Origin: Prosthecobacter sp.
Lineage (GTDB): Bacteria > Verrucomicrobiota > Verrucomicrobiia > Verrucomicrobiales > Verrucomicrobiaceae
Direction of reading: 5' to 3'
DNA: 56,785 bases
Assembly (NCBI GenBank): GCA_021733925.1
Contig: JAIPJY010000046.1
Location: 1-56,785 of the forward strand
The position numbers were made by a program, and so were the translations under genes. Positions 1 through 56,785 of the stretch are shown here, in pieces. Numbering within the stretch: the stretch's first letter is position 1; each line of letters starts with the position of its first letter. The notes under the pieces are model-generated. The model was not told the DNA's origin. It worked only from the letters and a program-made list of their open reading frames with translations, and ran no database searches.

Positions 1-129
1 GGCATCATTCAAACTGCCCGCCGTCGTGCACGCGGCTTCCGTAACTTCGAGAACCTCAAGGCCATCTGCTACTGGATGGCTGGAGACCTAAACCTCAAAA
101 TCCCTTCTGCTTTTACCCACCCAGTTTAG
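1..129 (+). mobile_element. C-terminal end of an ISL3-like transposase
   Basis: The reading frame is open from the window edge to a TAG at 127-129. It encodes 42 residues including ARRRARGFRNFENLKA and a YWMAGDL segment, which resembles the conserved tail of ISL3-family DDE transposases (ARGFR, then a hydrophobic stretch and an AGKL-like motif). The rest of the element lies outside the window. The stop overlaps that of the opposing ATPase gene, so the element end must lie just right of 129. Terminal inverted repeats cannot be checked. The family call rests on the short tail only. Confidence 0.7.
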
Positions 130-917
130 CGAAGCGCCCGAATTTGAGATAGCAAATCTTGAAATGGAAACGAACGAAGAACTGCATCAGCATATTCTTG
201 ATACAATTCATTATCGGCAATGTTTTCGTCGAATTGTTCAATCCCACCTGAAGACTTCACTTCAGGATTGATACTCAGCTTGGATTCGACTTTAGCGTTA
301 GCTTTCGATGATTCCTTTGTTTTGGCCGCTTCCTTCACCTTCGTTGAGATAATTCGAAGAATAGGTATCTCTTCTTGTGTGAGTTTTGAAACTTTAACTC
401 TCTCCGCCAGTTCCTCCAATTCACCAATTACCTCGTGGTAACCACGAGCTTTGCCGACCCATTTCTGAATCAAATTTCGAGCTTCGTAGGCGCGCTTTAA
501 TTCTTTCACAAGGTCGGCAATCACGGCTCCCAAGAAGTTTTTTCGAAGCGAGTGAGCTCGCCAAACTTGATCAGAGATTGACGAATCTTCGACAGATTGA
601 ATTACCGCTTCGTTTGTCTTGAGCAATTCGTGGAGACTCTTCACGTCGACGTATACCGAAATTGCGTCAGTGCGCTTACGAAGCTCTAGCTGTGTTTTTG
701 CAAAGACAGTGCTTTTCCCAGTGCCCTTTCGGCCAATGAGAAATGTGGTGTTGTTGAGCAACACGGTCTTCAGAACGGCGTCAGACTCGAGGGGATCTAT
801 ATACAGGAGATCAACTGCATTGCCTCCAACATCACCTTGGTAGTCGACCAGCTCAGCGCGTCGATACTGGCGCAGGGATTCTGCGATTTTAGAGAATTTG
901 TCGGGATTTAAAGGCAT
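126..917 (-). CDS. P-loop ATPase, C-terminally truncated at an insertion element
   Basis: This encodes 263 residues from the ATG at 917. Near the N-terminus is LLYIDPLESDAVLKT, followed by a Walker A motif GRKGTGKST. The middle is Lys/Glu-rich and probably helical. The arrangement resembles P-loop ATPases annotated as the Sll1717 family, which I remember as clearly longer (around 500 residues); the family call is from memory. The frame runs to a TAA that overlaps the transposase stop, so the 3' part was probably removed by the insertion. Base composition is AT-richer than the neighbours, which suggests horizontal origin. The frame stays open upstream to 1145, but that extension reads repetitive spacer. 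Confidence 0.6.
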   Translation of the reverse strand: MPLNPDKFSKIAESLRQYRRAELVDYQGDVGGNAVDLLYIDPLESDAVLKTVLLNNTTFLIGRKGTGKSTVFAKTQLELRKRTDAISVYVDVKSLHELLKTNEAVIQSVEDSSISDQVWRAHSLRKNFLGAVIADLVKELKRAYEARNLIQKWVGKARGYHEVIGELEELAERVKVSKLTQEEIPILRIISTKVKEAAKTKESSKANAKVESKLSINPEVKSSGGIEQFDENIADNELYQEYADAVLRSFPFQDLLSQIRALR

Positions 918-1680
918 ATCGACTAGTTTGGAGCCGCAGTTTATGCTTTCGCTTAAACTTCTGCACCTCCTTTCACAAACTCCTTCGACTACTCCTCCAT
1001 GTCGGCCGCAGAGCTTCGTCCTTACCGGCGCTGGGGAGCAGCGTTGCTTGCCCGACGGGCACCCTTCGGCTGTCTGCCTCAAATGCTCTGTCACGCTGCC
1101 AATCTCAATCTCTGCCCCCTCCGCCTCTCTGCCCCTCTGCGGCAAAAACGCCTCCTCCTACGCCTCCTGACAAAACGCCCACCTTCCCCAGCACCCAGAT
1201 ACGCATCATCAGCTGCCTGGCTCACTCAGTTTGGTTCCGTGTATTCAGTGTATTGATTCGCTTCGCTCCCCTGCGGGCTCACTACGTTCGTCTGTCTCGC
1301 TGCGCTCGGCTCCGTGGTCAATTTTCAGACCGGGAAAGATCGATCTCCTTTCAAGATCCAACTCAAAAACTCTGTGTCCATCGTGCCTCTGTGGTGAAGT
1401 TCCGGATTCTCCAACTGCCTTTATCAGCGTCTCACTCGTCCTCCGAAGCTTCAGCGAAGGATGGATTAGCGTCTAATCAGCGGTTAAAAACTCTGCCCCC
1501 CCCTTCCTCCAATCTCAATCTCTGCCCCCTCCGCTTTGCCCTTCGTAGCTCGTGTCCTCCGAAGCTTTAGCGAAGGGGGATGAGCGAAGAATGGGCTCTC
1601 TGCCCCTCTGCGGCAAAATCGCTCGTCCCTTCGCCTCCGCACCGCCCCATCCCCCACGTCTTTTCAGCGCCTCATCCGTG
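918..1680. repeat. Pyrimidine-rich non-coding spacer with duplicated segments
   Basis: I see no credible gene here. The stretch is rich in C and T and carries duplicated boilerplate. A 26-base segment at 1099-1124 recurs at 1509-1534. A 'ctctgcccctctgcggcaaaa' type segment at about 1127-1147 recurs near 1598-1618. A cctccgaagct(t/c)agcgaagg type segment at about 1440-1461 recurs at about 1556-1577. Related wording reappears at 52,910-53,040. Open frames across it are artefacts of low stop content. Confidence 0.7.
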
Positions 1681-1937
1681 TTCCGGCATCCGTGTATTCC
1701 GTGGTTCAAATTCCGGCCCCCCTCCGTCTTTTCCAAAACCTCTGCGGCGCAAACTCCGGCTCAGCCTCAAATCCATTCCGGCATCCGTGTATTCCGTGTA
1801 ATCCGTGGTTCAAATTCCGGTCTCCCTCCGTCTTTTCCAAAACCTCTGCGGCGCAAACTCCGGCTCAGCCTCAAATCCGTTCCGGCATCCGTGTATTCCG
1901 TGTAATCCGTGGTTCAGATTCCGGTCTCCCTCCGTCT
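1681..1937. repeat. Tandem repeat, unit about 104 bp, 2.5 copies
   Basis: Copies start with ttccggcatccgtgtattcc at 1681, 1776 and 1880. The first copy is 95 bp because it lacks a 9-base taatccgtg segment; the second is 104 bp; the third is partial, about 58 bp, and ends where the spacer meets the 3' end of the DUF4336 gene. Copies differ by only a few bases, so the array is young. There is no CRISPR-like alternation of short repeat and unique spacer. Confidence 0.85.
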
Positions 1938-1945
1938 TCCCCAAC

Positions 1946-2644
1946 TCATCCGGGGGAAAATCCCGCAGCCGCCAGGGCCGCGCGCAGTTTGGCCTTTCCG
2001 TCGACCTCAATAACATCGCCGTGCCCGACGATCACCCGGTCAAAATCCCATCCGAGGATCGTCGCCAGCGAACTCTCGAACGCCTCCTTGTCCTTCACCC
2101 CGGCCTTCACGGGCCGGGACATTCCCGGATGATGCTCGCCGCCCACGGCGACCCGCAGGAGCATCTCCGTCCAGAGCGGCTCATCGCCGCCAAAGTTAAA
2201 CACCAACTCCGTGAGGATCAGCGTCCGCGACGGAACGTGCAGCAGTGCGGTATCGCGGGCTTCCGGCGCGCCTTGGATTTCAAGCGCCAGCAGTTCGCCG
2301 TCCCACTCGACTGGCGCAGGCACGATCGGCTCGGTCGGAAATCCGACCACTTCGGAAAAGCCATCGGGTGCCAGATAAGGAATGCCCGGAAACGCCGCAC
2401 GTCCTTCCTTGGCAAAAGTGTCATGCCGCAAAATCCCGTCCAGCAACCAGCCCGGTTCGCCGAGCCCCCGGATCGCAGCGACGTCCTCCGGGGAAAAAGG
2501 AGCCGTGGAGTGAATAACCACTTTCCCCGAGCCAAGGCGGATCACGGTCACATTGCGCCGCAAATCCGCCCCCAGCATTTTCAGGGGATAGGCAAGCATC
2601 CAAAGATTATCAGCAAGCGGTAGCGGTGCAGTGTGTGTATCCAT
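1946..2644 (-). CDS. DUF4336 (metallo-beta-lactamase-like fold) protein
   Basis: The protein has 232 residues. The N-terminus (LADNLWMLAYPLKMLGADL) and the internal pattern of DUF4336 proteins are recognisable: a VTVIRLGSG strand, then IHSTAPFSPED, and a late IVGHGDVIEVDG segment. The family is related to metallo-beta-lactamase-fold hydrolases; no substrate is established. No signal peptide is seen, so it is probably cytoplasmic. It stands alone, with a repeat-rich spacer downstream and an eroded VOC fragment upstream. The ATG at 2644 is the only start ahead of the conserved N-terminus. Confidence 0.75.
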   Translation of the reverse strand: MDTHTAPLPLADNLWMLAYPLKMLGADLRRNVTVIRLGSGKVVIHSTAPFSPEDVAAIRGLGEPGWLLDGILRHDTFAKEGRAAFPGIPYLAPDGFSEVVGFPTEPIVPAPVEWDGELLALEIQGAPEARDTALLHVPSRTLILTELVFNFGGDEPLWTEMLLRVAVGGEHHPGMSRPVKAGVKDKEAFESSLATILGWDFDRVIVGHGDVIEVDGKAKLRAALAAAGFSPG

Positions 2645-2715
2645 ATCCTTCCCTCTAAATCGCCGCGCCGCCCAACTCTGCGCGTAAAAAAAGCGCCCTG
2701 TGCCGAGCGCGCCGT

Positions 2716-2766
2716 TTATTTCATCGAGTGCAGCCCGATCAAATTGCCGTCAGGGTAGAGAACCAG
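2716..2766 (-). pseudogene. C-terminal remnant of a VOC/glyoxalase-like gene
   Basis: On the minus strand the last 16 codons read LVLYPDGNLIGLHSMK followed by TAA at 2716-2718. This matches the usual ending of vicinal-oxygen-chelate proteins (DPDGN followed by a short strand). Immediately upstream the frame holds a stop and no recognisable domain, so only the tail survives. The assignment rests on a short motif. Confidence 0.4.
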
Positions 2767-2863
2767 GAGGTGGGGTCAGTGCCGCCCTGGCCTGGGTCGC
2801 AAACCGCTTCCTGAAACACTGAGGCTCGCACCTGATTTCCGCATTCGGGTCAATCAACCTCCC

Positions 2864-5593
2864 TCACTCCGCCATAAACAGCGCCTGAATATCCGACTGC
2901 GTCAGCTGCAGCTTGTCGGCACGCCCTGCCAGCAGCCCTTCCACCAGCGCCGCCTTCTTCTGCTGCATCTTCACGATGCGCTCCTCAATCGTGTTCTCAC
3001 AAATCAGCTTGTGCACAAACACCGGATTCTTCTGCCCGATGCGATGCGCCCGATCACTCGCCTGCGCCTCAGCGGCCGGGTTCCACCAGGGATCGTAATG
3101 AATGACCGTATCAGCAGTCGTCAGATTGATGCCCGCGCCCCCCGCTTTGAGACTGATGAGGAAAACCGGCACCTTGCCCGCCTGAAACTCCTGAATCGGC
3201 GTTTCACGATCCTTCGTGCTGCCCGTGAGTTTCACATACCTCGTCCCATCCTTCTTCAACCGCGCCTCAATAATGGCGAGCATTTCCGTAAATTGCGAAA
3301 AAATGAGTATCCGCCGTCCCTCCTCGATGAGTTCTGGCAGCAGTTCGTCCATGAGGAAGGCCGTTTTTGCGGAATCCGACACACCGCGCGCGGTCTCCTG
3401 CTTCAATAATTGCGGGTGGCAGCACACCTGCCGCAGCTTCAGCAGCGCATCCAAAACCACGATCTGTGACCGATCCAACCCATTCACCTCAATCGCTTCC
3501 CGCACCCTTTTGTCCATCGCCGCACGAATCGTTTCATACAAATCCGTCTGCTCTTTGCCGAGCTCGATGCTGTGCAAAATTTCCGTCTTCGGCGGCAGCT
3601 CTTTAGCCACAGCGTCCTTCGTCCTGCGCAGCAGCAGAGGCTGGATGCGCGTACTAAGCTGCTTCTGGCGCTCCGCATCGGCTTCACGCTCAATGGGATT
3701 GCGATAATGCTGGCGGAAAGTGTCGGCATCACTCAGCAGACCGGGCATGAGGAAATTGAAGAGACTCCACAACTCGCCCAGGTGATTTTCCATCGGCGTT
3801 CCTGTGAGGCAGAGGCGATGCTTGGCCTTCAATCCACTGCAGGTCAGTGCCGCAAGGCTCTTGGGGTTCTTGATGTTCTGCGCTTCATCAAGCGCGACGA
3901 TGTGCCACTCCTGCGCCTGCATGACATCAGCATCGCGCACAAGGAGCGGGTAGCTGGTGATGACAAGATCGTACTGCTTGAGATGCTTGAAATCACTCTT
4001 GCGCGACTGCCCCTGCATGAGCAGCAGGCTGAGTGTCGGCGTGAATTTGATCGACTCATTGATCCAGTTCCGCAGCACGCTCGTCGGTGCCACGATGAGG
4101 CAGGGATGCTTCATGCGTCCGCTTTCCTTCTCGATCAGGATGTGCGTGAGCGTTTGAAGTGTTTTCCCCAGACCCATGTCATCGGCCAGAATGCCGTGCA
4201 GACCGAACTCGCGCAGGAACTGCATCCACGAAGCACCCTCGCGTTGGTAATCGCGCAAACTGGCCTTCAACGAAGCTGGAGGATCAATGAGGCCGATCTC
4301 GCGGAAACTGCCGAGTTGCTGACTTAGAGCGGTCAGTTCTGCGGGGGCACGAATCGGCAGACCATCGAGCGTAGCCAGCTGTGCAGCGCGCAGTTTATCC
4401 AGCTGAAGTTTGCCATCCTTGCGCACGGGCCGCGTCGCGAGCAGTTCATCAAAGAAACGCAGCAGCACCACCAGACGATGCGCAGGCACAGAGAGCACAT
4501 CGCCATGGTCACCGCCGAGTGAGAGCAGGAATCGTTGATCGAGATTCTTTTCCAACACGGCGGCTGTGAGTCCTTGATCAATGCAATCTACCAGCAGCGG
4601 CACCATCGAAATGCGCCGTCCCTCAATTTCCACACCGAGATCCAGCGAGAACCACTCACGCCCGTCCTGGTCTCCCGTGAGATCGGTGAACCACGCATCT
4701 TCAGACGCCTCGTGGATTTGAAAGCCGATGTCCTCCGGCACCTCCACCCGCCAGCCGGACTCGCGCAGCTTGGGCACCTGGTCTTTGAGAAATTGCGACC
4801 AGAACAAAGCCTGATCACCCGCCACCGCCATGAAGCCTAGCGTGGACTCCGGTGCCTTGGCACCCGGCAGTGCTTCCGAGAATGATTTGAAACCCAGGCC
4901 GGACAAGTCCGCCAATAGCAGACGCTCTGAACGCAGATTGCGCACGAGTGTGTGGCGCGTTTCATTTTCATCTTTCCACTGATGCGCCGGGCTGCGCACG
5001 AGCATTTCCAAGCGCAGCGGGCAATCGTCGTATTCGGCACAGGGTTGAATGAAAGCAATGCTGCGCGGTGCCCAGCCGCCGATGTTTCGTTTGGCCGTGA
5101 TCTGCGGCATGTCGACAATCATGCGCCGCACAAGCAAAATGGGCTTGGGCTCTGATGGTGGCAGCTCAACCTCAACCTGCTTCACCGGCGTCGCAGATTC
5201 ATCCTCCTCAAGCGCTGCCGTTTTCTCTCGAACACGCGCCATGCCTTCGATGCGTTTGCGGCCTTCCTCATGGTCGAGCATCAACATCAGCGCGGCCGCA
5301 TGCTGGCACAAAGTGCCCACTGCGCAGGTGCAGTGCGAGGTCATTGCCATGCTGCCGTCTTCCCGCAGTCGCAAATGCGCCGTGACGGAGGCGGAGTTGA
5401 ACAAACCGGTGCCAATGCCTGCGATCAACTCCACTTCATTCTCCGCGCATACATGCACTCCCGCGAGGCCAATGTCCCCGTGCTTGAGCAGCCGTCCGCC
5501 CTCCTCGATCTGCTGCCGCCGAAACAGCCACAGCCACGACTTCGAGCGCACCTGGGCCCAGAGTTTGGGGAATGAGAAATTTTCGATGACCAT
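2864..5593 (-). CDS. SNF2-family helicase with N-terminal SWIM zinc finger
   Basis: This 909-residue protein is a DNA-dependent ATPase/translocase of the SNF2/Rad54-like group. A SWIM finger lies at about residues 88-98 (Cys88, Cys90, Cys96, His98: CxCx5CxH). The SNF2 ATPase lobe has Walker A DDMGLGKT at 471-478, DEAQ at 569-572, and an LTGTPMENHLGELWSL motif. The C-lobe carries SLKAGGAGINL and QASDRAHRIGQ. All motifs are intact. The length is typical of bacterial SWIM-SNF2 proteins. Its start at 5593 directly abuts the stop of the PIN toxin gene, so it may be co-transcribed with the toxin-antitoxin pair. The nucleic-acid target is unknown. Confidence 0.92.
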   Translation of the reverse strand: MVIENFSFPKLWAQVRSKSWLWLFRRQQIEEGGRLLKHGDIGLAGVHVCAENEVELIAGIGTGLFNSASVTAHLRLREDGSMAMTSHCTCAVGTLCQHAAALMLMLDHEEGRKRIEGMARVREKTAALEEDESATPVKQVEVELPPSEPKPILLVRRMIVDMPQITAKRNIGGWAPRSIAFIQPCAEYDDCPLRLEMLVRSPAHQWKDENETRHTLVRNLRSERLLLADLSGLGFKSFSEALPGAKAPESTLGFMAVAGDQALFWSQFLKDQVPKLRESGWRVEVPEDIGFQIHEASEDAWFTDLTGDQDGREWFSLDLGVEIEGRRISMVPLLVDCIDQGLTAAVLEKNLDQRFLLSLGGDHGDVLSVPAHRLVVLLRFFDELLATRPVRKDGKLQLDKLRAAQLATLDGLPIRAPAELTALSQQLGSFREIGLIDPPASLKASLRDYQREGASWMQFLREFGLHGILADDMGLGKTLQTLTHILIEKESGRMKHPCLIVAPTSVLRNWINESIKFTPTLSLLLMQGQSRKSDFKHLKQYDLVITSYPLLVRDADVMQAQEWHIVALDEAQNIKNPKSLAALTCSGLKAKHRLCLTGTPMENHLGELWSLFNFLMPGLLSDADTFRQHYRNPIEREADAERQKQLSTRIQPLLLRRTKDAVAKELPPKTEILHSIELGKEQTDLYETIRAAMDKRVREAIEVNGLDRSQIVVLDALLKLRQVCCHPQLLKQETARGVSDSAKTAFLMDELLPELIEEGRRILIFSQFTEMLAIIEARLKKDGTRYVKLTGSTKDRETPIQEFQAGKVPVFLISLKAGGAGINLTTADTVIHYDPWWNPAAEAQASDRAHRIGQKNPVFVHKLICENTIEERIVKMQQKKAALVEGLLAGRADKLQLTQSDIQALFMAE

Positions 5594-5989
5594 TTAGATC
5601 AGCACAGCGTCGTTTGGATAGGTCGCCGCCATTCCTTGATCAAGCGTGGCCACTTTGCCGCCGTTGCGACGTGCCAGTTCGACCAGCCAGGCATCCGTGA
5701 CCTGTCGGTGGCCTTGGATGTGACGGTGCGGAACTTTGCTGTAAGGAAGGTCATCTGGCCAGAAAACATGCAGAGGATGTGCTTCGAACCCTTTCAGTGC
5801 ATTCCAGGCAGCTACGGCGCTTTGATTCGCCGCGAACTTCATATGCAACCGCAGCAGGGTTCCTTGTGTGACCGAGCAGGTGGCAAAAGACTCAATCAGT
5901 CCCTCAAACCAGAGTACAGCTCGCTGGTGTTGAATGTGAGTGTCCACGGCATAGGCCACCAAGATGTTGCCATCAACGAGCCAGATCAT
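5594..5989 (-). CDS. vapC: PIN-domain toxin, VapC-like
   Basis: A 131-residue single PIN domain. Acidic residues expected in the Mg-dependent RNase site are present: Asp in LVDGNILVAYA near the N-terminus, and Asp in TDAWLVELA and ATLDQGM towards the C-terminus. This subtype has VDxNxLVA rather than the commoner DTNVL. It overlaps the upstream antitoxin gene by 4 bp (ATGA), which indicates a translationally coupled toxin-antitoxin module. The RNA target cannot be deduced. Confidence 0.85.
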   Translation of the reverse strand: MIWLVDGNILVAYAVDTHIQHQRAVLWFEGLIESFATCSVTQGTLLRLHMKFAANQSAVAAWNALKGFEAHPLHVFWPDDLPYSKVPHRHIQGHRQVTDAWLVELARRNGGKVATLDQGMAATYPNDAVLI

Positions 5990-6237
5990 GAAAGTCCGCG
6001 CATGTCGTTTTCATCCTCTGCGGCATAGACATCCTCCGATGTAAAGGGACGAGCCCCCTCGGAGACAGGAATCTTGTAGCCATGAGGAATCTTCACCGGT
6101 GGTGGCGCAGACTTTCCCAAACTGGGCAGCCGGCTGAGTGCATGCTTTACCACGTTGGTGACGCTGGAATGCTCCTGCTTCGCCACGGCTTCGATGCCGG
6201 CGTAGAGTTCGTCGTCGATTTCGATGGTGAGTTGCAC
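5986..6237 (-). CDS. vapB: Antitoxin, VapB-like ribbon-helix-helix protein
   Basis: 83 residues. The N-terminal strand MQLTIEIDDELYAGIEAVA followed by HSSVTNVVKHAL is the pattern of a short ribbon-helix-helix DNA-binding antitoxin. The Pro-rich middle and acidic tail (about residues 40-83) would wrap the PIN toxin. The start is GTG at 6237; no in-frame ATG precedes the strand. It lies directly upstream of the toxin with a 4 bp overlap. Autoregulation is expected from the family; I could not define an operator. Confidence 0.8.
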   Translation of the reverse strand: MQLTIEIDDELYAGIEAVAKQEHSSVTNVVKHALSRLPSLGKSAPPPVKIPHGYKIPVSEGARPFTSEDVYAAEDENDMRGLS

Positions 6238-6267
6238 AGTGTAAAATGGCTTTTTTAGATGCTCATG

Positions 6268-7056
6268 TCAACCACGCTTCACCTCATCCCACGCGGCATC
6301 CATCTGCTCCAGCGAAAGCTTGCCGAGTTCATGGCCCTGCCCGTGCAGATGGGTTTCCATGGCGTGAAAGCGACGCGTGAATTTTTCATTGGCCGCCGCC
6401 AGAGCGGGCTCGGATTCGATGCCGAGTTTGCGGGCGAGGTTGACCACGCTGAAGAGAAGATCTCCGAGCTCTTCTTCCATGTGGGGTTTGTCACCTGAAG
6501 CGATGGCTTCTTCGAGTTCGGCGGCCTCTTCCCGGATCTTGGCAAAGACGGGTGCGGCGTCCGGCCAGTCAAAGCCGACGCGAGCGGCTTTCTTTTGCAG
6601 CTTCTGCGCACGCATTAGGGCGGGCAGGCCATTGCCGGTGCCGTGAAGCAGGCCTTCATGCTCGGTGCCTTTTTCGGTGCGCTTGATGGCATCCCATTGC
6701 TTCAGCACGGCATCGGAGGTGGCGGCGCTGGTGTCGCCAAAGACATGCGGATGGCGGCGGATGAGCTTTTCGGTCAGGCCGTGCGCCATCGTGTCGAGAT
6801 CGAAGGCCCCCGTCTCGCTGGCGATTTCCGCATGCAGCACGGGCTGGAGCAGGATGTCGCCGAGTTCATCGCAGATCTGGGCCGGATCGCCGCTGCGGAT
6901 GGCATCTGCAACTTCGTAGGCTTCTTCGATGACATGCGGGATGAGGGACGTGTGAGTCTGCTCCATGTCCCACGGGCAGCCGCCGGGTGCGCGCAGGCGG
7001 TGCACGACGTAGCGCAGGCGGGTGAGAGCATCGGGATGGTTGAGCATTTCGTCCAT
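6268..7056 (-). CDS. mazG: Nucleoside triphosphate pyrophosphohydrolase MazG
   Basis: 262 residues, the usual length of full MazG. Two all-alpha NTP-PPase domains are visible. The first has GGCPWD, then EExxE at 44-48 and ExxD at 64-67. The second has REEAAELEEAI followed by EEELGDLLF. The enzyme hydrolyses NTPs to NMP and pyrophosphate for housecleaning or ppGpp-related control. The gene is encoded alone and divergently from the NagB-like gene. The ATG at 7056 precedes the conserved N-terminus. Confidence 0.93.
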   Translation of the reverse strand: MDEMLNHPDALTRLRYVVHRLRAPGGCPWDMEQTHTSLIPHVIEEAYEVADAIRSGDPAQICDELGDILLQPVLHAEIASETGAFDLDTMAHGLTEKLIRRHPHVFGDTSAATSDAVLKQWDAIKRTEKGTEHEGLLHGTGNGLPALMRAQKLQKKAARVGFDWPDAAPVFAKIREEAAELEEAIASGDKPHMEEELGDLLFSVVNLARKLGIESEPALAAANEKFTRRFHAMETHLHGQGHELGKLSLEQMDAAWDEVKRG

Positions 7057-7223
7057 GCAGGCAGGTAGTGCCGCGCATCAGGATGGTCAAGGCTGTGCCG
7101 GTCAAGATATGGTCGGACAGCCGCTGTGAGCCCTGTTCTCACGAGTTTTTTTTCGCCTCCCATGATGAGAGCTTGGCAAAACGGGCGTTCTCCCTGAATA
7201 TCCCGTAACAACCAAACCATACC

Positions 7224-8162
7224 ATGCCGCGTAAAATCAGCCATATCGCACCGGAGTGGTGGGACTACACCACGTTGGAAGATGATCTCATCAATGATGC
7301 CGCCCGGCTCACGGAACGAGATTTGCGCCAGCTCTCACGTCCTGGGTTCAAGGTGGTGATGTTTGACACCCTGGAAGATTTTTACCTGGCAGAGGCGCTG
7401 GAGTACATCCACGCCTGGAAGCAGGCCACCCCGGACAATCCGGCGGGCATCTGCGGCCCGGTGGGCCCCACAGAGCAGCTCCCGCTCGTTGCGAGGCTGG
7501 TGAATGATCTCGGTATCTCAATCAAAGACGGCCACTTCTGGGGCATGGACGAGTGGTATGACGAGCACACGAAAAAAGAGGTCACACTGGAGCATCCGCT
7601 GTCGTTTGAAAAAGCGGACCGCGACCTCTGCTTTGACCGCATGCAGAAGAAGCTCTGCATGCCGGATACACAGCTGCATTTCCCGAAGGCGGACACGGCG
7701 GCCTACATCAAGAGCTGGCAGAGCGGTGTACGCTGCGCTGTGATGCAAGGGGGCCAGGGCGACATCAAGCACTGGGCCTTCAACGATCCGCCCAAGCGCA
7801 CCGGCAAATTCAAGAACGAGCCGCCACCGCCTGCGGAGTTTCGCAAGCTCACCACGCGTGTCGTGGATCTGCATCCCGTGACTCTCATGCAGAACGCCCG
7901 CACCTCGGGTGGTGGGAACCTCACCCTGGTGCCGCAAAAGGCCATCACGGTGGGCCCCAAGGAAACATGGATGGCTGAGAAAGTCAGCATCTGGCACGCC
8001 GGCCAGCACGACAATCCGCTGGGCCAGCGGCTCACAGCGCTCATGATCTCCAAGCGTCTCGCCGACTCCTCCGTGCCGATGTCGCTGCTCGCCGAACATC
8101 CAAATGTGCAGTTCAACTACTACCGCGGCGGCCTTGGCCAATGCGATGTGGAGATGCATTGA
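7224..8162 (+). CDS. NagB-like glucosamine-6-phosphate deaminase/isomerase family protein
   Basis: 312 residues, longer than E. coli NagB (266). It has the NagB/RpiA-type fold pattern: [17 protein letters not shown] as phosphate-binding loop, [10 protein letters not shown] in place of the NagB DEY segment with its catalytic Asp, and [18 protein letters not shown] matching the family's GxGxDGHIAFNEP region. The His-Ile-Ala-Phe-Asn-Glu motif is altered here to KHWAFNDP, so substrate or activity may differ from true NagB. No other amino-sugar gene is adjacent. There is a long gap before the RRM gene. Confidence 0.75.
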
Positions 8163-8319
8163 GGAAACAGTTTCAAAATTGGCAGCAGAACATTGGGAGA
8201 ATGTAACTCCAAGAGCCGCATAAAGCGATTTGCCGGGGGTTCCGTATGCCTGTCCCCTAAACATTCCAAACTAACGTTTGCTATTCCAGCGATGAGGACG
8301 AGAGTCTAAACGCAAGTTA

Positions 8320-8354
8320 ACCTGATAAAGGCTAAGCTAAGTCGTTCATCAGGT
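8320..8354 (+). promoter_or_regulatory. Hairpin in the leader of the RRM gene
   Basis: ACCTGAT at 8320-8326 pairs perfectly with ATCAGGT at 8348-8354, leaving a 21-base loop that contains gctaagctaag. It lies in the 272-base non-coding gap before the RNA-binding protein gene, about 80 bases ahead of its ATG. Leaders of cold-inducible RNA-binding proteins are often structured, so a thermosensitive or autoregulatory role is possible. That role is inference. No other feature was found in 8163-8434. Confidence 0.35.
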
Positions 8355-8434
8355 TGTTTCCTTTGGTGTTCTTAAATCCGATCTCGGAGCTTACTCAGCC
8401 TTCATTCAAGCTGACTGAACTCAAGAAAATCGAT

Positions 8435-8839
8435 ATGAATACTAAAATGTACGTGGGCAACCTGCCCTTCACCGCCACAGAAGACGACGTCCGCGCTCTC
8501 TTCACAGACTACGGCACTGTTACTGACATCCACCTTCCGATGGACCGCGACTCCGGTCGTCCACGTGGCTTTGCTTTCGTGACCATGGACTCCCAGACCG
8601 CCATGAATGAAGCCATCCGTGGCCTCAATGAAAAAGACTACGGCGGTCGCAACCTGACCATCAATGAAGCCCGTCCGAAGGAAGATCGCCCAGCTGGTGG
8701 CGGCGGCTACGGTGGTGGTGGTGGCGGCGGCGGCGGTGGTCGCGGCGGCTACGGCGGTGGCGGCGGCAAAAGTGGTGGCGGCGGCGGTGGCCGTGGCGGC
8801 TACGGTGGCGGCGGCGGCGGTGGTGGCGGTCGCTACTAA
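8435..8839 (+). CDS. RRM RNA-binding protein with Gly-rich tail
   Basis: 134 residues. An RNA recognition motif covers about residues 3-80, with RNP2 MYVGNLPF and RNP1 RGFAFVTM, both intact. The tail is almost only Gly with Arg-Gly-Gly and Gly-Tyr, as in plant and cyanobacterial glycine-rich RNA-binding proteins induced by cold. It probably acts as a cytoplasmic RNA chaperone. The ATG at 8435 is preferred because the frame upstream (open to 8354) reads non-conserved leader; an intrinsic terminator follows closely. Confidence 0.92.
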
Positions 8840-8884
8840 GCGTCCCCTCTGACCTTCCAACCAAAGGCCCCAAGAAAATTCACG

Positions 8885-8915
8885 GCGGCATCCTGGCAAC
8901 GGGATGCCGCTTTTT
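8885..8915 (+). terminator. Rho-independent terminator of the RRM gene
   Basis: gcggcatcc at 8885-8893 pairs with ggatgccgc at 8902-8910, loop 8 bases, followed directly by five Ts. It is 45 bases after the stop codon. Confidence 0.85.
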
Positions 8916-9026
8916 CATGCCGTATGACAATTTGTGATGCGCGGCATTTTAAACTGAGTGCACGCGGATTGTTTGCGCGTGGACTGCAAGGCGGGCGCGT
9001 TAGGAAAGGTGGGGAGCGGCTGGGAG

Positions 9027-9080
9027 GCAGGCGGCGCTGGGACGAAGAATCTACGGACGCGCACAGCGCATCCCTACCAG
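9027..9080 (+). repeat. Dispersed repeat, copy 1
   Basis: About 53 bases beginning ggcaggcggcgctgggacga and ending near tccctacc. A nearly identical copy lies inverted at 53,191-53,244, differing at about six positions counting one single-base gap. It sits in the convergent gap between the RRM terminator and the DUF6132 gene. Two copies 44 kb apart indicate a dispersed intergenic repeat family. Confidence 0.75.
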
Positions 9081-9119
9081 CCGTGCGTGCTGCGATCCCA
9101 AGAGCGATTCAATCCCCCT

Positions 9120-9287
9120 TTACCGACCCGATCCAAGCGCCATCAGGAGACCCATCACGCTGCCGTAGATGGCTCCGCGCCACCAGGTCGAGGTGAGCGG
9201 GCAGGTGCCAGAACTACACTGGCCGAAGTAGCCCAGTGCCGAGCCGATGGCGGCACCGACAGCGATGGGAATGAGGAAGCGTGACAT
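9120..9287 (-). CDS. Small DUF6132-like membrane protein
   Basis: 55 residues. An N-terminal hydrophobic helix (FLIPIAVGAAIGSALGY) is followed by CSSGTCPLTSTWWRGAIYG and a second hydrophobic helix. This is the GYxxxxCxSGTCPxTS signature of DUF6132 proteins; a paralogue lies at 29,034-29,312. Two Cys separated by four residues sit between the helices, where a redox or metal role is possible but unproven. It is the last gene of the minus-strand RND operon, 24 bp after the DUF2892 gene. Confidence 0.8.
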   Translation of the reverse strand: MSRFLIPIAVGAAIGSALGYFGQCSSGTCPLTSTWWRGAIYGSVMGLLMALGSGR

Positions 9288-9311
9288 GGAAATATGAATG
9301 GAGTTTTGGAC

Positions 9312-9542
9312 TCAGCAGCACTTGCCGCCTCCGCAGCAGCCACCACCTTTGCCATTGCCGCTTTTGCCGCAGGTGCTGATGCCGAAGGGGGCATAAAGAG
9401 GGCAGAAGCGGATGAATGCGGTGAGCAGAGGCACGGCACCGATGGCTCCGAGCCAGGTGTGATTGACGATGCCGTAGGCGATGAGGCCGAGGCCAACGAT
9501 GATGCGCAGCGCGCGGTCCACGGTTCCGATGTTGGGTTTCAT
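9312..9542 (-). CDS. DUF2892 membrane protein with Cys-rich tail
   Basis: 76 residues. The start (MKPNIGTVDRALRIIVGLGL) and the two transmembrane segments separated by a short turn are those of DUF2892 (YgaP-type membrane domain, often fused to rhodaneses). The last 17 residues are Gly/Lys/Cys-rich and end in CCGGGKCC, a likely metal or sulfur ligand site. It is placed 6 bp downstream of the RND permease, so it is co-transcribed. Confidence 0.85.
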   Translation of the reverse strand: MKPNIGTVDRALRIIVGLGLIAYGIVNHTWLGAIGAVPLLTAFIRFCPLYAPFGISTCGKSGNGKGGGCCGGGKCC

Positions 9543-9548
9543 AGTGTT

Positions 9549-12500
9549 TTAGGCTTTGGGTTCTGGATGAGAATGCTTGTTGGCCATGAAGTAGAGCACC
9601 GGCACGGCCATGCGGCTGATGAAGAGGCTGGCGATCTCCCCGGCCATGAGTGCGATGGCGAGGCCCTGGAAGATGGGATCGGCAAGAATCACCGCCGCAC
9701 CGACGACCACGGCCATGGCGGTCAGCAGCATGGGGCGGAAACGCACAGCTCCGGCGTCGATCACGGCCTCGCTCAGCGGCATGCCCTCCTGAATGCGCAG
9801 CTCGATGAAATCGACAAGGATGATGGAATTTCGCACCACGATACCACCTCCTGCCATGAAGCCGATCATGCTGGTGGCGGTGAAGAATGCATCCATGAGA
9901 CCGTGTGCGGGCAGAATGCCGACCAGCGAAAACGGAATGGCGATCATCACGATGGCGGGCGTGATGAAACTGCGGAACCAACCGACCATGAGCACGTAGA
10001 TGAGGATCAAACACGCACCGAAAGCGGCACCGAGATCACGGAAAACTTCGATGGTGATGTGCCACTCGCCGTCCCATTTCAGCGCGGGTTCGGCATCGCT
10101 GAAGGGCATGGAGGCATTGAGGATCTGCAGTTCCGCGCCGCTGCCGCCAAACTCGCGTGTGTCGAGTTTCTTGAGCGCCTCGTTCATCTTGAAAATGGCG
10201 TACACAGGGCTTTCGACCACGCCGGCCACATCGCCAATGACGTAGGTCACCGGCATGAGGTTCTTGTGATAGCGGCTCTTCTCGACGGTGACGTGCTCGA
10301 CCTTCACCAACTCGCGCAAGGGCACGAGGGGCGAACCCGAGGCACCAGGTTCAGGCAGTGCATTCGCATCTCCGGAGCGCACGCGCAGCGCGAGCAGTTC
10401 CTCCGGTGTGGTCTTGGCGGAGCGAGGCAGTTCCAGGCGAATGTTCACATCCTCCTTCTCCTCAGGCTGGTGCAGCAGATCGACCGTCTCGCCATCCACG
10501 GCGATTTTGAGCGTTTGTGAAATCGTGGCGGCGCTGATGCCGTGGAGCGCGGCCTTTTCCTTGTCGATGACGAAACGAGCCTTCTGCTGGTCGGCTTCGA
10601 TGTACCAATCGACATCGACCACGCCGGGCGTGGACTTGAAAATGTTCTTCACCGCTTCGGCGAGTTTCAGACGGTCCGCTTCATTCGGTCCGTAAATCTC
10701 AGCGACGAGCGTTTGCAGCACCGGCGGCCCCGGCGGCACTTCAGCAATGGCGACCCGTGCGCCGTAACGTGCCGCGATGGCGGCGACGGCAGGGCGCACA
10801 CGTTTGGCGATGTCATGGCTCTGCGCTTTGCGTTCGTGTTTGCCGACGAGGTTTACCTGAATGTCCGCCACGTTGGCACCACGGCGCATGAAGTAGTGGC
10901 GCACCAGACCGTTGAAATTGTAGGGCGAGGCGACACCGGCATAGATCTGATAATCGGTCACCTCAGGCTCCGAGCGGATTGCCGCGGCCATCTCGCGCGC
11001 CACGGCGGTCGTCTGCTCCAGCGAAGTGCCTTCGGGCATGTTCAGGATGAACTGAAACTCGCTCTTGTTGTCAAACGGCAGCATCTTCACCTTCACCCAG
11101 CCCAGGCCGACCGTCGCCATCGAGAGGAGCAGCAGAACGGTGATGCCAACGAGGAACATCCAGCGCCAGCCGGTGTGATGAATCAGCGGGCCCATCATGC
11201 GGCGGTACAGTTTCGTGAAAAAATCTTCCGCATGTTCGGATGCGAGATGCTTGTGGCCGTCTTCCACCGCGACGCCTTCCGTCAGTTTCGAATACTTGCC
11301 ACCCCAGCGCAGAATGCGGATGGAGGCCCAGGGCGTGACGATGAACGCGATGAGCAGCGACCAAAACATCGCCGCGCTGGCACCAATCGGAATCGGCCGC
11401 ATGTAGGGCCCCATGAGGCCACCAACAAAGGCCATCGGCAGCACGGCGGCGATCACGGCAAAGGTGGCGAGGATGGTGGGATTTCCCACTTCGCCCACGG
11501 CCTCTACGGCGATCTTCGACCAATCCCGTCCCTTGTTCTGCGGCAGGTGGAAATGACGCACGATGTTTTCCACCACGACGATCGCGTCATCCACCAGGAT
11601 GCCGATGCTGAAAATCAGCGCGAAGAGGGTGATGCGGTTGAGCGTGAAACCGTAGAGATAAAAGATGAGCAGCGTCAGCGCCAGTGTAGCAGGGATGGCA
11701 ACGGCCACGATGCCGCTCTCCCGCCAGCCGAGCGTCAGCCAGATCAGGATCGCGACGCTGAACACGGCGATGCCCATGTGCAGCAGCAGTTCGTTTGATT
11801 TCTCTGCGGCGGTCTCGCCGTAGTTGCGCGTGACGCTCACGGTGACATCGGCAGGAATGATCGAGCCCTTGAGCAGGTCCACTTTGTGAATCACTTCGTC
11901 CGCCACGGAGATTGCATTCGCGCCGGGGCGTTTGGCGATGCTGAGCGTGACGGCAGGTTCTTCGTCCGTCTTGGTGCCATGAAGCACGTACTGCACGGCC
12001 TCCTCGCCACCATCATGGATCTCGGCTACTTCGCGCAGATACACCGGCCTGCCGCCGAACACGCCGACAACCACGTCTCCCACATCGTGCGCGGTTTTCA
12101 GGAAAGCCCCGGTTTCCACGAGCACCTCGTTGTTGCCGGTGGTCAGGCCGCCCGCACGGAACTGCCGGTTGGCCTGCTGCAGCATGGGCACGAGCCCCGC
12201 AGGACTGAGATTGCGCGAGGCAAGCTTCACGGGATCAAGCATCACCCGCACCGTCCGACGCGCGCCACCCAGCAAATTTGTTTCCGCCACCAGCGGCACC
12301 TGTTTGACGGATTCCTCCACCTGGGCCGCCAGACGGCGCAGGGTGAGGTGGTCATAGCGTGCGCTGTGGAAGGTGAGCGCGAGGATCGGCACATCATCGA
12401 TGCTTTTCGGCTTGATCAGCGGTGCCGAGCCTCCCATCGGGATGCGGTCGAAGTTTGAGCGCAGTTTTTCGGTGATCTTCACCAGGCTGCGTTCGGGGTC

Positions 12501-12836
12501 CTCACCCACTTTGAAGCGCACAATGACGAGGCTCTCGCTGTCGCGTGACGTGCTGTAGATGTACTCCACACCGGCCACCTCCCAGAGCAGCTTCTCCATC
12601 GGCCGCGTGGCGCGTTCTTCGATCTCCTTTGCGGATGAGCCGGGCATGGACACCATGACATCGACCATCGGCACCTTGATCTGCGGCTCCTCCTCACGTG
12701 GCAGCAGCACAACGGCCGCCGCACCGAGAATGACGGAGGCGATGATGACCAGCGGGGTCAGTTTGGAATCAATGAACATCGCCGCGATGCGGCCGGCGAC
12801 GCCCAGGTTCTCAGAATGTTGGGAAGGCTCGCTCAT
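9549..12836 (-). CDS. RND-family efflux permease
   Basis: 1095 residues, the size of AcrB-type inner-membrane proton antiporters. An N-terminal transmembrane helix is followed by [20 protein letters not shown], the porter-domain entry motif. TM4 carries [14 protein letters not shown], whose two Asp are the proton-relay residues. Duplicated 12-helix architecture is evident, with the second half starting near [16 protein letters not shown]. Substrate is not readable from sequence. It overlaps the adaptor gene by 4 bp (ATGA). The surrounding small Cys-rich membrane proteins and the ArsR operator upstream of the operon suggest metal, metalloid or reactive-sulfur stress rather than generic drug efflux. 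Confidence 0.93.
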
Positions 12837-13849
12837 GGCTGGATCGTCACGGGTTGGCCATCGGCGAGTTTGCTGACATCACTGATCAAGACCTGTTCAC
12901 CTACCTCGAGTCCGGAAAGCACTTCGATGCTGCCATTGATCGCTTTGCCCGTTTTCACGAGGCGCAGATTTGCATGCCCTTCTTTGACAACGAAAATCAG
13001 CTCCATCTGTCCGCGCTTGATCACGCTGCCCTTGGGCACCATCAGCAGCTGCATTTCCGCCATTGGCACCGCCACACGGCCAAACTGTCCGGTGCGCAGC
13101 CCCTCCGCAGCCGGGAGATCCAGCTTCACCTGAAACGTGCGGCTCACGGGATCTGCCACAGGCGCGATCTCGCTCACGGTGGCTTCGAGCGGCTTGGCCA
13201 CGGATGCGATCTTCACCTGCATCTTGGCCCCCATCGTGATGCGGTCCAGAATGGCTTCGGGCAGATCAGCTTCAAAACGCAGCGCAGTCGGCGCTTCCAT
13301 TTCGAGCAGGTGCCTGCCCGGCATGGCCAGATCCCCCACGCCGGCGAGTTTGCGTGTCACCACGCCATCAAAGGGCGCAGTCACGCGGGCGTAGCCCATC
13401 ATCGTTTCGGCTTCATTGACACTAGCGGTGGCTACTTTGACGCGGGCATCGGCGGCATCGAAGTCCTGCCGCGTCGTCGCGTTGCTTGCGACGAGCTCCT
13501 TTTGCCGCGCAAAGTCGCGCTGCGCCTGATCGAGCAGCGCCTTGGCCTGATCGACCTTGGCCTGAATCTCCTGATTTTCGAGCAGGGCGAGCATGTCCCC
13601 CGCTTTCACCGCTGCGCCGGGCGTGGCGGTGTATTCCAGCACACGTCCGCTGATTTTCGCCTCCACCATGGCGCGCAGTTTGGAGCGCACTGTACCCACG
13701 ACCTCTTCTGCAGCCACATGAGGCTGTAGTCTGGCCACCTGCACCTTCACGGCGATGGCGGGCAGAGATGTCGTGGCTGGATGGTCGGCCTCATGCTTGC
13801 CACAGGCAGCAAGGGCGAGAAGTACACTGAAAGGGAGAAATCGTTTCAT
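12833..13849 (-). CDS. RND periplasmic adaptor lipoprotein (HlyD/MFP family)
   Basis: 338 residues from the ATG at 13849. A lipoprotein signal is seen ([18 protein letters not shown], Cys at residue 17). Then come a barrel-sandwich half ([27 protein letters not shown]), an alpha-hairpin ([19 protein letters not shown]), the second lipoyl half ([16 protein letters not shown]) and a beta-barrel domain. It would link the RND permease to an outer-membrane channel; no TolC-like gene is in the window. A longer frame to 13891 lacks sense as a signal peptide. Confidence 0.9.
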
Positions 13850-13926
13850 GACGGTCATAGAAAAATTCTGGGCTGGAATCCTTGTATTCATACTAACAGA
13901 AGAAGGCAGTCCGGCGCTCCTCCTAT

Positions 13927-14133
13927 TTAGTGTTTTCCGCAGCAGGAACCGCCGACACCGAGTTTCTTAAGAATCGTTTCAGCAGGGCAGAAGCCAGTGA
14001 AGGCGGACTGCAGCAGGTTTGCACCCACAAAGACGGTGAGCCAGATCCAGTTCGGATGCACATAGTGGCTGAGGGCGAGGCTGACGAGGATCATGGTGCC
14101 GGCGAGGGCGCGGATGGCGTTTTCGAGTTTCAT
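13927..14133 (-). CDS. DUF2892 membrane protein
   Basis: 68 residues with the DUF2892 pattern: an N-terminal MKLENAIRALAGTMILVSLAL helix, then VHPNWIWLTVFVGANLLQSAF and GFCPAETILKKLGV. It ends in GGSCCGKH, so Cys occurs in the GFCP turn and the tail. It is the second gene of the minus-strand operon behind operator A. Homologous domains accompany rhodaneses and metal-efflux genes elsewhere; no reaction is assigned. Confidence 0.85.
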   Translation of the reverse strand: MKLENAIRALAGTMILVSLALSHYVHPNWIWLTVFVGANLLQSAFTGFCPAETILKKLGVGGSCCGKH

Positions 14134-14177
14134 GGTGTTGGAGGGTATCAGGGTTCAGTTTTGAGTGGAAAATATAT

Positions 14178-14675
14178 TCAGCGGGCGACTGCATCGTGCT
14201 TCTTGTCGTGCTCGCACCACCCATGTGCGGCGAAGGAAGAAACGACCTTGGCATGATTTTGAGCGATTTTGACGGCGTTTGCTGTGCGTCCTTTGACCGT
14301 CATGCGCACGCCCTTGTCTGTCGGAGTGAATTCGTGGTCCATCTCGGCATAGTGGTCGCAGTACTCAGCGAAGGCCGGATCCCAACGGCGTACACTCAGA
14401 CCTTCTCCAAGCCGCGCTTGCATCTGCCCGACATGCTTTTTCAAAGCGGCGGCCACTTTGGGATCATCGCTCTCGGTGAGAGCGGTGTAGCCCTCGGCGG
14501 TGAGCTTCAACTCACGGCGGATGCTTGTGTGGTTGTCAAAGAGCGCGTGGATCTGCTCGCGTGCCTCAGGCGGCATTCCGCGTCCACCGCCCTGCTGCGC
14601 GCAGGATGGCAGCGCAGCAAGCGTGCTGAACAGGGTGCAGATGAACAAGGCTCGGGCGGTTGAATTTGTTTTCAT
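14178..14675 (-). CDS. Secreted or lipid-anchored protein of unknown function
   Basis: 165 residues. A signal peptide runs to about residue 24, with the ending AALPSCAQQ resembling a lipobox. The mature part is helical, rich in His, Asp and Glu (DNHTSIRRELKLTAEG, EYCDHYAEMDHEF, AQNHAKVVSSFAAHGWCEH), with several His and two Cys that could bind metal or haem. I do not recognise a Pfam family. It is the first gene of the RND operon and is divergent from arsR1 across operator A, so it is probably repressed by ArsR. Confidence 0.7.
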   Translation of the reverse strand: MKTNSTARALFICTLFSTLAALPSCAQQGGGRGMPPEAREQIHALFDNHTSIRRELKLTAEGYTALTESDDPKVAAALKKHVGQMQARLGEGLSVRRWDPAFAEYCDHYAEMDHEFTPTDKGVRMTVKGRTANAVKIAQNHAKVVSSFAAHGWCEHDKKHDAVAR

Positions 14676-14692
14676 GATGTTTCTTCGTTTGA

Positions 14693-14716
14693 CTATATGA
14701 GCTTATACGCATATAA
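14693..14716. promoter_or_regulatory. Operator A: AT-rich palindrome between the RND operon and arsR1
   Basis: TATATG at 14694-14699 and CATATA at 14710-14715 form the arms of an imperfect 22 bp palindrome. It lies 28 bases before the arsR1 ATG and 18 bases before the divergent lipoprotein gene start. The geometry fits a winged-helix ArsR repressor blocking both promoters. Sites B, C and D in this window share the TATAT/ATATA arms and roughly 24 bp span. Confidence 0.7.
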
Positions 14717-14743
14717 ACACACAGCGCAAACAATTTTTCCACC

Positions 14744-15094
14744 ATGTCCGCCCGCACCTTTAAAAACCTCCCTTCTGTCTCCGATGAGGCGCTCGGCATG
14801 GTCGCCGCATGGTTCCGCACGCTCTCCGAGCCCAGCCGCCTGAAAATTCTGCGCACGCTGGAAGAAGGCGAGAAAAGCATCTCTGAAATCGTCGAGGCCA
14901 GCGGCCTCACTCAGGCAAACGTCTCCCGCCACACCCAGTCACTTGTCGATGCCGGCATTGTGGGCCGCCGCCGCGAGGGGTTGGCAGTGATCTGCTTCAT
15001 CGCCGATCCCAGCATCACCAGTCTCTGTGACAACGTCTGCAACAACCTCCTCAAGCGCCTCACCCATCAGGTGAAAGGACTCGGTGGCTCGTGA
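14744..15094 (+). CDS. ArsR-family repressor 1
   Basis: 116 residues, a winged helix of SmtB/ArsR type. The N-terminal segment SEPSRLKILRTLEEGEKSISE is followed by recognition helix LTQANVSRHTQSLVDAGIV and the wing RRREGLAVICFIAD. Cys84 is in the wing strand; Cys95 and Cys99 form a Cys-x3-Cys pair in the last helix at the dimer interface. The classic ArsR ELCVCDL metal box is absent. Persulfide sensors such as SqrR/BigR use a different Cys spacing, so sulfur sensing is plausible but inferred. It sits next to operator A and is very similar to arsR2. Confidence 0.9.
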   Translation: MSARTFKNLPSVSDEALGMVAAWFRTLSEPSRLKILRTLEEGEKSISEIVEASGLTQANVSRHTQSLVDAGIVGRRREGLAVICFIADPSITSLCDNVCNNLLKRLTHQVKGLGGS

Positions 15095-15147
15095 TTGCCT
15101 GGCTCGTCACGCATAATTTTCCTGACCAAATCTACCCCCCCACCTGA

Positions 15148-16755
15148 ATGCAACAAAACACGACTCCTGCCACGCCCCTGACACGCCGGAAAATGTGCAG
15201 TGCAACTCTCGCCGCGCTGGCATGCGCACCTTTTTCGCGCGCCGGAACACCATCCGCCGAAAAGAAAATCACCCTGGCGTTTTTCGCTGACATCCACGGA
15301 CAGCTTGAAGAACACCCGGAAATGTACTGGGCTGGAGGCAAGGACGAAATTGTGGCCGCAGGAGGCGTGGCGCGCATTGCGAAACTCATGCGCGAGATCC
15401 GCGCCGCCAATCCCGAGGGCACGATCACGCTTGATCTTGGCGACACCATCCAGGGTTCCGGACATGTCGCGATGAGCGAAGGCGTCACCATGGTGGATCC
15501 CATCAATGCGCTGAAACTCGATTACTGGCTGCCTGGAAACTGGGAGGTGATCTTTGGCAAAAAGGTGCTGCTGGACATCAGCAAGAAGCTCACGGCTCCG
15601 GCTGTCGTCGCCAACATGCGCGACGAGAACACGCAGCAGCGCCTGTTCAAACCCTACGTCATTCACCACGCCGCCGGACTGAAAGTCGCCCTCATCGGCT
15701 TCACCGATCCGGATGTCCCAAGGCGTCAGCCCCCGTCCTTCAGCAAAGGCATTCACTATGAAGAGACGGACATTCTTCAACCGCTGGTGGACGAGGCGAA
15801 AAAGGAGGGTCAGGCCGATCTAGTCATACTCATGACCCACATCGGCCTGCCCAAAGCCATTGCTTTGGCGGAAACCCTGAAAGGGGTCGATGTCATTCTT
15901 TCCGCTGACACCCACGAACGCACGGAAGAGGCGGTGATACGAGGCAGCACCTGGGTGGTCGAAGCCGGAGCTTTCGGCTCTCATTTGGGCAAGCTGGATA
16001 TCGTGGTGCAGGATGGCCAGATCACACGCCGAGACTGGGACCTCATCGAACTCCGCGCCAGCCAGTACGGGGAGGATGCCGCTGTGAAGGAACTGGTGGA
16101 AAAATCCCTCGCTCCTTATCGCGACAATCTGAACCGCGTCATTGGCCGCACCCAGTCACCGCTCTTCCGCTACGCGCCGGTGGAGACGCCTGCGGACGCC
16201 GTGCTTGCCGATGCCCTTCGGGCGGCTGGCGGCACCGAGATCGCGCTCTCCAACGGATTCCGTTTCGCCTACCCCATTCCCGTGGGGGACATCACTGAAA
16301 ACGACCTGTGGAACTACTACCCGATCAACTCACGCCTGAAGACCGGCAGGGTCAGCGGCACGCAGTTGCACCAGTTCTTCGAGCGCGAGCTGGAAAATGT
16401 CTTCTCCAAAAATACGAAGCGCCTCTTCGGCGGCTGGGTCCCCCGGACATCCGGCCTCACCTTCAAATTCCATGCCGGCAGGCCCGAAGGCCGGCGCATC
16501 AGCGACATGCGGATCAACGGCCAGCCGGTGCAGGCGGACCGGCTCTACACCCTCACCTCCTGTGAGCGCGAGGGCGATCTGGAAAGCACCGTGTGCCGCA
16601 TGCGCGATGTGATGGATGTCAAAGTGCTCGATGTGGATGCCCACCTGGCGGTGCGTCACTATTTGAAAGAGCACTCCCCCGTCACCATGGGCCAGCCAGG
16701 CCGGGTCGTTTCGCTGGATATATCACCGACCGTACGCAGCCAGTTTATCAACTGA
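15148..16755 (+). CDS. SoxB-like metallohydrolase of the 5'-nucleotidase family, exported
   Basis: 535 residues. A Tat-like leader (LTRRKMCSATLAALAC) precedes a calcineurin-type domain with FFADIHGQLEEH, LDLGDTIQGSG, LPGNWEVIFG, THIGLP and SADTHER motifs, and a C-terminal 5'-nucleotidase domain (LSNGFRFAYP, GDITENDLWNYYPI). The GNWE and SNGFR segments resemble SoxB (GHWE, SNGFRW), the Mn-dependent thiosulfohydrolase, more than UshA. The long SoxB insertion with REPS is lacking, and no soxYZ is present, so the substrate is unknown; a periplasmic sulfur ester or thiosulfonate is one possibility. It is found between the two near-identical arsR genes. Confidence 0.8.
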   Translation: MQQNTTPATPLTRRKMCSATLAALACAPFSRAGTPSAEKKITLAFFADIHGQLEEHPEMYWAGGKDEIVAAGGVARIAKLMREIRAANPEGTITLDLGDTIQGSGHVAMSEGVTMVDPINALKLDYWLPGNWEVIFGKKVLLDISKKLTAPAVVANMRDENTQQRLFKPYVIHHAAGLKVALIGFTDPDVPRRQPPSFSKGIHYEETDILQPLVDEAKKEGQADLVILMTHIGLPKAIALAETLKGVDVILSADTHERTEEAVIRGSTWVVEAGAFGSHLGKLDIVVQDGQITRRDWDLIELRASQYGEDAAVKELVEKSLAPYRDNLNRVIGRTQSPLFRYAPVETPADAVLADALRAAGGTEIALSNGFRFAYPIPVGDITENDLWNYYPINSRLKTGRVSGTQLHQFFERELENVFSKNTKRLFGGWVPRTSGLTFKFHAGRPEGRRISDMRINGQPVQADRLYTLTSCEREGDLESTVCRMRDVMDVKVLDVDAHLAVRHYLKEHSPVTMGQPGRVVSLDISPTVRSQFIN

Positions 16756-16854
16756 CCGGCAGACACTCATGCACCTCCTCATCACATATTCCGGCGCAGC
16801 AAAGGCCAAGGTTTTGGTGGACGAAACCGTCCTCATGATGTTCCAGTCGTTCAA

Positions 16855-16878
16855 CTATATGAGTCAATATTCATATAG
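16855..16878. promoter_or_regulatory. Operator B: palindrome upstream of arsR2 operon
   Basis: CTATATGA at 16855-16862 and TCATATAG at 16871-16878 are perfect 8-base inverted arms around an 8-base centre. The distance to the arsR2 ATG is 28 bases, the same as from operator A to arsR1. It is the most symmetrical of the four sites. Confidence 0.75.
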
Positions 16879-16905
16879 ATTCAACGTGTAAACACTTTCT
16901 CCCCC

Positions 16906-17256
16906 ATGGCCTCACGCACCAAAAAATCCCTGCCGCCGGTCTCTGAGGAGGCCCTCAGTCTCATCGCATCCTGGTTCCGCACACTCGCCGAACCCAGCCG
17001 CTTGAAAATTCTTCGAGCGCTGGAAGAGGGCGAAAAAAACATCACCGAACTCGTCACCGCCACCGGCCTGACGCAGGCGAATGTCTCACGCCATGTACAG
17101 TCGCTCGTGGATGCAGGGATGGTCGGCCGCCGCCGTGAAGGCCTGACCGCGATCTGCTTCATCGCCGATCCGAGCATCACCGAGCTGTGTGACAACGTCT
17201 GCAACAACCTCCTCAAACGTCTCTCTAAACAGGTGAAAAATCTCGGCGGTGCCTGA
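16906..17256 (+). CDS. ArsR-family repressor 2
   Basis: 116 residues, closely similar to arsR1 along its whole length, including AEPSRLKILRALEEGEKNITE, the recognition helix LTQANVSRHVQSLVDAGMV and the terminal LCDNVCNNLLKR with Cys-x3-Cys. It heads the long operon of rhodanese, DsrE, YeeE/YedE, reductase and ABC exporter genes; the next gene starts within 30 bases. Together with arsR1 it looks like a duplicated gene plus promoter. The likely ligand is reactive sulfur, by context only; metals are the alternative. Confidence 0.9.
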   Translation: MASRTKKSLPPVSEEALSLIASWFRTLAEPSRLKILRALEEGEKNITELVTATGLTQANVSRHVQSLVDAGMVGRRREGLTAICFIADPSITELCDNVCNNLLKRLSKQVKNLGGA

Positions 17257-17281
17257 GCCGCCGGTTTCACCCACACCCTCA

Positions 17282-17707
17282 ATGCCCCTTCGAAATATGA
17301 TCTGGACCTTTGTCATTCTCATCGCTGTCATCGTCGGCTGGTATTGGTACGAAGGAGACTGGGACCGCCGTCTCTTCAAAGCGGCCCCTGGCTCCGTGTG
17401 TGCGAACCTCAATGCCGGCCAGGTCAATGCGTGGCTGCGTGAACACCCCGAGACGCAGGTGCTGGATGTGCGCTCCACAGGTGAATTTGAAGGCGGCGCA
17501 CTGCCCCGCGCCGTGAACATCTCCATCGGCGACTCGGACTTCGAGACCAAAGTCGCCGCTCTCAACAAGGAAAAGCCCGTGCTGGTTTATTGCGCCGGCG
17601 GCTTTCGCAGCCGCAAGGCCGTGCTCGTCTTGAAACAACTCGGCTTCCGCAACATCCAGCACATCCACCGCGGCTACATGTCGTGGCAACCCGATTCCCA
17701 ACCATGA
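17282..17707 (+). CDS. Membrane-anchored rhodanese
   Basis: 141 residues. An N-terminal transmembrane helix (MIWTFVILIAVIVGWYWY) is followed by a single rhodanese domain with LDVRSTGEF and the active-site loop YCAGGFRSR, catalytic Cys104. It would carry persulfide sulfur at the outer face of the membrane. The ATG at 17282 is chosen because it directly precedes the helix; an earlier frame start at 17249 would overlap arsR2. It overlaps the DsrE gene by 4 bp. Confidence 0.9.
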   Translation: MPLRNMIWTFVILIAVIVGWYWYEGDWDRRLFKAAPGSVCANLNAGQVNAWLREHPETQVLDVRSTGEFEGGALPRAVNISIGDSDFETKVAALNKEKPVLVYCAGGFRSRKAVLVLKQLGFRNIQHIHRGYMSWQPDSQP

Positions 17708-18186
17708 AACCCCTGCTCTACACCCTCCTCGCCCTCACCCTCTCCTCATCTGCCGCCGAACCGGAGGTCATTCCGATTCAGGTGCGCGAAAACCTGCGCA
17801 TCGTCTATCAGGTGACCGATGACGCGGCCCACGATGGCGTGAACAAGGGACTGTTTTACGCCCGCAAACTCATCAACACCTATGAGAAGCAGGGCATCGC
17901 CGCCGACCAGGTGCATCTGCATCTCGTCTATCACGGCACCGGCATCGCCGCCGTGGTGAATGATGCGGCCCGCAAACGCCTCGGCGTGGATGCGGCCAAT
18001 CCAAACGGCGAAATCCTCGCGGAGATCATCAAGCGCGGCGTGCAGGTGGAGCTGTGTGAAAACACGATGCAGCAGAAAGGCGTGAAGCCCACCGAACTGA
18101 TGCCCGGCGTCAAACTCGTCGTCGGTGCCTTCCCGCGTCTGATTGATCTGCAGTTGCAGGGCTTCGCCTACATCAAGTTTGAGTAG
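17704..18186 (+). CDS. Exported DsrE/DsrF-like sulfur-relay protein
   Basis: 160 residues with a cleavable signal peptide (about 1-18, ending SSSAAEP). The DsrE fold is recognisable from VYQVTDD, LHLVYHGTGI, and VQVELCENTMQQKGV with the conserved Cys118, then PGVKLVVGAFPRLIDLQLQGFAYI. Most DsrE proteins are cytoplasmic; an exported form next to a membrane rhodanese suggests a periplasmic sulfur relay. It is translationally coupled to the rhodanese by ATGA. Confidence 0.88.
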   Translation: MKPLLYTLLALTLSSSAAEPEVIPIQVRENLRIVYQVTDDAAHDGVNKGLFYARKLINTYEKQGIAADQVHLHLVYHGTGIAAVVNDAARKRLGVDAANPNGEILAEIIKRGVQVELCENTMQQKGVKPTELMPGVKLVVGAFPRLIDLQLQGFAYIKFE

Positions 18187-18208
18187 TTCCCTGTTCACTT
18201 CACCAACC

Positions 18209-18730
18209 ATGAAAACACACCTCTGGAATCCCTACCTCGTGGGCGCGCTGATCGGCGTGCTCAGCATCCTCACCTTTACGCTGGCAGACAAGCCCATTGG
18301 CATCTCCACCGGCATCGCGCAGGCCTCTGGTGCCTGTGCCCTGCCGGTGCTGGGCGCGGATGGCGTGGCGGCCAACACTTACTGGGCCAAAAAAGCGGTG
18401 CCTGCCTGGGACTACGGCAGCCTGTTTGTGCTCGGCTCCTTTTTCGGCGCCCTGGTCAGCGCTGTGGTGAGCGGCAGCTTCAAGCTGGAAAGCGTGCCGT
18501 CCCTCTGGCGCGAGCGTTTTGGCCCCTCCGTTGGCAAACGATTCCTCGCCGCGTTCATCGGCGGAGTGGTCATCATCTTCGGAGCGCGGCTGGCGGATGG
18601 CTGCACCAGCGGTCACGGCATCAGTGGTTCGCTGCAGCTCGCTGTGAGCAGCTGGACCTTCTTCATCGCCATGTTTATCAGCGGCATCGTCACCGCCTTC
18701 ATCCTCTTCCGCAGCACCTCCAAATCCTGA
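18209..18730 (+). CDS. YeeE/YedE-family transporter, half 1
   Basis: 173 residues with about four transmembrane segments. Diagnostic Cys motifs are GIAQASGACAL and LADGCTSGHGISG, characteristic of YeeE/YedE (DUF395) proteins, whose TsuA member imports thiosulfate through Cys sites. Half-length proteins of this type occur in pairs, and the partner follows 4 bp downstream. It would move thiosulfate or a related sulfane compound across the inner membrane. The ATG at 18209 follows the upstream stop by 22 bases. Confidence 0.9.
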   Translation: MKTHLWNPYLVGALIGVLSILTFTLADKPIGISTGIAQASGACALPVLGADGVAANTYWAKKAVPAWDYGSLFVLGSFFGALVSAVVSGSFKLESVPSLWRERFGPSVGKRFLAAFIGGVVIIFGARLADGCTSGHGISGSLQLAVSSWTFFIAMFISGIVTAFILFRSTSKS

Positions 18731-18734
18731 TCTT

Positions 18735-19310
18735 ATGCACACACTTCTCGCCTTCATCACCGGATCCAATCTGCTCTGGGCCGGACTGCTCTTTGGTTTC
18801 ATCTTTGGCGTGCTGCTGCATCGCGGCGGCGTCACGGACTTCAATGTCATTGTGAAGCAGTTTCTGTTTCGCGACTTCACCGTGCTCAAGGTCATGTTCA
18901 CCGCCATCGTCGTCGGTGGTGTGGGCCTGTTCATCCTGCATGGGCAGGAGCTGTCCAACTGGCACATCAAACCCGCCCACATGCTCGCAGTCATTCTCGG
19001 CGCGCTGCTCTTTGGCATCGGCATGGTGATCTACGGTTACTGCCCCGGCACGGGCATCGCCGCCATCGCGACCGGCAAGCTGGATGCGCTCGTGGGCTTC
19101 CTGGGAATGCTCGTCGGTGCGGCGGGCTATGCGCTGTGCTACGACTGGATCGCCGCGAACATCCTGCCTGTGGCCGATCTCGGTAAAAAGCGCCTGCCTG
19201 AACTCACCACGCTGCCGGAGTGGGTGTGGTATGCGGGGCTGGTGGTCATGGCGGCCGTTGTCTTTGCGCTCGTCGCACGTTTTGAAAGAACCCCATCCAA
19301 ATCCTCATGA
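18735..19310 (+). CDS. YeeE/YedE-family transporter, half 2
   Basis: 191 residues, about five helices. It has the family signature GYCPGTGIAAIATGKLDAL with its conserved Cys, and FGVLLHRGGVTDF near the N-terminus. It pairs with half 1 as a split transporter and overlaps the start of the reductase gene by 4 bp. Confidence 0.9.
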   Translation: MHTLLAFITGSNLLWAGLLFGFIFGVLLHRGGVTDFNVIVKQFLFRDFTVLKVMFTAIVVGGVGLFILHGQELSNWHIKPAHMLAVILGALLFGIGMVIYGYCPGTGIAAIATGKLDALVGFLGMLVGAAGYALCYDWIAANILPVADLGKKRLPELTTLPEWVWYAGLVVMAAVVFALVARFERTPSKSS

Positions 19311-20980
19311 AACCCCAACGTCTGGTCATCATCGGAGGCGTCGCGGGTGGTGCCAGCGCCGCCGCACGTGCACGCCGCCTGTCCGAAACCTGTGAAATCA
19401 CCCTGCTGGAGCGCGGTCCCCACGTCTCCTTTGCCAACTGCGGCCTGCCTTACTTCGTAGGCGGTGAGATCACGAATGAGGAGGATCTGCTGGTGCAGAC
19501 GCCGAAGAGCCTGCACGCGCGCTTCAACCTCGACGTGCGTGTGCACAGCGAGGTCGTGTCCATTGATCGCGAGGCGAAAGTGGTCAGCGTCCGCGAGCTG
19601 ACGAACGGCCGCGAATACGCCCTGCCCTACGATGCGCTCGTCATTTCCACAGGCGCAGCACCGCTGACCCCGCCGATTCCCGGCATCCAGCGCGAGGGCC
19701 ATTTCGTGGTGCGCAACGTGCCTGACGTGGTGCGGATCAAATCATGGATCAGCGAGACCGAGGACAGCCGGGCCGTGGTGGTCGGCGGCGGTTACATCGG
19801 TTTGGAAATGGCGGAGCAGCTCGTCCGGCATGGCGGTGTCTCCGTTTCACTTGTCGAAGCATTGCCGCAGGTCATGGCGCCGCTCGACCCCGAGATGGCC
19901 GCGTGGCTGCATCTGGAGCTCAAGCAGCATGGCGTCGAGCTTTGCACCGGCAGCGCCGTGGCCGCGTTTGAAGCGCCGACCGACGCTGAACCCGCCCGAG
20001 CCTCCATCGTGGTGCTCAAAGATGGCCGCCGGCTGCCTGCGGATGTTGTAGTGCTCGGCATGGGCGTGAAACCTGAGAGCGCCCTGGCCAAAGCCGCCGG
20101 TCTTGAGATCGGCGGTCGCGGTGGCATCCGCGTGAATGAGCGCATGCAGACAAGCGATCCGGCGATCTATGCCGTCGGCGATGTCGTGGAAGTGCGCGAT
20201 GTCATCACCGGCGAGTGGAGCCTGATCCCGCTGGCAGGTCCGGCGAACCGCCAGGGCCGCATCGCTGCGGACAACATCATGGGCCGCAACTCCGCCTACC
20301 ACGGCACGCAGGGCACGGCCGTGCTGCGACTCTTTGGCCTCACCGCAGGCTGCACGGGCGCGAACGAAAAGACGCTGCGTGCTGCTGGCAGATCCTACCA
20401 GGCGCTGCATCTGCATCCGGCCTCCCATGCGGGCTATTATCCCGGCGCGGAACCCATTGCGATGAAGGTGCTCTTTGACCCGGACACCGGCAGGCTGCTC
20501 GGTGCTCAAGCCGTGGGCCGCGATGGCGTGGACAAGCGCCTCGATGTCCTGGCCACCGCGCTCAAATCCGGCATGACCATGGATGATCTCGCCGAGCTGG
20601 AACTGGCCTATGCGCCGCCGTTTGGCTCCGCCAAAGATCCCGTGAATCTCATCGGCATGGCCGCGCAAAACGTGCTCGCCGGAGATGTGGTGCTCGCGCA
20701 GTGGCATGAGATTGCCACGCTTGATCCTGACAAGACCCTCGTGCTGGACGTGCGCCGGGCCGACGAGCGCGCCAAGGGCTTCATCCCCGGCTCCATGCAC
20801 ATCCCGCTGGATGAACTGCGCGGACGCCTGGACGAACTGCCGAAGGACAAGGAGATCATCGCCTCCTGCCAGAGCGGCCAGCGCAGCTACTTCGCCTGCC
20901 GCATGCTCACGCAGCATGGCTTCAAAGAAGTGCGCAACCTCGCCGGCTCATGGCGTACCTTCAGCACGGCCACCCGCTGA
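19307..20980 (+). CDS. CoA-disulfide/persulfide reductase with C-terminal rhodanese
   Basis: 557 residues. FAD-binding GGVAGGASAAARARR is at the N-terminus and the single redox-active Cys45 lies in FANCGLPYFVGG, typical of CoA-disulfide reductases and NADH:persulfide reductases. An NAD-binding VVGGGYIGLEMAEQL, the dimerisation domain, and a rhodanese domain from about 460 (LDVRRADERAKGF; ASCQSGQRSYF with Cys near 521) complete it. The rhodanese fusion is that of CoADR-Rhd enzymes that reduce polysulfide or persulfide to sulfide. It is cytoplasmic. Confidence 0.92.
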   Translation: MKPQRLVIIGGVAGGASAAARARRLSETCEITLLERGPHVSFANCGLPYFVGGEITNEEDLLVQTPKSLHARFNLDVRVHSEVVSIDREAKVVSVRELTNGREYALPYDALVISTGAAPLTPPIPGIQREGHFVVRNVPDVVRIKSWISETEDSRAVVVGGGYIGLEMAEQLVRHGGVSVSLVEALPQVMAPLDPEMAAWLHLELKQHGVELCTGSAVAAFEAPTDAEPARASIVVLKDGRRLPADVVVLGMGVKPESALAKAAGLEIGGRGGIRVNERMQTSDPAIYAVGDVVEVRDVITGEWSLIPLAGPANRQGRIAADNIMGRNSAYHGTQGTAVLRLFGLTAGCTGANEKTLRAAGRSYQALHLHPASHAGYYPGAEPIAMKVLFDPDTGRLLGAQAVGRDGVDKRLDVLATALKSGMTMDDLAELELAYAPPFGSAKDPVNLIGMAAQNVLAGDVVLAQWHEIATLDPDKTLVLDVRRADERAKGFIPGSMHIPLDELRGRLDELPKDKEIIASCQSGQRSYFACRMLTQHGFKEVRNLAGSWRTFSTATR

Positions 20981-20990
20981 TACGAACCTT

Positions 20991-21914
20991 ATGAAAAACA
21001 ACTTCCTGCGTCGTCTCCTGCCCTGGCTTGCAGTCATCGCCGTACTCGGATTGGCGTTCTACAAGTTCAAGCCGGCTCCGAAGCCAGTCGAGGAGCCCAG
21101 GCTGAGTCAAGACAGCATCATGCATGAGGTGATGGGCACCGGCACGCTGGAGGCGCGCGTGAAGACGACGGTGAGCGCACGCATTCAAGAGCGGCTGGCA
21201 GAGGTGCTGGTCGATCAGGGAGATGCGGTGAAAGCCGGGCAGTTGCTCGCACGGCTCGACGACGCGGAAATCAAGCAGCAGGTGGCCATCGCGGAGGCTA
21301 CTTTGGCAGCGGCGCGGCAGACAGCGGCGCGAGTGAGCGCGGATCTGGCACGCTCTGAGGCGGTGCTGGCGCAGGCCCGGCTCGAGCACCAGCGCATGAC
21401 CGGCCTGCGAACCTCCAACGCTGTTTCCCAGACGGACGCAGACAAAGCTTCTGAAGCGCTGCATGTGGCGGAGGCTGATCTGAACCGCTCTAACGCGACC
21501 ATCGCCGAGGCGCAGGCCCAGGTGCTGGTGGCGGAAAAGACGCTGCTGTATCGCAAGGAGCAGATGGCCTTCACGGAAATTCGCGCACCTTACGACGGGC
21601 TCATCATCCTGCGCAGTCGCGAACCTGGAGACATGCTCGTGCCAGGGGGCTCATTGATGGAACTCATCTCGCTGGAAGAAATCTGGGTGAGTGCGTGGGT
21701 CGATGAAACTGCCATTTCAAAAATCGCGCCCGGCCAGAAGGCGCGCATCGTTTTCCGTTCCGAAAGCGGCAAAGACTACCCCGGAGTGGTCTCCCGCATC
21801 GGCCGCGAGACAGACCGCGAGACGCGCGAGTTTCTCGTTGATGTGCGTGTGGGCGAACTGCCGAAAAACTGGACCATCGGCCAGCGCGCGGAGGTGTTCA
21901 TCCAGCTGCCATGA
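20991..21914 (+). CDS. HlyD-type adaptor of an ABC exporter
   Basis: 307 residues from the ATG at 20991. An N-terminal anchor helix (LLPWLAVIAVLGLAFYKF), a lipoyl half (VDQGDAVKAGQLLARLDDAE), a long coiled-coil hairpin, and a second half (FTEIRAPYDGLIILRSREPGD) are present. It overlaps the permease by 4 bp, so adaptor, permease and ATPase form a tripartite MacAB/DevBCA-like exporter. No outer-membrane channel gene is nearby. Its placement after the persulfide reductase is unusual and suggests export of a sulfur compound or protein; that is inference. Confidence 0.88.
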   Translation: MKNNFLRRLLPWLAVIAVLGLAFYKFKPAPKPVEEPRLSQDSIMHEVMGTGTLEARVKTTVSARIQERLAEVLVDQGDAVKAGQLLARLDDAEIKQQVAIAEATLAAARQTAARVSADLARSEAVLAQARLEHQRMTGLRTSNAVSQTDADKASEALHVAEADLNRSNATIAEAQAQVLVAEKTLLYRKEQMAFTEIRAPYDGLIILRSREPGDMLVPGGSLMELISLEEIWVSAWVDETAISKIAPGQKARIVFRSESGKDYPGVVSRIGRETDRETREFLVDVRVGELPKNWTIGQRAEVFIQLP

Positions 21915-23125
21915 ACCTCGCCGTCCGCGACATTCGGCACAACTCGGGCCGCTTTGTGTTTACCACGCTGGGCATCGGCCTGCTGCTGATGATCGTGATG
22001 GGCATGGGCGGCATCTATCGTGGTCTCATCTATGAAGCCACCCTGCTGGTGGACCGTGTGGGCGCAGATCTGTGGGTCGTGCAGGGCGGCACACGCGGGC
22101 CGTTTGCGGAGGTCTCGCGGATTTCAGCCAGCCTGGAGGACCGCGTGCGCGCGGTGCCGGGCGTGGCCAATGCACGCCGCTTCGTATCGCACACGATTCA
22201 ACGCGTGCATCAGGGCAGGCCGCTGCGAATGGTGGTGCAGGGCCTTTCGTGGCCGGAGGATCGCGGCGGGTGGATTCCGCTGGTGGCAGGGCGTGCGCTG
22301 CGGCAGGCGCATTATGAAATGATCGCCGATCTGTCACTGCACCTGCCTTTGGGTGAAAAAGTCAGGCTCGGCAAGGATGTCTATGAAGTCGTTGGCCACA
22401 CGCGCGGCATGGTCGGCACCAGTGGCGATGGACTGACTTTTTTCACTGTGAGCGATGCGCTGGCGATTCAATCTGACGTGCCGGGAGAAGCCGTGCGCCT
22501 GGAACGCGCCGCACGACGTGCACGGTTGGAGGACATCGAGATCGGCCGCCTGCAGCCTCTGCTGCTGGATCGCGCTGCCGGCCCCTCCGGCAGCATTCCC
22601 GCGCTGTCGAAGCCGCAGGTCAGCGCCGTGCTTGTGACCTTGCAGCCTGGCGCGGATGCCGCAGCCGTTCGTGCCACGCTCTCGAACTGGCCGGACATCT
22701 CGGTTTTCTCCACTCAGGAGCAAAAGGACCTGCTGCTCTCCGGCATGGTGGACAAGGCGAAGCGCCAGCTCGGCCTTTTCCGCGTTCTCCTGATCATCAT
22801 TTCGACCATCATCATCGCTCTGATCATCTACACGCTCACGCTCGACAAAATTCGCGACATCGCCCTGCTGAAGCTCATTGGCGCCCGCAATGGAGTCATC
22901 GGTGGTCTCATTCTGCAGCAGTCGCTTCTCATGGGCGCTTTTGGTTATGCGCTGGCGTGGGTCATCGGGCAGTTCACGTTCCCCCACTTTCCGCGTCTCG
23001 TCGTCGTGGAGCGGTCAGACCTCATGTCACTCGGCTTCATCGTCCTCGTCATCTCCACACTCGCCAGCCTGCTCGGCATCTGGAAAGCCCTGCGCGTGGA
23101 GCCCAACACCGTCCTCTCCGCATGA
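21911..23125 (+). CDS. FtsX-type ABC transporter permease
   Basis: 404 residues. One transmembrane helix lies near the N-terminus (FVFTTLGIGLLLMIVMGMGG), then a large periplasmic domain (about 45-285), and three helices at the C-terminus (LLIIISTIIIALIIYTL; LLMGAFGYALAWVIG; LGFIVLVISTLASLLGIW). This is the four-helix MacB/DevC topology. The motif KLIGARNGVIGGLILQQSLLMG is the FtsX coupling region. Overlaps both neighbours by 4 bp. Confidence 0.9.
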   Translation: MNLAVRDIRHNSGRFVFTTLGIGLLLMIVMGMGGIYRGLIYEATLLVDRVGADLWVVQGGTRGPFAEVSRISASLEDRVRAVPGVANARRFVSHTIQRVHQGRPLRMVVQGLSWPEDRGGWIPLVAGRALRQAHYEMIADLSLHLPLGEKVRLGKDVYEVVGHTRGMVGTSGDGLTFFTVSDALAIQSDVPGEAVRLERAARRARLEDIEIGRLQPLLLDRAAGPSGSIPALSKPQVSAVLVTLQPGADAAAVRATLSNWPDISVFSTQEQKDLLLSGMVDKAKRQLGLFRVLLIIISTIIIALIIYTLTLDKIRDIALLKLIGARNGVIGGLILQQSLLMGAFGYALAWVIGQFTFPHFPRLVVVERSDLMSLGFIVLVISTLASLLGIWKALRVEPNTVLSA

Positions 23126-23835
23126 GCGCCCCCGCCGTCGAAGTCCAGCATCTGCGCAAAGTGTATGGCAGCGGCCACACCGAAGTCGTTGCCATCCGCG
23201 ATGCCTCGCTGACCATCGCACGCGGAGAGATCGTCGGCATGCTCGGCCCCAGCGGCTCCGGCAAGTCCACCATCCTCACCGCGATGGCGCTGATCAATCC
23301 TCCCACATCAGGACAGGTGATGATCGGTGGCGCTGCCGTGCTTGATGGTCCGAAGGCGCTCGTCGATCTGCGCGCCTTTCGCCGCCAGCATCTCGGGTTC
23401 GTGTTTCAAAAGGCCAACCTCATCCCCTTTCTCACCGCATTGGAAAACGTGCAGATCGCCCTCGAGGTCAACGACACCGCCCCGAAGGCCGCACGCGCAC
23501 GCGCGATGGAACTGCTCGACTACCTCGGCGTCGGCGAGCGTGCCGGCAACCTGCCCGTCGCCCTCTCCGGTGGCGAGCAGCAGCGTGTCGCCGTGGCCCG
23601 GGCGCTGGCCAACAACCCCAGCCTCATCCTCGCCGACGAACCCACTGCCGCGCTCGACAGCCAGCGCGGACGCCAGGTGATGGAACTCTTTGCCAAAGTC
23701 GCCCACGAGCGCAACGCAGGCGTCCTCGTCGTGACCCACGATCACCGCACGCTCGATGTCTTTGACCGCATCGTGGATGTAGAAGATGGCATGATCCACG
23801 AGCGCCCGCCTTCTCAACCCGTCCAATCCTCCTGA
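23122..23835 (+). CDS. ABC transporter ATP-binding protein
   Basis: 237 residues from the ATG at 23122. Walker A GPSGSGKST, signature [15 protein letters not shown], Walker B LILADEPTAALD and the switch His in VVTHDHR are all present. It is of the LolD/MacB class and closest in position to the FtsX permease, with which it overlaps. Last gene of the run that begins with arsR2 (16906-23835), in which most spacings are under 30 bp or overlapping. Confidence 0.93.
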   Translation: MSAPAVEVQHLRKVYGSGHTEVVAIRDASLTIARGEIVGMLGPSGSGKSTILTAMALINPPTSGQVMIGGAAVLDGPKALVDLRAFRRQHLGFVFQKANLIPFLTALENVQIALEVNDTAPKAARARAMELLDYLGVGERAGNLPVALSGGEQQRVAVARALANNPSLILADEPTAALDSQRGRQVMELFAKVAHERNAGVLVVTHDHRTLDVFDRIVDVEDGMIHERPPSQPVQSS

Positions 23836-23860
23836 AGCGCATCCCCGCGCTCCTCTGACG

Positions 23861-23947
23861 TCCCGCCTCGCTCAGCTTCACGCCGGAGGCTCTGCCGTCT
23901 TTGATCAGTGCCAAGGCCGCGATGTCCTGCAGCCCGTGGGTGTTTAC
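23861..23947 (-). pseudogene. Thioredoxin gene fragment with internal deletion
   Basis: The minus strand reads VNTHGLQDIAALALIKDGRA and continues for a few codons. This matches the C-terminal half of the thioredoxin at 34,768-35,226 (VNTDERQDIA, then FALIKDGKV). At DNA level the two agree well except that 27 bases present in the intact gene are missing here. No start, WCGPC or stop context is left. It lies in the 368-base gap 23836-24203, where I see nothing else. Confidence 0.6.
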
Positions 23948-24203
23948 CCCATATCAAATTTCACGGGTCGGACATATTTTGGGTGGGTTTGCAAGGTGGC
24001 AGACCACCGCACGAACCGACCATGAAACCGCCATCTCCATCACAGCTCGCCCGCCGCTGGGAACCTGTTTTACCCCATCGCCTGCGGAAGTGCCGTAGGT
24101 GATTGGCACCGCAAGATTGGCCCAGCATTGCACCGCGACGGCAAGTCTCCGGCTAGCATCTTTACCCAATCATCAGCGAGTACAACCGAAACCGAATCTT
24201 ACC

Positions 24204-24548
24204 ATGAACACCGCCACCACCGAACACGCCAAAGACAAACTGGATCATGCCAGTTGGAAAAGCGACCACGCCGCGTGGTCTGCCGATCACAAGGAAGCCG
24301 CCGCCATCTTGAAACGCGCGCAGGAAGAGCTCGCGAGTCACGAGTCGAGCATCCGCGCATATGAGGCGGAGATCGCCGCACACGAACACGAGATTGCCGA
24401 CCACGAGAAAGCAGGCAACGCGCCCACTTCGGCACACCAGCACGCGGAAGCAGACCATGCGCAACAGAAGCAACTGCACGAGGCGACCAAAGCGCATCAC
24501 GAGCGGATCATGCAGGCGCTGCACGCGCTTGATGCCGCGCTGAAGTGA
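24204..24548 (+). CDS. Small His-rich coiled-coil protein, unknown
   Basis: 114 residues from the ATG at 24204; no signal peptide. It is almost wholly Ala, Glu, Lys, His and Asp, predicted to be helical, with repeated short segments such as HAAWSADHKEAAA, EIAAHEHEIADHEKA and HQHAEADHAQQKQLHEA. His recurs at about every third to fourth position, on one helix face, suggesting metal binding or charge-mediated assembly. I recognise no family. It precedes the flavoprotein gene by 87 bases and may be co-expressed. Confidence 0.65.
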   Translation: MNTATTEHAKDKLDHASWKSDHAAWSADHKEAAAILKRAQEELASHESSIRAYEAEIAAHEHEIADHEKAGNAPTSAHQHAEADHAQQKQLHEATKAHHERIMQALHALDAALK

Positions 24549-24635
24549 CCGGCTTTGCCGAAAATCGCAGGTCGGGACAGGAGCAACCTGGGCCGCCTCG
24601 AGTCTCCAACTGAAACCATCCAACCGTCCAACGTC

Positions 24636-26093
24636 ATGGCTAAAACTGTCATTCTAGGAGCTGGCATCGCCGGCCACACCGCCGCAACTTTGCTGCGCAA
24701 AAAAGTCGGCCACAGCCATGAGATTGTCGTCATCTCCCCTGAGCCGGAGTGGAACTGGATTCCCTCCAACATCTGGGTGGGCGTGGGCTCGATGGAGCGG
24801 CGCGAAGTGGTCTTTCCGCTCGCGCCCGTGTATGCGCGGCAGGGCATTGAGTTCAGGCAGGGGCGGGCGACTGTCATCCGGCCGGAAGGCACTGAAGAAC
24901 TTCCCAGGCCGCATGTCGAATACACCGCTTCCGGAGCCGCGACCGAGGCGCCCCCTGGCCGTGAAACCTACGACTACCTGATCAACGCCACCGGTCCGAA
25001 ACTCAACTTTGGCGCGACACCTGGACTCGGGCCGCACGGAGGCCACAGCTGGTCCGTCTGCACCGCCGATCATGCCGTCGAGGCAGCCCGCGCCTTCCGC
25101 GCGAGCATCGACCGCATGAAGCGCGGGGAAAACCAAACGCTGGTCATCGGCATGGGGCACGGCACCTGCACCTGCGAGGGTGCCGCCTTTGAGTACGTAT
25201 TCAATGTCGAGCATGAGCTGCGCCGCCACAAGGTGCGCGAACGTGCGCGAATCATTTTCCTGACCAACGAAAACGAACTCGGAGACTTCGGCATGGGCGG
25301 GCTGCACCTCAAGCGCGGCGGCTACGTGACCCCCAGCCGTCTCTTTGCAGAATCGCTCTTCGTGGAGCGCGGCGTCGAGTGGATCAACCGTGCGCACGTC
25401 CAGCAAGTCAGCGCCGGCAGGCTCGCCTATGAGACCGTCGAGGGATTGGAACGCGAAATCGCGTTCGACTTTGCCATGCTCCTCCCACCCTTTCGCGGCG
25501 TGGGGCTGGCGGCCGTCAATCGCGCCGGGACTGACATCGCGGCGCAGCTCTTTGCTCCGAACGGCTTCATGCGTGTCGATGCCGACTACACGGAGCGTCC
25601 TTTTGAAGAGTGGTCCCCGCGCGACTGGCCGGCCACCTACCAGAACCCTACCTATGCCAATGTCTTCGCCGCAGGCATTGCCTTTGCGCCGCCGCATGCG
25701 GTCTCCCGCCCACTCCGCTCGCCCAAGGGCACCCTCGTCGCGCCCGCCGTCCCGCGCACGGGCATGACCGCCGGCATCATGGGCCGCACGGTGGCCTTCT
25801 CCATTGCCGACCGCATCCGCCATGGTGGCGAGTCCCCGCTGCATCGTGCCCCCTTTGCCACTATGGGAGCCGCCTGCGTCGCCTCCGCTGGCAAAGGACT
25901 GCTCAGCGGCACGGCGGCCACCATAACCCTGTATCCGCTCGTTCCGGACTACGAGCATTACGAGTTCGGCCGGGACCTCGCCTACACCACGGGGGAAATC
26001 GGCCTGGCCGGGCACTGGCTCAAACATCTTCTGCACCACATGTTCATCTACAAGGCCAAATGTCTCCCCTTCTGGTCATTGATTCCCGAGTGA
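24636..26093 (+). CDS. Sulfide:quinone-oxidoreductase-like flavoprotein 1
   Basis: 485 residues from the ATG at 24636. FAD-binding VILGAGIAGHTAATLLRKK opens the protein. Cys142 (SVCTAD) and Cys178/Cys180 (GHGTCTCEGAAFEY) are candidate redox Cys. The tail has PDYEHYEFGRDLAYTTGE and a hydrophobic C-terminus GLAGHWLKHLLHHMFIYKAK suited to monotopic membrane attachment, as in SQR enzymes. It is longer than usual SQRs (about 400-430). It probably oxidises sulfide or a persulfide to feed the quinone pool, but the Cys spacing is not classic, so the substrate is uncertain. Confidence 0.8.
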   Translation: MAKTVILGAGIAGHTAATLLRKKVGHSHEIVVISPEPEWNWIPSNIWVGVGSMERREVVFPLAPVYARQGIEFRQGRATVIRPEGTEELPRPHVEYTASGAATEAPPGRETYDYLINATGPKLNFGATPGLGPHGGHSWSVCTADHAVEAARAFRASIDRMKRGENQTLVIGMGHGTCTCEGAAFEYVFNVEHELRRHKVRERARIIFLTNENELGDFGMGGLHLKRGGYVTPSRLFAESLFVERGVEWINRAHVQQVSAGRLAYETVEGLEREIAFDFAMLLPPFRGVGLAAVNRAGTDIAAQLFAPNGFMRVDADYTERPFEEWSPRDWPATYQNPTYANVFAAGIAFAPPHAVSRPLRSPKGTLVAPAVPRTGMTAGIMGRTVAFSIADRIRHGGESPLHRAPFATMGAACVASAGKGLLSGTAATITLYPLVPDYEHYEFGRDLAYTTGEIGLAGHWLKHLLHHMFIYKAKCLPFWSLIPE

Positions 26094-26114
26094 TCGCCAC
26101 CCGCCTCACCCACC

Positions 26115-26303
26115 ATGAAACCCACCGACATCAGCAGTCCCGTCGCCTACGCCACCGTTCCCACCCCGCTCACGCGATTCTGGCGGACGTTTGCGCCCTA
26201 CCAGCTTCTGCGCTTTTGTGTGATCAACGTGAAAATGCTGCGCCTGATTTTTAAATCACACGCGCCGCCCCCGGACACACTGCCGCAAAAGCCGCGCCAA
26301 TGA
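26115..26303 (+). CDS. Small protein following the SQR-like gene
   Basis: 62 residues, starting 21 bases after the flavoprotein stop. A basic-aromatic middle (FWRTFAPYQLLRFCVINVKMLRLIFKSH) could form an amphipathic membrane-associated helix; one Cys. The tail is Pro-rich. I do not recognise a named family. Its tight position and the clean start argue that it is real and works with the oxidoreductase. Confidence 0.55.
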   Translation: MKPTDISSPVAYATVPTPLTRFWRTFAPYQLLRFCVINVKMLRLIFKSHAPPPDTLPQKPRQ

Positions 26304-26429
26304 ACCGAGCTTCGCTCCAGAGCACCTGAACTCAAGGCGGCTGGATTGTGGAACAGAGAGTAACTTCCTCGCCACAACAGCCATGGGCAAGAAAGCCAAT
26401 CTCGCGCCGCAGACAGCAAGGCCCCAGGA

Positions 26430-26581
26430 GCGCGGAATTTATTCCGCAGCAGGTGGCTCTCGCTGAGGAGGAGCTAGCTTGCCCAACGGCTGGCAAGCAC
26501 GAGCGGGCGCTGAGGCTGCGGAGCTGAAGGGCTGCTCGGAGCCGTGGGTGCTATCGGAGTGCTGCGGAATAAATTCCGCGC
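26430..26581. repeat. MITE-like element with 22 bp terminal inverted repeats
   Basis: The 22-base arm at 26430-26451 (gcgcggaatttattccgc plus agca) is the exact reverse complement of 26560-26581. Each arm is itself a hairpin: gcggaat and attccgc around tt. The 108 bases between are non-coding. The 152 bp total size and lack of ORF fit a miniature inverted-repeat element or paired REP sequence. It fills the 472-base gap 26304-26775, where no gene is seen. Confidence 0.75.
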
Positions 26582-26775
26582 GCCGGGAATGCTTTGGCCT
26601 GTCGTGCTGCTTGGCGCGATGATCCCTCCAATCCGGTGCGGTTGGTGATGGGCTGGGGCGATGTGGCAGTATTCCCAAGACATGACAGTGGAAGTTATTC
26701 GGGAGGCGAGTGTGAAACCCGGCGCACGGCCATGGCGGATATCGGCGGCCCGCGCCCCTCTTGCCCGTGGGCAGG

Positions 26776-29013
26776 TCAGACTTTGCGCAGCGCGCGCGGG
26801 ACGCAGTTGGTCGTGCCGGTGAGCGTGGCGTCCTGGCTGAAAACCACCTTCGGGAGATCCGTCGCGGCCGACCGTCCACCACGCTTGGTCGCGATGACGG
26901 GATGCTTTTTCAAATACTCCACGAGTGCCTCGTGAACACTCAGCGGTTCGATCTTCGGCTCGCTCGCGCCGCGCAGGCGGCAGATCATGGCGAGCGGTTC
27001 GCCGTCGCGTTCGCAGCCGCCGATGGTGAAGTGCGCGGCATCGTCCACCTCGCGGTCGTTCACTTTGAGTGAGACGACGCGTTTGCCCGGCGGATTCATG
27101 GCGGTAAAGACCACGGCGAGGCCGGAGGCGCGCGGCCCCCAGCCGCCGGAGAGCTTCCACGGATCTTTGGAAAAGACGAGTTCCAGCTCGTTTTCAATAT
27201 AGTCGCGCAGCTGCCGGCCGGTGACGGTGCCGGTCTTCATGCGCGTGTCGAGCGGCAGCATGTTCCAGAGGTCAGCGGTGGTGATCGGGCCAGCCGGCAG
27301 CGGCGGGCCAAAGCGGAAGCCATTGGTGAAGCCAATGTCGGTGCCTGTCATCTCGCGCACGGCGTCGGCGATGAAGACGTCGGTGTTCGTTTCGAGCACG
27401 TCGTAGCGCATGAGCAGCCGGTTCGTCTGGCCGGCGACGGTGTTCATCCGCGCGCGGTGCGGCGCGAGGGCGGCATCGACGAGGGCCTTGACCTTGGCGT
27501 CTTCAGGAAACTCGCCAGCGCGAATCGGGATGAGCCGAAACTCGTGGCTGGCGATGCCGCCCTTCTCGCCCAGCGTGATGTCGAGCCGCCCGAGAAAGGA
27601 TGCCATTGCGCCTGGCTCCACGATGAGCACCTTGCCCTCGATGATCGGTTCGACGGTGCGTTCATGGGTGTGGCCGGAGAGGATGACGTCGAGCTCAGGA
27701 ATCTCGCGCGCAAGCTGCCGCGAAACCGTGAGGCCGGAGTGCGAAATGATGACGACGAGATCCGCGCGCTCCTTCTCGCGCGTCGCTTTCACGAACTCGC
27801 GCAGCCCTTCCATCCGCGTGGAATCAAGACCGCGCACCTGCGCGGGCGGCTGGCGCACAGTCGTCGTCGGATCGGCAATGCCGATGAAGGTGACACGAAC
27901 GCCGTCCTTTTCCAACGTGACCGCAGGTGCGAAGAGGCGCCGGCCCGTGGCGGTGTCGTGGAAGTTGTAGGCGATGACCGGCGCGGTGAGTTTTGCCATC
28001 AGCTCCTTGAAGCGCTCCGGCCCGTAAACCACCTCCCAGTTTCCCGGCACAAATGCATCAAGCCCGAGCGCGTTCAGCGGCGCGATCACGACTTCGCCCT
28101 GCGACCATGCAGCCGGGCCGGAACCTTGCACGGCGTCGCCACTGTCCACGAGAATACTCGGACCCGCGACCTTGGCACGTTCACGCTTGATCGCGGTCAT
28201 GAGCCGCGCGAAGCCGCCCATGTCCTGGATCTCCGGCGTTTCACCGGGCATGTAGTCAGGGTGCGTTTCGAGCTGCGCGTGCGTGTCGGCCATGTGCAGC
28301 AGCGTCACCCGGCGCCCTGCGGTCCGGGCTGGATTCTGCGTGGCGTGCACGAGTGAGTGGCTGGCGGCAGCAGCCGCAGTGGTGGTGGTGAGAAAAGTGC
28401 GACGGTTCATGGAATGAAGGGAAAGGGACCGAAGGAAGGATGAAAGGGTGCGGGTGCTCTTTAACAGCGCGGGCTTGATGGCAGCTTCAAATCCGGCCAG
28501 GCTCGCGCCGCCCTTGATGTTCCCGGCCAGCCTGCCGTCCCGACCGATGATGAAGGTGGTCGGGATCGACGAGATGCCGCCATACGCCTCGGCGGTTTGC
28601 TGATCGCCCATGACGATGGGGTAATGGATGCCCGACTTCGTGGCAAAGGACTGCACACCGGCTGCGCCGCCTTCATCCAGCGAGACGCCGATGACCACCA
28701 CTTCTTGATCGGCATACTTGTCATGCAGCGCGACGAGGTCTGGGATTTCTCTCCGGCATGGAGGACACCAGGTGGCCCAAAAGTTCAGCACGACAACTTT
28801 GCCTTTGAAGTCGGAGAGTTTGACCGTCCTGCCATCAAGCCCTGGCAGAGCCCAATCGGGTGCTGCGGATTCGCCACCCGCTCTGCTGCTCATGGGGATG
28901 ATGCCTCGTGGCCGGGAAAGGCCGCAACCACCCGAGGAACTATTGCAGAAAGCCCAGCCCGCGAATGCGATGCCGACGGCGAGGAAGAGGACGGTGACTT
29001 TGTCGAGTTTCAT
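26776..29013 (-). CDS. TlpA-like thioredoxin fused to a SoxB-like metallohydrolase
   Basis: 745 residues in one uninterrupted frame from the ATG at 29013. Residues 1-195 are an exported TlpA/ResA-like thioredoxin: anchor helix, then FWATWCPPCRREI (Cys83/Cys86), and SIPTTFIIGRDG. Residues 202-745 are a second SoxB-like 5'-nucleotidase-family enzyme with HMADTHAQLETH, DSGDAVQGSG, VPGNWEVVYG, GHTHER and TNGFRFGPP. The junction holds an in-frame ATG at 28410 followed by a Tat-type leader (MNRRTFLTTTTAAAA), so this was probably two genes joined by loss of the first stop; both full-length and internally started products may form. It is divergent from arsR3 and behind operator C. Confidence 0.8.
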   Translation of the reverse strand: MKLDKVTVLFLAVGIAFAGWAFCNSSSGGCGLSRPRGIIPMSSRAGGESAAPDWALPGLDGRTVKLSDFKGKVVVLNFWATWCPPCRREIPDLVALHDKYADQEVVVIGVSLDEGGAAGVQSFATKSGIHYPIVMGDQQTAEAYGGISSIPTTFIIGRDGRLAGNIKGGASLAGFEAAIKPALLKSTRTLSSFLRSLSLHSMNRRTFLTTTTAAAAASHSLVHATQNPARTAGRRVTLLHMADTHAQLETHPDYMPGETPEIQDMGGFARLMTAIKRERAKVAGPSILVDSGDAVQGSGPAAWSQGEVVIAPLNALGLDAFVPGNWEVVYGPERFKELMAKLTAPVIAYNFHDTATGRRLFAPAVTLEKDGVRVTFIGIADPTTTVRQPPAQVRGLDSTRMEGLREFVKATREKERADLVVIISHSGLTVSRQLAREIPELDVILSGHTHERTVEPIIEGKVLIVEPGAMASFLGRLDITLGEKGGIASHEFRLIPIRAGEFPEDAKVKALVDAALAPHRARMNTVAGQTNRLLMRYDVLETNTDVFIADAVREMTGTDIGFTNGFRFGPPLPAGPITTADLWNMLPLDTRMKTGTVTGRQLRDYIENELELVFSKDPWKLSGGWGPRASGLAVVFTAMNPPGKRVVSLKVNDREVDDAAHFTIGGCERDGEPLAMICRLRGASEPKIEPLSVHEALVEYLKKHPVIATKRGGRSAATDLPKVVFSQDATLTGTTNCVPRALRKV

Positions 29014-29033
29014 AGAAATGTGACGGATGAAAT

Positions 29034-29312
29034 TTATTGAGGGCGTGTGGAATCTTTCGGAGTGGACTCGGCGGCCGGCGCGAGTGCCGGACGGCTGCCC
29101 TGTTTCTCTGCGGCTGCATTGCGGGCGTTCGAGCTGAACGCGAAGAGCAGCCCAAGTACGCCGCCGTAGATCGCTCCCCGCCACCACGTCGATGTGAGCG
29201 GGCAGGTGCCGGAGGTGCATTGACCGAAGTAGCCGAGGGTGGCCCCGAGCGCGGCACCGATGAACACGGTGAGGAGAACAGGCCAGTAGGCTTGAAGCAG
29301 GGAAGATTTCAT
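29034..29312 (-). CDS. DUF6132-like membrane protein
   Basis: 92 residues from the ATG at 29312. An N-terminal helix (YWPVLLTVFIGAALGATLGY) is followed by CTSGTCPLTSTWWRGAIYG and a second helix, nearly identical in its core to the 55-residue protein at 9120-9287. The extra hydrophilic tail (about 65-92) is Ala/Pro/Lys-rich. It is the first gene behind operator C, 20 bases before the TlpA fusion gene. Confidence 0.82.
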   Translation of the reverse strand: MKSSLLQAYWPVLLTVFIGAALGATLGYFGQCTSGTCPLTSTWWRGAIYGGVLGLLFAFSSNARNAAAEKQGSRPALAPAAESTPKDSTRPQ

Positions 29313-29429
29313 GAGGATGGAGGGGTGGGTTTTGAATGACCGCCCGCCCGGCGAAAAGGTCGCCCACGGAGGGACGATGATTCCGCCATTGCAGAGCGGC
29401 AGGGTTGGGGTTACAATCCATACGTCCAT

Positions 29430-29453
29430 ATAACTGCATAGTTATGCATTTAT
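29430..29453. promoter_or_regulatory. Operator C: palindrome between the DUF6132-TlpA/SoxB operon and arsR3
   Basis: ATAA-n-TGCATA at 29430-29440 mirrors TATGCA-n-TTAT at 29443-29453. It is 16 bases before the arsR3 ATG. The arms carry TGCATA where A, B and D have TATATG-type arms, which fits the more diverged recognition helix of ArsR3. Confidence 0.65.
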
Positions 29454-29468
29454 ATTGATTAGTTCACC

Positions 29469-29849
29469 ATGGCCCGCCCCAAAATATCCCCCGCCTCGCT
29501 CTCGCCCGAGGCGCTCGACCTCATCGCCGCCCGGTTCAAGCTGCTCGCCGAGCCGATGCGGCTGCGTCTTCTGCAGGCGCTTTATGAAGATGAGCGCAAC
29601 GTCACGCAGCTCGTGGAAGCCAGCGGAGCCACGCAGGCCAATGTCTCCAAACACCTCGGTCTGCTTTGCGACGCAGGCATCCTCCACCGCCGCAAGGATG
29701 GGCTGCACGTTTTATACGCCATCGCCGACAGCATGGTCTTCGACCTCTGCACCCTCGTCTGCTCGCGCCTCCAAACCGACCTCGAACGCAAGGTCACGCA
29801 CTTTCAGACAAAGCCGGCAGCCCAGGAGCTGAAGATTCGATCCCGATGA
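29469..29849 (+). CDS. ArsR-family repressor 3
   Basis: 126 residues. LAEPMRLRLLQALYEDERNVTQ and recognition helix ATQANVSKHLGLLCDAGIL identify the winged helix. It keeps the terminal Cys pair (DLCTLVCSRL) found in arsR1 and arsR2 but lacks the wing Cys and has an extra Cys in LLCDAG. Diverged from the other two, it would control the divergent DUF6132-TlpA/SoxB operon and its own downstream methyltransferase genes through operator C. Confidence 0.9.
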   Translation: MARPKISPASLSPEALDLIAARFKLLAEPMRLRLLQALYEDERNVTQLVEASGATQANVSKHLGLLCDAGILHRRKDGLHVLYAIADSMVFDLCTLVCSRLQTDLERKVTHFQTKPAAQELKIRSR

Positions 29850-29943
29850 GCAAACGGGGTCAGGCGTTGAAAGCGCGTTCGTTCTCCGGCATAGATCCAC
29901 TTACCACCACAGCCACGCAATCCCCCTCCAACTGACAACCACC

Positions 29944-30621
29944 ATGCGCCCCATCCTCCCACTCCTCCTTCTATTTGCTGCCCACGCTTTTGCCCAGGAT
30001 CAAAGTGTCAAACCCGGCATCAACGACAAGTTCCTCGATCCCAAGCTCAAGGTCGGGGAGTGGACGCAGAAGTTTGAAACCGAGAGCCGCGAAATCTACC
30101 ACCAGCGGGAGAAGATCGCCGCTGCGGTCGGCTTGAAGCCCGGCATGGCCATGGCGGACATCGGCGCGGGCACGGGCCTCTTCACACTGCCGTTTTCACA
30201 GGCTGTTGGAGAGAGCGGCAAAGTGTATGCGGTCGATATCGCGAAGAACTTCCTCGAACACATCCAGGCCCGCGCCACGAAGGCACATGCGGCGAATGTG
30301 CAGACGATCCAGTGCACGGGGCGCAGCGTCGAGCTCCCGGAGGCCAGCGTCGATCTCGCATTCATCTGCGATGTGTATCACCATTTTGAATTCCCGCAGG
30401 CCAGCCTCGCCACGCTGCACAAGGCACTGAAGCCCGGCGGCGTGCTGGTGCTGATCGACTTCAAACGCATCCCCGGCGAAAGCAGCGATTTCGTCATGGG
30501 CCACGTCCGCGCCGGACAGGAGGTCTTCGAGGCCGAAGTCACCGCGGCCGGTTTCGAGAAGTTCGACGAGGTGAAGGATGTGCTGAAGGAGAACTACTTC
30601 GTGAAGTTTCGGCGGAAGTAG
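29944..30621 (+). CDS. Exported SAM-dependent methyltransferase-like protein
   Basis: 225 residues with an N-terminal signal peptide (MRPILPLLLLFAAHAFAQ). A class I methyltransferase core follows: MADIGAGTGLFTLPF (SAM motif I), VYAVDIAKNF, FICDVYHHF (post-motif II) and LKPGGVLVLIDFKR. A SAM-dependent fold outside the cytoplasm is odd because SAM is cytoplasmic; the signal may act as an anchor, or the fold has another function. It is preceded by arsR3 and followed by a membrane methyltransferase, 11 bases away. Confidence 0.8.
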   Translation: MRPILPLLLLFAAHAFAQDQSVKPGINDKFLDPKLKVGEWTQKFETESREIYHQREKIAAAVGLKPGMAMADIGAGTGLFTLPFSQAVGESGKVYAVDIAKNFLEHIQARATKAHAANVQTIQCTGRSVELPEASVDLAFICDVYHHFEFPQASLATLHKALKPGGVLVLIDFKRIPGESSDFVMGHVRAGQEVFEAEVTAAGFEKFDEVKDVLKENYFVKFRRK

Positions 30622-30632
30622 AACGAAACCTC

Positions 30633-31106
30633 ATGAAATCCGCCGCGCTCAAAGACTTGACATGGGTGACCGTGCAGCTGGTCCTGCTCGCGGCGCTGTT
30701 GATGATGCCTGCTTTCGGCCTTCTGCCGTTTGTCGTGCCACTGCGCCCGCTGGGGTGGCTGCTGTGCATCGCCGGTCCGGCCCTGTCGGGCGTGGCGAGC
30801 TGGCAATTGCATGCGGGGCGCTCGCTCACGCCAATGCCTTCACCACGTACGGGAGCCGCTCTGCTCGTGGACGGAATGTATCGCCGCGTCAGACATCCGG
30901 TTTACAGCGGCCTGCTCATCTGGGCTCTCGGCATCGCGATAGCGGCGGCGAGCATCCTGCATTTCGTTCTGTTCGGAATGCTTTGGGCCTTCTTCAATGC
31001 CAAGGCAGCGCATGAAGAACGACTGCTTGCCCAGCAATTCAGCAACTATCCAGAGTATGCAGCCCGCACGCCACGTTTCTTCCCTTCACTAATCCAATCA
31101 AGATGA
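30633..31106 (+). CDS. Membrane methyltransferase, ICMT/PEMT family
   Basis: 157 residues with about four transmembrane helices. The C-terminal half has the isoprenylcysteine-carboxyl-methyltransferase-like signature RRVRHPVYSGLLIWALG, then EERLLAQQFSNYPEYAARTPRFFP. Bacterial members methylate lipids or small thiols; methanethiol-forming members are known in related families. Its position between sulfur genes makes thiol methylation possible, but this is inference. Confidence 0.82.
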   Translation: MKSAALKDLTWVTVQLVLLAALLMMPAFGLLPFVVPLRPLGWLLCIAGPALSGVASWQLHAGRSLTPMPSPRTGAALLVDGMYRRVRHPVYSGLLIWALGIAIAAASILHFVLFGMLWAFFNAKAAHEERLLAQQFSNYPEYAARTPRFFPSLIQSR

Positions 31107-31168
31107 AACACCCCTTCCTCCTCCACCAGCTGCCATCGCTCAACACCGCAGCCAGCTCACCAAACTGA
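31103..31168 (+). CDS. Tiny ORF bridging two genes, possibly a coupling peptide or remnant
   Basis: 21 codons beginning MKHPFLLHQLPS. Its ATG overlaps the upstream TGA (ATGA), and its own TGA ends one base before the next ATG at 31170. The arrangement would keep ribosomes moving between the methyltransferase and the cytochrome gene. It may equally be the eroded start of a lost gene. Evidence is positional only. Confidence 0.25.
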   Translation: MKHPFLLHQLPSLNTAASSPN

Positions 31169-31169
31169 C

Positions 31170-31907
31170 ATGAGCCGGGGCCCTTTCAACTTGCTCATCG
31201 ACCTGCTGGCAGCAGCCAGCCTGCTGGTGATGGTGGCCACCGGCTATGTGCTGCGCTTTCCGCTGCCACCAGCAACAAACCGCACGCATGAGCTGTGTGG
31301 GCTGTCGCGGCATGAGTGGGGCACCATTCATTCCTGGGCCAGTCTTGTGCTGCTGCTGGTCCTTGTCATTCATGTGGTGCTTCACTGGGACTGGATCGTC
31401 ACCATGATCCGCCATCGCTTCACTTGTCTTCAAGGCGGTGGTGCCAACGGTGGACATTACGCCGGACGGGTGACGCTGGCCGTGCTCTTCACCCTTGCCG
31501 GTTTGTTTGCTCTGGCGACCCACCTCGGCGTGCGGGAAAGAGAGGTGCCGCTGCATCCGCTCAACGAACCGCCGGACCATGCCACCTCCGTCACTGCCAG
31601 CCCCCGCATGGGCAAGGTCGATTTCTGGAAGGAAATCATGCCCGTGTTTCAAGCGTCCTGCATCAAATGTCATGGGCCGACGCGGCAGACCTCCGGCTTC
31701 CGCGCTGACCTGCGTGAGGATTTCTTTTCATCTCGAAATGGAGCGCCGCTGGTCGTGCCAGGTGACGTTGCAGGAAGCCGGTTGCTCAACATTATCTCTG
31801 GAAAGCAGCCATCCATGAAGGCCGCTGCGGCGCACCAACTGCCAGCCGGTGACATCCTGCTGCTCAAGACATGGGTCGAGTCAGGAGCCGACTGGCCAGC
31901 CAGATAG
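31170..31907 (+). CDS. DUF4405 membrane domain fused to cytochrome c domain
   Basis: 245 residues. The N-terminal half has three to four helices with DUF4405 features, including His in GTIHSWASLVLLLVLVIHVVLHWDW, likely b-haem ligands. A periplasmic domain from about 150 carries the haem c motif CIKCH with downstream Met/His candidates, resembling planctomycete-type cytochrome c. It may pass electrons from a sulfur oxidation step to the quinone or terminal pathway. The gene converges on the TonB receptor. Confidence 0.82.
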   Translation: MSRGPFNLLIDLLAAASLLVMVATGYVLRFPLPPATNRTHELCGLSRHEWGTIHSWASLVLLLVLVIHVVLHWDWIVTMIRHRFTCLQGGGANGGHYAGRVTLAVLFTLAGLFALATHLGVREREVPLHPLNEPPDHATSVTASPRMGKVDFWKEIMPVFQASCIKCHGPTRQTSGFRADLREDFFSSRNGAPLVVPGDVAGSRLLNIISGKQPSMKAAAAHQLPAGDILLLKTWVESGADWPAR

Positions 31908-32000
31908 CGGAAGACCCGCCTCGAAAAAACAGGGAGAAGTCACTGGCTGCGTCCAGGAGATTTCAACCTCTGGTGCCACCCATGGCAGGCGGAACATTGA

Positions 32001-32030
32001 CGGTGCCCGTTCCTCTTTGTTCAGGCACCG
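32001..32030. terminator. Hairpin between convergent genes
   Basis: CGGTGCC at 32001-32007 pairs with GGCACCG at 32024-32030, loop 16 bases. It lies in the 144-base convergent gap between the cytochrome and TonB genes, where a bidirectional terminator is expected. No T-run follows, so efficient intrinsic termination is uncertain. Confidence 0.4.
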
Positions 32031-32051
32031 CCGAATGTCGTGCGCATGGCG

Positions 32052-34142
32052 TCAAAACTTAAACTTCATCTGAACGTAAAGGAAACGGCCTGCGCCGGGG
32101 ACGCGTTGGCCGATGCCGACATCGCTGCCAGCGACACGGTTGAGACCGCTGAGATGGTCGGCGTAGCGCTCATTGGTGATGTTTTCGAGACCGATCTCCA
32201 GACCGAGTCCATGGCCAAACTCGCGGCCCGTGCGCAGATTCAGCAGCGCGTAGCCACTGGTCGCGGGTTCGCCGTTGTAGGCGGCCACTTTGTTCTGCTC
32301 GGCGGCCATCACCACCTCGATGCTGTTTTTCCAGCCAAGGAAACGGCTGTCGAAGCTCAATGAACCGCGCAACGGCGCGATGCGATAGAGATTGTCGCCG
32401 TTGCTGCGGTTCACACCGCGCACATAGCTCACATCCCCACGGATGCCGTAGTTCTCGTTGAAGGCATAGCGGAAGGAGCTGTCGATGCCGTAAAGATCGG
32501 CGCGGCTGATGTTTTGATACTGGAGCACGGGCTGGCCGGCGAACAGCCGGGCGATGGGCACGCCCTGGATGTAATCATAGACCCAGTTGTAAAAGGGTGT
32601 GGTCTTGACCTGCCATTTCTCGCCATGGTAGTCGGCGGTGAAGGCGATCTGGTAGGAAGTCTCCGAATCCAGGCCGAGATTGCCGAGGTAGGTTCGGCCA
32701 TCGGCCATGCCGGCGTTTGCCCCCAGCGGCGTCCACAAGTAGCGCTCCAGCACGCTGGGGGCGCGGTTTTTGCGGGCAAAGCCCAGCTCGTAGGTGCTCC
32801 AGTCATTTGGCGTGAAGCGCAGGCTGGCGGCGGCATCGAAGTTCACATCCGTGAAGCTGTGGCTGCTCGCATTGAATGCGGCGGCATCTGCTGCGGCCGG
32901 CGCGAAGAAGGAGGTGACATTGGCCGCGTCGCTGAACACGGTGTCATTGCGCACGCCGATCAGAGTCGTCCACTTTTCAGACCATACGGACTGCCATTCG
33001 GCGTAGGTGCCCCAGCGCGTGCGGGTGGCCTCGTTGATCGTGTCCTGAAGCGCGCCAGTGGCCATGTTCTGCTGATGCGCGTCGAATTCGTTGCGATGAA
33101 AGTCGGTTCCTGCACGCACTGTGTGCCGTCCTTGGGGGACGGAAACACCGAGGCTGAAGCCGAAGTCGTCACTGGTGGCGGGCGCCTGCATGGGCATGGT
33201 GCCCGCAGGCAGCGGACGCAGCGAATAGTTGTTCATCAAATGGTCAATGGTGTGGACATAGGCACGGGCTTCAACGGTGCCGAATTCATGCGTGCCGACG
33301 TAGCGGAGCCCGACACGCGCACCATCATCCTCAATCATGTCCATGGGCAAAGTGGGTGTGCCGGAATCCCGCGTGCGGACAAAGCTGGTGTCCAGTGAAA
33401 GCACGCCCGGGCCAAGACGCATGGCCGTGATGACCTGGTGCTGCTGCGTTTCAAAACCCGTGGCACGCACCCGCCCGCCGGGAAAGCGCAGGTCGCTGGC
33501 ACGTTCCCAGGAGCCCTGATACGAGGCGCTGAGCTTCTCGTCGGCGGCCCCACCGGAGAGACTGGCCCCGTAGCCGTCATTGCTGCTGCGATAGAAGCTG
33601 CCGAGCTCGCCAAAGGTGATGGAATGCTCCTCTGCCTTGGCAAAACGCGGCTCGGGCGATTTCACGATGACGGTTCCCGCGATGCTGTCGCCACCTTGGC
33701 TGACCGGGGTGATGCCCGCCATCACCGCGATGGATTCCATCGACCCACGCGAAGCGTAGTGCAGAGGCGGGTCCATGTGATTCGGGCACGCGGGCGTGAT
33801 GGTCGCACCATCAATGGCGATCTTCACGCGATCGCCACTCAGGCCGCGCAGCTGCACGATGCCGGTCTGCGGACCGTTGCGTATGACGGCGGCACCGGGC
33901 GTTTGATTCAGCATGGAGGCACCGTCCGTGCCGCGTGCCCGCGCGCCGGTGATGTTTACGCTTTCTGCGCTCAGTGGTGCGCCTGCAGGCAGTCGCGTGT
34001 CGGTGACGATGACCTCCGGCAGCGTGGTGGTGGGTTGGTCGGAGGCAGAAGCCGGTTTTTGCACCTGCTTCTGAGTGGTTGCGGGCTGCGCCACGGCGGC
34101 GCCCGCGAGTGTGAGAAATAATAGAAAGAAGGAAGTTTTCAT
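32052..34142 (-). CDS. TonB-dependent receptor, copper-receptor-like
   Basis: 696 residues. A signal peptide (to about 19) and linker precede a plug domain with LRGLSGDRVKIAIDGATITPACPNHMDPPLHYA. The metal-ligand-like CPNHMDPP resembles the MRMDPP segment of OprC/NosA copper receptors. A beta-barrel follows and the protein ends in the aromatic KFKF. A TonB box is not obvious. A small Cys-containing secreted protein lies directly upstream, a layout also seen next to copper receptors. Copper import for periplasmic or respiratory enzymes is the likeliest role; mercury or another soft metal is the alternative. Confidence 0.82.
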   Translation of the reverse strand: MKTSFFLLFLTLAGAAVAQPATTQKQVQKPASASDQPTTTLPEVIVTDTRLPAGAPLSAESVNITGARARGTDGASMLNQTPGAAVIRNGPQTGIVQLRGLSGDRVKIAIDGATITPACPNHMDPPLHYASRGSMESIAVMAGITPVSQGGDSIAGTVIVKSPEPRFAKAEEHSITFGELGSFYRSSNDGYGASLSGGAADEKLSASYQGSWERASDLRFPGGRVRATGFETQQHQVITAMRLGPGVLSLDTSFVRTRDSGTPTLPMDMIEDDGARVGLRYVGTHEFGTVEARAYVHTIDHLMNNYSLRPLPAGTMPMQAPATSDDFGFSLGVSVPQGRHTVRAGTDFHRNEFDAHQQNMATGALQDTINEATRTRWGTYAEWQSVWSEKWTTLIGVRNDTVFSDAANVTSFFAPAAADAAAFNASSHSFTDVNFDAAASLRFTPNDWSTYELGFARKNRAPSVLERYLWTPLGANAGMADGRTYLGNLGLDSETSYQIAFTADYHGEKWQVKTTPFYNWVYDYIQGVPIARLFAGQPVLQYQNISRADLYGIDSSFRYAFNENYGIRGDVSYVRGVNRSNGDNLYRIAPLRGSLSFDSRFLGWKNSIEVVMAAEQNKVAAYNGEPATSGYALLNLRTGREFGHGLGLEIGLENITNERYADHLSGLNRVAGSDVGIGQRVPGAGRFLYVQMKFKF

Positions 34143-34271
34143 AAATGGAAAAAAGTGAACGAAATGGAGGAATGAAAGGCAGACGCATGTGACATGCGTG
34201 CCGTCGAGACAGGGACCTGGCAGTCCTGCTCAGGGAATCAGTGACTCAGCGCAAACGGCTGACGTGTGTGT

Positions 34272-34682
34272 TCAAGCCTGCCCGCATCGTGGCGGTGGCG
34301 TCTCCGGCGCCTGGCATCGCCGCACAGCCGACTGGCGCGGCATGACGAAGGTAAAATCATCCGCCGAAGGCGCGGTCAGTGTCGTGATGTTCACCAGCAC
34401 GGCATGCAGCTTGCTGGCAGCCTGCGGAGACTGCTGAGGCTGCTTTCCCTCGGCTTCACGATCTTTCTGCACCGCCTTGCAAAGCGGACAGGGGTGCTCG
34501 CCATCAAAGGTCATCTCCACAGCCCCCAGCAGTGTGGTTTCACTCGCGTAATGCACCAGCATCTGTGTCCAGGCGATTCCTTGAATCACTCCGCGATGCA
34601 GTCCCAGCGAGAGGCACACCAGCAGCACGATCCCGAACCGCAGGCGGCGGGATGGCATTCTGCGTGGTGTGGCGGGAGTCAT
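34272..34682 (-). CDS. Small exported protein with CPLCK motif (DUF2946-like)
   Basis: 136 residues from the ATG at 34682. A basic N-terminus then a hydrophobic helix (FGIVLLVCLSLGLH) act as signal or anchor. The motif EHPCPLCKAVQKDREAEGK resembles the Cys-x2-Cys segment of DUF2946-type proteins that accompany TonB copper receptors. The C-terminal third is not conserved-looking. Probably co-transcribed with the receptor 130 bases downstream. Confidence 0.55.
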   Translation of the reverse strand: MTPATPRRMPSRRLRFGIVLLVCLSLGLHRGVIQGIAWTQMLVHYASETTLLGAVEMTFDGEHPCPLCKAVQKDREAEGKQPQQSPQAASKLHAVLVNITTLTAPSADDFTFVMPRQSAVRRCQAPETPPPRCGQA

Positions 34683-34767
34683 TCGAATCAATGCGGTTCA
34701 ATTCAAACGTGAGAATGAAGAATGCCTCCGCGACTTGAATGGGAATCGTTGTGTCAAAATTGTGCTT

Positions 34768-35226
34768 TCAGTTGTTCCTCATCCACGCCAGCAAGCGATC
34801 AGCGGGCTGGAAGCCGCTCGTTTGAGCAGCAACTTTGCCGTCTTTGATCAGCGCAAAGGCGGGAATGCCCTGGACGCGGAACTGACCGGCGATGTCCTGC
34901 CGCTCGTCGGTGTTCACTTTCACGAGGATGGCGGTACCGGCGGCCTTGGCGGCGGCTTTAGCGAATTCGGGAGCCATCATCTGGCAGGGGCCGCACCAGG
35001 GGGCCCAGAAATCAACGACGACAGGCAGCGTGCTGTGACTGATGAGCGCGGCGAAATCAGACGCACGGGTGATCTCGACAGGTTCGGCCACGTGGGGCAG
35101 TTCTGCTTTGCAGGTCCCGCAGCGGCCTTGCAGCGCGGCTTTGGCGTAGGCGATGCGGTTGGCGGTGCCGCAGGCGGGACAGGGGAGGATGATGCCACGA
35201 TCATCGGCGGTCAGGTGGGAGCTCAT
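34768..35226 (-). CDS. trxC: TrxC-like thioredoxin with N-terminal zinc finger
   Basis: 152 residues from the ATG at 35226. An N-terminal zinc ribbon (Cys16, Cys19, Cys36, Cys39) and the active-site WCGPC at 77-81 match thioredoxin 2 (TrxC), which is cytoplasmic and stress-induced. The C-terminal strand FALIKDGKV is intact. It is divergent from sqr across operator D, so it belongs to the same regulon and probably reduces persulfides or disulfides on the sulfur carriers. Confidence 0.9.
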   Translation of the reverse strand: MSSHLTADDRGIILPCPACGTANRIAYAKAALQGRCGTCKAELPHVAEPVEITRASDFAALISHSTLPVVVDFWAPWCGPCQMMAPEFAKAAAKAAGTAILVKVNTDERQDIAGQFRVQGIPAFALIKDGKVAAQTSGFQPADRLLAWMRNN

Positions 35227-35257
35227 AATTGACAAGATTGGTGGGGCATTAACTATT

Positions 35258-35281
35258 GTATATACGCATACGCGCATATAG
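35258..35281. promoter_or_regulatory. Operator D: palindrome between trxC and sqr
   Basis: TATAT-n-CGC at 35259-35267 mirrors GCG-n-ATATA near 35272-35280. It lies 32 bases before the trxC ATG and 32 bases before the sqr ATG, centred on the divergent promoter region. Arms match operators A and B. There is no arsR gene at this site, so a repressor would act in trans. Confidence 0.65.
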
Positions 35282-35312
35282 ATGTTATGGCAACACAACG
35301 TACCAACTCTTC

Positions 35313-36542
35313 ATGATCAAGCATCTTCTCATTCTCGGCGGTGGCACGGCCGGCACCATCATGGCCAACAACCTCCGCAGGCGGCTGCCCGCGTCTGAAT
35401 GGCACATGACCGTGGTGGACCGCTCGGAAAAGCATTTGTACCAGCCCGGGCTGCTCTTCCTGCCCTTCGGCAAGTATGAGGAGAGCGAGATCATCCGGAA
35501 GACCTGTGACTTCATCCCGGAAGGCGTCACGTTCATGCAGGCGGAGGTGGATCAAATCATCCCCGAAGATCATGAAGTCACCATCAAAGGCGGAAGCCCC
35601 CTCAAATACGATCTGCTGATCGTCGCCACAGGCTGCCGCACCGCCCCGGAGGAGACGGCGGGCATGCTGGGACCCAAGTGGCGGGTGAACGTGCATGATT
35701 TCTACACGCTGGACGGCGCACGGACGCTGCGTGAGAAGCTCAAAACCTTCACCGGCGGGCGTGTGGTGGTGCACATCAATGAGATGCCGATCAAGTGCCC
35801 CGTGGCCCCGCTGGAGTTCACCTTTCTGGCCGACACATTTTTCCGCGAGCAGGGCATCCGTGACAAGGTCACCCTGACCTACGTCACACCGCTGTCCGGT
35901 GCGTTCACCAAGCCAAAGGCCTCGAAAAAGCTCGGGCATCTGCTCGGCGACAAAGGCATCGAACTCGTCACCGACTTCGTGGCGGAGAAGGTCGATCAGG
36001 AAAACAACAAGCTCGTGTGCTTCGACGGTCGCGAGGTGCCCTATGACCTGCTCGTCACCACACCGACGAACATGGGGGACGAAACCGTGCGCCGCTCCGC
36101 CCTGGGGGATGATCTGGATTTCATTGCCACGCAAAAGCACACGCTGCAGTCCGTGGAATATCCGGACGTCTTCGTGATCGGAGACGCAACGAACCTGCCT
36201 GCATCCAAAGCAGGTTCCGTGGCCCATTTTGAAAGCGAAACACTCGCGGACAACATTCTGCTGCACATCGCAGGCAAGCCGCTCAAGGAAGAGTTCGACG
36301 GACACTCCAACTGCTTCATCGAATCCGGTAACGGCAAGGCGCTGCTGATCGACTTCAGCTATGACTACGAGCCGCACGAAGGGCCGTTTCCCTTCCCCTT
36401 CGGCCCCATGCACCTGCTGGAGGAGAGCCGCATGAACCACTGGGGCAAGCTCGCCTTCCGCCACATCTACTGGAACGTTTTGCTCCGTGGCTGGCCGCTG
36501 CCGGGCATCAGCCGGCAAAAAAAGAAGCCCGCAGACGTTTGA
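35313..36542 (+). CDS. sqr: Sulfide:quinone oxidoreductase 2
   Basis: 409 residues from the ATG at 35313. FAD-binding LLILGGGTAGTIMANNLRRR is at the N-terminus. Cys162 in PIKCPVAPLEFTFLAD matches the conserved SQR active Cys, and Cys65, Cys108 and Cys334 are further candidates, the last in the position of the C-terminal redox Cys. The tail (HWGKLAFRHIYWNVLLRGWPLP) is an amphipathic membrane anchor. It oxidises sulfide to persulfide or polysulfide and reduces quinone. It is followed 22 bases later by TusE and DsrE2 genes. Confidence 0.88.
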   Translation: MIKHLLILGGGTAGTIMANNLRRRLPASEWHMTVVDRSEKHLYQPGLLFLPFGKYEESEIIRKTCDFIPEGVTFMQAEVDQIIPEDHEVTIKGGSPLKYDLLIVATGCRTAPEETAGMLGPKWRVNVHDFYTLDGARTLREKLKTFTGGRVVVHINEMPIKCPVAPLEFTFLADTFFREQGIRDKVTLTYVTPLSGAFTKPKASKKLGHLLGDKGIELVTDFVAEKVDQENNKLVCFDGREVPYDLLVTTPTNMGDETVRRSALGDDLDFIATQKHTLQSVEYPDVFVIGDATNLPASKAGSVAHFESETLADNILLHIAGKPLKEEFDGHSNCFIESGNGKALLIDFSYDYEPHEGPFPFPFGPMHLLEESRMNHWGKLAFRHIYWNVLLRGWPLPGISRQKKKPADV

Positions 36543-36564
36543 ACATCACACCCGTACAACCATC

Positions 36565-36876
36565 ATGAAAAAGACCATCGCAGGAACTGAAATCGACGTG
36601 AATGAAGAAGGCTACCTCACAGACGCCTCCCAGTGGAATGAAGCCATCGCCGCCGCCATCGCCGCAGAGGAAGGAATCGGCGCACTGACAGACGCCCACA
36701 TGAAGGTGGTGCGCTACCTGCGGGAGCAGCAGGCCAAAGGCGCCGCCCTGACCATCCGCAGCATGGGCAAAAGCGGCGTGGTGACGACGAAGGAACTCTA
36801 CGATCTCTTCCCCGGCGGCCCGCTGAAGAAGTCCTCCAAGATTGCCGGCATTCCCAAACCCGTTGGCTGCATTTAA
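36565..36876 (+). CDS. tusE: TusE/DsrC-family sulfur carrier, single Cys
   Basis: 103 residues from the ATG at 36565. The family pattern is clear: ALTIRSMGKSGVVTTKELYDLFP then a C-terminal arm AGIPKPVGCI. Cys102 is the penultimate sulfur-binding Cys. Position 91, eleven residues upstream, is Ser where DsrC has its second Cys, so the protein cannot form the DsrC trisulfide and belongs to the TusE-like type. It is cytoplasmic and would receive sulfur from SQR or DsrE2. It is tightly linked to DsrE2. Confidence 0.88.
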   Translation: MKKTIAGTEIDVNEEGYLTDASQWNEAIAAAIAAEEGIGALTDAHMKVVRYLREQQAKGAALTIRSMGKSGVVTTKELYDLFPGGPLKKSSKIAGIPKPVGCI

Positions 36877-36894
36877 CCCCCATCTCTTCCGATC

Positions 36895-37422
36895 ATGAGC
36901 ACCCCAGACGACAAACAACCCGTGAAGAAGATGTCCATCATCGTGAGCCGAGGCTCGCTGGATGGCATCTACCCCGCGCTGATCATGGCCAACGGCGCCC
37001 GCATGGAAGGCATCGAGGCTTCGCTGTTTTTCACCTTCTTCGGCCTGAACGCGCTGGCCAACAAAACACTGGACCACCTGAAGGTCTCCACCGTGGGCAA
37101 TGCTGCGCTGAACATGGCCATGCCCATGCTCGGCCTGCCCATCACGATGCCCTTCCCAACGGTGATGGGTGCCATACCCGGCGTGTCCGCGTTTGCCACG
37201 CATCTGATGAACAAGGAAATGGAGAAGCTGGACATCCCGCCGGTGCGCGAATTTCTCGAACTCATCTCCGACTCCGGCGGCAAAATCTTCGCCTGCAAGC
37301 TGGCGATGGACATGTTCAAACTGAAGAAGGAGGACCTGATGGACCGCGTGGATGACGTGCTGACCGTGGGGCAGTTTTACGAAGAGTCCGCCGGAGCTGG
37401 GACGCACATCCTTTTCACCTGA
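36895..37422 (+). CDS. DsrE2-like sulfur-transfer protein
   Basis: 175 residues. The Rossmann-like start MSIIVSRGSLDGIYPALIMANGA and FFTFFGLNAL, then KIFACKLAMDMF with conserved Cys134, are those of DsrE2/peroxiredoxin-like DsrE proteins. Hydrophobic stretches at about 70-105 suggest membrane association. DsrE2 proteins pass sulfane sulfur to TusA/TusE-type carriers; here the carrier gene is 18 bases upstream. No tusA is seen in the window. Confidence 0.85.
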   Translation: MSTPDDKQPVKKMSIIVSRGSLDGIYPALIMANGARMEGIEASLFFTFFGLNALANKTLDHLKVSTVGNAALNMAMPMLGLPITMPFPTVMGAIPGVSAFATHLMNKEMEKLDIPPVREFLELISDSGGKIFACKLAMDMFKLKKEDLMDRVDDVLTVGQFYEESAGAGTHILFT

Positions 37423-37423
37423 G

Positions 37424-37816
37424 ATGGCCGCGCTCAGCAACGATCCCGCCCGCTGCGAGGTAATGAACCTCGGCTACGGACCCAAAGGCCACGGTCCCTA
37501 TCTCGTGCGCCAGGAGGGCTACGAGCCCGGCAGCAGCACCTTCAAGCCGCAGCGCTTCGTTCTGCAAAAAGATGGTCGCTGGCTGATCAACCTTGCCTTT
37601 GTGATGCTGCCTGAGCCTGAGCAGGAGAAACAGCTCTTCCATCGCCTGACAGATGTTTTGATCTTCCTCGACGGCCTCAGCGACAAGCCGGTCCAAGCCG
37701 ACGGGAAACTGCCTCCGGGGACCAACGCCGATGAAATCATGGCGCACTTTGAGCAATGCGCTCGTCGCATTCTACGCGGCATGCGCTCCTGCACCGTGAC
37801 GCCAGCACGAGGCTGA
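37424..37816 (+). CDS. Unknown protein coupled to DsrE2
   Basis: 130 residues, ATG one base after the DsrE2 stop. It contains three Cys (CEVMNLGYGPKGHGPYLVRQEGYE near the N-terminus; FEQCARRILRGMRSC near the C-terminus) and no signal peptide. A central segment predicts helix after LPEPEQEKQLFHRLTDVLIFLDGL. I recognise no family. Placement at the end of the sqr-tusE-dsrE2 operon suggests a role in the same sulfur pathway. Confidence 0.55.
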   Translation: MAALSNDPARCEVMNLGYGPKGHGPYLVRQEGYEPGSSTFKPQRFVLQKDGRWLINLAFVMLPEPEQEKQLFHRLTDVLIFLDGLSDKPVQADGKLPPGTNADEIMAHFEQCARRILRGMRSCTVTPARG

Positions 37817-37829
37817 GTTTGCATGACCG

Positions 37830-37944
37830 CTTCGACCGATCGCCAAGCAGCTTTTTCACGATACTCAACAATCTCGGCGTGCGGATGAAAATACTCACCG
37901 GCGACGCGGTGAAGGTCGCGATGATCAAGTGCTGCGTTGCTTGA
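37830..37944 (+). pseudogene. P-type ATPase fragment
   Basis: A plus-strand stretch reads FFTILNNLGVRMKILTGDAVKVAMIKCC and then a stop. LGVxxKxLTGDxxxVA is the typical phosphorylation-domain segment of cation P-type ATPases. No DKTGT phosphorylation motif, membrane helices or flanking domains remain, so this is a remnant inserted downstream of the sulfur operon. Similarity is over a short motif. Confidence 0.4.
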
Positions 37945-38189
37945 ATCACCTTCGCCCGCACTATGCCGAGACAGTCGCGAACCGGATTCTTGTTTTCGTG
38001 CTCAGGTGCCACCGCCCGGTTGGCGATGATGCCCGCCACATCAAACTCATTGGCGCAGACTAGAAAGCGCACCAGCGACTGCTCGTCGTCAGGATCACCA
38101 CCTGCGTCAATTTCAAACATGATTCTCGGACGAAGATCGGCACCCAGGAATGGACCGCCAGTCGAAAAGGCACACAGCGAAAGAAGCCT
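37945..38189 (-). pseudogene. N-terminal fragment of a DUF1593-like protein
   Basis: The minus strand reads LRPRIMFEIDAGGDPDDEQS and then LVRFLVCANEFDVAGIIANR, the conserved N-terminus of DUF1593/nucleoside-hydrolase-like proteins. A signal-peptide-like segment precedes it but lacks a start codon after the upstream stop. Similarity ends abruptly near 37,945, where the P-type ATPase fragment begins on the other strand. It looks like the broken last gene of the nucleoside-hydrolase-like operon. Confidence 0.55.
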
Positions 38190-39200
38190 TCAGTTTGCAT
38201 CAGTCGCAGGTTTCTGGAACAGGGCCGGATCGCGAAGCACCTGGAAGAACTCATCGTGACACTGCCTCATGTGGGTCATGGCCTTGGGAATGACGAGTAC
38301 ATCACCTGCCTCGCCGGGTTTTGCCAACGTGAACTCCACTGCCCTGCCACGGAAGGCGGCCCGATGAACCTCCACTCCAGCCCAACACTTCGGATTGAAC
38401 AGCCAGACGAGCGGCGCACCATCGCCGAGTTGATTTGTCTGCCCCAGGTCGGACTTGATCAAACGCCGCATGTCGTCGCAGAAGGGGTTGCTGGGAAGTG
38501 CTGCGAAGTCTTTCGCCACGAACACGGAATTCCGGTCCCAGAAACCACGCCCCCGCCCACCCCAGTCCACATATCGGGTTTTCCTGGCTACAATGAATGC
38601 CGCCCAGCCGTCTTTGCCGTTGTAGCCATAGTGACTGACGAGAATGTTGAACACAACCATGCGTGAAGCGATGTCCGGCGCGATCAGCAACGCATTGGCT
38701 GCCGTGGTCAATGGCCCGCCACAAATGAGCAGCAGAGGTTTCTCCGGGGTGGCTTGGCGGGCCTCCTCGATGATCTTCATGGTGCCTGGCGATGATTTTG
38801 AAACCGTTTCCTCAATACGCCCGCTTCCTGGCGGTCGCAGCACCTCGTCGGATCCGCAGATAATGTCCGGGATGTTCTTCAAGCCGGAGTCGCAAGCGAG
38901 CGTCCGCGCCTTGTTCGCATCGTCGATGCAGCGCTGCATGGCATACTTGTATCCGATGTCCCACTCCCACATGTCACGGCTGACGATGTTGGCGCGAAAA
39001 TTGATTTTGCCAAGACTGGCTCGCGCCCAGAGGTAGTTGTTGTCGAACACATCGAACCACCAGTCGTTGTCGTAGATGACCGGATTGTCCGGCCCGACAC
39101 CCGCGAGGTGAACTTCACCGTCTTTAAGTTCGTAAGGCGGAATGACTGCCCATAAATTCAGCGACAACAGGGTGATCGAGATCGCGAGTGTTCGTTTCAT
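38190..39200 (-). CDS. Exported nucleoside-hydrolase-like protein
   Basis: 336 residues from the ATG at 39200, with a signal peptide (MKRTLAISITLLSLNLWA). The acid-rich start IYDNDWWFDVFDNNYLWA, then PLLLICGGPLTTAANALLI, resembles the Asp-rich calcium site and nucleoside-binding segment of the nucleoside hydrolase superfamily, although the classic DTDPGxDD is replaced. The function may be glycan or nucleoside hydrolysis in the periplasm. It is downstream of PSD1 and DUF1501 genes. Confidence 0.65.
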   Translation of the reverse strand: MKRTLAISITLLSLNLWAVIPPYELKDGEVHLAGVGPDNPVIYDNDWWFDVFDNNYLWARASLGKINFRANIVSRDMWEWDIGYKYAMQRCIDDANKARTLACDSGLKNIPDIICGSDEVLRPPGSGRIEETVSKSSPGTMKIIEEARQATPEKPLLLICGGPLTTAANALLIAPDIASRMVVFNILVSHYGYNGKDGWAAFIVARKTRYVDWGGRGRGFWDRNSVFVAKDFAALPSNPFCDDMRRLIKSDLGQTNQLGDGAPLVWLFNPKCWAGVEVHRAAFRGRAVEFTLAKPGEAGDVLVIPKAMTHMRQCHDEFFQVLRDPALFQKPATDAN

Positions 39201-39220
39201 GATCGGCGAAGTTGCAAGGT

Positions 39221-39340
39221 TCACGCACGCACGGAAAAATGATCATCACTGGAGAACACGAGATGCACGGTGCGACCGTCGCGAGCCTCTGCCAGGATGG
39301 AGCAGGTCAACAGGCGCAGAAAAATGAACGCAACTTTCAT
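39221..39340 (-). pseudogene. Truncated sialidase-like gene start
   Basis: A 39-codon frame with signal peptide (MKVAFIFLRLLTCSILAEA) then DGRTVHLVFSSDDHFSVRA and a stop. The last segment resembles the first repeat of BNR/sialidase-like secreted proteins that sit in such operons. The rest of the gene is missing; the next gene starts 20 bases later. Judged a remnant. Confidence 0.35.
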
Positions 39341-39351
39341 GGAGGAATGAT

Positions 39352-40731
39352 TCAAGCAAGCATCTCGCTGATGACATTTCCAAACACGTCCGTGAGCCGA
39401 TAGTCACGACCGCCATGACGGTAGGTGAGCTTGGTGTGATCAAAACCGAGCAGGTGCAGAATCGTGGCGTGGAAATCGTGCACGTGGACTTTGTTTTCGA
39501 CCACCGTCGAGGCGATCTCATCGGTCGCGCCATACGCGAGCCCGCCTTTGACGCCGCCGCCGGCCAGCCAGGAGGAAAAGCAGGCGCTGTGATGGCCGCG
39601 CCCCTTGGTGCCGTCCACGCCCGGGGTGCGGCCAAATTCGGTGGTCCAGACGACGAGCGTGTCATTGAGCATGCTTCGCTCCTTGAGATCGCGCAGCAGA
39701 CCGGCAATCGGCTGATCAATGCGTTTCGCGTGATCGGCGTGTTTGGCCATGTCGGCGTGATCGTCCCAGTTCTTGCTGCTGCTGCCGTCCACGACTTCGA
39801 TGAAACGCACGCCGCGTTCGGCAAGACGACGTGCGACGATGCACTGCCAGCCAAAGCTTTCGTTGTCACCGCGTTTCATGCCATACATCGACAGCGTGGC
39901 GTCGCTCTCCTTGTTCACGTCGAAGGCTTCCTGCGCCTCGGTCTGCATGTGGAAGGCGGTTTCAAACGTGCGGATGCGGGCGGAGAGATCGGAGTCACCA
40001 GCGCGGGTGCTGAGATGCTTGTTATTGAGCACGTCAGCGAGACCGAGTTCGAGCTCCTGCTGGCCCTTCTGCCGCGTGCGCCTGTCGAGATCGGCAATGG
40101 GCTCTTTTCCGCCGACCACACGCACGCCTTGATGATAGGCGGGCAGGAAGTCGTTGTTGAAGATTTGCGTGCCCGCATACGGCATCTGCGGCGCAAGGGC
40201 GACGAACGAGGGCAGATTGCTGTTCATCGTACCGAGGCCGTAGCTGACCCAGGAGCCGATGCTGGGACGCGAGAAGAAAAACGATCCGGTGTGCATGCCC
40301 AGCGTGGCGTTGGCGTGCTCGTTGTCATCGCCCTTCATGGAGCGGATGAGGCAGATGTCGTCCATCATGTCGCGCAGCTTGGGAAACAAATCGCTGACCA
40401 TCGTGCCGCACTGGCCGCCCGGGCGGAATTTCCAGCCGGGCTTCAGCAGCACGCGCTGCTGATTCGACAAGCCACCGCCCAGCCCCATGGTCTTGCCATC
40501 GGCGGCAAAGAGCGCGGGCTTCGGATCAAAGGTGTCCATGTGGGAGACACCGCCGTTGCAGAAGATGAAAATGACACGCTTCGCCTTGGCCGGAAAATGT
40601 GGGCGTTTAGGAGCCAATGGATCGGCGCTGCCTGCGGCAAGCAGTTCGGAAAGCACACCGGGCATGAGCAAAGACCCGCCGACCATGGAGCGGAGGACTT
40701 CGCGGCGGCGGAAGGAATGAGGTGAGTTCAT
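39352..40731 (-). CDS. DUF1501 secreted protein
   Basis: 459 residues with a Tat-type leader (FRRREVLRSMVGGSLLMPG). Motifs VIFIFCNGGVSHMDTFDPKP and VWTTEFGRTPGVDG match DUF1501, a sulfatase/alkaline-phosphatase-superfamily domain. These genes are nearly always paired with PSD1 genes in Planctomycetes and Verrucomicrobiota. The role is probably polysaccharide or sulfoglycan breakdown; the reaction is unproven. It is 12 bp downstream of the PSD1 gene. Confidence 0.92.
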   Translation of the reverse strand: MNSPHSFRRREVLRSMVGGSLLMPGVLSELLAAGSADPLAPKRPHFPAKAKRVIFIFCNGGVSHMDTFDPKPALFAADGKTMGLGGGLSNQQRVLLKPGWKFRPGGQCGTMVSDLFPKLRDMMDDICLIRSMKGDDNEHANATLGMHTGSFFFSRPSIGSWVSYGLGTMNSNLPSFVALAPQMPYAGTQIFNNDFLPAYHQGVRVVGGKEPIADLDRRTRQKGQQELELGLADVLNNKHLSTRAGDSDLSARIRTFETAFHMQTEAQEAFDVNKESDATLSMYGMKRGDNESFGWQCIVARRLAERGVRFIEVVDGSSSKNWDDHADMAKHADHAKRIDQPIAGLLRDLKERSMLNDTLVVWTTEFGRTPGVDGTKGRGHHSACFSSWLAGGGVKGGLAYGATDEIASTVVENKVHVHDFHATILHLLGFDHTKLTYRHGGRDYRLTDVFGNVISEMLA

Positions 40732-40743
40732 GGGCGGTGAAGG

Positions 40744-43647
40744 TCAGTCGAGATAAACGAATTCATTGAGGCGGAACAGCGCACGCACGTAGGCATGCTG
40801 GCTCTCGGTGTCGATTTGCGCGGCGCTCATGCCGTCCTCGCGCAGTTGACGCGCGGCATTCGCGAGAAAGGCTTTCCCGGCGGCGATTTCATCGGCCTGC
40901 GCAGCCCGTGCGAACAGCAGCTCGTAGGCGCGCTGGATGCGTGCGGTGTCATCGCTGGAGAAAGATCTGAGGCGTTCGGCGAAGCGCCGGGACTGCTCAT
41001 GCACAAAGGGGTCATTCAGCAAATACAGCGCCTGCAGCGGCGTGGTACTCGTCGGTCGGGCAGGCGTGCTGGCGGAGGGATCAGCGCCATCAAAAATGGC
41101 GAGATACGGATGCCGCTGGATGCGCTGCGTCATGAGATAGACACTGCGCCTGTTCGTCTCATACACGGCTTTGAAGGCGTTGTGCTGGGTGAAGTTCCAC
41201 TCGCTCTGCGGCGGGAATGGATGAGCACCGGCCGGAGTGAGATCAAGGTTGCCACCGAGCGTGAGCAGTGTGTCGCGGATGCTTTCCGCATCGAGTCGGA
41301 GGCGCGGAAAACCCGCGAGGAGTTCATTGGTCGGATCATGTGCGACGGCGTCTTCATCGCGTGCTGTGCCGAGCTGGTAGGTGCGCGAAAGCATGATGAG
41401 CCGATGCATCGCCTTCACCGACCAGCCGCGTGCGCGGAACTGCACCGCGAGGTAGTCGAGCAGTTCAGGATGCGTGGCGGGCTTGCCCTGTTTGCCAAAA
41501 TCATTCGGTGTCGGGACAATGCCACGGCCAAAATGGTGCTGCCAGATGCGATTTGCCATCACGCGTGCAGGCAGTGGATTTTCCTTGGCGAGAATCCATC
41601 CGGCAAGCTGCTCGCGTCCGCTGGTCTGGCTGTTCGCTGGCAGCTCGGCACCGCCGAAGACGGTGAGAAAGTGACGCCGCACCGTGTCCCCCGGTTTGGC
41701 AGGGTCTCCCTTTTGCTGCACCGCCACGTCTTCGCGCTTTTTGGCCTCAGCCACGGCGTAGGCATACTCAAACGGCAGCGGACGCCTGGCAAAATCCTTC
41801 GCGGCTTTCTCAGCAGCAGCAAGGCTGGCCTCCAATGCTTTCTTTTTGTCGGGCGCGGCCTGCTTCATTTCTTCCTTGAGCGACTTCGCGGCTTTGTCGA
41901 GCCGCGCTTGTTCCTTCTCGCGGGCGGCTCTAGCAGCCTCGGCTTCCGCGATTTTGTCTACGGGCACCAGCGGCACCAGATCGCGTTGTTTCTTGTCCAG
42001 TTCGATGCCGGGCCATGGGTAGCGTGTGCTGTGGAAGATGCCGTAGAGCGCGTAGTAGTCCTGCGTCGTGATGGGATCAAATTTGTGATCATGGCAGCGG
42101 GCGCAGTTGACCGTGAGTCCGAGAAAGCTGCGGCCGAGGTTGTCGATGGTGTCCTCGATGGTCAGATGCTGCGGATAATCCTCCACCCGCGAGCCGAAGC
42201 GGCGCGAATTGGCGATGTAACCCGTGGCCAGCGTGCGCTGGTAGCGCTCTTCATCGTTCGCTCCGCCGCGCAGGTCTCCGGCGATTTGATCGCGCACGAA
42301 TTCATCATACGGCAGGTCACGGTTGAACGCGGCGATCACCCAGTCGCGATAGCGGTGCATCTGCGGGATCGGGTAGTCGGAATTGTCGCCAGCAGTGTCG
42401 GCATAGCGCACGACATCCAGCCAATGGCGGCCCCAGCGCTCGCCATAGCGTGGCGAATCTAGCAGGCGGTCAATCACATGCGCAAAAGCCTGCGGCGAAG
42501 AATCTGCGATGAAGGCCGCGACTTCCTCCGGGGTCGGCGGCAGTCCGGTGAGATCATACGTGGCACGACGAATGAGCGCAGGTTTGTCAGCAGCGGCGGC
42601 GGGCTTGAGCTTCGCGGCTTCGAGTTTCGCGAGAACGAAATGGTCGATGTCATTCACGGGCCACTGCGCGTTTTGCACGGCAGGCAGATGGGGTGCCGCA
42701 AGTGGACGGAAGGACCACCAGTCGCGGGCCTTGCTCCAATCAATGGTGCTTTTCGCCTGCACCGCCGCGACGGTGTTTTCCGTGCGCGGATCGGGAGCCC
42801 CCATGCGCACCCAGGCTTCAAAATCAGCGATGACCTGCGCGGGCAGCATTTTTTTCGGCGGCATGGCCAGGTCTTCGCTGGTATGACGCAGTGCCTGAAT
42901 GATCAGGCTCGCAGCAGGATCGCCGGGCGTGAGCGTCGGCCCGGTGTCGCCGCCTTTGACCACGCCTGCACGTGAATCGAGCAGCAGACCGCCTTTGATT
43001 TTTTCCGATTTCGCGCTGTGGCACTTGTCGCAATGCTCCACGAGCACGGGACGAATCTTCGCCTCGAAAAACGCGATTTGATCCGCCGTGGGCGTTTCGA
43101 CAAACGGCATCTTGGCAAGCTTCGGCACCGCCGCGCCACCGGACCAGATTTCGAGGCCCGACAAATTCGCCGCGCCGTGACTCGCCGCATGCGCGGAGAC
43201 TTTGATCTTGCCGCCGACACTTTCGCACGGCCATGGCCCCAGCTTTTTCCACATGCCCGCCGTGCCGCTTTCAAAGCCTGCCATGACGACACGCTCATTC
43301 ACCAGCAGATCGAAGCGCTCATTGTTGTTGTCCTCCCAGACATAGAGGAAGACCTGAAACTCACCCGACGGGACGTTGCCCAGTTCGACGTCCACTTTGC
43401 TGCCCCAGACGCTGCTGCGGATCATCTGCGTGCGTGCGGTATCCGTCGGTGGTTTGAGCAGCACCTTTTGATTTTCAAAGGTCTTGCCGCTCACTTTCAC
43501 GTCCTTGGCACCTGCCGCAGACTCCCATGCATGGCCGCCGATGGTCAAGGCGGAGCCATTCAGGTTCAGCGCCCGATAAAACACCGCCTCTGCCCCCATG
43601 AGAGGAGCAGCGAGCAACAGACAGACGCAAATCAGCGCGGATCTCAT
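40744..43647 (-). CDS. PSD1 and cytochrome c domain protein (DUF1549/DUF1553)
   Basis: 967 residues with a signal peptide (ending AAPLMGAEA). An N-terminal malectin-like sugar-binding domain (about 25-170) precedes a planctomycete cytochrome c domain with CDKCH, then DUF1549 (DHFVLAKLEAAKLKPA, GERWGRHWLDVVRYADTAG) and DUF1553 at the C-terminus. It is a single-haem extracellular protein tied to carbohydrate catabolism. A coiled Ala/Lys-rich insert lies in the middle. It overlaps the GntR gene by 4 bp. Confidence 0.93.
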   Translation of the reverse strand: MRSALICVCLLLAAPLMGAEAVFYRALNLNGSALTIGGHAWESAAGAKDVKVSGKTFENQKVLLKPPTDTARTQMIRSSVWGSKVDVELGNVPSGEFQVFLYVWEDNNNERFDLLVNERVVMAGFESGTAGMWKKLGPWPCESVGGKIKVSAHAASHGAANLSGLEIWSGGAAVPKLAKMPFVETPTADQIAFFEAKIRPVLVEHCDKCHSAKSEKIKGGLLLDSRAGVVKGGDTGPTLTPGDPAASLIIQALRHTSEDLAMPPKKMLPAQVIADFEAWVRMGAPDPRTENTVAAVQAKSTIDWSKARDWWSFRPLAAPHLPAVQNAQWPVNDIDHFVLAKLEAAKLKPAAAADKPALIRRATYDLTGLPPTPEEVAAFIADSSPQAFAHVIDRLLDSPRYGERWGRHWLDVVRYADTAGDNSDYPIPQMHRYRDWVIAAFNRDLPYDEFVRDQIAGDLRGGANDEERYQRTLATGYIANSRRFGSRVEDYPQHLTIEDTIDNLGRSFLGLTVNCARCHDHKFDPITTQDYYALYGIFHSTRYPWPGIELDKKQRDLVPLVPVDKIAEAEAARAAREKEQARLDKAAKSLKEEMKQAAPDKKKALEASLAAAEKAAKDFARRPLPFEYAYAVAEAKKREDVAVQQKGDPAKPGDTVRRHFLTVFGGAELPANSQTSGREQLAGWILAKENPLPARVMANRIWQHHFGRGIVPTPNDFGKQGKPATHPELLDYLAVQFRARGWSVKAMHRLIMLSRTYQLGTARDEDAVAHDPTNELLAGFPRLRLDAESIRDTLLTLGGNLDLTPAGAHPFPPQSEWNFTQHNAFKAVYETNRRSVYLMTQRIQRHPYLAIFDGADPSASTPARPTSTTPLQALYLLNDPFVHEQSRRFAERLRSFSSDDTARIQRAYELLFARAAQADEIAAGKAFLANAARQLREDGMSAAQIDTESQHAYVRALFRLNEFVYLD

Positions 43648-44309
43648 AACACAGGAAAACGGCTGGGATTCAAGATGCGGCGTTTGCCAGCCTCCAGGTG
43701 CTCGGCCATGAGAGCAGCCGCATGGGCGCCATCACCGGCTAGCACGGCATCGACGATCTGCACATGCTCGGCCACGCTTGCCGTGGGGCGCGTGCGGTCG
43801 GTGTCATGCACGCGAAGGATCACCTGATGAATTTTGTCCTGGAGGCGCTCCATGATCGTCATGATCTCGCGATTGCCGAGGAATGAGCACAGCAGGCAGT
43901 GCATCTCGCCATCGAGCCGCATGAGGGCGTCCAGATCATCCTCACCCAGCGCCACCTGCTGCTGCGCGATGTTCTCCCGCAACAACTTCTGCTGCGAATC
44001 ATTCAGTCGGCCGGCCAGACGGCGCACCGTCCAGCACTCCACAGCTTCGCGCAGTTCGTAGTGGTCCACGATGTCCTCCACGCTCATGCCCCGCACCACG
44101 ATGCCCTGCTGCGCCGAGATGCTCACAAATCCCTCCGCTTCCAGCCGCTCCAGCGCCACGTGGACGGGAGTCTTGCTCATTTCAAGCTGCTGAGCGAGCT
44201 GACGCTCCGAAAGAAAGGTGCCGGGCGGAAATTCACCCGAAGCGATGAGCCGACGAAGTTCGGAGTACGCTCGTGATTGAAGGCGGGAAGGAGGGGTGGC
44301 GGCAGGCAT
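43644..44309 (-). CDS. GntR/FadR-type transcriptional regulator
   Basis: 221 residues from the ATG at 44309; a TTG frame start at 44339 is less likely. The winged helix has LRRLIASGEFPPGTFLSERQLA and MSKTPVHVALERLEAEGFV. The C-terminal FCD domain contains REAVECWTVRRLAG and conserved His of its metal site (HCLLCSF, HVQIVDA). It is the first gene of the PSD1-DUF1501 operon, so it probably senses a breakdown product and regulates itself. Confidence 0.9.
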   Translation of the reverse strand: MPAATPPSRLQSRAYSELRRLIASGEFPPGTFLSERQLAQQLEMSKTPVHVALERLEAEGFVSISAQQGIVVRGMSVEDIVDHYELREAVECWTVRRLAGRLNDSQQKLLRENIAQQQVALGEDDLDALMRLDGEMHCLLCSFLGNREIMTIMERLQDKIHQVILRVHDTDRTRPTASVAEHVQIVDAVLAGDGAHAAALMAEHLEAGKRRILNPSRFPVL

Positions 44310-44338
44310 GGGAACAGGGGATTCAATACTGGAATCCA

Positions 44339-44352
44339 ACTGGCATACCAGT
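44339..44352. promoter_or_regulatory. Putative GntR operator
   Basis: ACTGG-CATA-CCAGT, a 14 bp palindrome with a 4-base centre, 30 bases upstream of the GntR ATG. FadR-type regulators bind short palindromes of this kind next to their own promoter. An additional half site actgg lies at about 44328-44332. Confidence 0.5.
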
Positions 44353-44522
44353 GAAAACGTGAGCGGTTTTGTTTTCTATCGGGATGATTCGATTGCCGTC
44401 CGGCCTGCGAAAGCGGCGTCGCGACCAGGCTTGCCGCACGCCGCCGACTTGCGTGATCGCCTCTACTCCGAAGCCCACACCGCCAAGATGCTGTCGCGCT
44501 CGTGTCAGAGCTGTGGGCTCAT

Positions 44523-45305
44523 TTAACCCTCTGGTATTGATGAATAGTCTTTGATCTTCTTATTCCACTCCAACCACAAAGAATCCTTTAAGCTATCACG
44601 ATCCTTGAATGAGAAGTCATTTTTAAATTCGCGCAATGCAGCCTCAGGCACCTTCTTATTTTCAGAAAACACGACATGATAGCCATGTTTCTCAACCAAC
44701 ATCTTCAATGCACATCTCATGTATATTAAGTGTACGTTTGTTTTCGCTGGCAGAATATACCGTTCACTTTGCATTCTAACCAGGACCTCATCCCTCGGAG
44801 GATCCATAAACTGACCTGCAAATGCAGCGGGAACTTCAATTTTCATCCTGGCATCAGTCCATTTTCTAGCCAGAACACGATCCAAAGTGGCAGCCAATTC
44901 TCCACTGAATTCATGGACTTGCGCCAATGGCAAAAGTTTTGCCGCCTTCTCCTCAGCCAAAATCACGCGAAGTTTCACCCGTAACGAAACACAGGTTAAA
45001 TAATCGCCGGTCCAACTGTCACTGAAGATTTTTTCTTCCTGAAGCAGCAACAAAGACATTCTCAAACCCGCTGAAGGTTCCTCAACATCAGAAACATCTT
45101 CTAGAGAATCAAGCAGATCGCTTTCAAAAGAGCGTGATTCCGCGAGTTCTCTCCACCCCTCGGCATCGACACATCGTCCGCCCATGAGGGCCGACTTGAC
45201 AGGGTTTTCTCTTTGGTCTCCAAGGGCGCGAGACAAGGGAGAAAACAGGCAGGAGAAAACGATCATCACAACCATGAACCAGTTGGGCAGCCTGTGAATC
45301 ATCAT
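44523..45305 (-). CDS. Secreted protein of unknown function
   Basis: 260 residues. An N-terminal signal or anchor (NWFMVVMIVFSCLFSPLSRALG) precedes a mostly helical, charged domain with segments such as LARKWTDARMKIEVPAAFAGQF and MRCALKMLVEKHGYHVVFSE. I do not recognise the family. The sequence is lower in GC than its neighbours, which suggests recent acquisition. Two adjacent ATGs (45305, 45302) are equivalent starts. It has no operon partner. Confidence 0.55.
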   Translation of the reverse strand: MMIHRLPNWFMVVMIVFSCLFSPLSRALGDQRENPVKSALMGGRCVDAEGWRELAESRSFESDLLDSLEDVSDVEEPSAGLRMSLLLLQEEKIFSDSWTGDYLTCVSLRVKLRVILAEEKAAKLLPLAQVHEFSGELAATLDRVLARKWTDARMKIEVPAAFAGQFMDPPRDEVLVRMQSERYILPAKTNVHLIYMRCALKMLVEKHGYHVVFSENKKVPEAALREFKNDFSFKDRDSLKDSLWLEWNKKIKDYSSIPEG

Positions 45306-45390
45306 GAAAAGTTCAATGCTGGTTGTTGAGCCCGAGGCCCCTATTGCCTTCAGGATAGGATGACATGCCCACTGCGGCAAGCCCGAGCCA

Positions 45391-46152
45391 TCACCACTGC
45401 AGCGTGTTCACATCCACCCGCGTCTCGTTGCGGCTTTCCTTGACGATATGCCCGTCGGAGAGGTACAGCACGCGATCGGCCATGGCGGACATGGCGGCGT
45501 TGTGGGTGATGACGACGGTCAGGGTGCCGAGCTCCCGATTGATGCGCTCGATGGCTTCCAGCACGGTGATGCCGGTGGTCACATCGAGAGCGCCGGTGGG
45601 CTCGTCACACAGCAGAACCTCGGGTTTTTTCGCGATGGCACGGGCGATGGCCACGCGCTGCTGCTCGCCGCCGCTGAGCTGGGAAGGGAAATGATCCAGG
45701 CGGTGGCTCAGGCCCACGCGGTCCAGCGCGTCCTCCGGCTTCATCGGGTCCGGGGCGATCTCGGTGATGAGGGCCACGTTTTCGCGGGCGGTGAGGCTGG
45801 GGATGAGATTGTAGAATTGAAACACGAAGCCCACGCAGTTGCGGCGGAACTGCGTCAACGTGCGCTCGCCGCCGCCGGAGAGGTCCCAGCCTTTGTAGCG
45901 GAGGGTGCCGGAGGTGGGGATGTCCAGACCGCCAAGGATGTTCAGCAGCGTGGACTTGCCGCTGCCAGAGGCACCCAGCAGCACCACCAGCTCGCCCGGA
46001 TGGAAATCGAGATCGACCCCCTGAAGGGCCACGACATTGAGATCTCCGGTTTGGTAGACTTTGCGCAGCCCCCGTGCCGCAAAGATCGGCTTCTCGCCCT
46101 CAGCAGGCGGCTGGCGGGGAGTCATGGTGCTGGACGGCTGGGAGCTCGGCAT
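45391..46152 (-). CDS. ABC transporter ATP-binding protein (LolD/MacB class)
   Basis: 253 residues from the ATG at 46152 (alternatives 46167 and 46125). Walker [11 protein letters not shown]-loop [11 protein letters not shown], signature [15 protein letters not shown] and Walker [13 protein letters not shown] are intact. It is of the lipoprotein-release/MacB class, but no permease gene is adjacent, so it must work with a permease encoded elsewhere. The N-terminal 20 residues are Pro/Ser-rich and not conserved. Confidence 0.88.
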
Positions 46153-46235
46153 GCCCCTACCTTGCATGGCGAAAGGGATTGTGCCAACACGATGATCGGT
46201 GGTTGCGTCCGGCGTTCATCGCGCAAGATTAACCG

Positions 46236-47009
46236 ATGCCCATTTTGGCCAGCGACGACACTCCAGACATTCACACGACGAGGGTCAAACTCCCTTCACG
46301 TGAACGCAGCAGCGGACGCACTCTGGTCATTGGCGACATCCATGGCTGTTCGACCGCGCTTGATCTCATGCTGCAGGAGCTGTCCCCCCAGAGCGAAGAC
46401 ACCATCGTCACCTTGGGCGATTACGTGGATCGCGGACCAGACAGCCGCGGCGTGGTGCAGCGACTGCTGGAGTTGGAAAAGCAGGTCAAGCTCATTCCAC
46501 TGATCGGCAACCATGAAATCCTCATGCTCGACGCCCGCAGCCAACTGCTTGATCCCGGATCATGGTACGGCGTCGGCGGCAGGCAGACCATGCAGTCTTA
46601 TGGCTGCACGGACATCCCGGACTGGAACGCCATCCCTCAGGAGCACTGGGACTTCCTGAGCCAGCGCCTGCGCCGCTGGCATGCAGACGACACGCATATC
46701 TTTGCCCACGCGAATGTGAATGCCATGCTGCCCATGGAGGATCAGAGCGACGACTGGCTGTTCTGGCGGCGCTTTGATGATTCCCACCCGCATTTTTCGG
46801 GCAAGAAGCTGGTTTGCGGCCACACCGCCCAGAAGAACGGACTGCCCCTCATTCTCCCCAGCAGAATCTGCCTCGACACCTGGGCCTATGGGGATGGCTG
46901 GCTCACCGCGCTCGAAACCAGCACTGGAAACCTGGTGCAGACCAATCAGCGTGGCGAGGTACGGCGCTACAGTTTCGACGAGGTGCGCATGCTCACCGAA
47001 AAAGTGTGA
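46236..47009 (+). CDS. PPP-family metallophosphoesterase
   Basis: 257 residues. Signature motifs GDIHG (33-37), GDYVDRG (61-67) and GNHE (91-94) define the PPP Ser/Thr phosphatase or PrpA-like family. VCGHTAQKNG and the final His complete the metal site. Cytoplasmic. It lies 11 bases upstream of the envelope cluster and may be expressed with it. Confidence 0.9.
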   Translation: MPILASDDTPDIHTTRVKLPSRERSSGRTLVIGDIHGCSTALDLMLQELSPQSEDTIVTLGDYVDRGPDSRGVVQRLLELEKQVKLIPLIGNHEILMLDARSQLLDPGSWYGVGGRQTMQSYGCTDIPDWNAIPQEHWDFLSQRLRRWHADDTHIFAHANVNAMLPMEDQSDDWLFWRRFDDSHPHFSGKKLVCGHTAQKNGLPLILPSRICLDTWAYGDGWLTALETSTGNLVQTNQRGEVRRYSFDEVRMLTEKV

Positions 47010-47020
47010 CCTCCCCCGCC

Positions 47021-48625
47021 ATGACTCGCGCGCGCTGGATCCTCTCTGCTGCATCTCTATTCGCGCTTTGGCTTCTCGGTGCACTGGTATGCCTGCCACA
47101 CCTGCAGCGGGATCTCAAAACGGCCGCCCAGGATGTGCTCTCGCAGCAGCCCGACTTGCGCAATCGGACAGGCGGACTGCAGATCGGGTTCAACGGCCAG
47201 CAGGCACGACTCACTGGCAGCGTGCGCACGCAGGAGGACCGCAGCAGGGTCGAAAACGCCGTGCGTGATCTGGTGAGCCTGCCAGCACCGCTTTCTCTCG
47301 GACTCGGGCGTCACCTCAATCCTGTCAGCGCTGTGCAGAGCGAGGTCGAAGTCATTCCCAGCCCGCCCGGCTGGATGCTGCTGGCGGCCGACGGGCCTCA
47401 CGCACGTCTGCTGGGCACCGCCGCCAACGAGTATGAGGCACGCGACCTCGCGCGCAGCGTGCAGGAAGCCTGGAGCATTCAAGGCGGCGTGAGCGAAGGC
47501 ATGCCGGGCACCGACGCTGGGAACCATGACGAAGCCGCCAACGTCTCCACCACCCTGCGCACGGTGCCGGCCCCGCAGGCCAGCGTGCAGGCTTACCTGG
47601 CGCGCATCGGGCTGCCATGGAAGGAGCTGACTCTGGGCAAGTCTGACGCCGATCTGCTGGCTGAAGCGCGTGCACTCGGCGTCAGCGAAGCTGAGTGGGA
47701 GCATCAGGTGCGCCCTGCTCTGGACGAGTTGCGCGCCTCCCAGCAGCAGCAGCAGCTTCTTCAGGTGAAGAACAACTTTCTTGCCAGACTGCTGCCAGGT
47801 TATCTCTTCGTCGCGGTTCGTGATCAGCAGATCATTCTCCGTGGCGAAGTCGGGAGCGCTGCCATGAAGCAGGAGATTCTCGAAGACGCCATCAAGGCCT
47901 TCGCCCATCGCCGCCTGCATGATGAAATCCGTGTCAGCGCGCAGCGCCGTCCCAGCGGTGATTTTGGCCCCATCACGACCGCCCTGCTGCCAGAAGAGGG
48001 CAAGGCGGGTGGCAAATCCTGTTTTCTCAGCTTCAGCGGCGAAGCCTGGAAAACTGTGGACTGGCAGATCGCCCCCCGCGAGCAGTCATGGAAGAACGAC
48101 CTGCCAGCAGGGCTCGATGCCAAATCGCTGCAAAATGACAGCGCCATGCTCAGCAGCTGGCTGCAGGGGGATGACTCCGTCGCACCGCCACCCTCCCAAC
48201 CCAGCGCCCCGGCCTTCATCGCCCTCGCGGTTTTCGGCACCAAGGCCATCATCTCAGGGCAGGTCGCCGAAGAGGCCGTGCGCGCCCAGCTCATCGCCGC
48301 CGTCCGTCTGGCCTATGGTCCGCAGTTCATCGTCATGAGCGATCAGGTTCATGTGAGCGGCGACTGCGAGCCCTCCGGCAGCATTCTGCACTCCCTCAAA
48401 AGCCTGCCGCCGGCGCCCGCCACCAGCAGCGCCGGGATGTTTGCCATCGCCAAGCCTGGCGGCACCTGGACGCTCATCCCGGTGACACGCGAACTCGTCG
48501 AAGCAGGGGGGCTGGCCCATTCCGGCCTCCTGCCCGCCGGCATTCCCGCCGCGGTCGTTGAAGACCTCTCTGCCGAGACCATCGAGCAGCTTCGCCTGCG
48601 CCTGGCCCACCCTGATTTCAACTGA
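47021..48625 (+). CDS. Membrane-anchored protein with BON-like domains
   Basis: 534 residues from the ATG at 47021. An N-terminal transmembrane helix (ILSAASLFALWLLGALVC) is followed by tandem domains. RNRTGGLQIGFNGQQARLTGSVRTQ and similar strands (IILRGEVGSAAMKQEILEDAIKAF; AIISGQVAEEAVRAQLIAAVRLAYG) resemble BON domains that bind membranes, seen in OmpA-type envelope proteins. No OmpA peptidoglycan domain is recognised. It overlaps the next gene by one base. Confidence 0.6.
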   Translation: MTRARWILSAASLFALWLLGALVCLPHLQRDLKTAAQDVLSQQPDLRNRTGGLQIGFNGQQARLTGSVRTQEDRSRVENAVRDLVSLPAPLSLGLGRHLNPVSAVQSEVEVIPSPPGWMLLAADGPHARLLGTAANEYEARDLARSVQEAWSIQGGVSEGMPGTDAGNHDEAANVSTTLRTVPAPQASVQAYLARIGLPWKELTLGKSDADLLAEARALGVSEAEWEHQVRPALDELRASQQQQQLLQVKNNFLARLLPGYLFVAVRDQQIILRGEVGSAAMKQEILEDAIKAFAHRRLHDEIRVSAQRRPSGDFGPITTALLPEEGKAGGKSCFLSFSGEAWKTVDWQIAPREQSWKNDLPAGLDAKSLQNDSAMLSSWLQGDDSVAPPPSQPSAPAFIALAVFGTKAIISGQVAEEAVRAQLIAAVRLAYGPQFIVMSDQVHVSGDCEPSGSILHSLKSLPPAPATSSAGMFAIAKPGGTWTLIPVTRELVEAGGLAHSGLLPAGIPAAVVEDLSAETIEQLRLRLAHPDFN

Positions 48626-49641
48626 TGTCCTCCCTCCTCTGGCTGCTGCTCTACCTCGCTCCACTTCTCGGCCTCACCGCCGCCTTGTTCGCATGGTTCG
48701 GCTGGCAGTGGCGTGGCAGTGACATGCAGAAGCGCATCGACGAACTGACCGCCCAGATCGATGCGGCTCAATCAGCCCTGCGCCAGGCTGAAACCGAACA
48801 CGCCACCACCCGTGCCGCCAGCACCACCAGCGAGGCTCCCGCTCCGATTGATCCAGCTGCGGCAGTGGAACTCCAGAGGCTGCGGGACGATTTGAAATCC
48901 GCCCAGAGTGAAGCACGCCTGCGCCAGGATGAGGCCCTAAAATCAGGTGAGGCCGCGCTGGCGCTCGAAACGGAAATGGCCCGGCTGCTGGCAGATCTTG
49001 AGCATCTGCGTGCCGCACACACCTCCGCGCAGGCGGAACTCGACAGCCTTCGCAGCGCAGCGGCTGCGGCAGACGAAACCGCTGAAGCACCCGCCAAACC
49101 CAAGCGCAAACGCAGCACCCCGGCGAAATCCAAGGTGCCCACGGCCACTCTGCGCGAAAAAATCACCGAGCTCGAAAGCCAGCTCAACACCCATCAGGCG
49201 GGCCTCGCCACACTGACGCAGGAGCGCGACGACTGGCAGCGCCGCATCACCAAACTCGAAGAGCAAACACCGGCTGATCCCGCCGGCCTGGGACTCGCCC
49301 ACCGCAGCTTTGCCGACAGTGAGAAGCGCCTTGTCGCCGCCACGTCGGAGATTGAGCGGCTGCAAAATCAAACACGCGTGCTGCTGCGCGTGGAGGAATC
49401 CACCGCCGCACGCGCCAACGTGCCTGATGACGACCTCACGCAGATCAAGGGCATCAAAAAGATCATCAGTGAGCAGTTGCATGCCCACGGCATTCGCACC
49501 TGGCGGCAGATCGCCCTGTGGGATGAAGACGAGCAGCGCGCCTTCAGCGAACTCCTGGCCTTTAAAAACCGCGCCGCACGCGAGCAATGGCAGCAGCAGG
49601 CCCGTGCGCTGCATGAAGCCGCCCACGGCCCGCTGCCCTGA
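48625..49641 (+). CDS. Membrane coiled-coil protein with helix-hairpin-helix end
   Basis: 338 residues. An N-terminal transmembrane helix (LWLLLYLAPLLGLTAALFAWFGW) is followed by a long coiled coil (about 35-240), a Lys/Pro-rich stretch KPKRKRSTPAKSK, and a C-terminal helix-hairpin-helix segment DDDLTQIKGIKKIISEQLHAHGI. This architecture, common in Verrucomicrobiota and Alphaproteobacteria, has no proven role. DNA or protein contact through the HhH domain is possible. It overlaps the upstream gene by one base. Confidence 0.7.
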   Translation: MSSLLWLLLYLAPLLGLTAALFAWFGWQWRGSDMQKRIDELTAQIDAAQSALRQAETEHATTRAASTTSEAPAPIDPAAAVELQRLRDDLKSAQSEARLRQDEALKSGEAALALETEMARLLADLEHLRAAHTSAQAELDSLRSAAAAADETAEAPAKPKRKRSTPAKSKVPTATLREKITELESQLNTHQAGLATLTQERDDWQRRITKLEEQTPADPAGLGLAHRSFADSEKRLVAATSEIERLQNQTRVLLRVEESTAARANVPDDDLTQIKGIKKIISEQLHAHGIRTWRQIALWDEDEQRAFSELLAFKNRAAREQWQQQARALHEAAHGPLP

Positions 49642-49654
49642 TTTTCCCCACCGC

Positions 49655-50227
49655 ATGTTCACCGTTTCGCGCCTCTGCTCCTTGCTGCTCACATTGGCTC
49701 TCGCCTCCTGCGTCTCCCCTGGCACATCAGCCACACGTCAGGAAAAAGCCCAACGCCTCAGCCACGATCTCCAGCGGCTCTCCCCGACAGTGAGCGCACG
49801 CGAGGCCGACCTGCTGGCGAGCACGGCCATCGAAGAATCCGCCAAACTCTCCGAGAATTTCAAGCCCTTCATCCACCCGTGGATGAACAACGGCCTCGTC
49901 AACATCGGCATGCGCAAGCGCGGCCTCTGCTACCAGTGGCGGGACGATTTGTTCCCCTTCCTGTTCCGCCTCAATCTCAAGACGCTGGAGCTGCACCTCA
50001 GCTCTTCAAAGCGCGACACCTGGCAGGAGCACCACGGCATCATCGTCACCGCGAAAGGCCAGCGCTTTGAAGACGGCCTTGTGATCGATCCCTGGCGCAA
50101 TGGCGGCCGCCTGTGGTGGGGCCTCCTGAAGAATGACAAAGGACACCCCTGGGTGCCGCTGCCCTGGAAGCTCACCCCCATGGTACTGCGCCCGCTGCTG
50201 ATGCCGGATCTCTATCCCTCCCACTGA
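49655..50227 (+). CDS. Lipoprotein of unknown function
   Basis: 190 residues. A lipoprotein signal is clear (LCSLLLTLALASCVSPG, Cys at about 19). The mature domain has IHPWMNNGLVNIGMRKRGLCYQW and LHLSSSKRDTWQEHHGIIVTA, reminiscent of small conserved lipoproteins in gamma-proteobacteria and Verrucomicrobiota; I cannot name the family. It is the last gene of the envelope cluster. Confidence 0.7.
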   Translation: MFTVSRLCSLLLTLALASCVSPGTSATRQEKAQRLSHDLQRLSPTVSAREADLLASTAIEESAKLSENFKPFIHPWMNNGLVNIGMRKRGLCYQWRDDLFPFLFRLNLKTLELHLSSSKRDTWQEHHGIIVTAKGQRFEDGLVIDPWRNGGRLWWGLLKNDKGHPWVPLPWKLTPMVLRPLLMPDLYPSH

Positions 50228-50271
50228 GGCATTGTCAGGCCACATCCTTCACGCCGGAAGCCGCGCTGAGT

Positions 50272-51456
50272 TCACGGTTTCTTTTTCTTCACCGCTGGCG
50301 GAGGCGTCACCTTGATCCCGGCCGCCTCCATCACGAGATGCTGAAAGGCGTCCTTGGGTTTGCCGCTGTCCGGCACCAGCACATTTTGCACCATGAACAC
50401 GGTGACGATCCCGCTCTGCGGATCGATGCAGCCATTCGTGGCAAAGGCGCCGCCGTGGCCAAAGCTGCCCACCGGCATCTGCGAATTCACCCGCTGCGTT
50501 GCGGTGTTCACCTGCCAGCCGCAGGCATAGTTCAGGGACTTGCCACCGGCGGTCACCGGGGTGGTCATGTCCTTCACAGATTTGGCTGTGAGATTGCGAA
50601 CACCGTCGAGCTCTCCGCCGTTGGCGATCATCGAATAAAACCGCCCCATGTCCGCAGCGGTGGAGAAGAGGCCGCCCGCCGGCTCCGTCATGTGCAGCAC
50701 GCTGGCGTCGCTGGTAACGAAGGGATTGTAGCCAGGCACGAGTTCATGTGCTTCGTCGTCCATCTTATACGTGCGGGCGATGCGAGCGCGGTGCGCGTCA
50801 TCGGGATTGAACATCGTATCCTTCATGCCCAGTGGCGCGAAGATTTTGGCCTGCAAAAAGGCGTCATACTTCATGCCGGAGACGAGTTCGATGATGCGAC
50901 CGGACACCGTGGGTCCAAAGCCGTACTCGTAGGCAGTGCCCGGTTGGAAAGCGAGCGGCGTCTTGAGCAGTGAGGCCACGTAGGCCTTCAGCGAGACCGC
51001 ACCGTCCGAAGGTGCACGGCGTGGAAAGGCGATGCCTGCCGTGTGGCTGAGAAGCATGCGCAGCGTGATGGGTTTTTCCGGCGCGCTGCCATCGGCCAGC
51101 TTCACTTTGGCGAGTTCCGGCAGCCACTTGGAAGCCGGTTCATCGAGCGAGAGTTTGCCTTCATCCACCAGCACCATCACGGCGGTGGCGTTGATCGATT
51201 TCGTCATCGAGGCGATCCAGAACATCGCGTCCGTTTTCATCGGCTGTTTTTTGCCGATGTCGGCCATGCCTGCGGCGTCCTGATAGACGATCTTCCCCTT
51301 CTCCATCACCAGTGTGACGATGCCTGCCGCCTGCTTGGCCTTCACTGCCGCTTCCATGGCAGGATGAATGGCGGCCAGCTTCGCTTCATCGAGCGCCGGC
51401 AGCAGCGCGGGAAACAGAAGTAGGGCGGAGTAAAGAGTACATGCGATGCGGTTCAT
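50272..51456 (-). CDS. Exported serine hydrolase, beta-lactamase-fold
   Basis: 394 residues from the ATG at 51456, with a signal peptide (to about 21). The catalytic SMTK (Ser83, Lys86) and the region YEYGFGPTVSGRIIE, where the family has its Tyr, are present; HTAG lies between them. GHGGAFATNG near the C-terminus matches the family's HGG-type third motif. It is an EstB/class C-type esterase or D-Ala carboxypeptidase homologue; substrate unknown. The C-terminus is Lys-rich. Confidence 0.9.
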   Translation of the reverse strand: MNRIACTLYSALLLFPALLPALDEAKLAAIHPAMEAAVKAKQAAGIVTLVMEKGKIVYQDAAGMADIGKKQPMKTDAMFWIASMTKSINATAVMVLVDEGKLSLDEPASKWLPELAKVKLADGSAPEKPITLRMLLSHTAGIAFPRRAPSDGAVSLKAYVASLLKTPLAFQPGTAYEYGFGPTVSGRIIELVSGMKYDAFLQAKIFAPLGMKDTMFNPDDAHRARIARTYKMDDEAHELVPGYNPFVTSDASVLHMTEPAGGLFSTAADMGRFYSMIANGGELDGVRNLTAKSVKDMTTPVTAGGKSLNYACGWQVNTATQRVNSQMPVGSFGHGGAFATNGCIDPQSGIVTVFMVQNVLVPDSGKPKDAFQHLVMEAAGIKVTPPPAVKKKKP

Positions 51457-51485
51457 CGCGAAACAACGCACCAGCGCCGCTGCAT

Positions 51486-52859
51486 CTAGCGGCGTCTGCG
51501 TGCGCCCAGGAAAAACAGGCCGCCCAACATCATCAGCACGGCTCCGGCGGGCTCGGGCACGAGGGCAAAATTGGTGCCCAGCACGTAGTTTGCCACGTTG
51601 TATCCGATGATCTGCCCGTCGGCGACGGACGTTTGAAACTGCGTGCCGCCATAGACGCCCGCCATCGCCGCCTCGTTCGCGGCCTGGCTGAAGCTGGTGA
51701 AGTTGCGCGTCAGGTCGATGCTGCCGTCCCCATTGATGTCGCTGCCGAGGCTGAAGGAGACGCTGTCGCCGAGGTAGGAGGCCAGCACGACGGCTGCTGC
51801 CTCACTGATCGTGGCGCCCAGCGAGACGTATTCCGGCAGCGAAGGGGAGGTGATCAGCGGTGCCCAGAACGAATCCACATCCGTGCTGGCATTGCCATCG
51901 ATGTCGCCGTTCGCGATGGCCGTTTCCGGACGCCAGAACTGCGTGTCGTAGATCGTGGCCATGGCGGCGGTGCTTGCATCGGCCATCGCCACATTCAGGG
52001 TGGCCAGAAGGTGCGCCACATCGGCGGTGCTCAGGCCCGCATTGGTGGCCACAGTGGTGGCGATCTGGTTCCACATGCCCGTCATTTTCACCGTGCCGTC
52101 TCCAGCGGCCCAGAAGTAGGCTTGGTTCGTTTGGTCTGAGGTACGGGTCGCGCTGAAAGCAGCACCGAGGTCCTTCACCTGAGCGTAATCCGCCGCATAC
52201 TGGCTGGACTGCAAATACGAAGTGACCGATCCGCCCGGCAGCGAGGTCATGTAGGAGCCGGTGCCCGGGATGGAAAAAGTGCCCACGCTGCCCCAGCCCG
52301 GCAGCAACGCGCCAGCGGCGGAGGTCTGCTGCCAGTAGCCGATGGTGCCAACGGGCGAATAAGTGGTGGTGGCGGCATCGGCAGAGCCATCGGCCGAACG
52401 CGCGCTCAGCAGATTGTTGGCAATGGTGATGCCCCAGCCGATGCCATCGGTCTTGGCCTGGCTGTCGGCGATGCCACTGAGCTGGGAACTGTACAGTGCG
52501 CTGGCCTCGCTGCTCGACCCCGAATAGAGGTACTGCATCACGGTGTTGGCCGCGGCGATCATCGCCGCCTGGGAGTCGGCTCCCACGGGTCCGGAACCGG
52601 GTGCCGGGTAAGCGCCATAGTCGTAGGTGTTGTAGGTGCCTTCGATGCTTTGGTCCGCATTGTACATGGACGCCGCCAGGATGGCCAGATCATGCGCCAC
52701 CAGCGGGTCCGCCGTGGTCGTCATCGATTCCAGCGCCAGCGCATTCCAGTCCGAGACGATGTCGGCACGCACCGCCGTCACTGCGGTCAGCAACAGGGCA
52801 GAACCCGCAAGCAGGCTCGAAAAATGGGGGTGGAAACGCAACATCGACTGATAAATCAT
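51486..52859 (-). CDS. PEP-CTERM protein with degenerate haloperoxidase-like domain
   Basis: 457 residues. A signal peptide (to about 32; an ATG at 52844 is an alternative start) and a PEP-CTERM sorting tail (VPEPAGAVLMMLGG then RRRR) bracket a vanadium-haloperoxidase-like fold. TQFWRPETAIANGDIDG keeps the RPxTAI motif. The His of the canonical PSGH loop is absent (PEYVSLGATISEA), and the second site reads GVYGGTQFQ where active enzymes have an Arg and a GGIHF His. It is probably catalytically dead or altered, with export and anchoring to the outer surface. Confidence 0.75.
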   Translation of the reverse strand: MIYQSMLRFHPHFSSLLAGSALLLTAVTAVRADIVSDWNALALESMTTTADPLVAHDLAILAASMYNADQSIEGTYNTYDYGAYPAPGSGPVGADSQAAMIAAANTVMQYLYSGSSSEASALYSSQLSGIADSQAKTDGIGWGITIANNLLSARSADGSADAATTTYSPVGTIGYWQQTSAAGALLPGWGSVGTFSIPGTGSYMTSLPGGSVTSYLQSSQYAADYAQVKDLGAAFSATRTSDQTNQAYFWAAGDGTVKMTGMWNQIATTVATNAGLSTADVAHLLATLNVAMADASTAAMATIYDTQFWRPETAIANGDIDGNASTDVDSFWAPLITSPSLPEYVSLGATISEAAAVVLASYLGDSVSFSLGSDINGDGSIDLTRNFTSFSQAANEAAMAGVYGGTQFQTSVADGQIIGYNVANYVLGTNFALVPEPAGAVLMMLGGLFFLGARRRR

Positions 52860-52905
52860 CTAAGTTTACAATAATTACCATAGTAAACAACGTGTTTCTG
52901 TCCTT

Positions 52906-53260
52906 TTGCTCGCCTCCCCCTCTCTGCCCCTCATCCGTCGTCTTGATCCTGTCGTCCGTTCTGCCCCCACTCCCCTGCCCCTCCCCCCATTTTTGCCACT
53001 TTTTGCGCCCCTCGTGTCCTTCGTAGCTCGAAGAGCGAAGAACGGATTGCGGCCAACCTCCCCTCAGCCAACAGCCCTGCCGCTGTCGAACGCCCCCAGG
53101 CCGGCACACCTTTTTGAGGCTGCGATGCGACAGCCCCGAAATCACGGCCCCGCACAGCGCTTCCCTACCTCCCCAAGCGCCGCGCCGGGTGGTAGGGACG
53201 CGTTGTGCGCGTCCGTAGATTCCTTCGTCCCAGCGCCACCTGCCGCCCCACCACTCTCCC
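52906..53260. repeat. C-rich spacer with a second dispersed repeat and a hairpin
   Basis: This part of the 726-base gap 52860-53585 is non-coding and extremely C-rich on the plus strand. Bases 53,191-53,244 are the inverted partner of the repeat at 9027-9080. Arms at 53,152-53,169 and 53,191-53,208 are complementary at 16 of 18 positions (gcacagcgcttccctacc against the partner), forming a REP-like hairpin. Text near 53,010-53,040 resembles the boilerplate at 1500-1600. Bases 53,260-53,400 are more of the same. Confidence 0.7.
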
Positions 53261-53406
53261 CCTTTTCCAAAGCTCCCGCCTCTCCACCCCGACTTTCCCC
53301 TCCCCCTTTTGCGTCTTTTTGCGCCTTTTTGCGGCCCACCTCTTCCCATCAACTCCCCTCCCACTTCCCCTTGACCTTAGCCCCGCCAGCCGCACCATGA
53401 CCGCGT

Positions 53407-53519
53407 CACGACAGGGGCGTCCCATTGCAGGGACTGAGATGGATCTTCCTCGATCCGAACCCTCCGAACCTGATGCGGGTCATGCCGCCGAAGGGAGTTC
53501 GCTCGGAGGTTCATCTCAG
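53407..53519 (+). promoter_or_regulatory. TPP riboswitch upstream of thiC
   Basis: The THI-box core is intact: GGGGCGTCCC, then GGGACTGAGATGG, GAACCTGATGCGGGTCATGCC and CGAAGGGAG. Downstream, catctcag at 53,512-53,519 is the exact complement of ctgagatg at 53,434-53,441 in the aptamer, and ggaggttc just before it can pair with the gaacc segments. That suggests a competing fold as expression platform. Thiamine pyrophosphate is expected to repress thiC. Confidence 0.93.
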
Positions 53520-53541
53520 TTTCTGCCCACGGGCTGCGTCC

Positions 53542-55586
<2,045 letters not shown>

Positions 55587-55685
55587 TGTCATTCCTTCCA
55601 AGAAATGAGCTTACCCATTTACATTGTTCCAGATAAGATTTCCTTTGATTCACGTTTTTAATAGAGCCCACTTTATACCAAGCCG

Positions 55686-56675
55686 ATGCCTAAAGAATTT
55701 AAGCTTAAAATTTTAGGGAGAACAATCGAGCACTTGGGCACTCAGATGTACAAGCATCGGGCTCCTTCAATCGCAGAACTAGTCGCTAACTGCCACGATG
55801 CTGGTGCAAAAAATGTATGGATTGATATTCCAGAAGAGCCGGAATATGACCGCAATTCAAGCATTATATCGGTCCGCGACGATGGAGAGGGTATGACCTC
55901 AGATAGTGTTCAATTGCAGTATTTGGTGATTGGAAGGAATCGACGGGCTGAAGACAAAGGAATGAGCCACGGGCGAAAGGTCATGGGGCGCAAAGGCATT
56001 GGAAAACTCGCAGGCTTCGGTCTTGCATCAAAAATGACCTTAACGACATGGACTGAAAATATCCCGTCAGCGATTCGATTCTCAATGTCCTTGGAACAAC
56101 TGAAGTGCAACCCCGGAGCCGTTGAAGACATCACCTTTCCATGGGACGACGCACCAAAGATCCAAGGATGGCCTAGTTCCGGAACAATGATTCACCTTTC
56201 CGGACTCAAACATGCGTCTCCCCTACAAATTTCTGCGTTAGCAGAAACTCTCGCACGAAGGTTTTCACGAACAACACGTGGAGAAATGGTCATTCACATA
56301 AACGGAACTCCCGTAACCGATCCAGACTTGGAGACAGTTCTCCAACACCCAGAAGATGGAAGCTTCGAAGAAGAAACATTGCCAAGTGGAAACGTAGTAA
56401 AATACCGTTATTCCTTTTCAAAAGCGACGATCAAATCAGCTGAAATGCAGGGCTTCGCAATTTATGCCCACGAAAGAACCGCGCAAGCCCCGCCATTTTT
56501 CTTCAACGTCGAGTCCACTGCTTCTGGGCAGCATTCCACAAGATATGTAACTGGTGAGATTAAAGCCGACTATCTTGATGATGGCATTGATGATGAATCA
56601 GATCTAACATCAACCGACCGTCAAGAACTCGACTGGGAAAAAGAAGAGGTTCTTCGGGGATTGTCGTGTGATTAG
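55686..56675 (+). CDS. GHKL/HSP90-like ATPase, C-terminally truncated at an insertion element
   Basis: 329 residues. The Bergerat fold is evident: N-box ELVANCHDAGAKNVW, G1 box VRDDGEGM, and G2 box GRKGIGKLAGFGL. It resembles bacterial MORC/HSP90-like ATPases, several of which occur in anti-phage loci. The usual continuation after RQELDWEKEEVL is missing: the frame runs six residues into what looks like insertion-element sequence and stops at TAG overlapping the transposase stop. It is AT-richer than the host genes. Probably inactive, or only the ATPase module remains. Confidence 0.7.
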   Translation: MPKEFKLKILGRTIEHLGTQMYKHRAPSIAELVANCHDAGAKNVWIDIPEEPEYDRNSSIISVRDDGEGMTSDSVQLQYLVIGRNRRAEDKGMSHGRKVMGRKGIGKLAGFGLASKMTLTTWTENIPSAIRFSMSLEQLKCNPGAVEDITFPWDDAPKIQGWPSSGTMIHLSGLKHASPLQISALAETLARRFSRTTRGEMVIHINGTPVTDPDLETVLQHPEDGSFEEETLPSGNVVKYRYSFSKATIKSAEMQGFAIYAHERTAQAPPFFFNVESTASGQHSTRYVTGEIKADYLDDGIDDESDLTSTDRQELDWEKEEVLRGLSCD

Positions 56676-56785
56676 AGGACGGGTTTGAGGTCAAGTTTGC
56701 CGCAGAAGAACAGGATGCGACGGCGGTAGCTCGCGAAGCTGCGAAAGCCTCGTGCGGCCGCCTTGATCTGCTGGATCACGCTGTT
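56672..56785 (-). mobile_element. C-terminal end of a second ISL3-like transposase
   Basis: On the minus strand the frame is open from the window edge to a TAA at 56672-56674. It encodes 37 residues including IQQIKAAARGFRSFASYRRR and LFFCGKLDLKP, the ISL3 C-terminal ARGFRS ... CGKLDL pattern. It differs from the left-edge element, so two different insertion elements bound the window. The remainder and both inverted repeats are outside. Confidence 0.72.

Follow-up and report, generated by a model that had tools for sequence, protein, structure and literature searches.

ArsR-family regulators that sense sulfane sulfur have been characterised in several bacteria, and in the excerpts of the literature that describe them they carry two conserved cysteines, one in helix alpha2 and one in alpha5 or the C-terminus (PMC12423496, PMC8960804). 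The portion of PMC12423496 that surveys their surroundings places sqr, rhd, pdo, TauE, YeeE and RND pump genes near such regulators, and also reports that in H. denitrificans two ArsR repressors responsive to sulfane sulfur have regulons that overlap. The stretch of Prosthecobacter DNA analysed here (56,785 bases, referred to as the window) encodes three proteins, ArsR1, ArsR2 and ArsR3, that score above the ArsR/SmtB family cut-off of 55 bits (NF033788; 71.6, 74.2 and 75 bits, respectively). ArsR1 and ArsR2 resemble BigR, SqrR, SoxR, sHdrR, YgaV and HlyU in their fold (6o8o, 3pqj and 4k2e are among the fold matches) and, as far as the excerpted accounts go, in the kind of targets they adjoin, namely sqr, rhodanese, YeeE and RND pump genes. 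A sulfur regulon shared by two ArsR paralogues also recalls H. denitrificans. The original prediction had thought a three-repressor regulon for reactive sulfur without sox or dsrAB genes to be new, but beside the repressor pair of that organism, as excerpted in PMC12423496, a sulfur regulon with several ArsR repressors is not new in kind. The arrangement is thus of a known type, and its novelty is in the repressors, which do not have the conserved cysteines of the sulfur sensors known so far.

The genes in question fall into three units, each with a similar palindrome (recorded without strand) in its promoter gap. Site A (14694..14715), an exact TATATG-N10-CATATA, separates a minus-strand group of an RND pump, its adaptor and orf165 (9549..14675) from arsR1 (14744..15094, plus strand) and a SoxB-like metallophosphatase gene (15148..16755, plus); a family search gave no match for orf165. 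The two SoxB-like proteins cannot be called SoxB, as they reach 271 (the product of the gene next to arsR1) and 286 bits against a TIGR04486 cut-off of 550. Site B (16856..16877), of the same exact form, lies upstream of arsR2 (16906..17256), whose product is 78% identical to ArsR1. Downstream on the same plus strand are genes for a rhodanese (17249..17707; PF00581, 61 bits), a DsrE-like protein (17704..18186; PF02635, 37 bits), two YeeE/YedE half-transporters (18212..19310; PF04143, 80 and 66.5 bits), a CoA-disulfide-reductase-like (CoADR) protein with a rhodanese domain (19307..20980; TIGR03385, 474 bits, below the cut-off of 579; PF00581, 60.7 bits) and, from family searches, a HlyD-like adaptor, an ABC permease and an ABC ATPase (20985..23835). 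Site D (35259..35280), TATATA-N10-CATATA and so one mismatch away, lies between a divergent gene for a trxC-like thioredoxin (34768..35226, minus; PF00085, 105 bits; TIGR01068, 103 bits against 96.8; 108 bits with the TrxC model, short of the required 125) and sqr (35313..36542, plus), the product of which meets the Type III sulfide:quinone reductase cut-off (NF049943, 601 bits against 525). Genes for DsrC-like and DsrE2-like proteins follow sqr (36565..37422, plus; PF04358, 100 bits; PF13686, 106 bits). A SoxY model found no match in the genome, nor any in the control genomes; a dsrA model likewise found none in the genome and matched 8 of 14 control genomes, in no case above the cut-off.

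The original prediction had named four palindromes, including a fourth, C, ahead of arsR3, and in the window sequence all four are where it placed them, the start codons of arsR1, arsR2, arsR3 and sqr being 28, 28, 16 and 32 bases away. Site A is in addition 18 bases from the start of orf165, and site D is 32 bases from that of trxC. The TATAT/ATATA arms that A, B and D were said to have in common are also there. Within the 7.3-Mb genome TATATG-N10-CATATA occurs exactly at two places (A and B), with one mismatch at two (D and position 120640 of contig C123) and with two mismatches at 14. As a control, the same pattern read backwards matches 15 places when up to two mismatches are allowed, so matches with two mismatches are background, from which A, B and D stand out.

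A search of other genomes at arsR-rhodanese and sqr loci, as the original prediction had proposed, found A, B and D to be conserved. ArsR1/2 orthologs were found at 39 loci, all labelled MAG. In 32 of these the site is present upstream of arsR with no more than one mismatch, and its first base is 48-62 bases ahead of the start of the matched arsR; three of the remaining seven have a two-mismatch site and four have nothing better than a four-mismatch one. Forty permuted-arm patterns run over the same 540,855 bases gave, all together, no exact and six single-mismatch places. Of 189 genomes from the order, 25 contain a stricter form of the pattern and none a control pattern, and of the 24 places examined out of 33, 22 are at arsR2, one at the pump and one at trxC/sqr. 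The D-type site is found in all 14 aligned trxC/sqr gaps, the window counted among them. In five loci (L063, L072, L073, L074 and L081) other genes have parted the RND pump from arsR and the site is kept on both sides. One site, retained in relatives, is thus common to the pump genes, to trxC/sqr and to the operon arsR-rhodanese-DsrE-YeeE-CoADR. In sequence, A, B and D look like a single conserved repressor-binding site, and we predict that it serves as an operator.

Palindrome C (29431..29452; TAACTGCATAGTTATGCATTTA) does not fit this set. It pairs at 9 of 11 positions and is overlapped by a shorter palindrome; since 22-mers that pair this well or better occur 12 times in the window, C and D included, C taken by itself rises only slightly above chance. 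Against a matrix built from the ortholog sites it gave no match (best score -6.8), and by these comparisons it is a palindrome of another kind, with no backing from orthologs. The gene behind it, arsR3 (29469..29849, plus), encodes a protein of a separate branch, only 47-49% identical to ArsR2, with cysteines at 67, 94 and 98; Cys84 is absent from ArsR3 and from its six class-level relatives. The original prediction's reading of the four palindromes as one set is therefore not retained, and ArsR3 with palindrome C is treated as a branch separate from the ArsR1/2 regulon. The original prediction's idea that a single set of sites serves ArsR1, ArsR2 and ArsR3 alike, which would be compatible with the other readings considered here, seems to us quite unlikely. 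The three arsR genes do lie within 15.1 kb, the helix core TQANVS is common to ArsR3 and ArsR1/2, and five of six loci of the class-level ArsR3 relatives have TATATG-N10-CATATA with at most one mismatch (three of them exactly), but C itself does not match that site and the recognition helix of ArsR3 reads ATQANVSKH as against LTQANVSRH in ArsR1/2.

The conserved cysteines of ArsR1 and ArsR2 are at positions 84, 95 and 99, and neither protein has any other. Every one of 41 ArsR1/2 proteins, and every one of 20 proteins of a sister clade, has the arrangement Cys84-x10-Cys95-x3-Cys99; a single further cysteine occurs, in one of the 41, and none after position 99. A predicted structure (mean pLDDT 88) places Cys84 in the strand at 81-86 and Cys95 and Cys99 in the helix at 90-112. 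Unlike BigR, SqrR, SoxR, sHdrR, YgaV and HlyU, these proteins have this C-x10-C-x3-C set instead of the alpha2/alpha5 cysteine pair, and the alpha2 cysteine of SqrR aligns with Arg37, an arginine in 41 of 41. For want of the pair, and with scores of 40.9 (ArsR1) and 34 bits (ArsR2) against an NCBIfam BigR cut-off of 155, membership of the BigR/SqrR group was rejected. The nearest solved structure is Rv0081 of M. tuberculosis, the best match both by sequence (49 bits) and by fold (38% identity). To our knowledge Rv0081 has no link to sulfur, and, as it is not a known sulfur sensor, the closest solved relative counts against a sulfur-sensing function. Excerpts of PMC10509353 put Rv0081 in an SSN cluster that is for the most part uncharacterised and has been connected with the response to hypoxia.

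The sister clade was sampled as 20 of 26 matches at about 44-54% identity, the window excluded. Its loci have a site of their own, ATATyGC-N6-GCrATAT, a pattern derived from those loci themselves; 16 of the 20 have it with no more than two mismatches and four do not. In the order the pattern has 27 places, of which only 18 are some 110 bases or less from an ArsR match. The recognition helix differs too, being xGQANVSKH in 18 of 20 sister-clade proteins and LTQANVSRH in 40 of 41 ArsR1/2 proteins. This different site beside a different helix, together with the adjacency of site and gene, suggests that ArsR1 and ArsR2 bind the A/B/D site, presumably as repressors.

At least one of the window's eight sulfur genes has a similar gene in 30 of 39 ArsR1/2 loci and in 18 of 20 sister-clade loci (tblastn, E<=1e-8), so that these regulators, like BigR, SqrR and SoxR, neighbour genes of sulfur oxidation and transport. 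One sister-clade locus runs, as judged from translations, rhodanese, MBL-rhodanese, DsrE, rhodanese and TauE-like. With a probability of roughly 0.6, we consider that ArsR1 and ArsR2 together keep the genes for efflux, sulfur transfer and sulfide oxidation repressed, and that sulfane sulfur releases them. These two winged-helix proteins, close relatives of each other, would both act as repressors at a shared 22-bp operator, TATATG-N10-CATATA, found in three promoter gaps: operator A would govern the RND pump and arsR1-soxB-like, operator B arsR2-rhodanese-DsrE-YeeE-CoADR and the exporter, and operator D trxC and sqr-dsrC-dsrE2. A rise in sulfane sulfur, as persulfide or polysulfide, would lead to modification of Cys84 in the wing strand and of Cys95 and Cys99 in alpha5, and the modified repressor would leave the DNA so that the sulfide-oxidising, sulfur-transferring and exporting proteins are made. 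Sulfane sulfur as the signal is suggested by the neighbouring genes, in the face of the missing cysteine pair.

Those neighbours vary, however. None of the eight sulfur genes is in the fetched DNA of 9 of 39 loci of the ArsR1/2 clade and of 4 of 6 class-level loci, and an RND pump is present in 27 of 39 and 4 of 6, so that a drug or metal sensor would also fit. The main rival to the sulfane-sulfur signal is a thiophilic metal(loid), namely As(III), Sb(III) or Cd(II), held by a three-cysteine site, the pump being the main target and the sulfur genes aiding thiol repair. Three invariant cysteines could give trigonal coordination, the fold matches include the antimony repressor AntR and the As(III) repressor 6j0e, and atypical As(III) sensors with three cysteines, all ligands coming from alpha5, are described in the excerpts of PMC10509353 (SSN cluster 5). 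To judge from that description ArsR1/2 may resemble them in having cysteines near alpha5, but in the predicted structure only two of the three are in alpha5 and one is in the wing strand. The pump falls below the CusA/CzcA cut-off (227 of 701 bits), SQR, rhodanese, DsrE and DsrC as partners point to sulfur, and the genome's Acr3 gene is on another contig; a search limited to Acr3, with one query, found no homologue of it in the window or in any of the 65 loci. On balance we regard the metal(loid) explanation as unlikely. Literature matches listed for AntR contained nothing on its cysteines.

The presence of trxC at site D raises another possibility, that ArsR1 and ArsR2 sense thiol redox state under peroxide or disulfide stress. 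A precedent is RexT, an ArsR protein that, in the excerpts of PMC8960804, senses H2O2 and induces thioredoxin, much as a thioredoxin gene is a predicted target here, and genes for KatG-like and LysR-type proteins (from translations) lie between pump and arsR in L063, L073 and L074. RexT, however, senses through a Cys40-Cys41 pair in alpha3 that ArsR1 and ArsR2 do not have, and trxC shares site D with sqr, dsrC and dsrE2; we think a redox sensor very unlikely.

A more far-reaching reading is that ArsR1/2 and the sister clade might form a second, undescribed class of ArsR sulfane-sulfur sensor, in which persulfide or polysulfide would form at Cys95-x3-Cys99 in alpha5, the dimer helix, and Cys84 in the wing would be its partner, with no alpha2-alpha5 bridge, in two Verrucomicrobiota sister clades with two operators (TATATG-N10-CATATA and ATATyGC-N6-GCrATAT). 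We put this forward tentatively, at somewhat less than an even chance. Among the matches listed from the open-licence literature there was no paper on this site or on an ArsR protein with this cysteine set, and none on such a regulator in Verrucomicrobiota, the one match (PMC8552739) being listed as concerning an arsenic-rich wetland. For an ArsR regulon tied to the handling of sulfide and sulfane sulfur there is now a defined site, a set of likely targets and an alternative set of conserved cysteines, which makes it testable how ArsR regulators that adjoin sulfur genes act without the known cysteine pair.

The original prediction placed four palindromes in this region as one set; all four were confirmed in the window sequence at the predicted positions, but only three belong together. 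A (14694-14715, ahead of arsR1), B (16856-16877, ahead of arsR2) and D (35259-35280, between trxC and sqr) are versions of a single 22-bp site, TATATG-N10-CATATA, whereas C (29431-29452, ahead of arsR3) has another sequence and does not pass with the site matrix. Within the 7,315,188 bases of the organism's own genome the exact pattern occurs only at A and B, where simple proportion would predict about 0.02 places, and the one-mismatch places are D and one on contig C123. At two mismatches there are 14 places; the reversed pattern, used as a control, gives 15 at up to two mismatches.

A single scan of genome contigs with ArsR2 as query gave 39 loci, all from MAGs with Verrucomicrobia-, Prosthecobacter or Akkermansia labels. 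The site lies ahead of arsR at no more than one mismatch in 32 of them, starting 48-62 bases upstream of the matched arsR start, and at two (three loci) or four mismatches (four loci) in the remaining seven. The ortholog sites share the core ACTrTATGAGTCTATACGCATATAGt. Over the same 540,855 bases as the site count, 40 permuted-arm patterns together matched nowhere exactly and at six places with a single mismatch. Of the order's 189 genomes, 25 contain a stricter site pattern (control pattern, 0), with 33 places in all. Annotation of 24 of these put 22 at arsR2, one at the pump and one in the trxC/sqr gap; A and D account for two more.

All 14 trxC/sqr gaps that passed our filter, the window's among them, contain site D, and no other conserved block in them is as long; L082 (partial sqr) and L157 (trxC only) failed the filter. 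In five related loci (L063, L072, L073, L074 and L081) other genes part the RND pump from arsR and one site is kept on either side, which makes the pump promoter seem a target on its own account. Translations place KatG-like and LysR-type genes between the two copies in L063 (4836-8185), L073 (5482-8810) and L074 (5544-8872). ArsR1 and ArsR2 are 78% identical, and arsR1-soxB-like1, together with site B, seems to have been duplicated or inserted between the pump and arsR2. Elsewhere in the window, a single unbroken frame at 26776-29013 (-) spans TlpA-like and SoxB-like coding regions, either as a true fusion or through an assembly indel. The SQR (35313-36542) passes an NCBIfam model named type III, selenoprotein subtype; no in-frame TGA was found in its frame before the stop.

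The best sign that the ArsR proteins would bind these predicted sites is that helix and site change jointly. In a sister clade (about 44-54% identity; 20 loci fetched from 26 hits) GQANVSKH is the recognition helix of 18 of the 20 proteins, as against LTQANVSRH in 40 of the 41 clade-1 proteins (ArsR1, ArsR2 and 39 orthologs), and the site, ATATyGC-N6-GCrATAT, is similar to that of clade 1 in size and dyad but different in sequence. Of the 20 loci, from which the pattern was itself derived, 16 carry it with two mismatches or fewer. At one mismatch it has 27 places in 25 of 189 genomes (control 0); 18 of them have an ArsR hit no more than about 110 bases away and nine do not. Rhodanese and MBL-rhodanese genes adjoin this clade (L146-L165); translations give rhodanese, MBL-rhodanese, DsrE, rhodanese and a TauE-like permease in L146, and rhodanese and CoADR-rhodanese in L156. 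On contig C32 of genome G068 (30847-30874) the sister-clade site stands twice, overlapping, with no ArsR hit near.

ArsR3 is 45-56% identical to its other hits in the 189 genomes of the order and 54-58% to its best hits in 387 genomes of the phylum. Six class-level relatives, from five genomes, keep the alpha5 CxxxC without Cys84, and four of them have DUF6132 nearby, along with a pump that shares 63-66% identity with that of the window. TATATG-N10-CATATA is present at no more than one mismatch in five of the six loci (three exact), which makes this type of site older than this family; the window's arsR3 promoter departs from it. After arsR3 (29944-31106) come a methyltransferase with a signal-like N-terminus, relatives of which occur in 14 of the 39 arsR2 loci, and an ICMT/NnrU-like protein.

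A reactive-sulfur regulon, as predicted, fits the gene content and the common site. All known persulfide ArsR sensors are described as one cluster with alpha2/alpha5 cysteines (PMC10509353), a definition outside which the window proteins fall. Cys84, Cys95 and Cys99 are present in all 41 clade-1 proteins, one of which has an extra Cys, and in all 20 of the sister clade; the SqrR alpha2 Cys position aligns with Arg37, an Arg in all 41 proteins, and clade 1 has no Cys beyond position 99. The nearest solved relative, by both sequence and fold, is Rv0081 and not SqrR. The window proteins could instead resemble the three-Cys alpha5 As(III) sensors, reported as a separate cluster (PMC10509353), and As(III) could be the signal; that tblastn showed none of eight sulfur genes in 9 of 39 clade-1, 2 of 20 sister-clade and 4 of 6 class-level loci, within the retrieved DNA (short for some of them), counts against sulfane sulfur. 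The same search found at least one of the eight in 30 of 39 clade-1 and 18 of 20 sister-clade loci.

Precedents for such an arrangement have been described. H. denitrificans is reported to have two ArsR repressors for sulfane sulfur whose regulons overlap (PMC12423496), and its SoxR binds at several intergenic regions (PMC10451225). Genes listed near sulfane-sulfur ArsR regulators are those for RND pumps, YeeE, rhd, sqr, pdo and TauE (PMC12423496), and a yeeE/yedE/pdo2 operon is given as under BigR control in A. baumannii (PMC7315123). Because of the partner genes, sulfane sulfur is favoured as the signal to which these proteins would respond.
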